Of a DNA stretch of 64,000 nucleotides, positions 1 to 64,000 are shown in pieces. Made by a program: the position numbers and the translations under genes. The notes below the pieces were generated by a model. The model was not told the origin of the DNA. It saw only the letters and a list, made by a program, of their open reading frames with translations, and ran no database searches. This DNA is from Zygnema cylindricum (taxonomy: Eukaryota > Streptophyta > Zygnematophyceae > Zygnematales > Zygnemataceae), in NCBI GenBank assembly GCA_037447655.1, contig JBBHKE010003059.1:126001-190000 (forward strand), given 5' to 3'. Each line of letters opens with the position of its first letter. Position 1 is the stretch's first letter.

Positions 1-229
1 TGTCCAAAGATGCCATATTTGTCATTGCATCTCGTTTTGTTAAGCATTGGCTCGACAAAAGAATGTTCTCTAAGCCACCGTAAAGAGCTTCATGCATGAG
101 ATAAAGTTAATTCAGCAAATATTCAGCTGGACTTTTGCAGGTGACGGTACAGACTTTTACTCGTTAAGGTGCAAAAAATGCTCTTTTGTGGTGGCATTGC
201 TAGCCAACAGTTTTGCGCAAAACCTTGAC

Positions 230-423
230 TACACTGCCCATGACTATAAACAGTAATTCGGTCGCGACTTGTTTTGACCAAAAATCAGAAAATAATGTTA
301 AAAAAACTATTTACGGGAGTGGTCTACAAGTCGCCATGTCTCCATACACTAAATTTGTATTGTGCATTCTAATTCCGCATTTACACTAATAATTCCTTTA
401 CACCAATAACGATGGGCAGTGTA
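230..423. mobile_element. MITE, TACACCG-family, 194 bp, in HST intron 3
   Basis: Ends read TACACTGCCCAT inward from both sides (the right end as ATGGGCAGTGTA), giving terminal inverted repeats bounded by TA. It is closely similar along its length to the element at 56100-56303, sharing the internal stretches AATTCGGTCGCGAC and GCATTTACACTAAT. No coding capacity, so non-autonomous. The TA boundary would fit a Tc1/mariner-type mechanism, but that is inference. Confidence 0.75.
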
Positions 424-437
424 ATGCTTAGACTTAC

Positions 438-2228
438 TTGTCGATATCAGTATCATATATTTGATTGATGCCCACAATGTAGCCATTGCCGCAGAGAAGT
501 GCCAGAAGCCCTCTCAAAGCTTTCGGAACTAAACTCCATTCTATGGCAGCCGGGTTTTCAAGAAGTGCTCTGCTCACCAAAGCTCTGAAAAATGACATAG
601 AACAATCGAGAAAATCAGTTCGTCAACTTCCCTTCAAATTTATGCTCAAAACTTTATCTTAAACAGAGAACATGCCTAGAAATTCTGCAACAATTCAAAC
701 AGGGAGAGAAACATAATACGTGAAAAACAGGATTTCTTTGGCCCTGTGTTTGACATAACTTGCTAGTTTTACCAAAACCATGACATTATTTTAGACAAGA
801 ATGCAGCTAAAAACACAAATAAGCAATGGCGCATTTACAACAGATAAGAAATCTTGTCAACCACTAGTGTTTACAACCAAAAGCCGTTCATTATTGAAGC
901 AGATGAGAAGCCAACAGATTGATGACCCACACGGTTCCCAAAAGTGTCCCTCTGATGGTATGGGGCCGCAAAAACTTCCAAAAGGCAAGCTGAAATTGCA
1001 TTATTTTTTCAGCCAATGGTTGTTCTGACGGTATGTCGTAACCCTCTGTTGCTGAAGCCCCCGCAGCAGCACTGTTTGACACCTGTCAACCAGAATGCAA
1101 CCACCTGTCTACAGATATTCATTTGGTATAAGCTTACTGACACTCAAATAGCCACCTAGCTACAGATATCAATTTTCAGATTTAAGCTTACTTGCATTCA
1201 CTTGCAAAGCTTAGCCACCTGTCTACAGGTATTCATTTGCAGGTATAAGCTTGCTAATATTCATTTCAAAGTATAGCCACCAATTTGAAGATATTCATTT
1301 TCAGGTAATAGGGGAATTGTACAAGCCGTGTCTCTGGCATTGCCCGGGCAATAATCGTAGTATTCGCACAAAATATTGTACAGCTTTGTAAAAACGTAAA
1401 TTTTCCTATACGATTGTGGTGATTACTGGCCAGTGTCACGAGTAATGGCATACGCATAATTATTTTACAACATTCAATTGCAAAACTTAGTCACCTGTCT
1501 AAAAATATTTATATGAAAGTACAACTTACTAGCATTCACTTGACAAAGCTTAGTAACGTGTGTTTGCAGTTTCAAGCTTACTGACGGTCACTTTAGTTTT
1601 CAATTTACTATCTGTCATTAAAAGAACCAGAAAAGAAATGAATGCGGTTGCTTCATTATAGAGTAGAGGTAAGAACAAAATGACTTGTGCAGGATAACAG
1701 GCTAAACAAACTGCAGCTTCTGGTGATATCAGCTAACAAATACATGCTTGAACAAAAGTCAAAATAACCACTAATAGGTACTCTAAAAGTTCAAAGGGTC
1801 GCTGTTTCAGCATTCATGCTTATGCAATTGTCAAGAGAGAGTTTTGGACATTAATTCGAAGACAACCATATGCCTTTGGACAGGTAAACACTAGTAGAAG
1901 ATATCCAATTGTATAAGATAGTGGACCACGTGTGATTCACAAGCTTCACACTTTTTACACTTACCACCAGCCTGGCATTTCTCTGTTTTCTTCTCTGTTG
2001 CTTTAAACACCATCCTGGTAAACCACAGCTTGTTCTGAGAAGATAAAATGATGAAATACCATTGGACAATTCTCCTTTGAATCCGGAAGAATACTTCACA
2101 AAAGCTTTCGGAACCACCTTTTGGTGAACAGTGCCTGAGTAATCATGATAATTAACAGTAGTATCTTTTAGGGAAATTCCTGAACCAATACTCGCTTTAC
2201 AACAAAAATTAGATGCAAAACAAGCCAT
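438..2228 (-). CDS. HST: Homogentisate solanesyltransferase, 5' part (exons 1-3; gene continues off the left edge)
   Basis: UbiA-superfamily prenyltransferase that joins homogentisate to solanesyl diphosphate in the plastid envelope, a committed step of plastoquinone-9 synthesis. Exons: 1965-2228 (ATG at 2228, 88 residues, Cys/Ser/Lys-rich and plastid-transit-like), 931-1082 and 438-584. Phases fit at both junctions. Exon 2 carries [13 protein letters not shown], the typical HST start of the first membrane helix. Exon 3 carries [17 protein letters not shown] (about residues 171-187), which holds the first Asp-rich NxxxDxxxD substrate/Mg site. The IRGT and [10 protein letters not shown] stretches favour HST over the related homogentisate phytyltransferase. 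The remaining helices and second Asp motif must lie left of base 1; I found no further exon in 1-437. Intron 1 holds a ~62 bp tandem array interrupted by a MITE. Intron 3 holds a MITE at 230-423. Exon 1 is the least certain part because transit peptides are not conserved. Confidence 0.9.
1086..1612. repeat. ~62 bp tandem array in HST intron 1, split by an inserted element
   Basis: About six diverged units containing CCACCTGTCTACAG, GATATTCATTT and AAGCTTACT repeat from 1086 to 1308 and again from about 1470 to 1612. On the gene's strand each unit carries a CAG-GTGG core resembling the true exon 2 acceptor (GACAG|GTGTC at 1082) and some carry a donor-like CAAGTAAGC. The array is interrupted by the repeat at 1309-1463, so the array predates that insertion. 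Confidence 0.75.
1309..1463. mobile_element. ~150 bp dispersed repeat, family D, copy 1
   Basis: Begins ATAGGGGAATTGTACAAGCC and ends near GGCATACGCATAATTAT. Related copies lie at 22685-22830 (ACAGGGGAATTGTACGAGCC) and 39647-39800. Shared features are a GTACAAT core, GGTGATTACTGG/GGTGACTACGGG and a final GTAATRG. No ORF. Likely a MITE; its ends are poorly preserved here. Confidence 0.6.
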
Positions 2229-3198
2229 AGGAGAGATTTACAAACTGGAGTTGTGAAAGTCAGAAGAATGGCATAGTCAGGAACAATAGTTAGAGAAAGC
2301 TCAAAAAATTGCTGAAAGGTCGAGAGAACATTCTTAAGAGTGAGTACAATTCACTCCTCATGGTATAATAAACTACGAAACACCATGAGAGGGAAATCTA
2401 CAGTACTGTACACCGCCAATCGTTATTAGCGTTGTGTACGCTAATTCCGTCCCGCTTTTTTTTATTTTATTTCTCAAATAGAATTATCCACACTATTTAA
2501 AAAAAACCCTAATTCTTAATTAGAATGGACGATTTCTTCGAAAATTTTCAAATTCCCAATTAGCGTAAACCACGCTAATTATTTGTATACGCTAAAAAAA
2601 CTTACACGCTAATAACGATTGGCGGTGTAGCTCCCGGAGACAAGACTGGAAATTAGATTTGCTTTCGTGGACCATTGAAATTATGCCACCAAGGATAATT
2701 CTTTTGTTCCCATGTAATTTTATCCGCAGGTCAGTTGGAAAGGTGGAGCATCTTCACATGGAGATGGTTAACACTCCCAGATATAATTGCGGATTAAGGG
2801 CTCTCCACGTAGGCTCGTATGTCACGGGAACAATACTAAAATAGTGTGATTCGGAACTTCGAACTACTCCCTTAAATAGTTTTTGTAACACTATTTTATG
2901 ATTTTCGGCCAGAAAAAGTCGCGTTCGAAGTACTTATCCGCTCTAATAACGTTGGACATTGGACTGAATAGTGCCGTACTGTACTGTACTGTGGTGTAGG
3001 TCAAATGTGCGAATACAGTTGGAACGCTTTCTATGATGATGCTCCATTGGCTCAGTTTATCCGTTCTGAAATTCAGTTACAGCCTCATTCCTTGATGCAC
3101 CGGCTCTATGATTACAGGTAGAAATGATAGCGTGACACGCGGGTAGTTGAACAATACAGATCCGTCAAATCACTTTTTCACCTTAACCGTAGCCGTCA
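2229..3198. other. Intergenic region between divergent HST and uS14 genes
   Basis: Shared upstream region of two divergently transcribed genes. It contains a complete MITE (2409-2629) and a degraded relative of the 56100 element at about 2838-2965 (inverted; GGCCAGAAAAAGTCGC is recognisable). Nothing coding is recognised. Confidence 0.6.
2409..2629. mobile_element. MITE, TACACCG-family, 221 bp
   Basis: Left end TACACCGCCAATCGTTATTA and right end, read on the other strand, the same: TAATAACGATTGGCGGTGTA. That is a near-perfect 20 bp terminal inverted repeat bounded by TA. The interior is AT-rich with no ORF. It is one of the best-preserved members of the window's commonest element family. Confidence 0.85.
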
Positions 3199-3207
3199 AA
3201 ACCCTAA
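3199..3207 (+). promoter_or_regulatory. Telo-box (AAACCCTAA) upstream of uS14
   Basis: AAACCCTAA lies about 670 bp before the uS14 start codon and upstream of a pyrimidine-rich tract at 3356-3425 that could be 5' UTR. In land plants this motif is typical of ribosomal-protein gene promoters. Its function here is inferred from position and gene class; the transcription start is not known. Confidence 0.4.
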
Positions 3208-3600
3208 ATCTAACGGATCTGCTGAACCGTAAATAAGCAGCATCGACGTGACATGTCATTGGAAATCCGAACCCTGAACTGAAACGTATAATTTTTTTCA
3301 GGCGGCCTTAGAGACGTCCTTTTGCACAGTTTGCTATCCAGTCAGGTATGGCGTCTCAATCCTCTCTCTCTCCTCTATTTCTCTATCTTTCTCTTTCTCT
3401 CTTTCTCTCTTTCTCTCTTCTGCTACGTCTACGTCCAAACATCGCTTAGGCCATTCTCGCCTTCTTTTCTTTTTTTAATGTTCCTTTGCATTTATCTCCT
3501 TTATTCCGTTTTCCTCACATCTTTCCTAGTCTCCTGAATCTGTCAGCAGATTGCTCTTTCTTTTCCTGTTTGGTTTATTTTGAGCATTTGAAGTTTTAAA

Positions 3601-3870
3601 CCATGGTCCACTTCAATTTTGAATCTGTATTTCCTGGTTTTTGGCCAGGGTTTTTCCCTTTCCTTCCCCTGTCTTAAAAGACCCTCAAAACACTTAGACT
3701 CCGTGGTGAACTACTGTGATTTTTTTTACCTCTTAATTTTAGGCAATTTTAAGTTCCTGACCTTTTCCACTTAAATCGGGAATGTGTATTTGCTGTTTTT
3801 TGCCAGGGTTTTCCTTAGGGTCCTCCTTCCCTCCCCTGTCTTAAGAGACTCTTATAGTCATTCAGACGCC
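3601..3870 (+). repeat. Two tandem copies of the uS14 start-exon region
   Basis: About 160 bp is duplicated. The upstream copy (3601-3730) and the copy leading into the real start (3763-3895) share TCCACTT, TTTTTGGCCAGGGTTTT, CCCCTGTCTTAAAAGA and a final GACTCCGTGG / GACGCCATGG. In the upstream copy the start codon reads GTG and the coding part has decayed. Confidence 0.7.
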
Positions 3871-6818
3871 ATGGGTCACCAGGCAGTGTGGAACTCCCAC
3901 CCTGCAAAGTACGGACAAGGTTCTCGTCTCTGGTAAAGTCCCCATAAACCCTAAAAACCTTAAAACCCTTAAAAACATTTCGCTGAAACCTTCTATTATG
4001 CTGATGTTTCTTCTTTTTTATTCCAAGGTTGTTGTCCCTGGCTAGTGACCTTCAAAATATTAACAACCCTAAAAGTCCTTTATCTTTTTTATTTTTTCAT
4101 TCTAAGTCTCTCGTCTCTCATAAGTCTCCCTTGAAACCCTAGAAACCTTTTTGTCAACCTCTTACATTTTGCTGGTCATTCACACTCTTTATTTTTTCGT
4201 TTTTAGTTCAATATGAATTTTGTCAACCTCTTATATCCTGGGTTTTTCTCCTTCATTGGTTAGTTTTGTTCATGCAATATGATTTTTTTAACCACTTATA
4301 TTTCATCTTTTTAAATTTCACTTTTTAATTTTAGTTCAATATTTCCCTTTCCCCTCATGTCATAATCATTCGAATCCATATGCACCTTTTTTTCAGATAG
4401 CCCTCGTGATTTATTGTTTTTTGTCTTCTATTTTCTCTTGTGCCCCATTCTTCCCCAATATTGCTGGTGTCTGAAAATAAAAGCCGGATCTTTTTCCTGG
4501 CTTCCGCTTTTATTGACTTTACTGTGCTTGAGGTAATTCTGAAAGTATCAGTGTTTGTGTTTTATCTCGCCTCGGTTTTCCCTTTGTTTTTCATATCTTC
4601 TTTTATATGACTGCATTTGTCGTCTGCAGTTAGATTTTTTTGTACATGACCTACGTACTCAAGACTTCAACTTTTATGTATATCCCGTATGTTATTTAGT
4701 TCTGTGGAATGAGTCAAACAAAGAAAACTTATCGATTCTACTGAATCCTTCGCTATTGTTTCATTCAATGAAGCGATGTAACCTGGAAACTGGGATTCTT
4801 GCTGCTAAATGTTTTAACCTGTCTCTTCTTTACAGTTCGTTGTGGATTCCTTTCGACACTACACACAATTTTACACACATTTTTCCATTTGCTTTTGTGT
4901 CAAAAAGATTAAGTTTTTTCGTTTACAAAAATAGTCACCAAGTGTATTGAAATTCAGCTACAGGGTTCTTGAAAAAGAAAACTAAAAGTGAAATCTAACA
5001 AAAGGAGTCAATTAAACTATTTTTATTTTCACGTGATTGGTTACAGCGATATATTTGTCGCTCTTTACAAAGCTTTCATCCAATCTGGGTTCTTTGTCGT
5101 TATGTGCTTTAATTCGACTTTTTTTCTCATTAGCATTATTAGGTTTCTGTCCTTTAATCCGTTTAGGAGTCCCAACCTAGAGACGTCTTTTTAAACTTTC
5201 TAGGTTTCAGAAGAACGGACCATTTTATTTGATTTGATTTCCTACATTTTAGTTTTTATGAATGACTTATTCTTGCCAATTCTGTTATCTCGTAAAGTTT
5301 GTTTAATTGTCATGGCTGCCCTCCCCTCCCCTTTTTTCTGGTGAAGCTCACTGGTCATAACACGAACAATGTTGCCCTTTTTCAATGAATGAGAACTTAG
5401 GTCAAGGAGTTGAATTTCCTTAGTCATTTTTCCTTAGTCAGTTTCTGGAGCCGAATATACGGCACATTTTGAAATGGTGTCCTTTTTTTTTTTGAAGTAA
5501 GTATGCAGTGATCTTAGGGATTAGTGAGGAAGTATACTATCTTAGAAAACTAATTTTATTGGCTGCTTTCTCTATGAGGTGTATCGATTATAACAGCTAC
5601 ATTGTTGCCCGCCTTGAATGAGTTTTTAGGTCAAGGTTTTGAAAGTCATAAATTCTCGCTGCTTTTTTTCTGTTTTTTTGTTAATAAGGGTTACAATTAA
5701 AATAGCTTTTAGGTCGAGAAATTGAAAATCCCCTCTCTTTTTTTGCAGCCGAGTGTGCGGTAATTGCCACGGATTGGTGAGGAAGTACGGACTCAACACT
5801 TGCAGGCAGTGCTTCCGTATCTATGCCAAGGACATTGGCTTCATTAAGGTACTTTCTATTTTTGATTGGCCTTGTTGGAGTACTTCTGATTTTCTGTTGG
5901 CTTCACTGAGGCTTTTTCCTGTTTCCTTTAACTTATTGAGGGACTTTCGATTTTCTATTCACTTCATTTAGGTGTTTTCTATTTTTTTGCATTCAGCATG
6001 CATGTGTATTTTCTGTTCATAATTAGATCTGTGGATTTAGGGTTTTTTAAGATTGTTTAGGGTGTTTTTTGCTCTGTCCTTTCCTGGGCTACAGAGATTC
6101 CATTGTTTGCATGGAAGGGGATTATTAGGACCAGGGATCATGAGTTGGTTGTACGGAATCATTCATCATCAATCAAACCCTCTTGCAATAGAGTGTTTTG
6201 AAAACTTTTTCCAATCTTTTTTAGGAGCTATTTAAATCATATTGCTCCTTTACTTATTAAGTTTTTCGTCTGTCTTTATTTTGGGGACTAAAGTAAAAAC
6301 TCGATTGTGAGAATAGCTCATTTGAAAGATGGTTTTTTGGTCTAGTACGAGAGGTCTGGTTTACAGAGGCCTGAAAGTGGCTGGCCATTATGGAACGCTT
6401 TTCCACTCAAATTATTTAGGGTTACCTTATTAACTCACTAAATTGTTATGTCATTGTTAAGGTATTAGAACATAGGGTAATTAATTTGCGTTTGTGATCA
6501 TGTCATGCTACCCATATTTTCTGATAAATTATGATTTACTAAGCCTCTTAGACTTGCGATCACTTGCAATCAAGTCAACAGTGGTTAAATTCAGTGGTTC
6601 CTTTTGTTTTGGTTTTTTGGCTCCTTTACAGTCTTTGCGTAAAGTGACATATTTAAGCATGTTAATGACATCTTCATGATGTTTTTTCCTCCATGGTTTT
6701 TATCTTATTTTTGTTGCATGTACATCTGCCATTTGGCCTTGGTTTTCCGATTGCCAATATTGGTTTCCGTCGATTTCATTTTGACCCACATTTTTTTTTT
6801 CACGCGCAGTACAAGTAA
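3871..6818 (+). CDS. RPS29: Small-subunit ribosomal protein uS14 (S29), cytosolic
   Basis: Zinc-ribbon protein of the 40S head near the decoding site. Exons: 3871-3932, 5749-5848, 6810-6818, joining in phase to 56 residues, the usual S29 length. The start reads [11 protein letters not shown], followed by [15 protein letters not shown]. The four zinc cysteines sit in CRVCGNC and NTCRQCF, and the protein ends KDIGFIKYK. The first Cys codon (TGC) is split by intron 1. The last exon encodes only Tyr-Lys-stop. Introns are 1.8 kb and 1.0 kb, very long for such a short gene, and are largely built of tandem copies of the neighbouring exon edges (see findings). A telo-box lies upstream. The identity is certain from sequence; only the 5' UTR is undefined. 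Confidence 0.97.
5340..5990 (+). repeat. Tandem copies of both edges of uS14 exon 2
   Basis: Upstream, 5441-5545 is a degenerate copy of the acceptor and first part of exon 2 (GGAGCCGAATATACGGCAC, then GGATTAGTGAGGAAGTA, versus GCAGCCGAGTGTGCGGTAA and GGATTGGTGAGGAAGTA). A shared lead-in (TTTTAGGTCRAG..TTGAAA) occurs three times at about 5395, 5620 and 5705. Downstream, the donor region GGCTTCATTAAG|GTACTTTC repeats about every 45 bp to 5985, as GGCTTCACTGAGGCTTTTTC, TTATTGAGGGACTTTCG and ACTTCATTTAGGTGTTTTC. Confidence 0.65.
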
Positions 6819-8329
6819 GTCAACCGGATGGGCAAAAATCGATGCTGAGAGTGAGCTTCAAGGATGCAAATTTTTGCAACAATGGAGAAAGAAAAGAAAA
6901 AGGCTCCTGTGGAAAAGAAAACTTAGTAGAGAACCATCCTAATAGGCTATTCGCCTATTTTGGGTGCCTCTTCGGTTTTTAGACCAGAGTGTGGAATGGG
7001 CAGTACATATCGCCCTTGGGAAATCACAATATATGGAAACACCATTGTCATTTTGAAAAAGAAGGGCTAAATTCAAAAGTTGTTGTTTTGTGGATCAATC
7101 ATGTCAAAACATTTTATATGTTTTGTAATCCATGGCTTGTATGGTGAGGCCTGGAGCCTTTACCTCGGCTGATGCGGTTGTTGCAACAATAACTTGTTAG
7201 ACTCCCTTGCAATCATCAATACTTTGGCAATTACTAATTTTTTGTGCAATCCTTGATGTGTTATCCGGTGTCAAGTTGTTGGTCTCCTTGTTCATTAATG
7301 ACCAACTCACATGAAGTTTTGTTCTACACCGTGTACTTTTTAGCATTAATGTTTCTTTCCCCTCTTAAATCGGCTCTTTTCGCACACTTCTCAGATTGTT
7401 AATCCAATGGTTGTGACGGTAAGGTACGACCGTTGCCTTCCACATAACACTACAAAGAAATTTGGCACATTTGTACGGAGAAAAGTTGATGTAAATGGCA
7501 AAAAAAAAATGCTTTAAGGATTCACCGTGTATAGTACTGGTATGTCTACATTTTGGAGAATTTATGGCAATTTAAGATTTTCCAAAAAAAAACGTTTTCA
7601 GTTGGTTTGCAAAATGAAGTTAAAATAATGTAACCTGATTATTTGGATTGCCTAGATTATTTGGAGATTTCGGAGTCTCTGATGTGAGATGACAGGTGAT
7701 ACAATCCTCGGTTTAAACCACTCGTTAGTATTGTGTAGATTTGAGCAAATCTGGGATGAAAAGGAAAAGTGGAATAATTTATGGAGCAAGGAGAAAGGGG
7801 GTTCTAACGGATGCAAAATGGCGTAGCAAAAAAAATCTTGGGGCAGCATTAATGGGCGATCAAAGGAACCTCTATGTCCAAAGGATGTTCATGTCTATTA
7901 CTAAATTTCGCATTAGTCTTTTGACAAATCATGTTGTATGTCGCCGTATTCAGTATGCTGAGTGTTTTGGTCGTCGACAAAAGTCACTGCTGAAATGAAG
8001 TTGACCACAAAAACCAAAAAAACAATGCATGCAGTGGATCTAGGAAATCCTAACAAAGTTTCAGTGAAAAATCAAACATTTTAGACCATACTACTCTAGC
8101 GTCTGCACAAAAAGACAAAAAATGCTAAGGAATTGAGATGGTAAACCATCTGAGTACATGGGACCAAAGGAAACGAATAACAAGAACAGAGGAACTGAAA
8201 AACGGAACACTGGGAGAAACAACCAAAAAGAGAATAATAGCGTTAAGAAGACTATTAATTACTCTACGGCATTTATAAAAGAGCCCTGACATTTCTCGCT
8301 GCCATCATCCCTTGTGTCTCGGCCGATAC
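6819..8329. other. Intergenic, no gene recognised; ends in a family-C repeat
   Basis: The first part is presumably the uS14 3' UTR. No conserved ORF is seen. A reversed copy of the hairpin-ended repeat family lies at about 8133-8230 (GATGGTAAACCATCTGAG near 8139). Confidence 0.5.
8133..8230 (-). repeat. Hairpin-ended dispersed repeat, family C, copy 1
   Basis: On the minus strand it reads ..TTTTTCAGTT.., then ACTCAGATGGTTTACCATC. The last 14 bases, GATGGTTTACCATC, form a short perfect stem with a TTA loop. Related copies lie at 18838-19000, 35976-36185 and 36473-36690. Confidence 0.55.
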
Positions 8330-9225
8330 TCTTCCTTCCGCATACCGCTTCTCTTTTCACTTCTCATTTCTCTTCTCTTCTCAGTTCACTTTTCTCTTCC
8401 CTGTTCGCTTCTCTTATCGCTTCTCTTTTCACTTCATTTTTCGCTTCTCTTTTCGCTTCTCTACTCGCTTCTCTTCTCGCTTCTTCTCTTCTCACGTCTT
8501 CTCTTCTCGCTTCTTCTCTTCTCGCTTCTTCTCCTCTCGCTGCTTCTCTTCTCGCTGCTTCTCTTCTCGATTTTCTTCTCGCTTCACTTCTCGCTCTTCT
8601 TCTTGCTTCACTTCTCGCTTCTCTTTTCGCTTCGCTTCTTGCTTCGCTTTTCGCTTCGCTTCTCGCTTCTCTTCTCGCTTCTCTTTTCGCTTCTCTTCTC
8701 GCTTCTCTTCTCGCTTCTTCTCTTCTCGCGTCTTCTCTTCTCGCTGCTTCTCTTCTCGCTTCTCTTCTTGCTTTTCTTCTCGCTTCTCTTCTCCCTTCTC
8801 TTCTCCCTTCTCTTTTCCCTTCTTTTCTCCCTTCTCTTCTCCATTCTCCTCTCGCTTCTCTTCTCGCTTCATTTCTGGCTTCTCTTCTTGCTTCTCTTCT
8901 CCCTTCTCTTCTCCCTTCTCTTCTCTCTTCTCTTCTCCATTCTCCTCTCGCTTCTCTTCTCGCTGCTTCTCTTCTCGCTTCTCTTCTTGCTTTTCTTCTC
9001 GCTTCTCTTCTCGCTGCTTCTCTTCTCCCTTCTCTTCTCCCTTAACTTCTCGCTTCTCTTCTCGCTTCTCTTCTAGCTTCTCTTCTCCCTTCTCTTCTCG
9101 CTTCTCTTCTCGCTTCTCTTCTCCCTTCTCTTCTCCCTTCTCTTCTCCCTTCTCTTCCCGCTTCTCTTCTCGCTTCGCTTCTCGCTTCTCTTCTCGCTCT
9201 TCTTCTCGCTTCTCTTTTCCTAAGG
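8330..9225. repeat. ~900 bp CTTCTCGCTT satellite
   Basis: A continuous pyrimidine-rich array whose unit is a 10-15 bp variant of CTTCTCGCTTCT, with blocks of CTTCTCCCTTCT in the second half. Stops are absent in several frames for hundreds of bases on both strands, giving long artefactual ORFs of Ser/Leu/Phe repeats or Glu/Lys/Arg repeats. I see no splice sites or family similarity to support coding. Confidence 0.9.
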
Positions 9226-10546
9226 CAATATGTTTTATCCCTCCCATCACTTTAGTCAAGATGCCCACCTTCCCTTCTCTGGTTTTACAGTCGACTATAA
9301 GGATCCACAAGTGATTTCTCATAATATTCTCTTCACCATTCGTTTTAATCTTCTTGAAACACTTTCTTCTCTCTCTCTCTTGTCCGGGCCCCCTCCAGCT
9401 TTGTTGATGACTACACATTTTTCTTCATTTTTTCGTTTCACTTGAAACCTGTTCACTTCTTGGTTTTGAGCACTGGCGAATTCTCGAAATTATGATGCCA
9501 AAATTATGAATTATGAGGTGACCGACATGTTTAATCGAGCATTTGGGCATGTTTTGCTCGAAAGATAACCGAAGGTGAAAGAAATTGAAATCCATCCTTA
9601 GATTCTCTCTTTGCCTCCCTCCCTCCCCCTCCCCCTCCCCCTACCCCTCCCCCTCCCTCTCCCCTCCCCTATGGAACACTTTCACTTCCTGGTCATACTG
9701 CGTTTCCAATGATGTTCAAATTTTGAAATGTTAACATCCGTTTTTTCCTCCGGTACTTTATCCGGTTTTTTCAATTTTTTCAGACTACTCACACCCACGA
9801 GAATCACGTGAAAATTCAGATGAAAGAAAAATAAGAAAGCAAAATTTCGTCCATCCTCTAAACTTTCCATCGATCAAAAATTCCTGTATCTCATAAACTC
9901 GAGCCATACGTCATTCGCAAACGCCAACGTTCTAAATGAATTTTGATCTCCGTTCTTCTTTCAACCTTCTTCCATTTGCATTAACGTAATTCTTATTTGG
10001 CTTTGAATTTTATCCTCGCTTGGGTGCCTTTGTAGTGTGCTCATGCGACCATTCCTCTTTCAGCCCAATGCCATTTATTTGGAGCCGAGCAAATCCTGGC
10101 ACATGGCTCTGTTTGGAACATTATCACAATTATTGTGAGACAGGCGAGGTTTTGTTTCCTGCGAAGTCTCACATATCCCTGAGTGCCGAATTGGTCTTCT
10201 ACGTGACCGTGCTTCTATTTTCCGAAGACATTGTTTTGGCAAATCGAAATAGTTAATGCACACCATGTTCTGGAATATTTTGAATGATCCCAAATTTTTG
10301 TGCGAGTTGTACATTTAGAAACATTGCTTTGGAAAATTTCAACTCTCACAGAGCTGTGGGTCAAGCTGGGCAAGATGCTTGTTTAGTAAAGGAGAAAAAA
10401 TTAGCACATCAAGATAGTAGTTTACAAGTTTCTCATGGAGGGTGGGATATTTGATTGCTTGGTTTATTTGGCTCACCCAAGGGCGTCACTCCGCTTTCTA
10501 AACGTCTTTCCATCAGCAGCACATTTTTCTCCCTCATTATTAGCAG
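9226..10546. other. Intergenic, no gene recognised
   Basis: Contains a short C-rich tract at about 9607-9670 (CCCTCCCCCT type). I see no conserved coding sequence or RNA gene. Confidence 0.4.
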
Positions 10547-11101
10547 TACACCGCGAATTGTTATTAGTGTCAAAGTTTAATTAGTGTTGAAAATAAATTA
10601 TCGTTATTAATGCTAATTAGGAATTTGAAAATTTTCAAAATAAAGGTGTATTCTAATTTTGGTGTTAATGTTAATTTGGGAGTTGCAAAAAAAGGAATTA
10701 TCGCCGTACAATTGTATACATTAATATATGTATCTGTACAAAATATTAGAAATCGTACGCCGTCGCGAAATTTACATATCTGTACATGTCAGACTAATTT
10801 ATGGCAGTTATGCGACCAGATTGAATCCCGTTTTTTGAGTGCACGTTCCTATGCGTGCGCGTCTGATTTAATTCATTTTTTGTATTTTTTTACTTGAAAA
10901 GGTACATTTATGTACGGTCGGACATCGACCGTACACCACACTATTTAGATCTTATTGTGCTTTCGTTCTTTACGCTATTTTGTACTGTACCTTAATTAGC
11001 GTAAAGGAAAAAATAAAATCATGTATATTATTTAAGAAAAAAAACCAAAATTTCAGGAACCCAAATTAGAGTTATATACTCTAATAACGATTTGCGGTGT
11101 A
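10547..11101. mobile_element. Long TACACCG-family element, 555 bp, copy 1
   Basis: Left end TACACCGCGAATTGTTATTA, right end TAATAACGATTTGCGGTGTA. Its interior (about 10640-11030) matches the reverse complement of 23480-23870, including GTACGGTCGGACATCGACCG, the AGTGCACG..GCGTGCGCGTCTGA block and GGTACATTTATGTAC. A third, more diverged copy follows immediately at 11247-11746. No transposase ORF, so non-autonomous. Confidence 0.8.
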
Positions 11102-11246
11102 CCTTCTTTGGCAGATTTTCAATTTCTCAGTTCCATTAGTTGCTTCATTATCTCTCCTGGAATTTATTGATTTCATTCCATTTTTTTTCGTTTATTCCAT
11201 TTTCAAGATTCTTTCATGCTCATACAAAAATTTGTTCATTCACTAC

Positions 11247-11746
11247 TACACCGCGAATCGTAATTAGAGTAATGAAAAAATTAGAGTACAAAAACTAAAA
11301 AAAAAAATTAGAGTAATTAACGCTAATTTATGTGATAGAGCTGTTTCAACTATGAAGTTTACTCTAATTTATTTAAGTACTCTAATTTGGCACGCTAATA
11401 TCCTCTACTGTAAATAAGGTATTTGTACAGAATTTGGCAAAACGTACAGCTTATCGTCACAATGACGTTACGCGGTTTGTTAAAACGCAGTTACATGATA
11501 ACAGCCTGTATTAAATCATTATTTGTACTTTTTTACTTAATAAAAGTACAATTTTGCGCGGTCTGACACCGTCCGTAATCCACACTATTTAAAACGAACC
11601 TATATTAGAATTAAAAACGCTAATTAAACTTTACCTTAAATAGAATAATGAAAAAATTAGAATCGATTACTCTATTTCATGTGATAGAGTCGAAATTTCG
11701 AGCGACCGAATTAGAGTAATTTACTCTAATTACAATTCGCGGTGTA
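11247..11746. mobile_element. Long TACACCG-family element, 500 bp, copy 2
   Basis: Left end TACACCGCGAATCGTAATTA and right end TAATTACAATTCGCGGTGTA form a near-perfect terminal inverted repeat bounded by TA. It shares the GTACTTTTTTACTTAATAAA and GCGGTCTGACACCGTCCG regions with the neighbouring element at 10547-11101, but is clearly diverged from it. Confidence 0.8.
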
Positions 11747-11853
11747 CTACCCACTACCACTACCCACTACCACTACCCACAACCACTACCCACTACCACT
11801 ACCCACTACCACTACCCACTACTACTACCCACTTCTACTACCCACTACCACTA
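11743..11853. repeat. (CCCACTACCACTA)n microsatellite
   Basis: About eight imperfect units of CCCACTACCACTA start at the right end of the preceding element. No coding support. Confidence 0.85.
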
Positions 11854-12357
11854 GTTCCTGTGCGGTCGACAGTTTCACTTCCCCACAAATACTATTTTTT
11901 ATAGATCAGTGGATTTCCATAAAATCAAGCAGTGACTAGAGTTTTTCAGTTCGATAAGTCTGGGTTCACACATGCCTATTAACAACTGGCAGGTCTGTAA
12001 GAATACTTCCATTCTCAGCATGAGTAATTGATCTCCATGAACTTCATCCCAATTCCTTTCAGCTTCCTTCTCGTTTTTATTTTTGAAGCCCAGCACTCCC
12101 ATTCTACATGCCTTGGAAATTAAAGCAGAAAAGCCATAGATGTTTCATTCGTACTATGCGCATGGTAAAAAACTTTGAAAAAGAATGCATATGCGCATTG
12201 TTCAAAATTTCACATTGACTTTGAATTATTATATAATAAAAATACAAAAAACTCCAAAAAAATTAATCAGAATAAAATACAGTACATCTTAACCGATTAA
12301 AGTTCTAAAATATTGATCGATACCTCTATGCTCCAAACTAAATAATACTGCAACTTA

Positions 12358-12977
12358 GGGTATGTGCTCATGCTTTAAAATACCGGGTTTTCTTTGTCGT
12401 TTTACTCCGAAATTCAGACCCACACGAAAATATCTCACTTTGGCGGTTTCAAATTTTCGACCCACGGGTATGCGAACCAACTCAGCAAAAATACTTTATC
12501 ATAAATCATCTCGCAATTTGATTTTAGACTAAGTATCAATTTGACAGCAAATTAAAAATGTCCAAGCAAATGGCCGCGCAGGCGCTACGCGAGTTGGAAA
12601 TTTTTCGCACGAGAAAGAATACTCTCTATTTTTTTCATTGCTCGACACACGCATCTTTGCTCGTCACACGCATCTATGTAGTTTAATTGCAAGTGATTTT
12701 TTTTTTTTTCGCGTTAATATTGGTTCTGATTACGTAGTGTTAGTTACTAATTTCAAATGTTTTAAATAGTGTAGCGAATGAAATGAGTCGGTACATACTA
12801 AAGATAATAATTGTTTAGTGCGTCTGTCAGATAAGGGCGTCGATAGTGGAAATTGAGTGCGTCGCACGGAAAATAGCATGCCGATTTGATTAGTGATAAA
12901 GACTAAGGAATATCGCGAGAATCTGTTCTCAAATGTTCAAGCGTCTAATATGTGAACACAGGCTGTAGCGGCTACCC
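12358..12977. mobile_element. Possible divergent GGGTATG-family element
   Basis: Begins TTA|GGGTATGTGCTCATGC and ends GCTACCC|TAA. The start resembles the GGGTATGTCCCCATG element ends at 15919 and 17687, but only GGGTA matches between its own two ends and the flanking triplets differ (TTA, TAA). Tentative. Confidence 0.3.
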
Positions 12978-14776
12978 TAAATACATGCGAATGAGTATCG
13001 GTTTCTTAATTCTAATATGGATTCACGGTGTACTTGTTTATTTTTTTTTAAACTCCGTACATTACATCGGAACATAATTTCCGTACATCAAAAGTATACA
13101 AATTTTACGAAAAGTTCAAAATCCAACAAAAATAAGGCATTCTCGTAAAAAAATCAAAATCCGTACGAATAAAACCTCTATGAGAAAAGTGCGTTAAAAG
13201 ACTTTTTTCTCACAACGTTTCAAACAGACGCAAAGTGATTTTCTGGTTACCATTTTAAAACGTCAGGGGAATGGGGTGCAACACAAACTACTTACTGTTT
13301 GCTGACAAATTCTCAGACGATCATGGAAGAGGTAAATTATGTTTCTGCACCATCACGTTCCTAACTCTTGAACATTAAAAAAAACATTTGAACATCATTG
13401 AAGATCACAACATTCAGCCAATGGTGTGGAAGAAAAATATCATAGATTTTATTTCAAATAAGGGGCACCAACATCTGAGCTTTCGGAACCAAGCTCAACA
13501 ACGCTCATTTGTCACTTGTCACTAAAATTAAAAACTTCAACATCCTGTTACTGCAGTTTATACACTAGAAGATATGTCAGATTCTGTAACAGTAGTAGCC
13601 CAGCAGGACTTCAGTATGTCGCAGCAGATAATATGTTGATTGACTATAATAATCCATAAAAAAACATTAGTGTAAAAAAAAATATCCTGCAACAACACCA
13701 CAGATCATTCATTAGTTTTAAAGAGTATTTTAAGAGTAATAAATAATCCCAGAATCTCAGAGTATGCACCAAAAGTGAAAAACAGAGCCTTCTGCAGCTG
13801 ATTAGCTGGCTAGTGGAAAACTAGAGGAAAAGACCGATTTACACAATTCGAAACATATTGAAGATGCGTCAGGTCTCCAAGGTTGGACATCAGAGAAATC
13901 AGTCGCAAATTACCCATAATTTTCTTTGATTTCATCATTCGCATCTTCTTTCCGCCAAGAAAACCGTGTTTACAAGAGAGACAAGGTTGATAACGCAGTC
14001 TTCAATGACATGGAGACCAAAACTAGTGTGAGCACTCAGTATGAGTAGGAGTTAAGAACATCACTGGAAATCAGAAGGCCGTTCTTAATGCAGTTTTGTC
14101 GTCACTGTGCTCACACTAATTCAAATAGCTAACCCTTGAACACAAGATAGCATGAAATTACTGGCCAGAGAATTTGAAAGCAAACATAACAAAGCATGTG
14201 AAACATGTAAACTAGGGATAGTGCAACATCGGCAGCTCAGAACCACAGCCAAAGTGACATTATTTTATCTTCAGCGACCAAATTATTGGTGACTTGCAGC
14301 CAAGTTATGTAGTCATCAATGCTGCCAAATCAGGCGTTGCGGACAATATTACTTTAAACAAGCCATGGTTCACATGTCCGAAACGGTACATGTGATTACC
14401 CCGCAATAAGCAGCCAGGTGGCTTTTCTAGTTGTTCTCACACATTGCACTGCGCTCTAACCATCAGGACAGGACAAATACTTGCAAAATCTGCAAAAAAA
14501 GGTAAATCGCAGAATCAATACTCACCGACATATTTTTGTGACGTCTGCAAGGAAAATCTTGGCGCAGAAAAAAACCCGATCTCAATCCTGTTGCAAAAAA
14601 TAACTGAATAATTAGAAATACTTTCTTTTCAGGGGAAAAAGACAAGCATAAAGAACAGAAAATGTTGGTCACCAAGCGGTTGTCGAGACCACAAGGCCCG
14701 GTGGACATTTTCAGAAAACGAGAAAAGTCCGAAGGACAGACCATCCCTATTGGCAACAGGAAAGCGAGGAAATCGA
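12978..14776. other. Intergenic, no gene recognised
   Basis: Holds the right end of a TACACCG-type element near 13032 (GATTCACGGTGTAC). The rest may include the 3' UTR of the small membrane-protein gene that starts at 14777. Nothing else is recognised. Confidence 0.4.
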
Positions 14777-15631
14777 TCACGAATGCTTCAGAGGAAGCAC
14801 GAGTGCGATAACCTCAGACAAGGCTGCCAAAATTATCGCAATTTAAAAACACGAACACATTCAGCATGACTACGTCGTAAACAAAATCGTTTGCCAATTC
14901 AGTATACAGACATAGGAACGTACCAGGTGGATCAAGGCATCAGAATCTTCAGTGGAACAAAATATGTCACCGTTGTTTGGTGCATGAGATCATACACAGG
15001 AAATAACCGTTTAGTCTCTCCTTCCTGGCGAATCGTATGCAGCAATATTTTGGGGCTCACATGCTGGCTCCCAAAGGATTCCGTGTAAAGCTGTTAAAGT
15101 TGCCCCGCTAACTGCACCGACTAGAGACCACCGCAACAAGCGGGGCCGAGTGGTCAGGGGACCTACATTGAAAAGACAGCAAAAACAGCGTCAGAGTTAG
15201 CCTTACGTATATCGGCTGTCAAAGTGTAAAAATGTAAACTAACTAAAAACCACAACAATATTGTCCTGTAGCAAGCTAGAAAAGAATCCATAAAGAGACA
15301 GAAAAACAGATGGCATTTGGTCCATTCGTGAATTGATCAATTTAGTCCATTTAGTAGCAACAATGAATTCATGAAAGCATAAGAGTCCGGAAGACGACGT
15401 AACTGCGATCGTACAAAAAACTAGAGCTACAACTTCCTAAATTCCAAGAATCAGAATAGGCATAGGTTCGAGCGAACACTCACCGTAATGAATGTAGCAA
15501 AAAGGCATCCCCACAATTCCTCCAAACAGGGCGGCTAAGCAGCTAAGAGACTTCACGTGTAGCGAACACGGCATGGCGTCCTCTCTCATAAGCTCTCCAG
15601 AAGAAGCTCCAAGAGGTGCTCTGAGAGCCAT
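14777..15631 (-). CDS. Small two-helix membrane protein, unknown function
   Basis: Hand-built model of three exons: 15484-15631 (ATG at 15631), 15061-15162, 14777-14823. All junctions are GT-AG (donors GTGAGTG and GTGAGCC; acceptors ATGTAG and TGGCAG), they stay in phase, and translation ends at TGA. The product is about 98 residues. There are two hydrophobic, Gly/Ala-rich segments: about residues 30-48 (SCLAALFGGIVGMPFCY) and about 66-80 (LVGAVSGATLTALHG), separated by a basic loop (TTRPRLLRW). That pattern is seen in small organellar inner-membrane proteins. I do not recognise the family. Support is the clean splice phase and the membrane pattern. An extra upstream exon or a different last exon is possible. 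Confidence 0.45.
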
Positions 15632-15918
15632 GACTTCAAATAAAAATTGTTAAAACAGTTAGAGAACGTTGATAGCCTAGCTAGAATGGAAACGTACGAT
15701 TAACCACATCATTCTCTTTATCTTCGTGAAAGACACAAAGAATACAGAATACATCAACGTTTCTACTATGGAAGAGAATCCGTGGCTTTATATGTGAATA
15801 GAAAAAGGCGGCTGCAGCAGAAGAGAATTCTTAGGCGGCTAGGGTTCAGATTTCAGAACCTGGTATAATACTGCAGTAGCAAAGGCTGTAAGGTCTGCAA
15901 GATTCAGTACAGTATTAA

Positions 15919-17662
15919 GGGTATGTCCCCATGTACTTGTAACTTAGCGAACTTACTTTGTATTTTAGCGCGGATCCGCCGGACCGGTTTTCAAGTGTCC
16001 CTATCTGTAATGACGAAATCGTAGCTTACGCTTGTGACGATTGTATACGTCGACAATACCTGTGACGGCTGTTAACGTCTACAATCTGTGGTCGCACGTT
16101 TTTTTTTGGAATTGCTTTGTGACGTCGCATGTCTTACCGTGACATTGTAGACGTACCGCCTTCCACCCTGTGCCGTTTCACGGTTGAAGACGAGGCGCTT
16201 TGCCTTTGCATCTCCTATTCGGTCGACGTGAAATGGCATCGGAATTTGAAGACCGCTGCATAAAAGAAATCCGAGTTGGACGAAAACGGACAAAACTAAA
16301 CAAATTGTGTACGTTTCTTCGTCGTATTCGAGCGGAAACGGACAAAACATAGCGAATTCTGTACTTTTCTTTGTCCTTGTAAATCGTATGAAAATTTTCG
16401 AAAATTACGGCACGTGCAAATATATGTTCCTATTTGTTTATCGAAAATACCTAGTTTTAAAACACATCGCGCATGTGTTTTAAACGTAAGGTTGAAGATG
16501 ACGTTTTTTGTCATGGAAGTGGGTCGAAAAACACAAGACGACAAATTTTCATACATACTAAATTCGAGGATGACGTAAATTGTACTCTACAAATTTGCTA
16601 TTCCTTCGTACGGTTGCAACTTAGGCAGTACGGCGCTAAGTTTTACACGAAAACGACACAAAAAAACCCTTACCTAGGGTATTTTCGCATGAAACCGAAA
16701 CTTAGTCTTATTACTTTGTTTTTTAGCGAAGATTCTCCGTACAATTTTCAGAGCATTCGTATGTAAAGAAATGAAATCGTAACTTTAAATTGTGACGGAT
16801 GTAGACGTGGGTGTAATTTGTGACGATTGTACACGAGTACAAAACTCGCGACAATCGATGACGTTTACAAAATAGAGACGGTTGTAGACGTCTACCTACT
16901 TGTGACATTGTAGATGTTTAGGGTTTGTGACATTTTGACGTCACGCGTACTTATGATAGCGTCGACGTCACTAATTCCAAAACATTCCGCCATGGTTTCC
17001 CGATTTTGTTTTTTCGTCCGTTCTCACTCTACTTGCCATCAAATTAAGCTAAAAGACAGCCAAAACAGATATTTTTCATAGATCTTTCATTTGATACCTT
17101 TCTTGCCTTTTTTCATTGCAAGAATTGTGAGATAGACGCGTTAGGTGGAGAGGGAGAGAAAGAGAGGCGCCTTTCACCATCTTCGCTTTTGCGAAATGGC
17201 GTTAGTTGGTCGAAACCCCCCTCCACGGGCCCTGTACGGAAAAAAGCGCACGGAAAAAAGTCACGCATAGGTTGGAAACGTGCAGTGGGTTTTTTTTTTG
17301 GTACTCCGCGGACAAAAATTGTCAAAAAATCTGACATGTGCGACAACATCTTCCTATTCGCTCTCCTTTTTGGACTATATTTAAAATCACCTCGCGAGGT
17401 GATTTGACGTAAAGTTTGAACGTGTGATGAAAGGACGCGAAAATGGGTCGAAATGCGCTAAACGACAAATTGCATCGCGCTAGTCGACAAACTTACGTAC
17501 GTCTAAAGTTTCACTGTAATGTAACTTGTACGGTGCTAATTTCAATTTTTTGGTACGGCTGCGGATTTTCTCGTTTTTTTCTAAGTTATGAAGGAAAACG
17601 ACACGAAATAACTGTAACTTTACCACATGCGAAAATACCCTTATGCACATGGGGACATACCC
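15919..17662. mobile_element. PIF/Harbinger-like non-autonomous element, 1.74 kb
   Basis: Perfect 16 bp terminal inverted repeat GGGTATGTCCCCATGT, flanked on both sides by TAA (15916-15918 and 17663-17665), consistent with a 3 bp target duplication. The interior carries repeated TGTGACG..TTGTAGACGT motifs near both ends (about 16010-16160 and 16780-16970), and about 16780-17010 matches the interior of the next element. No transposase is recognised. The TAA duplication and G-rich ends suggest PIF/Harbinger; that assignment is inference. Confidence 0.8.
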
Positions 17663-17686
17663 TAAGGTGGGCATAACGCAATGTAA

Positions 17687-18647
17687 GGGTACGTCCCCAT
17701 GTAATCGGTACTCTGATAAAGTAGTTTGGACTGTAGTGAAGATTCTCCGTACTATTTGAAAAGCGTCCCAATGTGCGAAAATGAAATCGGAACTTTGACA
17801 TGTGACGGTTGTAGACGTAGGTACATCTTTGTGACGATTAAAGGCGACTACGAAACTTCGGACGATTGGTGACGCCAACAAAAACAGCGACAGTTGTAGA
17901 CGCCTAGATTTTTGTGAAATTGCAGATGTTTAGGGTTTGGTGACATTGTGACATCACGCTCACTTGTGACAACGTCGACGTCACGGATTCAAGAACTTTC
18001 CGCCATGGTTTCCCGATTTCACTTTTTATACTTTTCTCATTCGACTTGCCATTAAATAAAAACCAAAAAAAATTCAAAAAAAAAATAGTTTTCAAAGATC
18101 TTTCATTTTATACCAATAATGTCGTGTCTCATTCTAAAAAGTGTGAGATACAAGCGATACAGTATTGTAGTGTGAGAAGGAGAGAGGAGAGGCAATGACG
18201 ACAAAATATTATGCAAAGGACCCATGAATGCAAGTGGAAGTCCCAGACCCTTGCAAATTTGTTTCCATACATAGCGCGTGACGGGCACGGATAAAAATAG
18301 CAAGGACTCTCCCTCGTCCAAAAATTTTACAAATCGTGTGGCGCGTGCGTGGTTCGTTTTTCATCCGCTGTTTGGGCGGTACTTGAACTACAATCACCCC
18401 CTCGAGGTGATTTTGGATGAAGTTATTTTTTGGGTTGGATTCTCTTGCCCGGGGGTCGAAATGGGGAAAACGCTAAAATGCGTTCACATGACGACAAACA
18501 CGTCGTACATCCAAAGTATGAATTGACGTTCACATCATTTTGGTAAAAATGATTTTCTCGTACGGCTAAAGTTTTTGTCAAAGTTCCCTGAATTTAAGGG
18601 CAAAAAGACAGAGAAAAATAGATACTTTAATGCATGGGGACTTACCC
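17687..18647. mobile_element. PIF/Harbinger-like non-autonomous element, 0.96 kb
   Basis: Ends GGGTACGTCCCCATGTA and, inverted, GGGTAAGTCCCCATGCA, with TAA on both sides (17684-17686, 18648-18650). It lies only about 20 bp from the previous member. The region from GTGACGGTTGTAGACG through TTCCGCCATGGTTTCCCGAT is shared with that member. No coding capacity is recognised. Confidence 0.8.
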
Positions 18648-18837
18648 TAAATTACTGAATGCAACTGTGCGAAAGTGAATGGAAGCACTATATTTGTGGA
18701 CGAGTATTTGCGCATTATTTTGACTGTTTATAAACACCATTATCAGTACAGGGCCGTACAGTAATGTACTGTACCGTACCGCACCCTACAGAGCCCGTGT
18801 ACCCCAAGCACACTATTGTGTTTTTCCTTATAGTGGT

Positions 18838-19000
18838 TGTTGCTTCTTTGCGTGTCTTTTTTTTACATGCCATTTTTCTGTGTTCGTATCGTTCGCTTTG
18901 CTTTTCCTTTCTATTCCCTTCACATGTATTTTTTCAGTTTTGGCATTGCTTGCCCCTTTTTGTTCCCATGGACTGAGATGGTTTACCATCGCGCATTTAA
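18838..19000 (+). repeat. Hairpin-ended dispersed repeat, family C, copy 2
   Basis: Shares CATGCCATTTTT, TTTTTCAGTTTTGGC, CCCCTTTTTGTTCCC and the terminal GATGGTTTACCATCG with the copies at 35976-36185 and 36473-36690. It is followed by AAATAAAG. Confidence 0.6.
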
Positions 19001-20361
19001 ATAAAGTCTTGATGTTTAACTTATTGTTGTTGTTCTGTCTAACTAAAATTGGAAACTGAATTAAGAAGGTAAAGAGATATTGTTCTCCCAAGTTGAGGAC
19101 GGTCTTCTATTTCCTCATTAATATGCATGGTGTCATTTGTCAACACGACGCCAAATTACACAAACCTTAAATATTTTTTTGCAATACGATAACAGATCCA
19201 CTACTAAACAAATTTCTTAACAAAGCTTATTACTAATATAAGTGAGAAACATTTAATCTCTTCAACGAGTTGCATTACTTTGACATAAGCATAGCCAGGA
19301 ACTTGACAACCGAGCAGAGTGCACCATAAAACACACTCAAAGAGATAAACTTTTCCAGATGTAAAAAACTACAGAGGTCAAATGTTTGGCAAGCCTTCAT
19401 ATGTTAGGGGCTTCGAGGTTTTACCGCTTGTTATACTCTAGATGTGCGAAACCAACTGCAAACAGTATTGTAGTTTTCCCGAACTATACATGATTTACAC
19501 TGGAAAAACTATATAATACACAAAGTACTTGAAAACTGCATCCAGTGTTTCCAATTGTCTTCCCACATTTGAACTATGCATCAGGTGAGACTTTCACATA
19601 CAATTGTAGGCCTTTTGATGTCAAGGGTAATTAGTCATATTTTAAGTCCAAAATTTACAACCTTTTTTTCACAAAGCTGCTGTGGAACATTGTTCCAAAT
19701 GAAAAGGCTTGTAGACAAATATTGTCAAACGCTACAAAGAACGGCCTCAAAAACATGAACTAATAGGAGAGATAAACATCCTTACAAATCTTACTTGGTT
19801 TTATTTACAGGCTAGCAACATAGTTGAAGAAACCACTATCACCTCACAAACAAAAGCTCATCCTAGTGGTAGGCATACCCCAACATAAACCAAACATACA
19901 CATAACTTCTGAAGTCAGGATGAAATATACCCACTTCTAAACTATAGTTTTGGAAGAGCGGAAACTTAAGACTTCACTGTCTTCCCTACAGCATGACTAT
20001 CTGGGACTTCTACGTGCTTTGTATTTTAACTTTAAACTCATAGAGAAGATACATATTCTTCACAAAACCCTGAAAGTCACTCACCCTAAACCACCAACTG
20101 TCAGAACCCTAACTGCCAAGAAACCACCTCTTTTTTATTTCATGTGATATTAGTGATGATGGTGCGAATGAAGCTCTTTGCTATTTTCACCCATCCATCA
20201 CAATGTCCAAAAAAGGAAAAAAAATTGGGCTGTCTTTCTCACGCCAAGAAAATCTACATTTCTCAATTAAATTTGTGTGTCGTCCATCATCGAAGGTAAT
20301 TCTCCTTATTAAGCAGTAGTTTTGAACACTTCCTCCCTTCCTTCTAGGGCTTTCAACTATA
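19001..20361. other. Intergenic region downstream of the mitochondrial coiled-coil gene
   Basis: The right part is presumably the 3' UTR of the gene ending at 20362. I see no conserved ORF, element end or RNA gene. Confidence 0.4.
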
Positions 20362-21648
20362 TCATTTCTGCTTATCCAGCCTTTTAAGCCCGTCTTTTAT
20401 CATCTTTAGCTCTTTCTTGATTTCTCCCTTCTTCATATCCACCAATTTATCTCGCTTCAAAGCTCGCAACTCCTCTAATTCCTTTTCCAGCCTCTGTTGA
20501 GTGAAGAGAAGCTCATCACGAGCTGAAAGAGTAGGAGTCGGGGGAGGGAGGAGAGATTCCACAAGATCTGGTACAACAGAAGGCTGGGGCTTGATAGGTT
20601 CTGCCGGAGGAGGGGCACCAATCGTAGACATCGGCTCTATCTGAGTGACATAATAGTAGTAACCGGACCCAGCCAAGCCTCCCCCAAGCAGAGACAAAAG
20701 CAAGACATTGCCTCCACCTGAAGTGTAACTCGCAGGCCCTGAAGGTCCTCGGCCCTTTCCTAGCTCTGCCTGTAAAACACGAACCGGAAATTACCAAAAA
20801 AAAAAAAAAAAAAATAGACCAAAAAAACAATCTTTAGCTCAATTCCAAAATTGCAGTCATCAGCATTTTAAATTTCCATGCCAGAATAAAAAAGAAAATG
20901 CATTATATTCAAGTGCGTCAAACCAAACTGGCTAACCGAAAAAATAAAAAAAAAGAGCAAAAAAAAAACGTCGGTTCGGAAACATACGACCAAGATTTCC
21001 AAAAAATACAATGTAAAATCCTGACAGACTCTGCAGATAAGGTAGAGGTTAGACAACTCAGTTACTACACCATCACATGACTAGGATGAGGCACCATTTA
21101 AATAAGGCATATATAAAATAAAAGAACCATATCAAGTTTCCAGCATGATTACATCAATATCGTTATAGAGATTCCCAACCAATACATCATCATGCTCACC
21201 TCTGCCAAAAATCCACCACAAACAATTCTACAAAATTTAACAATCCGGATGATATCAGACAAATGGGATTTCCATGATAGATAATGCAATTCAATCCAAT
21301 CAAACTTAAGGACAGAGTCTTGTTTGAAGAAAACAGTGTCTTTGAAGACACTGGCCACTGTGGACAGATTAAAAATGAATCACCGCGAACTTAGTAATGT
21401 GCCATTTTCAAAAGCATAATAAGAGAGCGTGAAGATGTTCATCAATGAATCAGGAAAGGAAAAGGAAAAGGAGGTAAAGGAAGCTAGATATGGCTTTTAC
21501 TGTGTTATATGCCGTGTTATCATATACGATCATTGAGAACACAAACCTGAGAAGAAAATGATGAACGTTGAATCGCAGTACTCTTTCTGATGACTGCATT
21601 CCAATTACGAACCGCAACTGATAACTGACGGCTTTTAAAACGCAACAT
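20362..21648 (-). CDS. Mitochondria-targeted single-span coiled-coil protein, unknown
   Basis: Two exons: 21547-21648 (ATG at 21648) and 20362-20769, joined GT-AG in phase 0 to 169 residues. Exon 1 (34 residues) is rich in Arg/Lys/Ser/Gln with no acidic residues (MLRFKSRQLSVAVRNW..), a typical mitochondrial presequence. Exon 2 gives a Gly-rich membrane span with small-residue packing motifs and four tyrosines at its end (about residues 55-75, LLGGGLAGSGYYYYV), a Pro-rich spacer (about 80-110), and a highly charged helical tail to the C-terminus that should form a coiled coil. The topology would suit an inner-membrane organizing or assembly factor, but I recognise no family and assign no function. 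An in-frame upstream extension to 21717 exists but has no ATG. Confidence 0.6.
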
Positions 21649-22109
21649 TATTCTTCTTTTTACTAAAATAAAAGGAGATTTCCAAAAAATTGAGGCACTT
21701 GTCCAATGTGCCAGCAAACTGACCAGGGTCAGGTGTTGTTATAAGAACATCTGTCATCCAGAACACCGTACCAGTTTTAAAAATTGGGTTAATTTCTATG
21801 GCATAAAAAAAAATATCTGTAACGGATTCCAGAGTGTACAACATCAGTTTTAAACATTCTAGGAAACTTAAAAAAAAAATATGTGTAAGGGATTCCAGAG
21901 TGCGATGGATTCCTTCAATATCCAAAAAATGACGGAGATAGACAATAGGGGAAGGAGGCATCACATGTCAATGCCCTCAAATTTTCCGACTAACAAGTGC
22001 AATAGAATGTGTACAGATGAGATACATCCGATGTAAAATACAGAACATTGATACCAAAGACATAATTCAGTTAAAAACTTTAACTAAAATATTACAAATT
22101 GAAGCTGCA

Positions 22110-22510
22110 TAAAATAAGTTGAGATCTTTACATTGAATAACTGACTTCAAAAATCACTCTCCTATATTCCTCTCTGTATAAAAACAAAAATTAATAATTA
22201 AAATTATCGTTTTTTAAATATTATAGATATTGATTATGCAAGCAGACCATTGAGATCTTCACATCAGATATCTGGAAATGGAATAAATTCATGAATCACT
22301 CCCGTATTCCTCTCTGTGTAGAAACAAAAAAATATAATTAAATTTGTAATTTTAAATTATGACAAATTGAAGCGACATAATTGACTAACCAGGCAGAGAA
22401 GTTGAGATCTTCACATTAGATAACTGAAAATGGCATAAATTCTTAAATCCACCAAATTCATTCACTTATTTGAACCTCACTCCCATATTCCTCTCTGTAT
22501 GAAAAATTCT
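22110..22510. repeat. ~135 bp tandem repeat, three copies
   Basis: Units share GTTGAGATCTTCACATTAGA, AACTGAAAATGG, CACTCCCATATTCCTCTCTG and AAACAAAAA. They lie upstream of the mitochondrial-protein start, possibly in its 5' region. Confidence 0.75.
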
Positions 22511-22684
22511 ACATACAAATTTCTGACAGCTGATTACCAAACATCACCAGCAATGAGATAATCAAAAGCTAAGAACGATTCACAAGTCAACTTGGTTAAA
22601 AATAACTCCTAGCATTGCAAAGTTAAGACAAAAAGAACGAATTGACCGAGACTAACCTTGCCTAAAACATTCCGGGAAAACAAC

Positions 22685-22830
22685 AGGGGAATTGTACGAG
22701 CCCTGGAACTGGCGTTACTGTCAACATAGTATTCCTACAGAAAACCGTACAATTTTGTTATACTGGTAAATTTTTCTGTACGATTATGGTGACTACGGGC
22801 TGGTATCGCCAGTAATAGGATACGTATAAT
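22685..22830. mobile_element. ~150 bp dispersed repeat, family D, copy 2
   Basis: Begins AGGGGAATTGTACGAGCC and runs to GTAATAGGATACGTATAATG. It aligns with 1309-1463 through CGTACAATTTTGTTATACTG and GATTATGGTGACTACGGGC. Confidence 0.6.
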
Positions 22831-23479
22831 GATACTTACAGAGCTATTCAAATCAAGAAAGCAGGTGCATTTTACGCACTTACCTGCATTGCTGTGCAGG
22901 GAAATCCTCGAATTGTAAATGGGAGACCAAATCTGGCAAGTCTGTTTCCAGGTTGACTGGTCGAGGGAGCAACTGTACAGTAGTAATCTAAATGAACTCA
23001 ATGATTAAAAAGTGCGGTCGACTGAGAATCAGTGCGAAATACCGTGTGATATAACGTACAGTGCGAATATGGTGCGATCAATTTCCTGCAGTGAATTAGA
23101 GCGTTGTTCCATTAGGCGCTCTCTGTAAACGTCAAAAATTCTTTTACAGAGGCGATCGTTCCATTGTGTCGGGCCAGTAACCGACATTTGTTTTGCGTGG
23201 CACATTTTGATTGGTTCACGTAATAGATGAATACGATTCTGGTAATCTTCAAAGAATCCCTGAGAGCAAATTGTGACCACATATTTGTACCAGCGAAAGG
23301 TAAAAAGTGACTTGTACGACGTATTGAATTAAATATGTACGGGCGGACGAAACATAAGATATGTAAAAGCGTACGAAAATGTCAGAATGGTTAGTGGATA
23401 CCAACAGAAGCGTGAAACAATATCTTCCGTCAAAGATTTTCTTGCGGCTTCCGGTGGCCTCGCATCCTCCCTGGCGGAA

Positions 23480-23949
23480 GGATACATGATTTTAATTTTT
23501 CCTTGACGTTAATTAAGGAACCGTACAAAATAGCGTAAAGGACGAATTACAATAATATCTAAATAGTGTGGTGTACGGTCGACGTCAGACCGTACACAAA
23601 TGTACCTTTTCAAGTGAAAATTTTACAAAAAATGAGTTAAATCAGACGCGCACGCATAGGATCGTGCGCTAAAAAAACGGGATTGTTCTGACACGTAAAT
23701 TAGTCTTACATGTACGGATATTTATATTTCACGACGGCGTACGATTTTAAATATTTTGTACGGATACATATATTAATGTATATAATTGTACAACGAATAT
23801 TCCATTTTTGCTGTTCACAAATTAGCATAAATGCCGAAATTAGAATACACCTTTTTAAAAAAAAATAAAAAATTCTTAATTAGCGTCAATGACGGTATAT
23901 TTACTTCCACACTATTTAAACTTTGACACTAATAACGATGCGCGGTGTA
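23480..23949. mobile_element. Long TACACCG-family element, left-truncated, inverted
   Basis: Reverse-complement copy of the 10547-11101 element, from ATACATGATTTTAATTTTT to the right end TAATAACGATGCGCGGTGTA. The left terminus is missing. Confidence 0.7.
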
Positions 23950-24307
23950 GTGTTGGGTATCGAGGACCCATTGCCGATATTCGATATATATCGAATTTCA
24001 TGTATCCGATAGTCGATACCCGATATTGAAATCATCGCAATGTATCACCAATATATCGCCGATATATCGTATCGACAATATATCGAAAATGAAAATTTTA
24101 TATCCCTGCGATTTTCGTACGATTCCCCGTACTCTTTTTCATACGGTTTTCCGTACTCTGACTGTACGGATATGCAATTTTTGCGATAAATATCGCGATG
24201 ATTTATGTTGGTCCCGGTACGATATATCGAGGAATCTGCTCGATCGATATTCGATATATCGAATATCGAAATTATCGCGATATGAAACTACCCGATACCT
24301 TACACTA
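23948..24307. mobile_element. hAT-like element built of CGATATATCG palindromes
   Basis: Ends TAGTGTTGGGTATCG and, inverted, TAGTGTAAGGTATCGGG. The interior is dense with CGATAT/ATATCG half-palindromes. It directly abuts the end of one TACACCG element and is followed by another such end (CTAATAGCGATAGCCGGCGTA), so the locus is nested. A related stretch lies at 62589-62720. No 8 bp target duplication is visible, so the hAT label is tentative. Confidence 0.45.
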
Positions 24308-24620
24308 CTAATAGCGATAGCCGGCGTAACTGTTCAGTTCACCACAATACAGCAGTGTATCGCATGGAGGAATTTCCGTCCAGTATGGCATCCGACGAGA
24401 TATGCGCACTTTTAGAAACACTGTTGTAACTTGTAAGTAAAGGGTGTGTTAGCGTCACGTCACGCTCCTTCTTTCCCTGCTTTTGACTTCTAACAGAATT
24501 TCCTCCTGCTTCTCCAAAATACTTATTGCATGTTGATTCATTCGCTACAGTACAGTACAATACTGTACTTATTTCCTGTTCATTCTCTCTTCCTTCTTCT
24601 CTCTTTTTTTCTCTTCCACC

Positions 24621-27600
24621 ATGTCCGCCCGCCTTGCATTGACTCTCACTTGTCTCCCTCTCGTTCTCGCCGCTTTTGCCTTTGTTCTTCAGTTACAAGG
24701 GGGAGATATTAATGATCCACAGTTCATGGAAGGCTTGTATAGTACGGATGGAAAAGGTTTACCAGGTTTTCAGATAAGTGGTACAAAGGGAAAGGAATTT
24801 GGTCGTACTTCTAATCCATGTTCAGATATGAAGCATAGGAATCCTGATCCTTTATTTCCACACCAAAAGGAGTGGCACATCGATCTCGATATAAAAAAAT
24901 CTTCCAAGGTTTGGAAAATTTCCAAGAATCTCTGTGTTTTTTTAAATTAATTGTTGTGTGATTTGAATTAAATGCTGTTTGCTTTTAATTAAACGTGTCA
25001 ATGAAAAGTAAAAATTTGATTGTTTCAAAAAGTCACGTTCTCTCTTTCTGTGTGATTTGCATATGTTTGCTTTACATGTGTTATCAAAAGGCAAGATTTG
25101 TTTGTTTTTTATTTTTCCCACGTTTTATGTTTAGTTTGACAATAAACCACCAATAATGTGTCATATTTTTCAATTTTGGTTAAATTGACAATGGTTTATT
25201 TGGCGGTTGCTTTCTTTCCACTACTGCCGTTTGACATCAAATATTGAATGTCAGCAAATGATTTATTAAAAACAAGAACTAAAGGGAGTGCACAGTTCAA
25301 TTAAACCGCATTTATACTTTGACGGCTTTTGTAATTATTTAAAAACAAGAAGTAGTTTCTACTTTGGTTGTATTTGTAAATATTAATCTGTCAACACAAG
25401 TCGATACGAAACAAAGTAAATAAAAATTTAAACAAGAAGTCGTTTTGTTTTTACTGCCTTTGTGAATATCAGTTAGTAAATAAAAATCAATAAAAATGAA
25501 AAAATGAAGGGAGTATGTTGTTCAAATTAATTGCATTTTTGCTTTGACTGCTTTTGTACAAATTTAAAATTAATCAAATTAAAATGTAAATAAGAAGTAA
25601 AACTGGAAGTACTTTTTTCTAAGACTGCTTTTGTATATCTGGAAATCAATGTAAAACAAGGAGTAAAACAAGAATTTTAACCCTTTTTTTTTGACTGCTT
25701 TTTTGCGTTTTCTGCAGTTATGCATCACCACTACAACTGCTGCTGGCCTGGATCAAATATTGCCATGGCTTTTCTACCACAAGACAATAGGAATAGAAAT
25801 ATTTCTTTTATTTGTGGAAGGAAATGCTGCATCGGAAAATAGCACTTCAGTCCTTGAAGCCATCCCAGTGAGTATAAAACATTCTGTATTTTGTTTTTCA
25901 AACATAAGAAAATGTGTGAAAGTTATAAAGCGTCCTGTATTTTGTTTTTTGAACATAAGAAAACATGTGAAAGCTACAAAAAAAACCATAAAAGATTTCA
26001 AAGCCATTGAAAACGAAGCCTTTTGAAGCCTCACCAAAAAAGTATTTATTTGGTCTTTGTCGTTTGTTGTTTCTTGGCATGTAGGGTGTTAGGATAATAT
26101 TTCACACCAAAGAATTGGAGGAGAAGCAAGCAAAAAGGTGAGAGGAGACAAAGCCGGAATATCAATTATCTTTAGATCTACCAATGTACAAGTTCTCTAC
26201 ATATTTCTTGGAAAGTTTTGTTAATGAAATAAATCACCAGACCCGTCAAAGTTTTCCAAAAGAAAAAAACAGGATGTTATTAACAATGTATCACTTTTAT
26301 GTTATCAAATTTCTTTGTCTTCCCCCAAAATCTCAATTTCCGGGGAGACCCTAAACGGTTGCCTATGTTTCAATGTTTGAAATTGCATTTCAAATGTTTG
26401 ATTTTTTGTATTTTTTGTGTTATATTTAATGTTTCGATGTTAACCATTCATTACTGTTCGATATAGTGTGTCTTCAGACTTTTGTTGTGTTATATTTTCT
26501 GTGTTTCTTGTCTTAACATTTGGTGTTTTGTTGTAAACCTTTCATGAATGTTGTTGCAGTCGTATCTGGAATGAGACTTGGCTTTCGTCGTTTTTCTACC
26601 GTCCATGCAATTATGAGCTCTTTGTGAGGCAGTCTTTGAACATGGAGATGGCTATACAAATGGCAAGGGTGAGGATCATGATCTTTATTTCCATATATTC
26701 TTTCTGTGTCTTAACTGAAAGGTTACAATGAAACTTAGAAGATAAATTGAACAATGTTCTCTTGAATCACATACTAAAGGCGAAGATTTTTTCAACAAAG
26801 TTATGTTGAATTATATAAGACGAAGTGTCTTTGAACAAAATTCTCTTGATTATACTAAAGGCGAAGATGTCTCAAACAATGTTCTCTTGAATCATGCTAT
26901 AGACGCAAAATTGCATGACAAGATTCTTGCACCTTTCACTTGTACACTATAGATTCTTCGTTTATTTAACCGCAATTTAATGTTGATCGTGATTGTCAGT
27001 TACACTATTAGCAGTCAGCAATATGGTTTGCGAGTTCTTAAAACAGTAACTGACGATCAACACGTGCTTCACACTTTTTTGCTGGAAGCATTAAGGTTGT
27101 GATGTTAAAATAATAATTTATGCTCTGTAGACCTCTTACCACAATTAGTCTGAACTGTACACTGCCTATTACTACTACAGTTAATGAATTAACAGTGTTA
27201 CGCCGATTTTTAGTGTTAACTCCACTTAATAATGTTTTGCAACATGGCTCATTTTGGAACTACTTAAACTAATGGTTATAAATGATTTTGGGTAAAAAAA
27301 ACATGCATTCGACTCTAATTCTAACGGAGATTGGCCGTGTAGCGTTTTTGAGATTAATTAGTGTGGACTAACGTTTCTACTAAACAGACCCTGGTGAAGC
27401 ATAATCCACGTAAGCTCACGATCTATAGTTCTTTTACCATTCAAACTCTGTTCTGTCTAAACCAATTACATGGGAATGGTTTAATGGAAGGGGGATAGGT
27501 TTTTTCTCTAACTGAGAAGTAGGATTTTTTTGGTTCAAATGTACATAGGAATTGCGTTAAGCTTCTAAAACGTGACAAATCCCTGTCCCATATCCTTATA

Positions 27601-30600
27601 ATGTTTAAGATATCCCGAAAAGAACCCCTGTTAAGTCCCATGTAAAACGAACATGTTTGAGGGAGATATACAACTCCCTTTAAATCTTGGAAATCTCCAA
27701 AAATCCTGAAAAAAAATGCTGGAGAAAGCCTGGAAAATTCTAAATAATGTGGGTTAATGTAACCTCCTTTAATCCGGAAAATCCTGAAAATCCTGAACGA
27801 GAAATGCTGGAAAGAGCATGGACATTCCTTAATTGTGCGAGTTTCGGGTTTTGGATTTTTGAGGGCCGGGTGAAGGCGGGTCTCCTTGAAATCCTGGAAA
27901 ATCCCAGAAACCCTGAAAATAATGCTAGAAAATGCATGGAAACTACTAAAAAAGCGGGTTTTGGGTTTGGGTCTGGATTTTGGGACAGAGCGAAGGCGTT
28001 GATTGGATAATGCATATCGATACTGACGAACTCCTTTATCCAGCAGGGGGGTCAGAATATTCTCTACAACGTCTTTTGGAGGAAGTTGCCGATGATGTTG
28101 ACACTGTTATTTTTCCCAACTATGTACGATTGATTACTCTCCTACTTTTTAATGTTTGTCTATTTTTTAAGCTTAATTCTGGTTATGTTGCCAGTCAGTT
28201 CGCATAACCTGTTTTTCTAGCCTACTGTTTAGTAATTTAGTGGTTTTTCCTAATTATGTGCAATCACTCTCCTACTTGCCTACTTTTTCAGCCTAATTTT
28301 GATTATGTTGTCAATCATTGTACATTGCCTGTTTTTCTAGCTTCGATTGTTAGAAAATCTAGTGGTTTTTCTCGATTTTTTGTACAATTTCTCTCCTCTT
28401 TGCCCACTGTTTGCTGATTTTTAAGCGATAATGTTTCCCATTAATTTGAATAGCCTGTTTTTTTGCTTCTAATTTAGTTATTTTTTTCGATTATTATTTT
28501 CCTCTTTGCCCACTTTTTAAGCCTAATTCTGGTTATGTTGCAATTAATTTTCATAACCTGTTTTTTTTTAATACTTTTTAATATCATTTGGCGTGTCTGA
28601 GTGTCTTTTTTTCTATGAGGGCAAGACTTTAAGGACCTTGGGATGTACGGAAATTAACATCCGGGTTTTATTTTTTTTTGCTTCAGGAGACGGCTATTGA
28701 GAGAGATGATGTGAAAGATCCATTTGCTGAAGTAAGTGACAATATCTGGGGGAGGTAGAGAGAGGAGAGAGGGAGGGTGAAAATAATAGAAAGAGTGCTT
28801 TATCTCTTATAAAGGTTTCATTTTGCGAGAATTGCTTTTTATGTTGGAGTAGGGGGTACTACCATAGGCTTTCTTCTTCTATTTTTGATAAAAAAAACCA
28901 CCAATAAATACCGTTTACATAACCTGTTTCAAGTTTGTTCATGCAAGATGTTTTGAAGATGAAATATCCTAAAAAATCCTAGTTTATTTATTTTTCATAA
29001 TTTTCAGGACAGAAAGATCAAGAATAAAACTGTTGTTTTTGGATTCTGTGGTCCGAAAATATTGGACTTGAATATGCGTGGATTTGGATTTATGCAAATG
29101 AGTTCCCTGAGATAATCCACTAGTAATGGTGTACTTTATTATTTTCCAGGTTTCTATGTTTAAGAAGAATTACGATCATGTCGCCAAGGAAGTCTATTTT
29201 GGTCATTATCGGGAGGTAAGTTTTTCCATTAATGACCACAAAGAAACCTAAAAACCTTAGAAAAGTGTGATCTACAAATAACACTAAAAGACTCTAAATA
29301 GCAGTTTCACTTATAGTTGAATGGAATATGAATGAAACGTGTCTTCTTGTTCCAAATTGGGTTTTGTTCAAACAACGTGTTTGATTGGTTGTTTTTTATC
29401 GGACAGGGAGAGAGGGGAAGGAAAGAGGGAGAGACGGGGACAGACTTTCGGCTGGTCCTGTTTTACTTTGGGTCTCATGTGTTTTCATTTTTTCACTCTT
29501 TCGAAGATATGACTAGTCTTGGGCCTCAGGATTTTACCTCAGTCTTAGTCCTCATTGAGAGAACTCTTTTCTCCCCCCCCTTTTTTTTTCTTTTTTTTTT
29601 TTACGGTTAAGCATTGGAGACATAAATAATTCGCAGGCAGTCTTAAGTTTTTTTAGAATGAAGAGAAACCTTAAATTTATGAGAAATGTATGAGAATCAG
29701 CATAAATGTATAAATTTGTATATGAAATGTACAGAAAAACCAAGAAAACCTTCACAAACCCCAAGAAAAATGTAAAATATTTATATATCCTCATAAGTTT
29801 AATATTAATATTACATTAATATTAATATCAAGAATCCGAGGCAATTCCAGCTACTTTTCTGCCTGAAAAAAGTAAAAGAACGTCTACTCAAAAAACAACC
29901 AGCAAAAAACCCAAAAGTAGCTTTTAAAGCTTTAATAATATAGGTCACTTAAGAAATGTAAATAAATAAAAAAGAAACATGTTTTTGGCATTGGGGACAA
30001 TAGGCAACTCGAGGAAATCCCAACTACTTTCTCACTTATGGAAACGGAAAAGCTGCGGCTCGAATGAAAGATAATTTGAGACCCAATGGGGCGCATCGTT
30101 GGCATAATTATGCAAAAGCTCCCAAGTAAGTAAAGCCTTTTATGACCTTTTTGGTATTTAAGTTTTTTAGTTTTTTATTTTTTTAGCTTTTGGTTTCATT
30201 CCGTCCTTTTTTTTGCTCTACCCATGTATCAACGTTCCCCTTTCCATTCTCTCCTTCTCTCATCCTTCCATTCCTCAGAAATCTTTTCTTATATTGTTCT
30301 TATTTATTTATTTCCCTTTCTTTCATTATTTGCTTCTGCCTTTATTTCCTTTATTTATTTTTTCCTTCTTCATTTCATAGTTTTTCTTTAAGGAACCAAA
30401 ATTGGCAGAAGCGGCTGTCCTGCACTACTTTGGTTTTCATTCTCTCATTCTCTCCTTCTCTCCTTCTCTCATTCTCTCATCCTTCCATTCTTCAAGAATC
30501 TTCCCTTTGTTCTTTGCATATTTTTTTCTTCATTTATTGTTCTTTGTTTTCGGGAGCAAAAACTGGCAGAAGTGGCTCTGCACTACTTTTAGTCTTCATT

Positions 30601-33376
30601 CTCTCCTTCTCTCAATCTCTCATTCTCTCCTTCTCTCCTTCCCTCCTTTCATTCGAAGCTTCCCTTTGTCCTTTATTTATTTTGTTCTTTATTTATTTTG
30701 TTTTTTAATTTTTGTTCTCTGTTTCAGGGAGCAAAAACTGGCAGAAGTGGCTGTGCACTACTTTTAGTTTTCATTCGCTCATTCTCTCATTCGCTCACTC
30801 TCTGTCTCTCGTTCTCTCATTCTCTCAGTCTCTCGTTCTCATTCTCTCATTCTCTCATTCGCTCACACTCTGTCTCTCGTTCTCTCATTCTCTCATTCTC
30901 TCATTCTCTCAGTCTCTCGTTCTCATTCTCTCATTCTCTCGTTCTCTCATTCTCTCATTCTCTCGTTCTCTCATTCTCTCCTCCTCTCTTCTCATTTGAA
31001 GCTTCCCGTTGTTCTTTATTTATTTTGTTTTTTATTTATTGTTCTTTGTCTCAGGGAGCAAAAACTGGCAGAAGCGGCAGTCCTGCACTACACCTATGCC
31101 AAATTTTCGGACCTGACATCACGTCGCGACCGCTGCGGCTGCAAACCCAACAAGGAGGATGTTAAGAGATGCTTTATGCTCGAATTCGATCGAGAAGTAA
31201 GGCGGTTGAGAGGATTTTTATGAGTTTTTTCTTGTTTTTTTTTGGTCTGATTCTTAGTTTTTTTTTTTCGAGTCCTTTTTTCATTTTTTTTTTTTTTTTT
31301 TGGTTTTTTTTTTCCATGTTTTGTTTTTTTTTTTTTCAAGTAAAGCCTTGAAAGAATGGTAGAGATTGTTTTGACAATTTACTCTATACTCATCTTTTCC
31401 TTGTCTTTCTGTTCTTTTCTTGTTTCTCGTTTTTCTTTTCTTTAACCGCCTTTTTTTTTTCCTTAGATTTTTAACTTGAATTTTATTTTTCTTGACATTT
31501 TTTTTTCAGGCTTTCATTATTGCATCAACACATGATAAGGAAGGAATGCTTAAATGGTACATTCTTCATACCCTTCCAAATACACATCAGGGGAGAGAGA
31601 GAGAGGGAGAGAGGGAGAAAGAGGGGGGAGAGGGAGAGATGGAGAGGGGAGAGAGAGAAAGGAGAGGGGGAGAGGGAGAAGAACAGGGGGAGGGTGAGGA
31701 GGGGGGGGGAGGGAGGGGAAGGGGAGAGGGAGGGGGAGAGGAAGGGGGAGGAGGGGGAGGAGTGTAAAGGTAACACAATGTCAAAAATGTCGAATGTCCA
31801 ATGTCCAATGCCTAATGTCAAATAGTCAATTTCCAATTTCCAATGTCCACTGTTGCATGTCTGATGACCTATGACCAGTGACCGATGTTCAATGAACACG
31901 AGATTAAGGGCGAGCGCAATATAGAGAGAAAGTAAGAGAGAGAGTAAGAGAGTGAGACGAAGCGAGAGAGAAGAGAGAGGGAGAGAGAGAGAGAGTGTGA
32001 GAGAGAGATGGAAAAAGAGAGAGTCTAAAGCTTCATTTTATTAAGTGAGATTCATTCGTCAATTTAACAGACATGGAAACTTTGTGTAACGGGAACATGG
32101 TATGTCACACGGAGAGGGATGCAGGTACCAGGAACATGTAGTGTGGACAGATGCAGAAGTGAACCAAAAGTTACTGAAGAAAGGACTTTTTGGACGCATT
32201 CACACTCCCCAGGTAAGAACCCATTCTGTCCCTTTTTTATCTCCTGGTTGTTTTCCAACTACAAAGTGAAAAAAATAGCGATCGTTGGCGATTTTCTTTT
32301 ACCCTCGTACTCTTTTACCCTCGTACTTGATAACTTTTGTCTGTCGCTTGTATGCATGTGGTTTAGTGTCACTAAATTTGAGTACGAAAAGGTACTGTAC
32401 AAAGTGGAGCCAAATATACCACTGTGAAATGAAAGAAATATCTGAAATTTCGAGGACTTCAATTTAATTTGAGCATGATGACTTTTTTTGACAGCATGCT
32501 CAAATATAACGATATTGACTACAATTTTTGAAGGGTATTTTTGATTTAACGATGTTGGATAGAATTTTGAGTGTAAGTTATAGTTTGAATCGCTTCTAGG
32601 TTAATAACACTAATTCAGCTCCGGATTTTTCTATCCTCCAAATTATGTTTTTCAGAAAAGTAGTTCTCTAAGCGGTTATTAATCGTTCACGTCATTTGTA
32701 ACTGAATTATATTTTTTTACACTTAAACAGTCCTCATGCTAACTGTTTCTTTGCTCTAATAGCAATGTTTACTCTACAGTTTAAATCACCTGAAAAATTG
32801 TTGGAAAATCGTTGAAAAATTGTTGAAAAATCGGTGAAACTTATTTAAAATTTGCTGAAAGATTTTTCTTGGAAATTTTTTGAAAGTTATTCGTCAAAAA
32901 GCTGTTGAAAATATGTTGAAATTTTGTTGATTTTGGTGTGTATACAGGTTGTGATTCGAGGAGTTTTGAAATCCGGTATGATTGAAGACGCGATGAAAAG
33001 AGGAGAAGAAATGAGGGCAGCTGCAAAAGCAGTAACCGCCTTAAAAGATAAGCAAAAATTGGGGAATAATGACAAAAATGACCTTAGTTTTCAATCGTTT
33101 GGGGATAATGATGAGTCTAATTTACAAAAACCATTAAAGTCAGAGGATGAGAGAGAGGACGCAAATACGAAGGGAAATACTAAGGATTTTGACTTTAAAG
33201 ATGCCAAATCACAAAATCTTCGAGGTTCAGAGGTTTCTATTAAGAAACGGGTTAAAAAGGGAGAGGATTTTGGAAGTACCAAAAGAAAACGTTTAAATCA
33301 AAGACAAATTTTATCTTTTGATGAATTTGCAATGCCTCCTATGCCATCTCCGGGATTGGAGGATTCTCCCTTTTGA
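24621..33376 (+). CDS. GT92/DUF23-like glycosyltransferase, type II membrane protein
   Basis: Twelve in-phase exons: 24621-24908, 25718-25867, 26085-26137, 26560-26668, 27989-28123, 28687-28731, 29150-29215, 30004-30125, 31055-31196, 31510-31556, 32125-32212, 32948-33376; about 557 residues. Residues 5-24 are a hydrophobic signal anchor, implying a Golgi/ER lumenal enzyme. The catalytic core holds [11 protein letters not shown] (about 206-216; DTD is the expected DxD nucleotide-sugar/metal site), [41 protein letters not shown] and the Cys-rich RRDRCGCKP (about 346-354), all as in land-plant homologues I recall. The last 140 residues are a charged, Lys-rich, low-complexity tail. Family placement (GT92 or Pfam Glyco_tranf_2_4) is from memory, and donor and acceptor sugars are unknown. 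Introns hold many exon-edge copies. Confidence 0.9.
26735..26925 (+). repeat. Tandem repeat (~75 bp, three units) in GT92 intron 4
   Basis: Units contain AACAATGTTCTCTTGAATCA and ACTAAAGGCGAAGATG. I see no clear relation to an exon edge. Confidence 0.7.
27158..27341. mobile_element. MITE, TACACCG-family, in GT92 intron 4
   Basis: Left end TACACTGCCTATTACTACTA, right end CTAACGGAGATTGGCCGTGTA; diverged inverted ends bounded by TA. About 184 bp with no ORF. Confidence 0.55.
28105..28570 (+). repeat. Tandem array seeded on the GT92 exon 5 donor
   Basis: The exon 5 end and donor (TTTTTCCCAACTATGTACGATTG, then ACTCTCCTACTTTTTAA) recur as TTTTTCCTAATTATGTGCAATC near 28246, TTTCTCGATTTTTTGTACAATT near 28368 and TTTTTCGATTATTATTTTCC near 28482. 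Each is followed by CTCTCC/CCTCTTTGCCCAC, a GCCTAATTCTGGTTATGTTG block and ATAACCTGTTTTT. Period is about 120-140 bp. Confidence 0.75.
30389..31054 (+). repeat. Three pseudo-copies of GT92 exon 9 start plus (CATTCTCT)n
   Basis: The first ~40 bp of exon 9 (GGAGCAAAAACTGGCAGAAG..) is copied at 30389-30431, 30551-30588 and 30724-30763, ahead of the real exon at 31055. Spacing is about 161, 174 and 328 bp, that is, multiples of a ~165 bp unit. Between copies are CATTCTCTC arrays and a TTCCCTTTGTTCTTT block. The third copy keeps an intact acceptor (TGTTTCAG|GGAGC) but reads into a stop (TTTTAG). Confidence 0.85.
31580..32030. repeat. Purine-rich (GGGAGA)n and (GAGA)n tracts in GT92 intron 10
   Basis: 31580-31765 is a polypurine tract (GAGAGGGAGAGG variants, including a run of nine G). 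After a short ATGTCCAATGTCC repeat at about 31785-31850, a second GAGAGA tract runs at about 31918-32030. Long ORFs across it are compositional artefacts. Confidence 0.9.
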
Positions 33377-35975
33377 CATAAAACAAAACGATTTCTTCAA
33401 ACAAAAAAAATTGTGAAACAGAAAAAAATTGTGAAACAAAAAAAAAAGTGAAAAACGAGAGATAAGTTGTTGTTATAATTGACGCAAGGATTTTTTATTT
33501 TTTTTGTGAAAATTGAGACCAAGTTTTGGTTTTTTTCCTTCTTGGACCAATTTGCCCCGTGAATAATATTTTCTGGGTTTATTTAAAAACACAGGTTTTT
33601 TAGGGTTTTTTATAGGTGTGTTTTTAAGACTTTGAACTTAGAAAGCCTATTGAAAACCCTAAAAGACCTAAAATCCCACAAAATGTTAGGTTTGTTTTTT
33701 TTTTCCTTTTTTGATGAATTATCTTGAATCTCAGTAGGTCAAAAATCATCAAAAAAATTACTTGAAAAAAAAACCTCAAAAATACCTCACAACCATCATG
33801 TTATTTCCACGATTCCATAATAGAAACTAGAGAGAAATATGGCCGAAAACAAATCAGGAATTAGGGTTTACTATTTAAAATTGTGAAATGTACCATGTTC
33901 ATAGAATTTGTTTCTATATTGGGGGCATTTTCTATTTTTTGTTTTTTTTCTTATTCGTTGTAGTTTACATTTAGTCTTTTGTCCGTTAGATGTAGGAGTT
34001 GAAATTGTATATTGTAAGTTTTTCTTTGTCTTTTTTGTCTTACTTGTATAGTTGGGTAAGTTGGTGTCTTAGTTTTGGATTTTAGCAAATCAGAAAAACT
34101 ATTGTAATTGTGATTGTATACTCAAATGATTGATTTCTTTACGAAATGATTGTTACTAGCCTTGTAACTGACTAAAACGTGTCATATTTATTTGTTTATT
34201 TATATTTTGAATGTGACCTATAATTTTGTTTTCGGATCACGTGCCGATTGGCTGTAGTTCTGTGTTTATTTGTCACTTCTTTAATAATTTTTTTTTTGTG
34301 TGGTTTCATTAACAGTTTACGACTATGTTACTTTTTTTAATCTACACCGATATGATTGTATGGTACTTTTTCTAATTTACACTGATAGGATTGCATGGTA
34401 CTTTTTCTAATTTACACTGATAGGATTGTATGGTACTTTTTCTAATTTACGTTGATAGCATTGTATGGTACTTTCTCTAATCTACACTGATAGGATCGTG
34501 TTACTTTTTCTAATCTACACTAATAGGATCGCCACATCTTCGACACGGAAAATTATCGTTTGCTCACATCAGCAGATATGCTATCATGCTTGTACTTTTT
34601 CCGTAAACTAAAAGGAATATGGCAACTCTTACAGATAAAAGTTTGTGTCCATCGCAGTTCCCTCATAACCAATCAGTCTACTTTGTATCCATATGCATTC
34701 ACATGTGCGAGGCCAGGGTCTTCCTTTTGAAACCTGTCTAACGGAATCGGAAAAAGTCATGGAAAGACATTGCCGCCCTTGTATTTTGTGAAAGACAGAC
34801 CTCTGTTTTAAATAACTACGTAAGTGAATCTAAAGACCTAACGGATTTTTATCGAAGTTTTGACCGAGAAAAATGTGTGACTGAAGCTCATTTCACATGA
34901 ATTGTGAGCCACTCTATATGTTAATTATTTTACATGTAAAGGAACCAACTTACCTTGTTGAATTTCTATGCACACCATTCAATGTGGACCTCTTCAATTT
35001 TATAAAATCTAAATTAAGATTTCACAAAAATTTATTAACACAAAACATTATCTTATTAATGGAGATGTGTTCGTCTGCGCTACATTACTCATTGTGTGCC
35101 TTCTCGAGTTTCTTAAAACAAGATTTACGCTGCTTTCCAAGCACTTTTTTTTTTTTTTCATAAAATAGGATAGCGTATTCAATTCACGGGCATTGTGTTA
35201 GAGAAATGAGTTATGATTTGTAAAGGTATACAACTGGATTGACTCATATCGTAGGAAAATAAATAAGCGAGCAAAGTGATAAACTTACAAAGTAAAATTA
35301 TAACCATAACTACTTACAAGTATTTGTATCTTAAATAGTGCAAATTTTTAAGAATTCTTCGATTGCATTGTGTGTTTATGATCCATGTTGGTCCATATGT
35401 TGCCAGGAAATAGACACTAATCATCGTGGTTTTACTATATTTTTACTACGAGGAATGTATATGCATACTATTTAGCTAACAAATCCTTGTCTCGACCCTT
35501 ATGTGTGTGCTTTAGTTATTAAATACTAATTTACTTGTGGGGATCCCACTTGATTCCAAGAATTTGAAAGATGCTGTAACCATACAGTTGACAATCTTGA
35601 ACATGATTTTTTTATTTGTAAAAAGTAACATACATGGTTCTCATTAATGCATGCATTTAACAAGTACATCAACATCCATATGCCAATATATGTATTGCAT
35701 GTAACTATACCGACTTTCGAGCCTACTTTGAACCATCGTGAGCTTCAATAAGGTCATAAACGGGGTTAGGAAAAAAATGCAATTTTTAAATATTTAGAAT
35801 GAGTCATTTCTGGACTAATCTCCTTTGCTTCCTTCACTTTTGATTGGGCATAAGTTAATTAAAAGTCACATCATAATAATATCGTGTAATTTGAGATTTT
35901 AGTTTGTTGCAGGTGTCTGAACAGCATGCTCCCCCGGGCTGGGGGGACTTACGGGGTTGCTTTTCGTAGATATCT
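33377..35975. other. Intergenic region downstream of GT92 gene
   Basis: GT92 3' UTR followed by AT-rich sequence. No gene is recognised apart from the minisatellite at 34317-34530. Confidence 0.5.
34317..34530. repeat. ~42 bp minisatellite, about five to six units
   Basis: Units read approximately GGTACTTTTTCTAATTTACA then CTGATAGGATTGTAT. They are 80-95% alike by eye. No promoter or coding association is evident. Confidence 0.85.
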
Positions 35976-36185
35976 AATTGAGTTGGGGTTGGGGTTGTAG
36001 ATTGGTTTAGTGAGTTGCCGTGCTTTTCATTTTGAGTTTGGGTGCTTTTATTCTACTTGCCATTTTTATGTGTTCATGTTGTGCTTTCTTTGTTTTTTAT
36101 TTCCATGCTTGTAGTTTTTCAGTTTTGGCCATGTCACCCCTTTTGTACCCCCAGACTCAGATGGTTTACCATCGTGCTTTTTAAT
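35976..36185 (+). repeat. Hairpin-ended repeat, family C, copy 3 (left arm of an inverted pair)
   Basis: Starts GTTGGGGTTGGGGTTGTAG, contains CGTGCTTTTCATTTTGAG, TTGGGTGCTTTTATT, TTTTTCAGTTTTGGCCATG and CTTTTGTACCCCCAGACTC, and ends GATGGTTTACCATCGTGC. The same order appears inverted at 36473-36690. Confidence 0.75.
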
Positions 36186-36472
36186 CTACCCTGTGGCGTT
36201 TTTATATGGATGGAGCAAAATTCTATTAAAATTCCCTTTTTCCTCTTATTTTCTTTTTTTTCTCTTTTTCTTTTTTTCTCTTTTTCTTTTGTTTTTTTTT
36301 TTTTCTCTTTCTCTTTATTCTCTATCTTGTGCATCTTGTGAGAACACCACAATTGTCCTCAGCCTACTGTCTCCCCATCCCATATATATATAACAATTGG
36401 AAACAATATATGTAGTTTCCACGTGTTACACTTAGAAAACCACATAATATAAAAAAAACGCAGGATATATTA

Positions 36473-36690
36473 AAATGCACGATGGTAAACCATCTGAGTC
36501 TGGGGGTACAAAAGTGGTGGCATGGCCAAAACTGAAAAACTACCAAACTACCAGCAGGGGAATCAAAACAGCACAACAAAAACAAAAACAAAAAGAAAAC
36601 AACAACCAGGAAAATAAAAGCACCCAAACTCAAAATGAAAAGCACGACAATTGACAAAGCCAGAACTACAACCCCAACCCCAAAAAACAT
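36473..36690 (-). repeat. Hairpin-ended repeat, family C, copy 4 (right arm of an inverted pair)
   Basis: Inverted partner of 35976-36185, starting GCACGATGGTAAACCATC and ending CAACCCCAACCCC. Similarity spans about 200 bp with a more variable middle. The pair encloses ~290 bp including a poly-T/C tract and could fold into a long hairpin or be the two ends of a foldback element. Confidence 0.75.
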
Positions 36691-36984
36691 AATATGCATA
36701 CAAACAAGGTTACTGCATATAGCGTTACTTCCACACATTCATAAAGGACAGGAGCCTAACACCAATAGGCGTGGCAAAATAAATGGGATCCAAAATTGGA
36801 ATGGTGAACACACTCTCTCTATATGTCAGATTATTCTGTTTAAACCAAAAAAAGAAAAAAGAAAACGTAATGAAACATAACTTAGGAATCATTAGAGCAA
36901 TGGAAAAAAAAGGTAAAAAACTTCCTAATGCCGGGCTTCTGACAAAAGGTACTTAGAAAATATTACCGAATCTGAATACTGCGG

Positions 36985-37100
36985 TAGGAGAATAAACTCT
37001 GAGAAAAGTTATCTTCGAAAAAAGTTAACTCCGAAAGAAGTTTAACTCGGAGAATTGTTAACTCCGAGAAAAGTTAACTATGAGAAAAGTTCATATACGA
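36985..37100. repeat. Short tandem repeat next to the CHLM stop codon
   Basis: Repeats of AACTCCGAGAAAAGTT about every 20 bp lie immediately downstream (on the gene strand) of the CHLM stop at 37106-37108. The last unit grades into the sequence beside the stop (AAAAGTTCATATACGATGAA). Confidence 0.7.
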
Positions 37101-37105
37101 TGAAG

Positions 37106-40100
37106 TTAAGAAGAAATAGGGACTGCCTCTAACAAACGCGAGAAGTAAAACTTTGTCGATGTCATTTCACGACGCCTCACTTGCCATCCAGCAGCCTGCA
37201 AAATCCTCCATTTTTTTAGGTTGAGAAAACCATAACTATATTCAAAAGACGTGACATGTGACAAATGTAGATCAAAATACATTTAAAACATACGTGAGAG
37301 ATAAAATTGTGTAATGCATTGGTATCCAACAGAGTTGGGAGAAATGAAATACATATGGAAAAAATAGAAATATATTTAAAAGGTAAGGAAGAGGTAAACA
37401 TAGATACTGCATCGATATCCAACAGAATTTGGAGGATAAGAAAAATAGCGAAGAGATAGATACACATTATGCGTTGCTATCCAACTAAATTTGGAGAAAC
37501 TAAAAACATATGAAAAAGGTGAAAAAATATTTACAATGTAAGGAAGAAAAAAAAATAGATACTGCATCACCGTCCAACAGAATTCAAAGAATTAAAATTA
37601 TATGGACGAGATAAAAATATATACAGCATTACTCTCCGGCTGAAATTTGGAGATAGACAAAATATAGGAAGAGAAAAAATGTAATGCATTGCTATCCAAC
37701 AGACATTTTACAGAATTCAAAACATATGAAGAGGTAGAAATATTTACTCCGTTGATTTCTACCAATGTGAAGAATATAAGCCGCACTCAAATTAGTTAAT
37801 AAATTGGTGGACGTTACGTCATGTCTAGAAGCGTATAACAAGAATGTTAAGAATGCGGAAATGAGCACAAAGTCATTTGCTTTGCTTCTCACAAATTGTA
37901 CGATTTGCCCTCAAAAAAAGGGTAAAACATCGATAATGTAATTGCCCTATGAAATTTCCTGTTTAAACTTCACGACTCACCTTCAGAGCCGCCTCAATAT
38001 CTTCTTCTGCATGTAAATATGCACGAGTTGCCTTTGAAGGGCCCGGAAAAAGCTCGCCTATTCTCTGTCAAAACAACAGACGTAAACAACAAAAACATAG
38101 ACAACAAAAACATGAACAACAAAGATGAACAACACAAACATAACCATGAATAACAAACATAAACAACATAAAGATAAGCATGAACATGAGCATGAATGTG
38201 AGCATGAATGTGAGCATGAAGGTGAATGTGAACGTTGATATCAACATCAGCGTCAATGTGTGTATGTATAAATAGCCTAAAAAACTCAAAAAAACCGTGT
38301 AAAACATAAACATAAACAACATAAACATGGACATAAAGCAAGTGGATGAAAGGGGTTCAACAAATTTGCCCCGCATCTATGCAATGCATGTTACTGTTGA
38401 CAAAAAATGATAACCTCACAGATAAATAAACAAATAGATAAAAAAGCCTGCTTAAGAGATGCTATTGGAATTTCAAGTGATCGGTATCTCCACAACCTCT
38501 ACTATGAACATCGATGTTAAATAATAATCATTCCGTTGTAACAAGCATCATTGCAAAAATCTCTTCTTCCATGTTCTCGTCCCCACTTGTGACCATCTTG
38601 ATCATTTTCTTTTTTTTAAATGCTACAACTTTCTAACAGACATCTGCTTTTTCCTTGTCATAAGATGGCAACAAAGTAAGAAGATCCGCAATGGGGAATA
38701 TGTGAAAAAATAAAATAAAAAATAAATAGATTAATAAAATAAAAAATCTTAATATCTTTCTTTATCTCACCTTTAGAATTGCAAGGGAGGGAGTGTATGG
38801 GGCAAAACTGAGAATGAGGCGATTCTCTCCAAGTGAAGCCAGGTGACGAATCATCTCTCCTGCTTTGTCCTGAAAAAGACCAAAATAATTTGTACTTTTA
38901 AAGAACTGTCAAGTGATCCACAAGAGCCGTACAATTCAAACTTTAATTATAATTTTGAGCTTCTTTGATTGTAACACTATATTTTCTGTTTACAATACTG
39001 CAGCATTATTTCACTTCTTCCGAAGAGGACAATGAATTTTGTCACAACTTAGTCCTTTTTGAACCATAAGTATCTGTATAAAACAGACTTTGTCTGTATA
39101 AAAACAGTCAAAGCTGTTGACCAACTCAAGTCTTCAACTCCAGTGTGTCAGCACTCATTGACCTGGTGTGGAGGGGAGGGAAGGGGAGGAGAAGGGAGAA
39201 ACAGAATCTCAAACAGAGTCCCCGAGACAGAGAGAGAAAGACCAAACTAGAAACAGAAAGGTTCCACACTATTTCATGTATTGGAATGACACGGACCACA
39301 AAAATATGGGCACCTTAAGACAGCCACAAACAGTCTAAGACAATGTGATCAGAATAAATGGTGGAGAAGAGTTTTAGTTGAACCAATGGACCCTATATTA
39401 AACATCATAAATAACAACTTCGACAAAGTTCTGAAGCTTCACATTCACAAATTTATTGCCGGGAAAATGAAAAAGATGCACAAACTATCTATTTCCATAT
39501 CATACCTGTGGGTAGTGGATCAAAACATCCAGACACGCAACTGCAGTCACCCAAAAGCAGAAAAAAAAAATGCAAAAGATCAGCCAAGTTCATTCGCATT
39601 GCCTTATTTCATCTGTCAAAGAATTGAAAGACAAAGATGCAGTCTTATAGGGTATTTATACTTACGCTACAACTGACGTTACTGTTTAATAATTGAAGTG
39701 AGTACAATGTACAATTTTCTACAAAGCGTACATTTCTCTGGACAATTACTACGATCACTCGCCATTAAAACCAGTAATAGTGCACATATAATTACCCTAT
39801 TACTCTTCCTAGAATCATGTAAGTACATAGGTCAACTGAAAGAAACAACAAAAACAGCTGAAATGCCCCATTGTCCCACTTCCATTGCTATTAGCGTTAA
39901 GAAATGAGTAGTATGAGGACTGTTTTAGCATTAATAACTTCGATTCCGGTCCAAGTAAAGTGGATGATTATGAACCACAAGTTAAGAAAAGAAAAACAAT
40001 TATTATTATTAACGCTATTTTGTGTTCAGAGGGAGAAAAGCCAGGACAAATTAGTGTATTAACGTTAACAGAGATGGGCAGTATACTTGAAAGCTTTTAG

Positions 40101-43100
40101 AACAAAAAAGTTTGAAAATTACCAAAAGAGGTAAGCCATACCTGTGTGATATTTTCCAGACAACGACTCCAAGTCACTTGCTTCAAATTTTGGAATCTTT
40201 CCTTTTCCTCCAGCCAACGCCACTTCAGCTCTTCGACCAGCCTCTTCTACCTGGTGTCCCCATAACCAGAAAAGTAGGAGAAGGAGACGAGAAGGAGAAG
40301 GGGAAGGAGAAGGGCACGGAGAAGGAGAAGGAGAAAGGGATGAAATGGGAAAGGGGAGGGGAAGGAGAAGGAGAAGGAGAAGGGAAAGGGGAAGGAGAAG
40401 CGGAAGAAGAAAGGGATGGAGAAGGGGAAAGAGTAGGGGAAGCAGAAGGGGAAGGAGTAGGGGAAGGAGAAGGGGAAGGAGAAGGGGAAGAAGCAGAAGG
40501 AGAAGGAGAAAAAGAGACTCAGGCATATTATAACATTGTTTTGTGCGTTTTTATTATACCAGCTCATTCAACAACATAAAATGCTCATCCTCTCTTAGCA
40601 TACCAAAATCAGTTTTACAAAAAGAAATATAAGAGGTTCTCAGGACGTAGGAATCGAGCCCAAGACTTCACATGCTAAGAATGGTCAAAATTCCCAAAAT
40701 TGATCATTAACTGCTGTGCATGGTATAGTGCCAATTGGAAGCTTACTATTGTTTGACAGTACTTGCATTCATTGTATGAGGGTGATGACAAGTTTAAAAA
40801 ATGCCCGAAATGTCAAAAACATAAATAATGCATTTGTGAGGAAAACCTTGGTACAGTAAACTTAAACTGATGTTTATGTTAAGTAACATTCAAGAGTGAC
40901 CCTATAACTCTAAATCATTACTTATTATACAGAGCCCATCATTACTCTGTCCATCGCTATTAGACTATTAATTCTAATTTGAATGCAGGTTATTTTCAGC
41001 CCAAAATCATAAATTGTGTCAATGGCGCTATTTGGTTAAGTAGCCAATAGCGTGCCACAAGGCAAAATATAATCAACTGTAATTGATTCTAACCAAACTC
41101 CCACTGGGATGGTTTCGTATATGGTTTGGCCAATTTTATCGTCAACCTTCATGAAGAATAAATTTTGTTGTAAAGAATTTTAAAACATTTAAAATGAACC
41201 CCAGTGACTTTCATTCTACCTCAAGGACTCGAAAGTTTTCCAATTTAAACATTGCTAGGTCCCACTCCAAACACATTATTTCCTATTTTGGTTAGCAGAA
41301 CCAATCCAACTAACATCAACAAACATTCTTGTTAATTTCAAAAATCCCAAAAGTAAAAATAAAATCAGGAAACATCTACACTTACCATTGAGGAGGATAT
41401 GTCACTTGCGCTTACATCTGCTCCCTCCAATGCAAGCGGAATGGATAAACTGCATAATAATTCATCGAATTTTCTGAGTCAATAGCTTTTCATACAAAGT
41501 TCACCAGCTACACCTTACATCATTACAAGATTTAATGAGTTATTATTGCTATAATGGATTATGAATTAACTAAACTTACAACGTGGCTCATTACAAATCA
41601 CGTCAACAAATAACGTTATAACACAGATTTTATGATCTTAAGTCAAGAAAATCCTCACGCGGATAAGCATTAATAACTCTCATAGCGATGTAAGGTTACT
41701 ACATTTAGGTTTCCACCAAAATGTTAGTCCCACCAAAATCCTAGTTCCTCTTTATCCTCGTACATATTGCACATGTAATGCTAAAATCTTTCGGAGATTG
41801 TCTTTTGAAATTCGTTTTCATACGTTTGTCTTATATTCATTTATATATGTTTGTAATGTGTATATCGTTTTTCTTTTTTATTTCCATCTACACTTTCTGG
41901 TACACACCGTGACGGCTTTTCCTTTTCATAAAAAAACAACTAACCATTTGTTCTGGAAAAAAAATACATATATGGTTTATGCAACCTTGTAAGCATCGTG
42001 AATTGCCCAATTTTCTTTACGCACTGAATATGTACTACTACCAACAATCAAAATTACACCTTCCATCGATACTGGAGTTAAGTGAAAGATTGAGAATTAA
42101 TTACACTAAATGTGTTTTGCAACGAGGCTTATTTTGGGCCACTTGACTAAATAATGTTATTAACACTAATTTATGAGTTTGAGTCAAACAAAAACTGAGT
42201 CGAATTAGAGTAATTAACTCTGATAGCAATGGGCAGTGTACACTGCCCAAAGTCATTAATGTAAAGGAAAAATGAGCGCATATGCGGAATTAGAATGTCT
42301 AATACTAACGTAGTGTAGAGAGATGTGGTGAATTGTAGTCCACTCCAGTACATAGTGTTGCTAAGACTATTTTGTGATTTTGGCCAGAAAAAGTCACGAC
42401 CGAATTAATGTTACAACACTGACAGCGATGGGCAGTGTGACTTATGATTTTGGACTTATGATTTTTAAAAAGAACGGACTCGAATTAGAGTTTTTGACTC
42501 TGATAGTGAGGTAAGATATACCATACCTGCCAGTACCGCATCCTGCATCACAAACTGTAACCCCCTCAAGACCATCAGGTTTTAACCAATTAAGAACCTG
42601 GACCCTCAATTTCCCAAAAAACCAATCTTGTCAGCCACAAAACTGCAAAAAACCTGCGATTTTTGACTGGGGATAACAGTATAGCAACAAGTTAAACAAA
42701 ACCTCCATAATGAAAAGATCCCCGTTTTACCAGACTTGCAATTACCAGACTACTTTCACTTTTAATGGAAAAAAAAGCTTTCAGCTACCTGCTAGTTGCA
42801 TTTCATTTCCAAAACCCATACTTCAAACTGAGCCAAGTAACTCTAATTTCAATGTGTTTCCCTTTCTGCTCAATATGAGATAGTTAAAACAACCTGAAAT
42901 GGTTAGAACAATTTGAGATAGACAGAACAACTTGGCATAGTTAAAAAAACTGGGAACAGCTAAAACAACTTCAAATAGTTAAAACACTACAAGTTGAAGA
43001 TCATTTTGCTTGCCTTTTCTACGGTTTGAGCATGCCCTTGTCGAATGTCAAGCTGCATTTTCACCAACCACAACAAAGACATTCGGTTCTCCCCGTCAAA

Positions 43101-45277
43101 AAAGAACCAATTCTAAACATTAATAATTCAATAATCAGGCCTGTAGTTGCAGCCTTCCAAATGAATAGCTAACAAACAGATTACAAACTATTAAAACAAA
43201 GGTGATTGCTGGACAATCTTCCACTGTTGATTCTCAAAAGAGGAGTAAACTATCAACTGCTCTCAAAAGCCACAGTTCATTGGTAACTTCCAAAAAAGTC
43301 AGAACAGGGTGAAATCCTACCTGGACTGAATTTACTTCATCAGTTTCGCCATAAATTTTGCGCCACCTATCAAATCCAGCGGTGTTAAAGTATTTACGGA
43401 CCTGTCACAAAACACAAGCAGAGACAATTCAAAGGTAGTACACACCAAATAATTAAAAGGGATACATTTTATTAGATTTCACTTTTCAATAAAAAAAAAA
43501 AAACAAGTTGAATGTCCTCAATGTTGTCGATATGAAAAAAAAACATTCACCATTAGTTTAGTTTAGTTTTTTTATACAGAGATTTAAAATACTAGGACAC
43601 AGGACATGTAATACACTTAAACAATGAACTACCAGTCCCACAAGCATTCTATCGAATAAAAATACAATCTGATGTTTTGATTTCATCGTTTGGAGGCATA
43701 ATTTGATAGGAAACTTTTTAAAAACACGAAAGACAGGGACAGCAATTGTTTGTACTTACAACATCCTTTTCATCACCGCCCACCTCAGCTGCCTGTTTTT
43801 GTCTCCTGCAAAATTAACAAAAAATAACCGACAGCGACAAATCAGTGCTGTAGCATACAAAATCAGAGTGCAAAAAATATCCATTTTTGAACAATGAGCC
43901 TTTACATTTAATAAAATAAAGTGAACTGTACATATGATCTGAAATTTGAAACATTTTTTATGTATATTCAGAATTAACATCCGGCGCCTTGTTGTCACAA
44001 ACTCAAATAAAATAACAAAATGTCAGAGACACACGGGACACCATGAAGAAACTATAACCATTTTGTTAAAAATCTTAAGTAGCTTCAAGGTAATAGCGCG
44101 GTTTTTTGATAACAACAACATAAGACTAAATTTTTTTTTTTTGAAAAACCTCAAACTTTTCAGAAATGTCAAAATTGTTAGTACTGATGAAAATCACAAT
44201 CAGAGTCTAGTCAAAACCTTGAGCTGATTACAGCAGCACGTACAAATGCAAAAATATCCCACATTGTGAATTTCAATGAAAAACGATTGACTTGTTATTT
44301 TTTAGAATCTTATGCATACAAATTATCCACCAATGTTGGAAGAAAATAACAGTAAAAGGTTTCCACAGCTAAATATATGTGAACTGCTTGAATGTGACGT
44401 GATAAACACTAATACTCTTTCAACAAAAGTAAAATGTAGTAAGATACACCAATATTGTAAACACTTTCAAATTTACAGAAATATAGATGAAAAATATAGC
44501 GTTTGAGGGAGTAGTTCTGAGTGGCTATTTATTTTATACATGTAAAACCCATCAATATGACCAGACTGATAAAATCTCATATTTTGTTATCATTACAAAT
44601 TACGAATACATAATCTTTACAAGATATTTTTATGTATTACCAAAGGAAAGATTTAGTACCTTTTTTCTGGACCAATGTCAACGCTAATTTCAAAGTCACA
44701 AAAATGTCACAAAAATGTAAATATAGTGTAACATAATATGACAATGTAAATGTATGCGTTTTGGTGTTTTACCTCTTTTCTGGAAAAATTAAAGACAGAG
44801 CTGCGGCAGCAGAATGATAATATAGTGTGTACCATCCTAATAACAATGTCTGAAAAGATATCTATACCGTATGGAAGGAAAGATTTCTTACCTCTTCTCT
44901 GGATCAGTCAAAGTCAGAGCTGCGGCAAGAGCAGCAATAGCTCCTCCACCAGCAATAGCAAAGCTCACTGTGGAGCCATCAGTTGCAATACTTGAAACCA
45001 AATCAGCAGCATTAGCATTTCCTGCCTCAGTTAAGGCTCCAAGAAAAACAGCAGCAGCTGAAGCAGCACTTGTACAAGAAGCATTTGAAATAACTGGTCT
45101 ACTTTGAGAAGAGGAAGAGGAAGAAGATGACGAGGTTGAAGTTTGGCAAAACACAGAGGGAGAACGAGCTGACAGAGGTTTGGAATCTGCAGGTGTATTA
45201 GATGGTTTTGTAAGGTTGTGACTTTTGCAGAGGAAAGGATTGGAAAACTGGAGAGTTGTTGCTCCAAGGGTCGCCAT
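37106..45277 (-). CDS. CHLM: Mg-protoporphyrin IX O-methyltransferase, plastid
   Basis: SAM-dependent enzyme methylating Mg-protoporphyrin IX to its monomethyl ester in chlorophyll synthesis (plastid envelope/thylakoid). Eleven exons: 44892-45277, 43760-43805, 43321-43401, 43014-43052, 42527-42597, 41386-41449, 40142-40250, 39506-39540, 38771-38869, 37981-38064, 37106-37195. All are in phase, about 367 residues. Residues 1-80 are a Ser/Thr-rich transit peptide, then an Ala-rich hydrophobic stretch before LTDPEKRRQKQAAEVGG. WRKIYGETDEVNSVQ and LDIRQGHAQTVEK lead to SAM motif I VTVCDAGCGTG (197-207). Also DISSSM, FEASDLESLSGKY, DVLIHYPQ, LILSFAPYTP, RIGELFPGPSKATRAYLHAE and the C-terminus FYFSRLLEAVP. 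The identity is unambiguous. It is longer than the ~312-residue Arabidopsis protein because of the N-terminus. Intron 4 has a GC donor (AAG|GCAAGC). Introns carry exon-edge copies, satellites and a tRNA fragment. Confidence 0.97.
37300..37765 (-). repeat. ~65 bp tandem array seeded on the CHLM exon 11 acceptor
   Basis: Units on + read GCATTGCTATCCAACAGAAT then TTGGAGA. The real exon 11 edge on + reads CACTTGCCATCCAGCAGCCT then GCAAAATCCTCC, so each unit looks like a degraded copy of the acceptor plus the first codons. About seven units fill most of intron 10. Confidence 0.6.
38075..38262. repeat. (AACAACATAAACAT)n / (GAATGTGAGCAT)n microsatellite
   Basis: Imperfect AACAAMAWARACAT units grading into ATGAGCATGAATGTG units, in CHLM intron 9 close to the exon 10 acceptor. 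Confidence 0.8.
39647..39800. mobile_element. ~150 bp MITE, family D, copy 3
   Basis: Terminal inverted repeats ATAGGGTATTTATAC and (right end inverted) ATAGGGTAATTATATG. The interior shares GTACAATTTTCTAC, GATCACTC and CCAGTAATA with 1309-1463 and 22685-22830. It lies in CHLM intron 7. Confidence 0.6.
40268..40515. repeat. (GGAGAAGGGGAA)n purine tract in CHLM intron 6
   Basis: Polypurine on +, hence polypyrimidine in the CHLM pre-mRNA, ending about 18 bp before the exon 7 acceptor at 40250. It may act as, or compete with, the polypyrimidine tract. Confidence 0.9.
40633..40685 (-). pseudogene. 3' half of a tRNA-Ala(AGC)-like sequence
   Basis: On the minus strand the sequence reads CTTAGCATGTGAAG, like the anticodon arm of tRNA-Ala (loop TTAGCAT, anticodon AGC), followed by CTTGGGCTCGATTCCTACG, a T-arm/B-box-like stem-loop. 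The upstream D-arm and acceptor half are absent. It is therefore a fragment, either a tRNA pseudogene or part of a tRNA-derived SINE. It sits in CHLM intron 6. Confidence 0.35.
42239..42438. mobile_element. MITE, TACACCG-family, in CHLM intron 5
   Basis: Left end TACACTGCCCAAAGTCATTA, right end CTGACAGCGATGGGCAGTGT. The interior GGCCAGAAAAAGTCACGACC matches the 230-423 and 56100-56303 subfamily in inverse orientation. Another element's right end (GATAGCAATGGGCAGTGTA) directly abuts at 42240, so two members are nested or adjacent. Confidence 0.65.
42875..42990. repeat. ~20 bp tandem repeat in CHLM intron 4
   Basis: About six units of GAGATAGTTAAAACAACYTG, lying just beyond (on +, left of) the exon 4 GC donor. 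Confidence 0.7.
44637..44935 (-). repeat. Two pseudo-copies of the CHLM exon 1 end with donor sites
   Basis: The real exon 1 end on + is GGAAAGATTTCTTACCTCTTCTCTGG with AGAGCTGCGGC (TTACC is at 44888-44892). Degenerate copies occur at 44644-44680 (GGAAAGATTTAGTACC..TTTTCTGG) and 44768-44815 (TTTTACCTCTTTTCTGG..AGAGCTGCGGCAGCAG). Spacing is 113 and 119 bp. Both keep a GT at the donor position. Confidence 0.8.
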
Positions 45278-47253
45278 GGTTTAAAGCAGATGAATAGTGG
45301 AGAAAGCTGGAGAGCAAGTTCCAGAAGGAGAACTAAAATCTTTTGAATGATAAAGTGAAGCTGGCAATGGCATTAGAAGTTTGTATGTCAAAACGAATAA
45401 ATGATGTTGTTAAGACATGCACATGCAAATTTTATCCAAGTCGTATGTTAAAGTCTCCACAATAAATAGTATTGTTAAGTACAGTATCGTCCAGAATTCC
45501 CGGGTAAGTGCATCCTGTGGTGACAGACTGACAGTACATAGAAGTACATAAAATGTTGTTACCGAGACTTAATTAAAGAAAGCGCGATTGTATGTAAACT
45601 GTGCGTCATTATGTACTTAATCTAAAAAATGGACTTGGAAATCATAATATATACTTATATAGAGAGATAAGGAAACACTATTTAGCGCAAAGTGACGTGA
45701 CATATTGCATCTGAATAGTTTTCCTTTGACATACCGAGGGAGATTTAGGGTACGTCCCCATGTAATCGGTACTTTGATAAAGTATTTTGGACTATAGTGA
45801 AGATTCGCCGTACTACTTTGAAGAGCGTCCCAATGTGCGAAAATGAAATCGGAACTTTGACATGTGACGGTTTATCCAATCCTGGAGGACCAATGAAAGC
45901 AGAGTGTGAGATTTAGTGTACGGACAGATTCCGCACGCCCTTCAACTGTTCAGCTGTGAACTGGGAAATACTGTGCGTCAGCGGCGTCATTTACAGATTT
46001 ATCCCCGAATCTCATGCAATTCTGACCAATTGATACAAAAATAAATCTTTTGTCAAAACTGGTTTTATGACAACATTTTTCCAAATCAAAACCGTACCGA
46101 ATTGTATTTATTTTCACGATTGAGATCGTGACGCGTGTATCAGCACCAGGATTCTGGGCTGACTTGAAAATCTTACTTCAAGGATAGGATGTAAGTTTCG
46201 ACACGTGGCATATCACGAAAAAAAGAACAGATCGCGGAACACAACTGAACTATTTTAAGCACAATTGGGATTTTTTTCCCCCGATTGACGCCTTTTCTCC
46301 GGTATTTTTTGACGACTACATTTTTTACCTCTTCGCCTATTTAAAACATTTGACGGACACTTGACAAGTCATGGTTATGTAATTTATTTGTATCATTTAG
46401 AGACATTATTCCTAAATAAAGCGGAAGATTATTAGGAAGATTAATTTAGGAGGATTTCACAACAAGTATGAGGTTAATTTAGCAATTGTGTTGTAATTTT
46501 CACCTCCTAAACTAATACATGAGACTCAGCCCTAACTGCCGTTTGTTTTCAGACACTCCTGTATAAATATCAAACATTTTTTCCCTTTTCCGACAAGTCC
46601 GTCAAATGCAATTTAAAGCTATTATTCATTTGCATTGAGACATTTACCGTGGATACGATACAAACTGATATCATAATCTGTAGTTTTTTGGTATTTCAAA
46701 TATACGTTTTAACAATTGGATGCTGTTCATTGTCATGATTTCATTTTTCAGCTTTCCAACCACAAGACTTCATTAAGGATAATAACAAGAAGACATATTT
46801 TTTCTTAGGGAAATAGAACTTTGGTTGTAAGAAGAGTAAAAAACATAAATATATCCAGTAAGCAAGAAGGCCTCACTCTTATCTCCCTCTTATTTCGAAT
46901 TTCAAACAAAATCTAAACATTTTATGTTGACAATTTTGTGTTCTCCCATTCTTCTACTTCTCCCACAATATCTCACATTCACTAGATTCTTTCAAATCAG
47001 CTCGTGGTTAGAGAAAAAACTTTTGAGCTAAAATAAAGAGTTTATAAACAGAAACAGGACAAAAAAAGCTCTTCCTCCCATCCTTTTCTTATACTAATTA
47101 TATCCCCGTAACACCAAAAAAAAAAAAAAATGCTACACAAAATTGCAATATTCCCAGCAACGTTTTCTTTTTCAAAAAACTTCAATATGTCGCTGAAATT
47201 CCGTTCACTTACAAAACAGCATTTCAATTTTTCAACATTCCCATTTCATACGT
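45278..47253. other. Intergenic region between CHLM and the OMA1 3' end
   Basis: Upstream region of CHLM, with its promoter presumably in the first several hundred bases right of 45277. It contains a truncated GGGTACG-family element. The rest is AT-rich with no recognised gene. Confidence 0.5.
45748..45873 (+). mobile_element. Truncated PIF/Harbinger-like element
   Basis: TTA|GGGTACGTCCCCATGTAATC and the next ~120 bp match the left end of the 17687-18647 element closely (AGTGAAGATTCGCCGTACTA, GCGTCCCAATGTGCGAAAAT), then similarity stops abruptly after CATGTGACGG. Confidence 0.75.
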
Positions 47254-47883
47254 CCCCCTCTCGCTCTCCCTCTCCCTCTCCCTGTCCTTTCCCCATTCCG
47301 CCTCTCCCTCTCTCGCCCCCTCTCCCCCTCTCCCTCTCCCTCTCCCTCTCCCTTCCATCTCCAATCCCTCTCCCTCTCCCTCTCCCTCTCCCTCTCACTC
47401 TCATTCCCTCCCCCCTCTCCCCTCTCCCTCTCCCTCTCCCTCTCCCTCTACCTCTCCCTTCCATCTCCAATCCATCTACCTCTCCCCCTCTCCCTCTCCC
47501 CACAAAAACAATTCAATCGATGTTCACGCGACCTTTTTCCCGATAATCCCTCCCTCTCCCTCTCCTCTCGCTCCCCCTTACCTCTCCCTCTCCCTCTCCC
47601 TCTCCCTTCCTCTCCTCACAAAAACCATTCGATCGACTTGCCCGCGTCCTTTCCTGATAACTCGCTCCCTCTCCCTCTCCCTCCCTCTCCCTCCCTCTCC
47701 CTCCCTCTCCCTCCCACTCAGGAAAAAAATTCGATAGATTTTCCCGCGACCTTTTCCCAATAAATCACTCCCTCTCCCTCTCCCTCTCCCTTTCCTCATC
47801 ACAAAAACAGCTCCACGGATTTCCAACTTTCCGATAAATCGCTCCCTCTCCCTCTCCCTTTCCCTCTTCCTCCCTCTCCCTCC
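47254..47883 (-). repeat. (CTCCCT)n array with tandem copies of the OMA1 last-exon end
   Basis: CTCCCT arrays alternate with four degenerate copies of the final ~50 bp of the OMA1 gene (AYTTATCGGGAAAGGTCGCG.., then TTGTTTTTGTGAGG on the minus strand) at about 47512-47550, 47625-47665, 47735-47768 and 47805-47848. Each has a stop-codon-like TGWGG end. The functional copy ends at 47884. Confidence 0.8.
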
Positions 47884-52433
<4,550 letters not shown>

Positions 52434-54377
52434 TTGGATCAAAATTTATTTTTTATTCTCCTACCTTTTCACCTTTTTACCTCTTTTCTTTTCCGTATTT
52501 TGGCTTATTTCTACACAGTTCCTTTTCTTGTCCTTTTATTTCTCGTACTTTTTTTTAAAATCTCTTTTCAAATATGGTTACCACCACACCTGCAAAATTT
52601 TAAAAACAAAAATGGAACGTGTTTGAGTAATTTTTGACCTTTCTTAAAAAATGCAAAAATAAGATTGGATATAGCTCATGGAAAACAAAATAAAAAAATT
52701 TCAGTAGTTCATAAATGTGGTATATTCTTTGTAAAATTACAATACGTTAACACTTTCACAAACCAACAAATAAAATATATATGTGTTTCAGAAAGGCATT
52801 AAAAAAGTATGGAAATAAAATTTCCAGAAACATCTTGCTTTCTTTAATTTTTCAAACTATTAAAAAAAATTTTATATATATATATANNNNNNNNNNGCAC
52901 TGCCTAAATAATAATAAAGAGGAGGAAATGACGATCAAACAAGGATACTCAAATTTTCTTCGAAACTTTAGGAGTTTTGTGACCACAAACTTATTGCAAA
53001 AGTATGGTTTTTATTAATGTTCCTTAATTTATACTTTTTTCTTATTTCTTCCTTTTCGGGGTTCAGAAATTACAATTCTTTCCACAGCGATTCTATTTCC
53101 TTCACGTGTGTGAATTATTAAGTAGCGCTGGAATGTACACCATGCGCCACTACTAGCTTTGATGTTTTTTTGGCCTTTAAACTCATTTTTCTCCATGTAC
53201 GATTATTACTCCGACAGTTATGATGGAGAGGTGAGATTCTTACCTTCAGATTGGCGGTCTCCGAATGAAAATCCGTCACGTGTACACGTAGAAAAAGTCG
53301 ACTTAAGTGGTGAAAAAAACAAAATACATGATTTAATGGCGACACAATGTGTACCATATTTATGCTCAACTTTAGGAATTCCAAAATAAGTCTTAAGATA
53401 CAAATTAAGCAGCCTGTAAAAGACAAAATTACTCAAAACGGACTACATAAATCGCTAAGTTCAAATTTTGATGTTGAGACGAGGAAAAACAAAAAATTAA
53501 AATTAAACGTAAATTTCAAAAAGAGAAAATACATCTGTATCAAATCACGTCGTAAAATTTACGACAAATGTTAGTAATATATGTTTGAAACAAGTGTGTA
53601 AGAGGCATTAAGGTATTAGGGTTGGGTGGTCAAACCTTAATTTTGCCATCTCGAATAACTGAATTAGGGTTACACGACACTGTAATGAAGAGCGATTCCT
53701 TAGCCCAAAAAGTTAAGGGACTCGCGCGCACTTTTCATCTCACACAAAAAAAAATGACCAATAAATGTCGCTTATTCGCGAACATTATAAAATACGACAC
53801 CGTAACCAAAGGCTCTTCGTTACACTGGCGTTTTAGTTTTACCCCCAAAGTATCTTTTGAAATGATGGAAAATGCAAACGATTACGCAAGCCGCGTGGTA
53901 ACAAAAAGCCACGTGTCAAAACCACAACGGATTTAAACTGTACGGCAATTTCAGTACGGCCATGCAGACAAGGAATCCAAGCTCAACACAAAAAAAATAT
54001 GTATGGGACTTCCGACCCTCACATCTTCAGCAACATAACATGACGGTAACGGAATTTGTGGCCCGAATTGGAGATCGATCGGACGGTCAAAAATTGCGTA
54101 GCAATTTATATTATGTTCCACTGCCATACCGTATGTTAACAAAACGCCAAAACGTCGAAACATGGAAAAAACATTCACATCTCAGTTCTCGGAGACGATC
54201 TTGACCGTCCGATCGATTTTTTTGCTGTGCGTCATATATTTGTTGAACGGGTGTTAGCGGTGTACGAAAAATGGGAGGCACGGTGTGCAATATGTACGGC
54301 ATTCACACAGCACATATTATAAAGTACAAATTTTATGTACGATTTGCGTACGTATCTTCTTCCTCCAGTTTCGTACA
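52434..54377. other. Divergent intergenic region between OMA1 and the aldo/keto reductase gene
   Basis: Upstream of two divergent genes. It contains the assembly gap and a region (53590-54300) with overlapping ORFs of 60-105 codons lacking family similarity and starting with non-ATG codons. A perfect 17 bp inverted repeat, ATCGATCGGACGGTCAA, lies near 54071-54087 and 54197-54213. No gene is called. Confidence 0.5.
52887..52896. other. Assembly gap (10 N) after a (TA)n run
   Basis: Ten N follow TATATATATATA. Ten N is likely a placeholder, so distances across it are unreliable. Confidence 0.95.
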
Positions 54378-57300
54378 ATGCGCCTCCTGCATTCCCTTCC
54401 TCTTACCGTAGATGTCTCTCATCCTGTCTCTGCCATCTTCTCTCTAACATCCATTCGGTCTAGCGTCTATTCATCCTCATTTTCTCCTGCCGGCGGAGTA
54501 GCGGCCGTTTGCCGTCCGCTTATGATTCGCCTTCCGGCTGCCATCTCTATTCCGTCAATATCGCAGATATCTTCAGTTACTCACGTCCGTAGTGATTTCC
54601 TTGTCGTACGATCCGTACTTTCTGCAGTTTCCGTACAACCTCCTACTTCCGCCATGAAGTACTCCAAGTTAGGATCGTCCGATGTGCTGGTGTCAGATGT
54701 ACGGATGACAACCTAAAAATGACCTCTTTTTTTTGTTTTTTTTTTACACAATGCTTTTCTCTTTTGCATTTCCGTGGGCATGTAGCCAGTTTTTTCATTT
54801 GTATCAGAGTGAAATGTAATTTCAAAGATATTTTAGTATTCACGTTTCTTTCTTCTGGAATGTGGATAAATTATTTTATTCCTTTTGATTGATTATTTTT
54901 CTTTCTAGAACCCTTATTGGCAGAATTTGATTTTGAAGCCAGGTTTGTTCAACCCTATTTTTTGTCCCAGTCTCCGAACCCTCATACGTGTGAATAAAAT
55001 TATAACTGTGGCTTAATTATATCTGTTCACACTTGCTAGTCTTATTTTTCCACGTCTAAGTCTTATATTTAACTTGCAAGTCTTTTTTTGCCTTGCAGGA
55101 CTTGTGTTTCATTCGGTAGTCATTTCTTACTTGCAATAATTTTTTATTTTCAAGTCCTATATTTTACCGGCAGGTCTCATTGTTTTTACTTGCAAGTCTC
55201 ATTCGTTTACTTGCACGTCTTATTTTTTCCTTGCAAGTTTTTTTTTTTTTTTTTACTTGCAGGTTTGTATGGGGACAATGACTTTTGGTGAACAAAATTC
55301 TGAAGAAGAGAGCCATGCTTTGCTGGATTACTGTTTGGAAAGAGGAGTTAACTTTTTTGATACAGCAGAAATTTATTCAGTTCCGATCCAAGCACAGACC
55401 GCGGGACGATCGGAAGAGATATTAGGAACATGGCTTAAGAAGCAACAAAGAGACAAGATAATCATAGCTACAAAGGTGAAGTCCTTTTTTTTGTTGGACT
55501 TGATCTCATGTATATTTTTTCTTTGCAATTTTTTCTTCAAATGTTGTTTAATGGAATGAAATCTTCACCGATGATTTGTTGCAGTTGATCGCTTGTCTTA
55601 GATTTTCTTGAACGCTTTGTTGTAACAAGTAATGTGGATATGTTTTTTTTTTCTTGTGCCATTGTTTAACGTAATTAGTTTGGATATATTGACTATTTTT
55701 TTTCACTTCATAAATTAATTTGGTCTATAGACTCTAAAAACCCTGGAAAATCCTAGATTATTTTACCATATGCTGACCCGGATTTTCTGAGGCCTAGACA
55801 TAGATTACTATGGACCATAAGAATTACTAGAGAAGTAATATGTGAAAAATGCACAATTTTTTTTGCGTAGATATATTGTCTTACTTCTAAACCATTAGTT
55901 GGACTACACTAATTTAGGAATTTGTAGGATTTTTCACCCTCGTTTGTTGCTAAAAAGCTCCATTTTGTTAAAGAAAGACTGTTTGGATGGTAAGCGCCCA
56001 TTCTTAGTCTCATTTTTTTAGTGTACATGAATTGATGTGGACTAAAATAAGTTTCCATGTATTCTTTTAGTCTGTACAAACTAATTTCTGCGCGAGTGGT
56101 ACACCGCCCATCGTTATTAGTGTTAATAACACTAATTCGGTCGCGACTTTTTTTTGGCCAAAAATCACAAAATAGAGTTAACAACATTATTTAAGGAAGT
56201 GGACCAAAATCCTCCACGTCACCTTGCACTAAATTAGTATTATTAATTCTAATTTCGCATTTACACTAATTTTTCGTTAACACTAATTACGATGGGTGGT
56301 GTAGTGCTTACATAAGAAAACATGTGGATACCAGCCACCGTGGATATTTTTTCGTTGCAAAGTACATTTTTGGCCCATATGATTATTGGTCCTACAAAAT
56401 TCTTATCCAAGTTAATTTATGATGAAAAAAGTTAAGCCCATACAATAGATGAGTGTTGCAAATACAGTATTGTACCTGTTAATACGGCATGCTAACCTTT
56501 GATTATTGAATGCGTGTACCATACTGTGAATTTCTATTCGTATTTCTATTATTTTTTATAAGACGCTAATTCGGTTCTATTTATTTCTGGCCTCTGAACA
56601 TGGAATAACGTTAATGATACTATTTTTTTTTTCACGTTGATTCTTTAAGCGGTTCAGAATCGTCTACATCATTTGTAACAGGAATAGTATTAGTAACACT
56701 AAAACAGTCCTGATACTAATCATTTTTTAACTCTAATAGCAATTCACGGAGTACCATCCACCCATGTCAAATTAGATTTTTGTGAAACAAACTTCAATTA
56801 TTTTCTTGCAAGTCACATTTTCTACGTATGAAGCTCCGTTGTTGAAACTATATATGTTCTTTTTCCTTGTCAAACGTCTTCCTCGTCATGTGTGGGTTCA
56901 TAACTTTGACTTTGGAATCAAAAAGTAAGGGCAAAATTAGTGATAGAAAGGCAGGTAGACCGGAGGGAGGGAGGGAGGGAGGGAGGGAGAGGGAGCGCGA
57001 GAGGGAGGAAGAAGGAGAGAAATGATGGTAGAGAAGGCGACAAGAGGCGGAAGGGTGGACGGATGTGGAAGGAAACAGCCATTTATTTTATTACGTCTTT
57101 AAACTGGACATTGGCAAAATTATGCTGGCGTTGTCAGGTCGCGGGTTTCATTCCTAAGTCTCATGTTCCTGGAAATAGGTTGACTCCTCGGTCAAATGAT
57201 CCTCAAGATTGTCGATTAGACAGAGAGAGCATTAGGGAGGCATGTTTGGGAAGTTTACGACGACTTCAAACTGATTATATCGACTTATATCAGATCCATT

Positions 57301-60300
57301 GGTGAGTTGGTCTAATTAAGTCTTTTTTTTTTTTTTTTGTTCAATTTAATTAGATTTGGTTTTTTTGCGTTGAGTTGAGCTGATTTCATTTGATACGATT
57401 TTGCTTTTCTCTTTGCTTTTCTTTTCTTCAATTACTGGCAATGGATGACAGAATTTCATTTTTTCAATTTTTCATTTTTTTTTCGTTTCATTTTTTTTTT
57501 CATTTTTCTATTTTTTTTTTTATTATAACACCTCTTTTTATTCTTTTTTTTTCAATGTCTTTTATACGTTATCCATTGTTTTCCTTCTATAGTTCGTCAA
57601 TTTTCACATCTTCCAAGTTTTGAATTATTATATCCAATCATGAGCTTAATAGAAGAATCTTAGTTTCTGAGGAGATGAATTTTAGCTTAATGGCTTAAAT
57701 CCCCAATATTTCACATGTAGATTCAGGAAGCAAACCTATATTTTTTACTGTGAGGGATCCTGTTGTAAAAATTGCCTTACAAAAAGACATAATTTTCACA
57801 CCTACTTAAAGATGTGAGGAAAGAATCCCAGCTGATCCAATAGAGAACCTATTTTTTTGTCATACGTCTCCTTGTTTTTGACATACTTATCATGGAAATC
57901 TTTGTTTAAACTGATTTACGGTCATTCGTAACTTGATTAAGGTCATTCCTAACTTATACTTTCCATGGAAAGTTCCGTTAAACTGATCTGTAATCATTTA
58001 TCATTTGCATTTGAGATACTCCTGTAGAAACTACCATTGAACTGATTTGTAGCCATCGACCAACTGCATGAGAGATTTACATGGAAAGTTTATATGGAAA
58101 GCTCCATGAAACTGAACGGAACTGAGAGTTTTTTCGCAGGCCGGACCGTTATGTCCCTTTGTTTGGACAAACAGTTTATAATCCAAAGCAAGAACGTTCC
58201 TCCTCTGTTCCCATCAAGGAGACAGTGGCAGCCATGGGAGAATTGATCAAAGGTTGGTAGATTTCTTAAGCTAGGGTTTGGCGACATTTGTCGTGTCTCT
58301 GCCTCTCCCTCTCCCTTTATCACTCTTGCTTTCCCTCTCCCTCTCCCTCTCCCTCTATGACTCTTGCTTTCCCTCTCCCTGGCTCTCTCCCTCTCCCTCT
58401 TCCTCTCTCTCTCCCTCTCCCTCTCCCTCTCCCTCTCCCTCTCCCTCTCCCTCTCCCTCGCCCTCGCCCTCCTCCCTCTCCCCTCTCCCTCTCCCTCTCC
58501 CTCTCCCCCTCCCTCTCCCCCCCTCCCTCTCCCCCCTCCCTCTCCCCTCTCCCTCTCCCCTTCCCTCTCCCTCCTCCCCTTCCCTCTCCCTCTCCCTCTC
58601 CCTCTCCCTCCCTCTCCCTCTCCCTCTCCCTCTCCCTCTCCCTCTCCCTCTCCCTTTCCCTCTCCCTCTCCTTTCCCTCTCCTCTCCCTCTCTCCCCTCT
58701 CCCTCTCCCTCTCCCTCTCCCTCTCCCTCTCCCTTCCCTCTCCCTCTCCCTCTCCTCTCCCTCTCCCTCCCTCTCCTCTCCCTCTCCCTCTCCCTCTCCC
58801 TCTCCCCCCTCCCCCTCCCCCTCTTCTGCCTCTCTCTCTCCCTCTCTCCTTCCCCCTCTGTCCCCTCTCCCTCCCACTACCTGTCCCCCTCTCCCTCTCT
58901 CTCTCTCTCTCCCCCTCTGGCGGAAGGAAAAATCAAGGCCTACAGTCTCCTCCAATGAGACGACTTTTGAAGTGTGATTTTTTCCGATGCCTGACCTTTC
59001 TCCCTCTCTCCCTCTCTCTTCCCCCCCCCCTCTCCCCCCTCTCTCCCTCTCCCTCTGCCTCCTATTAGAGGGCAAAATCAAGGCCTACGGTCTTTCCAAT
59101 GAGACGACATTTGGAGTATGTGAGTTTTGCCGGGTGGGCTGACGAGCTTGGAGTCTCTCGCCCCAGTCAGCATTCAGAACAGTTTCAGTCTTCGTCACCG
59201 ATCTTTTGAAACGGAACTGGCGGAAGCATGTGCTCCGTCAAACTACAATATCGGACTTCTCCCATGGAGTCCTTTGGGAGGAGGTGAGAGAAGACCAAAA
59301 AAAATGTTTATAAAGAAAAATAGAAAGAAAAAAATGTTATGAAGAACAGTAGAAAGAATAAAAATGTTATGAGAAAGATAGAAAGAAAAACATGCGGAAA
59401 AATGTGCATTGTCAAACTATAATGTCGGAAGAAGAAAAAAAAATTATAGAGGGAGGAGGGAGGAGGGAGGAGGGAGGAGGGAGGAGGGAGGAGGGAGGAG
59501 GGAGGAGGGAGAAGGGAGGAGGGAGGAGGGAGGGAGGAGGGAGGAGGGAGGAGGGAGGAGGGAGGAGGGAGGAGGGAGGAGGAGGAGGGGAGGAGGGAGG
59601 AGGGAGGACGGAGGAGGGAGGAGGGAGGAAATTAGCTTGTCTATTTTCTGTTTTGGTTTTTTTTGGCCGAGTCAATGAAGATAGAGGGGATTTTTTTTAG
59701 CACCGATGGAATATGGTTTTCTGGTTTATTTTTGAAAAAAAAAAAATTTTAAACATTGTTTATTTTTTTTCTTGTTACAGGTGCATTATCTGGAAAATAT
59801 TTGGGTGGGAAAAAGCCAGAAAAGTCTCGATTCACAATGTTTAAGGATTATCAAGTTCGATATATAACTCCTGCAAGTTTTGAGGCTATTGGAAAATATG
59901 TTAAGATTGCAGAAAAAGCAGGTGAGGTACAGCTTTTTGTTCATGCTATGGGTAAGGTATGTGTTTTTTTTTCAATTGATTTTCTATCCAGTTCAGTTTG
60001 ATGGTTCGGTTTGGGAGTTTTGGATCAGTTCAGTTCCCTTCCGTTCAGATCATTTGATTTTGGTCCAGTTTATGTCAGTTCAGTTCAGTTCTGTGTAGTT
60101 CAGTTTAGTTTGGTTTATGTCAGGCCGGTTCGGTTCTGTTTGGTTCAGTTCAGTTCAGTTTAGTACAGGCCAATCTCGTTTAATTCGGTTTAATTTAGTT
60201 TAGTTAAGTTTTGTTCAGTACGTTTGGTTCAGTTCAGTTCATCTCATTTTAGTTCAGCTCAGTACGGCTCAGTTCAGTTCAGTTTCATTCAATGTCTTTA

Positions 60301-62023
60301 TGTTTACTTCAGTTATCTGTCAGTTTGTTTCAGTTCAGCTCCGTTTAATTCAGTTCAATTCGGTTATTAATTCAGTTTAGTTCAGTTTATGTCGGCTCAG
60401 TTCCGTTCAGTTCTGTTCAGGGTCGAAGTTAAAACCAAAAGGTTATCTTTTTTAATCATAAGTTTGGGAATCACCCAAATGGTGCAATCAACTTTTTTTC
60501 TTCTTGCCTTCCTAAGAAAAGGTGTGTTTTTGAATTCTAAATTTACTCATGACATCACTTTTAATTCTCCTAACTTAAAACATCAAATTTATAAAACGCC
60601 TTTGCAGCCCTTTTGCAATCCCTTTTAATTGGGGAATGAGAAAATACTCTCCAACACTCGAAAGCCACAAATGTATGCATAAACTCATATGAAATCCCAT
60701 TGAAGTGAGAAGAAAAGGACAAAAAAAACAACTTTATATAACTCAGAAACCTCAAAATCGTAAAATGTCTTTGAAGCTGCGATGAAATAACATGGAATTG
60801 GGAAAAAAAAACACATAATTATTGAACACTTGAAAGCCTCTAGATTGAAAAATGTCTTTGAAACTCGTTTGAAACTCACATGAAATCCCATTAAATTGTA
60901 AATGCGAAATCCCATCTATTTGAGTTTTTGAAATCTCCTCAAATTGAGAGTAAAAAAAACTTCTTTGGGAGGATTTTTTGGGGTACAATACAGGGATTAC
61001 TCCTTCCCAATTAGCTTTGGCCTGGTGTAAATCTCGGTGGTATGTGCCCTCCACTATTATTGGAGCCACTACTATGGAGCAACTCAAGGAAAACATAGGT
61101 CAGTATGTATGGTTTTCTAAGGGTTTTTGTTTATGGGGATTAAGGGTTTTTGTTTACGGGGATTAAGGGTTTTTGTTTACGGGGATTAAGGGTTTTAAAT
61201 GATTTTAAACAGTGAGAGAGTTGAAGGTATAGGTGAGTTTGGGTTGGGAAAATTTGGATTGAGAAAGGTAAAAGTTGTGAGGTAGTGAGTCGGTGAGTTT
61301 GGGTTGGGTCGGTGAGTTTTGGTTGGGAAATAGGGAAAAATCGAACATAAAGGGGAGTTTGGATTGGGAAAAGTTGAGAAAGTTGAAATATACAAAGGCT
61401 GAGAAAGTTGGGATTGATGAGTTTGGTTGGGAATAGTTGAGAGAGTTGGAAATTGAGATAGTTTGGAATATAGGCGTGATTACGTTGGGAAATTTGGTTT
61501 GGGAAAGGTTGAAAAAGATGAAAATATAAGTGAAGTTTGAGTTGGGAAAAGTTGAGAAAGTCGTTCAGGGAGACAGAAAGTAGTTGGCAGGGGGAGAGGG
61601 GAAGGAGAGAAAGGAATTTGGAATTTTTAAATGAAAACAGGCTTTGCTTTGTAATTTTGTTGTTTGGTTTCTTTTGGGTTCGGTTTATGTTTGGTTTAGT
61701 TTCGTTTGATTTGATTTGATTTGATTTGATTTGATTTGATTTGATTTGATTTGATTGGTGTCGAGTCGAGGTTGTATGGTTTAGTTTGGTTTGATTTACT
61801 ATTGTTTTTTTTTGTTATATTTTTTTATGTTTTATGATTCTCTTTTTTTGTTTGTTTTGTTTGGATTCGGTTTTTTTTCCTTTTCTTTTTGCAATCTGAC
61901 CCTTGTCGAAGAATTGTCGTTTTGCATATCTCAGATGCCTTTGAGATTGAACTTTCCGAAGAAATTTTGGAAGAAATCGATGCCGTCCATTTGGAGCGAA
62001 AAGATCCCCCTATGATTCTTTGA
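54378..62023 (+). CDS. Tas-like NAD(P)H-dependent aldo/keto reductase, probable plastid form (two apparent frameshifts)
   Basis: Aldo/keto reductase fold, closest in memory to E. coli Tas and land-plant plastid homologues. Eight exons: 54378-54698, 55263-55475, 57138-57301, 58140-58252, 59069-59283, 59781-59921, 60994-61098, 61935-62023, about 452 residues. Residues 1-92 are Ser/Val/Ala-rich with few acids (transit peptide). Met93 opens [15 protein letters not shown], then [17 protein letters not shown]. The catalytic tetrad is Asp140 and Tyr145 (FFDTAEIY), Lys178 (IIIATK) and His232 (DLYQIHWPD). The cofactor-binding end has [14 protein letters not shown]. Exon 5 needs two single-base removals, in TTTT at 59125-59128 and CCCC at 59161-59164, to read [27 protein letters not shown] 54654 (Met93) could start a cytosolic form. 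Substrate unknown. Confidence 0.94.
55065..55262 (+). repeat. ~30 bp tandem array of the exon 2 acceptor, aldo/keto reductase intron 1
   Basis: The real acceptor is TTACTTGCAG|GTTTG. Upstream units read CCTTGCAGGACTTG, TTACTTGCAATAATT, TTACCGGCAGGTCTCATTG, TTACTTGCAAGTCTCATTCG and TTACTTGCACGTCTTATT. Two of them keep a usable CAG. Confidence 0.75.
56100..56303. mobile_element. MITE, TACACCG-family, in aldo/keto reductase intron 2
   Basis: Ends TACACCGCCCATCGTTATTA and TAATTACGATGGGTGGTGTA. The interior closely matches 230-423 (AATTCGGTCGCGACTTTTTT, GGCCAAAAATCA, TTTCGCATTTACACTAAT). Boundary TA on both sides. Confidence 0.85.
57880..58135 (+). repeat. ~60 bp tandem repeat before aldo/keto reductase exon 4
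   Basis: About four units of CATGGAAAGTTCCGTTAAAC then TGATCTGTAATCATTT, ending just before the exon 4 acceptor at 58139. Confidence 0.7.
58295..59062 (+). repeat. (CTCCCT)n array with a pseudo-copy of exon 5
   Basis: About 620 bp of CTCCCT/CTCCCC units, then a degenerate copy of the exon 5 start at 58920-58985 (GGAAAAATCAAGGCCTACAG.., then AATGAGACGACTTTTGAAGT), more CTCCCT, and the real exon 5 at 59069. It is pyrimidine-rich in the transcript. Very long open frames here are repeat artefacts. Confidence 0.9.
59388..59635 (+). repeat. Pseudo-copy of exon 5 interior followed by a (GGAGGGA)n array
   Basis: 59391-59430 (GCGGAAAAATGTGCATTGTC, then AAACTATAATGTCGGA) copies exon 5 at 59220-59256 (GCGGAAGCATGTGCTCCGTC, then AAACTACAATATCGGA). 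A GGGAGGA array of about 180 bp follows at 59452-59632. Confidence 0.85.
59990..60425. repeat. (CAGTT)n-type degenerate repeat in aldo/keto reductase intron 6
   Basis: Imperfect TTCAGTTCAGTT, TTTGGTTCAGTT and TTATGTCAGTTC units over about 430 bp. No function is seen. Confidence 0.85.
61105..61760. repeat. Tandem repeats in aldo/keto reductase intron 7
   Basis: 61119-61195: three units of TTTTTGTTTACGGGGATTAA. 61220-61560: degenerate GAGTTTGGGTTGGGAAAAGT units. 61704-61757: (TTGAT)n. Confidence 0.8.
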
Positions 62024-63830
62024 TGTTTTCTTAAAGGAAAACGATCACAAAAAAAATTGAAATTTGAAAAAGGTATGACATTTTTTCTCAGTTTTCATTT
62101 TTTGGGTACGTTGCACTGTGAATCATTGTTAGAGTAAAGAAAGTATTAGGGTGTGATTTATATAAGTTCGAATAGCCTGGCTGCTTTTAAAACGTTTGAA
62201 GAATTAACGTTAAGAAAAAAACAAGTAGTGTCTTTGATAGTATTTTAGGTTCAAGGGGTAAAATTTAGGGGCACCTGTGTGGGGTCATTGACGCTACACC
62301 GTGTATCGCTATTAGTGTTAATAATTTTTTCGCCACTAAAAACATATTTTCTCCGTACACACCTGTCCGATTTTCAAATGGAGACCTCCAATCGGAAGCT
62401 GAGAACCTTTACCTTTCAATCGCCACCGTTAGATCCATGATCCGACAAGTGTGTACGTAATAACGATTCACGGTGTAGTAACGATGCACGGTAGTTACTG
62501 CCCGTGGCTATTAGAGTTAATCACTCTAATTCAAGTGACTGTTTTTTTAACTCAACATCACTAATTGGTCAATAACGCTTTATAATTTTTTTAGTAGTGT
62601 TGCCGATCGTGCCAAAATGTCAATTGCCTTAGTCGATACGGTATCCGTACAAAAATCGAAAATCGAGAGAGACCGATATCCGCGATTTTGTGGTACGCAA
62701 TATTGCAAGTTTCGGTATTCGATATTTGTTCTTTTAAAAAGGCTAGAAATACGTTACACCTTTTTTTTTTTTTTCACACGGCTTACATGTGAAACGTGTT
62801 CTTAACACACAATATTTTCTATGGCCTCTGTTTTGGACTTTTTTAGGATTATTCCAGGGCGTTAATGGGTTTCAGGGGATTTAAAGAGATTTTCGGATTT
62901 CTTAGGGTTTTTAGGGTATAATAAGATTTTTGTCGAGTTTTAAGTTTTCTAGTGCAAATTTATATCGTTTCCATTATTTTTCAAAGGTCGACATTTTGTC
63001 TTTTTGTGTCATTCCAAACCACCCTAAATAAGAAGGGATTCTATGAACCTTAACTGACCCAAAAAAAAAAAAAGAGCAATATGTATGCCGCCCAGGCCAA
63101 AAACACAGCGAACTACGAGGTGCGTAGCACTGAAACACCAGCAGCTACGGGGGGGGGGAGAAGGGGGGGGGGGGAGGTGCGTAGCACTGTCTACTCTAAA
63201 TATCGGCGAAAGAACAATTAAAACTGGGACTCCTCCGGTTCCAAAAACAAAAAACCGGCAGTTTCGATTGGGTACCCAAACGCTAGTTTTTAGGGTTTTT
63301 AAGTTAAGTGGTCTATAATGACCCATAATTATGGCAAAACATAATCTAGTGTGGTTGGTTCTAATAAAAAACATTAACGCTAATATTTCACTGAACTCTA
63401 ATAGTGATTGCCTGTGTACTATTTGAATTTCCTCCAAATTTGTATGACATATATTTTTGTTTCTTGATACGTTTTCCAGAATCGTTGATCGTTAGTTTGA
63501 CTTATTCACTCGTTTTTGGACGTCACAAAAAAAATAAAATAAAAATTCCGTGAGCATTTTTCTCACTGCTACTTCATTTAAAAAAGCAGTATTGGGAAGT
63601 TTTTTCAAACGAAAACGGTTTTTTATGCTTAATGTAAAAAAAAACGTGTGGAAATATGAACGTCCAGACAAACGATCTGATTCTTTTTTGTTTTTGCTGT
63701 ATTTTTTTTTTCTTTTTTTTTCCATTCTAGGGTTTGCAAAACAGATTCACATTCGACGGGCAGAAACATTTTTTTTTGGCAAACTTTAGTTTCTGGTATT
63801 TATGTGACTGGTCATCCCGATTCTCCTTCA
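62024..63830. other. Intergenic region downstream of the aldo/keto reductase gene
   Basis: The 3' UTR, then a TACACCG-family element (62295-62477), a CGATATAT-type hAT-like fragment (about 62589-62720) and a further TACACCG-type right end near 63420 (GATTGCCTGTGTAC). A G-run of nine or more occurs near 63150. No gene is seen. Confidence 0.5.
62295..62477. mobile_element. MITE, TACACCG-family, 183 bp
   Basis: Left end TACACCGTGTATCGCTATTA, right end TAATAACGATTCACGGTGTA, bounded by TA. No ORF. Confidence 0.7.
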
Positions 63831-64000
63831 CCCCTCTCTCTCCCTCTCTCCCTTCTCTCTCTCTCTCCGTCTCTCTCTCCCTCTCTACCCCTCTCATTGT
63901 CTCTCTCCCTCTCTCCTCTTTCCCGTCTCTCTCCCACTCTTTCCCCCTCTCCTCGTCTCTCTCCCTCTCTCCTCTTTCCCCGTCTTTCTCCCACTCTCTC
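63830..64000. repeat. (CTCTCTCC)n pyrimidine array, running off the right edge
   Basis: CTCTCTCCCTCTCTCC-type units with a ~70 bp higher-order unit (CTCCTCTTTCCCCGTC recurring). Not coding. Confidence 0.9.

Follow-up and report, generated by a model that had tools for sequence, protein, structure and literature searches.

Do genes gain intron DNA through duplications that begin at exon boundaries, or through duplications that fall anywhere and only later come to look as though exons had anchored them? The stretch analysed here (64,000 nucleotides, hereafter the window; part of contig C2295 in a genome of 352.8 Mb and 2689 contigs) raises this question, as an initial annotation had described degenerate copies of exon ends beside five of its genes (uS14, GT92, CHLM, OMA1 and AKR) and, less clearly, beside HST, and had taken exon boundaries to be their starting points. 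We find that the copies are local and direct, and suggest that the duplications behind them were probably blind to exon boundaries.

Copies of exon ends beside their exons

Models of the six genes were built from 33 exons placed by reading and splice context, and seven further exons were added after protein comparison. The joined exons of uS14 (Ribosomal_S14), CHLM (Mg-por_mtran_C, 95 bits) and GT92 score above the Pfam cut-offs, as do single exons of OMA1 (Peptidase_M48) and AKR; the sixth gene (UbiA, under the Pfam cut-off) we tentatively take to be HST from comparison with a query sequence. The genes present suggest an alga, probably one of the green lineage. The GT92 frame stays open through 12 exons with no stop before its end, and relative to query homologues there is one frame change each in OMA1 exon 6 and AKR exon 4, the former being absent from a further copy of OMA1 sequence in contig C1289 (described below).

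Each 40-bp exon edge was compared with the next 500 bp of intron or flank, a score of at least 15 counting as a match. Direct copies were found at 10 of the 79 edges (OMA1 5/12, GT92 2/24, uS14 1/4, AKR 1/14 and CHLM 1/21, the last having been 0/10 in a first, incomplete model that lacked six exons), and all five genes therefore bear out the initial annotation with at least one edge each. Mismatched exon–intron pairings in the window matched in 7 of 4852 cases, equivalent to 0.11 expected edges; such scarcity of matches between edges and the flanks of other genes also gives no sign, within the window, of introner-like dispersal. No edge scored at least 15 against reversed neighbourhoods (0/79) or had an inverted copy (0/79), exon-interior windows reached this score in 1 of 82 comparisons, and 500-bp neighbourhoods starting 600, 1200, 2000 and 3000 bp away gave matches at 1/77, 1/77, 0/76 and 0/75 edges. 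The count against mismatched pairs had been put forward as the way to check the pattern, and an excess is present both in the six window genes and in TCP1-family genes from other parts of the genome, where 7 of 104 edges (here the ends of HMM matches, not exact splice sites) matched at a score of at least 15 versus 35 of 9674 mismatched pairings. The TCP1 set uses 56 of 73 rows, 53 of them inside retrieved stretches; the 17 rows left out are 12 haplotig rows of C315, C2437 and C1411, one C598 repeat and four single rows.

When the segments aligned straddled the exon edge, 10 of 79 edges passed versus 3 of 79 reversed controls, all three of which were satellite-rich OMA1 and AKR edges. Seven of these ten align across the splice junction with exon and intron sides both included (two in uS14, GT92 exon 9, both ends of OMA1 exon 3, AKR exon 4 and CHLM exon 1, the last with only 4 intron bases); at the stop end of OMA1 exon 6 the alignment crosses the exon edge, and the remaining two alignments lie within the intron only. 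Wider segments add three cases, namely the uS14 exon 1 donor, the 5' flank of the uS14 start exon and the 3' end of AKR exon 4.

On the forward strand, the 5' flank and start of the start-codon exon of uS14 (source 3781-3874, ATG at 3871) recur as a decayed copy at 3622-3706, with a local alignment score of 41 that none of the 2760 other window positions compared reaches. The donor end of exon 1 (3871-3932 in the gene model) recurs at 4104-4149 (straddling score 26, reversed control 9; equalled at 0 of 2767 other places), where the donor GT has become AT. Of exon 2 (5749-5848), the acceptor and roughly the first 40 bp recur at 5469-5534, found by both the edge and the straddling tests and strongest at 5500-5534. 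A copy of the entire exon 2 was considered and rejected, as its second half scores 8, a value equalled at 921 of 2760 other places. In GT92, also on the forward strand, the 5' edge of exon 8 (30004-30125) is copied at 29837-29878 (score 15; 32/41 identical), and the acceptor region and first 34-40 bp of exon 9 (31055-31196) are present in three extra copies within 30392-30764 (30392-30431, 30553-30586 and 30728-30761), which are separated by a TCATTCTC satellite. Two GT92 copies are identical at 32 of 34 positions. A search for a second locus resembling the GT92 region found none apart from the satellite (40 of 394 candidates scored).

The copies in CHLM and OMA1 lie on the reverse strand. The 3' edge of CHLM exon 1 (at 44892) has a copy at 44769-44808 that retains the donor GT (score 24, reversed control 7). 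OMA1 exon 3 (50553-50285) is copied at both of its ends, the 5' edge at 50629-50676 (39/47 identical) and the 3' edge, with loss of the donor, at 50122-50162 (35/41); the 3' edge of exon 4 (49724-49538) is found at 49314-49375 (51/60), and that of exon 5 (48875-48724) at 48436-48481, across a CT satellite (36/46). Four copies of the stop-codon end of exon 6 (48132-47884) occupy 47501-47843, with a GGGAGA satellite between them. In AKR, on the forward strand, the 5' edge of exon 4 (59069-59283) is copied at 58926-58986 (53/60), edge and copy alike being preceded by a CTCTCC satellite, and the 3' part of the same exon is copied at 59389-59429 (32/41), a match detected with 60-bp edges and missed with 40-bp ones. 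The copied ends include acceptors and donors as well as a start exon and a stop exon, as originally described. HST was rejected as a case, since 0 of its 4 edges has a copy scoring at least 15. The sequence upstream of HST holds a diverged array with a period of about 62 bp.

Most window copies are 75-90% identical, and none of the pairs found comprises a whole exon with both splice sites. Start-to-start spacing across ten pairs runs from 123 to 327 bp and so extends past the 45-240 bp first given. Satellites had been said often to separate the copies; a purine/pyrimidine tract of at least 30 lies in 6 of 12 exon–copy gaps (combined P 0.002), a count that leans on OMA1, to which five of all the gaps belong, four of them with a tract.

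Exon edges and other positions in the same genes

A mismatched-pair control cannot tell anchoring on exons from local duplication in general; other positions in the same introns can. We slid the exon map of each gene along that gene in 1000 circular shifts, and set apart as low complexity those windows with a reversed-control score of at least 12. With these left out, 9 of 75 edges match (12.0%), compared with a shifted mean of 12.3%, and 278 of the 1000 shifts reach the observed count. When low-complexity positions are kept, the edges number 10 and the shifted mean is 17.85, with 994 shifts reaching 10. Entropy matching gives a similar picture at moderate score, with 8 of 67 edges and 150 of 1373 intron windows (taken away from exons) matching at a score of at least 15, and 0 of 52 entropy-matched exon-interior windows. 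With rising score the two diverge: edge and intron rates are.119 and.109,.104 and.074,.075 and.035, and.060 and.012 at scores of 15, 17, 20 and 24, respectively, that is, ratios of 1.1, 1.4, 2.1 and 5.0. Taken together, these rates indicate that edges are not copied more often than intron positions, and that their copies are better preserved.

Edge copies also depend on how duplicated the introns of a gene are. Three duplication-rich TCP1 loci (6-15% of intron windows duplicated) have matches at 6 of 26 edges, and the other eight at 1 of 78 (seven with 0-2%, one without measurable intron windows); a gene's edge copies thus track how densely its introns are duplicated. The introns of the six window genes are more densely duplicated (230/1575 windows) than the sequence outside them (118/2710), and low-complexity content correlates with duplication density at a Spearman coefficient of 0.73 over 18 tiles (12 of 14 10-kb loci plus six window tiles, leaving out L050, L052 and 17 short loci and keeping L054 even though it is a haplotig of L053). 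Exon-edge anchoring as such is rejected on the shift test, the intron comparison and the gene-by-gene comparison together, and the part of the original interpretation that had duplication starting at exon boundaries is not supported; the part that envisaged local tandem duplication, with the exon kept and the copy decaying, is supported.

Proposed boundary-blind duplication and its competitors

We propose, with a probability of about 0.72, that boundary-blind local tandem duplication combined with selection on exons explains the edge copies. Gene bodies in parts of this genome would gain DNA through local tandem duplication of tens to a few hundred bp, irrespective of boundaries. Where a duplicated stretch crosses a boundary, splicing could stay with the copy that is joined to the rest of the exon, and the other exon end would be left stranded in the intron with its splice site and then decay. 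Selection on the exon side would slow divergence, and exon-end pairs would remain recognizable for longer than pairs of intron sequences, so that old duplications come to look anchored on exons. The purine/pyrimidine satellites are a likely trigger (that is, through slippage or template switching) and may often have been left between the copies. The boundary-blind origin, the one-sided constraint and the satellite-triggered mechanism are what we infer from the comparisons above.

A simple simulation with boundary-blind duplication, free introns and constrained exons (one age, not fitted, ten settings) can yield the observed pattern. When each copy has taken 0.14 substitutions per site, the setting with few indels gives edge/intron ratios of 1.00, 1.17, 1.54 and 2.53 at the four scores, and the setting with more indels gives 1.49, 2.00, 3.20 and 7.87; the observed ratios fall between the two at all four scores. 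Ratios are below 1 in the two settings with 0.05 substitutions per site and reach up to 16 in the oldest settings. With ages spread evenly, edge/random ratios are 0.88-1.12, and no edge excess appears; the fit hence depends on mostly old duplications, and constraint alone would yield no excess if young ones were frequent. The one-age design followed a self-search in which 0 of 16 gene pairs were at least 90% identical (18 of 63 pairs were kept, by an entropy filter that favours exons). Young pairs do exist, as some arrays are 93-98% identical, in addition to the 32/34 pair of GT92. Present-day duplication is hardly seen in three haplotig pairs (23.6 kb aligned, at loci that are poor in duplications), where one of 16 indels of at least 10 bp resembles a tandem duplication (10 bp) and another is a dinucleotide repeat (72 bp). 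Identity within pairs is equal for exonic and intronic sequence (444/587 and 592/780), a comparison weakened by low-complexity introns.

A further, less probable account holds that satellite-primed template switching builds the introns in part of this genome, with forks that stall in purine/pyrimidine satellites re-copying neighbouring exon ends, and sometimes pieces of other genes, and thereby seeding decoys and poison exons. The arrangement that bears on it, L063, which also speaks for the main account with its satellite trigger, lies in contig C1289 and is a young case outside the window. A genome search with OMA1 returned one close further copy, which is partial: the stretch 47678-48623 (reverse strand; CT satellite, exon 5 copy, exon 6 and post-stop copies) is present in C1289 between two copies of the end of another exon, at 904 of 954 identical positions. 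The repeat that flanks it consists of the last 94-97 bp of this exon with its donor and at least 640 bp of the next intron, and is 98% identical over 686 bp; the exon has a weak zinc-finger match under the Pfam cut-offs, and its limits were read by eye. Between the repeat copies, the 950-bp OMA1 piece includes exon 6 as well as the exon 5 copy and two of the copies that follow the stop; its core differs at 11 of 640 positions, and both parts of the arrangement are about 98% identical to their sources. One join falls in a CT satellite common to both sides and the other at TCG. A search with the flanking region found no further locus beyond the two copies (6 matches, the others short). This structure suggests L063 as a candidate for a single template-switching event, provided that the assembly is right at this point.

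Included in this template-switching account is the proposal, which we likewise regard as doubtful, that the OMA1 exon 5 copy is a poison exon that still bears a signature of protein-level constraint. The copy differs from its exon by nine synonymous changes and one non-synonymous change, is preceded by a pyrimidine-rich TCTAG, retains a GT at its end and is nearly identical in C1289. Such a ratio does not fit the free decay that boundary-blind duplication would entail; it suggests either a coding past or, among 14 copies, chance.

That duplication truly begins at exon boundaries, for example where polypyrimidine tracts or splicing-linked R-loops stall replication, seems unlikely to us. Strong copies are in excess at edges, with 6 non-low-complexity edges scoring at least 20 where shifted maps average 2.85 (6 or more in 54 of 1000 shifts) and 3 versus 0.77 at high scores in the TCP1 loci (13 of 300 shifts reach 3), and the OMA1-heavy tracts in the gaps would suit such stalling; a mild true preference for edges at high similarity may therefore exist. 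Against this stand the parity of edges and other positions at moderate similarity, the way in which edge copies track the intron duplication density of the gene, and the ability of a boundary-blind simulation to yield the same excess.

Selective retention of the copies as putative decoy splice sites or poison exons is improbable. The OMA1 exon 5 copy, with its substitution pattern, TCTAG and GT, would be the best case for it, but a single such outlier among 14 copies is not very surprising. Over these 14 copies (excluding those of CHLM exon 1 and uS14 exon 1 and the third of GT92 exon 9), the codon differences from the exon comprise 31 synonymous changes, 54 non-synonymous changes and three new stops, that is, 57 of 88 are non-synonymous or stops; the 35% that are synonymous are about what is expected for one constrained and one free copy (roughly 40% by our reckoning). 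Among seven edges with an aligned splice dinucleotide, it is kept in three copies and lost in four, and there is no sign of upkeep.

An origin in assembly, through collapsed or misjoined repeats or haplotypes, is very improbable: the assembly does contain haplotigs, the window has two coding frameshifts and 10 N, and the divergence of about 2% between the two copies at L063 resembles that of the assembly's haplotigs (1.8-6.6%), but most copies in the window, at 75-90% identity, are too diverged for read noise or haplotypes, the GT92 pair (32/34) being closer. The birth of introns by tandem duplication of exonic, AGGT-bearing segments, a mechanism known from PMC3443670 and PMC2891723, is likewise very improbable as an account of the copies as remains of the birth event: in several of them stretches of intron and polypyrimidine tract were copied along with the exon end, and there are arrays of three copies in GT92 and of four in OMA1.

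Relation to known systems

Boundary-blind duplication, if it is the correct reading, carries a warning that exon-linked repeats can look exon-anchored merely through the slower divergence of exons, and L063, if confirmed, would link template switching set off by satellites with exon pieces moving from one gene to another. Template switching (FoSTeS/MMBIR) is marked by microhomology or shared repeats at the joins and by a templated insert. L063 is alike in its ectopic 950-bp insert, its local duplication and its microhomology and satellite joins, and unlike in that it is one candidate locus. Intron minisatellites and microsatellites are likewise tandem, local, satellite-rich and blind to function, whereas the copies described here are low in number and strongly diverged, and their unit includes exon sequence. 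In tandem exon duplication, exon sequence is repeated beside itself; in the pairs found here, only the end of the exon is copied.

Both intron gain by tandem duplication and our cases involve coding sequence with splice-like motifs that was duplicated locally and in tandem, and they differ in that here existing introns grow; tandem duplication is treated as a source of introns in PMC2891723 and PMC3443670. A precedent is the potato RdRp gene, in which a tandem duplication runs across an intron–exon boundary (PMC4974935). The potato case is alike in that the boundary is crossed and the copy takes in the exon end along with its splice site and polypyrimidine tract, and unlike in that a new spliced intron resulted there, whereas here, at the level of DNA, extra sites lie inside existing introns of many genes. 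Keyword searches of open papers returned, among the matches listed, no account of a single genome with many such copies. We rate boundary-crossing tandem duplication as a known kind of event and its density here as unusual, and this genome, as a dense natural sample of such duplications, could shed light on intron growth and on the origin of cryptic splice sites.

Local duplications and the OMA1 exon 5 copy

Local duplications were approximately three times denser within the introns of the six modelled genes (230 of 1,575 windows) than outside those introns (118 of 2,710). The intronic copy of the 3′ edge of OMA1 exon 5 (exon at 48875-48724, minus strand) lies at 48436-48481, where its borders consist of a pyrimidine-rich TCTAG and a GT; nine of the ten differences that separate this copy from its exon are synonymous.

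Other repeats and arrays

A diverged array with a period of approximately 62 bp occupies 1101-1593, which in the minus-strand direction places it upstream of the HST exon (931-1082), and a minisatellite of TTGCAAGT units (55031-55248; period of approximately 20 bp) adjoins the first modelled acceptor of the aldo/keto reductase gene, AKR (55263). The repeat at 24026-24319 recurs in at least 39 other genomic places, with 84-97% identity over approximately 200-330 bp.

State of the assembly and the second OMA1 locus

Frame changes were observed within OMA1 exon 6 (48033-48012) and AKR exon 4 (59136-59166), and are perhaps assembly errors or recent lesions. Among the loci compared elsewhere in the genome, the contig pairs L049/L050, L051/L052 and L053/L054 (divergence of 1.8-6.6%) look like haplotig pairs, and the assembly is thus only partly haploid. 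On another contig, the stretch that holds a second, partial OMA1 copy (C1289:79800-83000) contains, as assembled, a 950-bp ectopic OMA1 piece flanked by tandem repeats of the end of another exon and its donor (positions 809-3201 of that stretch). The repeated exon end has a weak zinc-finger match; one of the joins falls within a CT satellite and the other at TCG.
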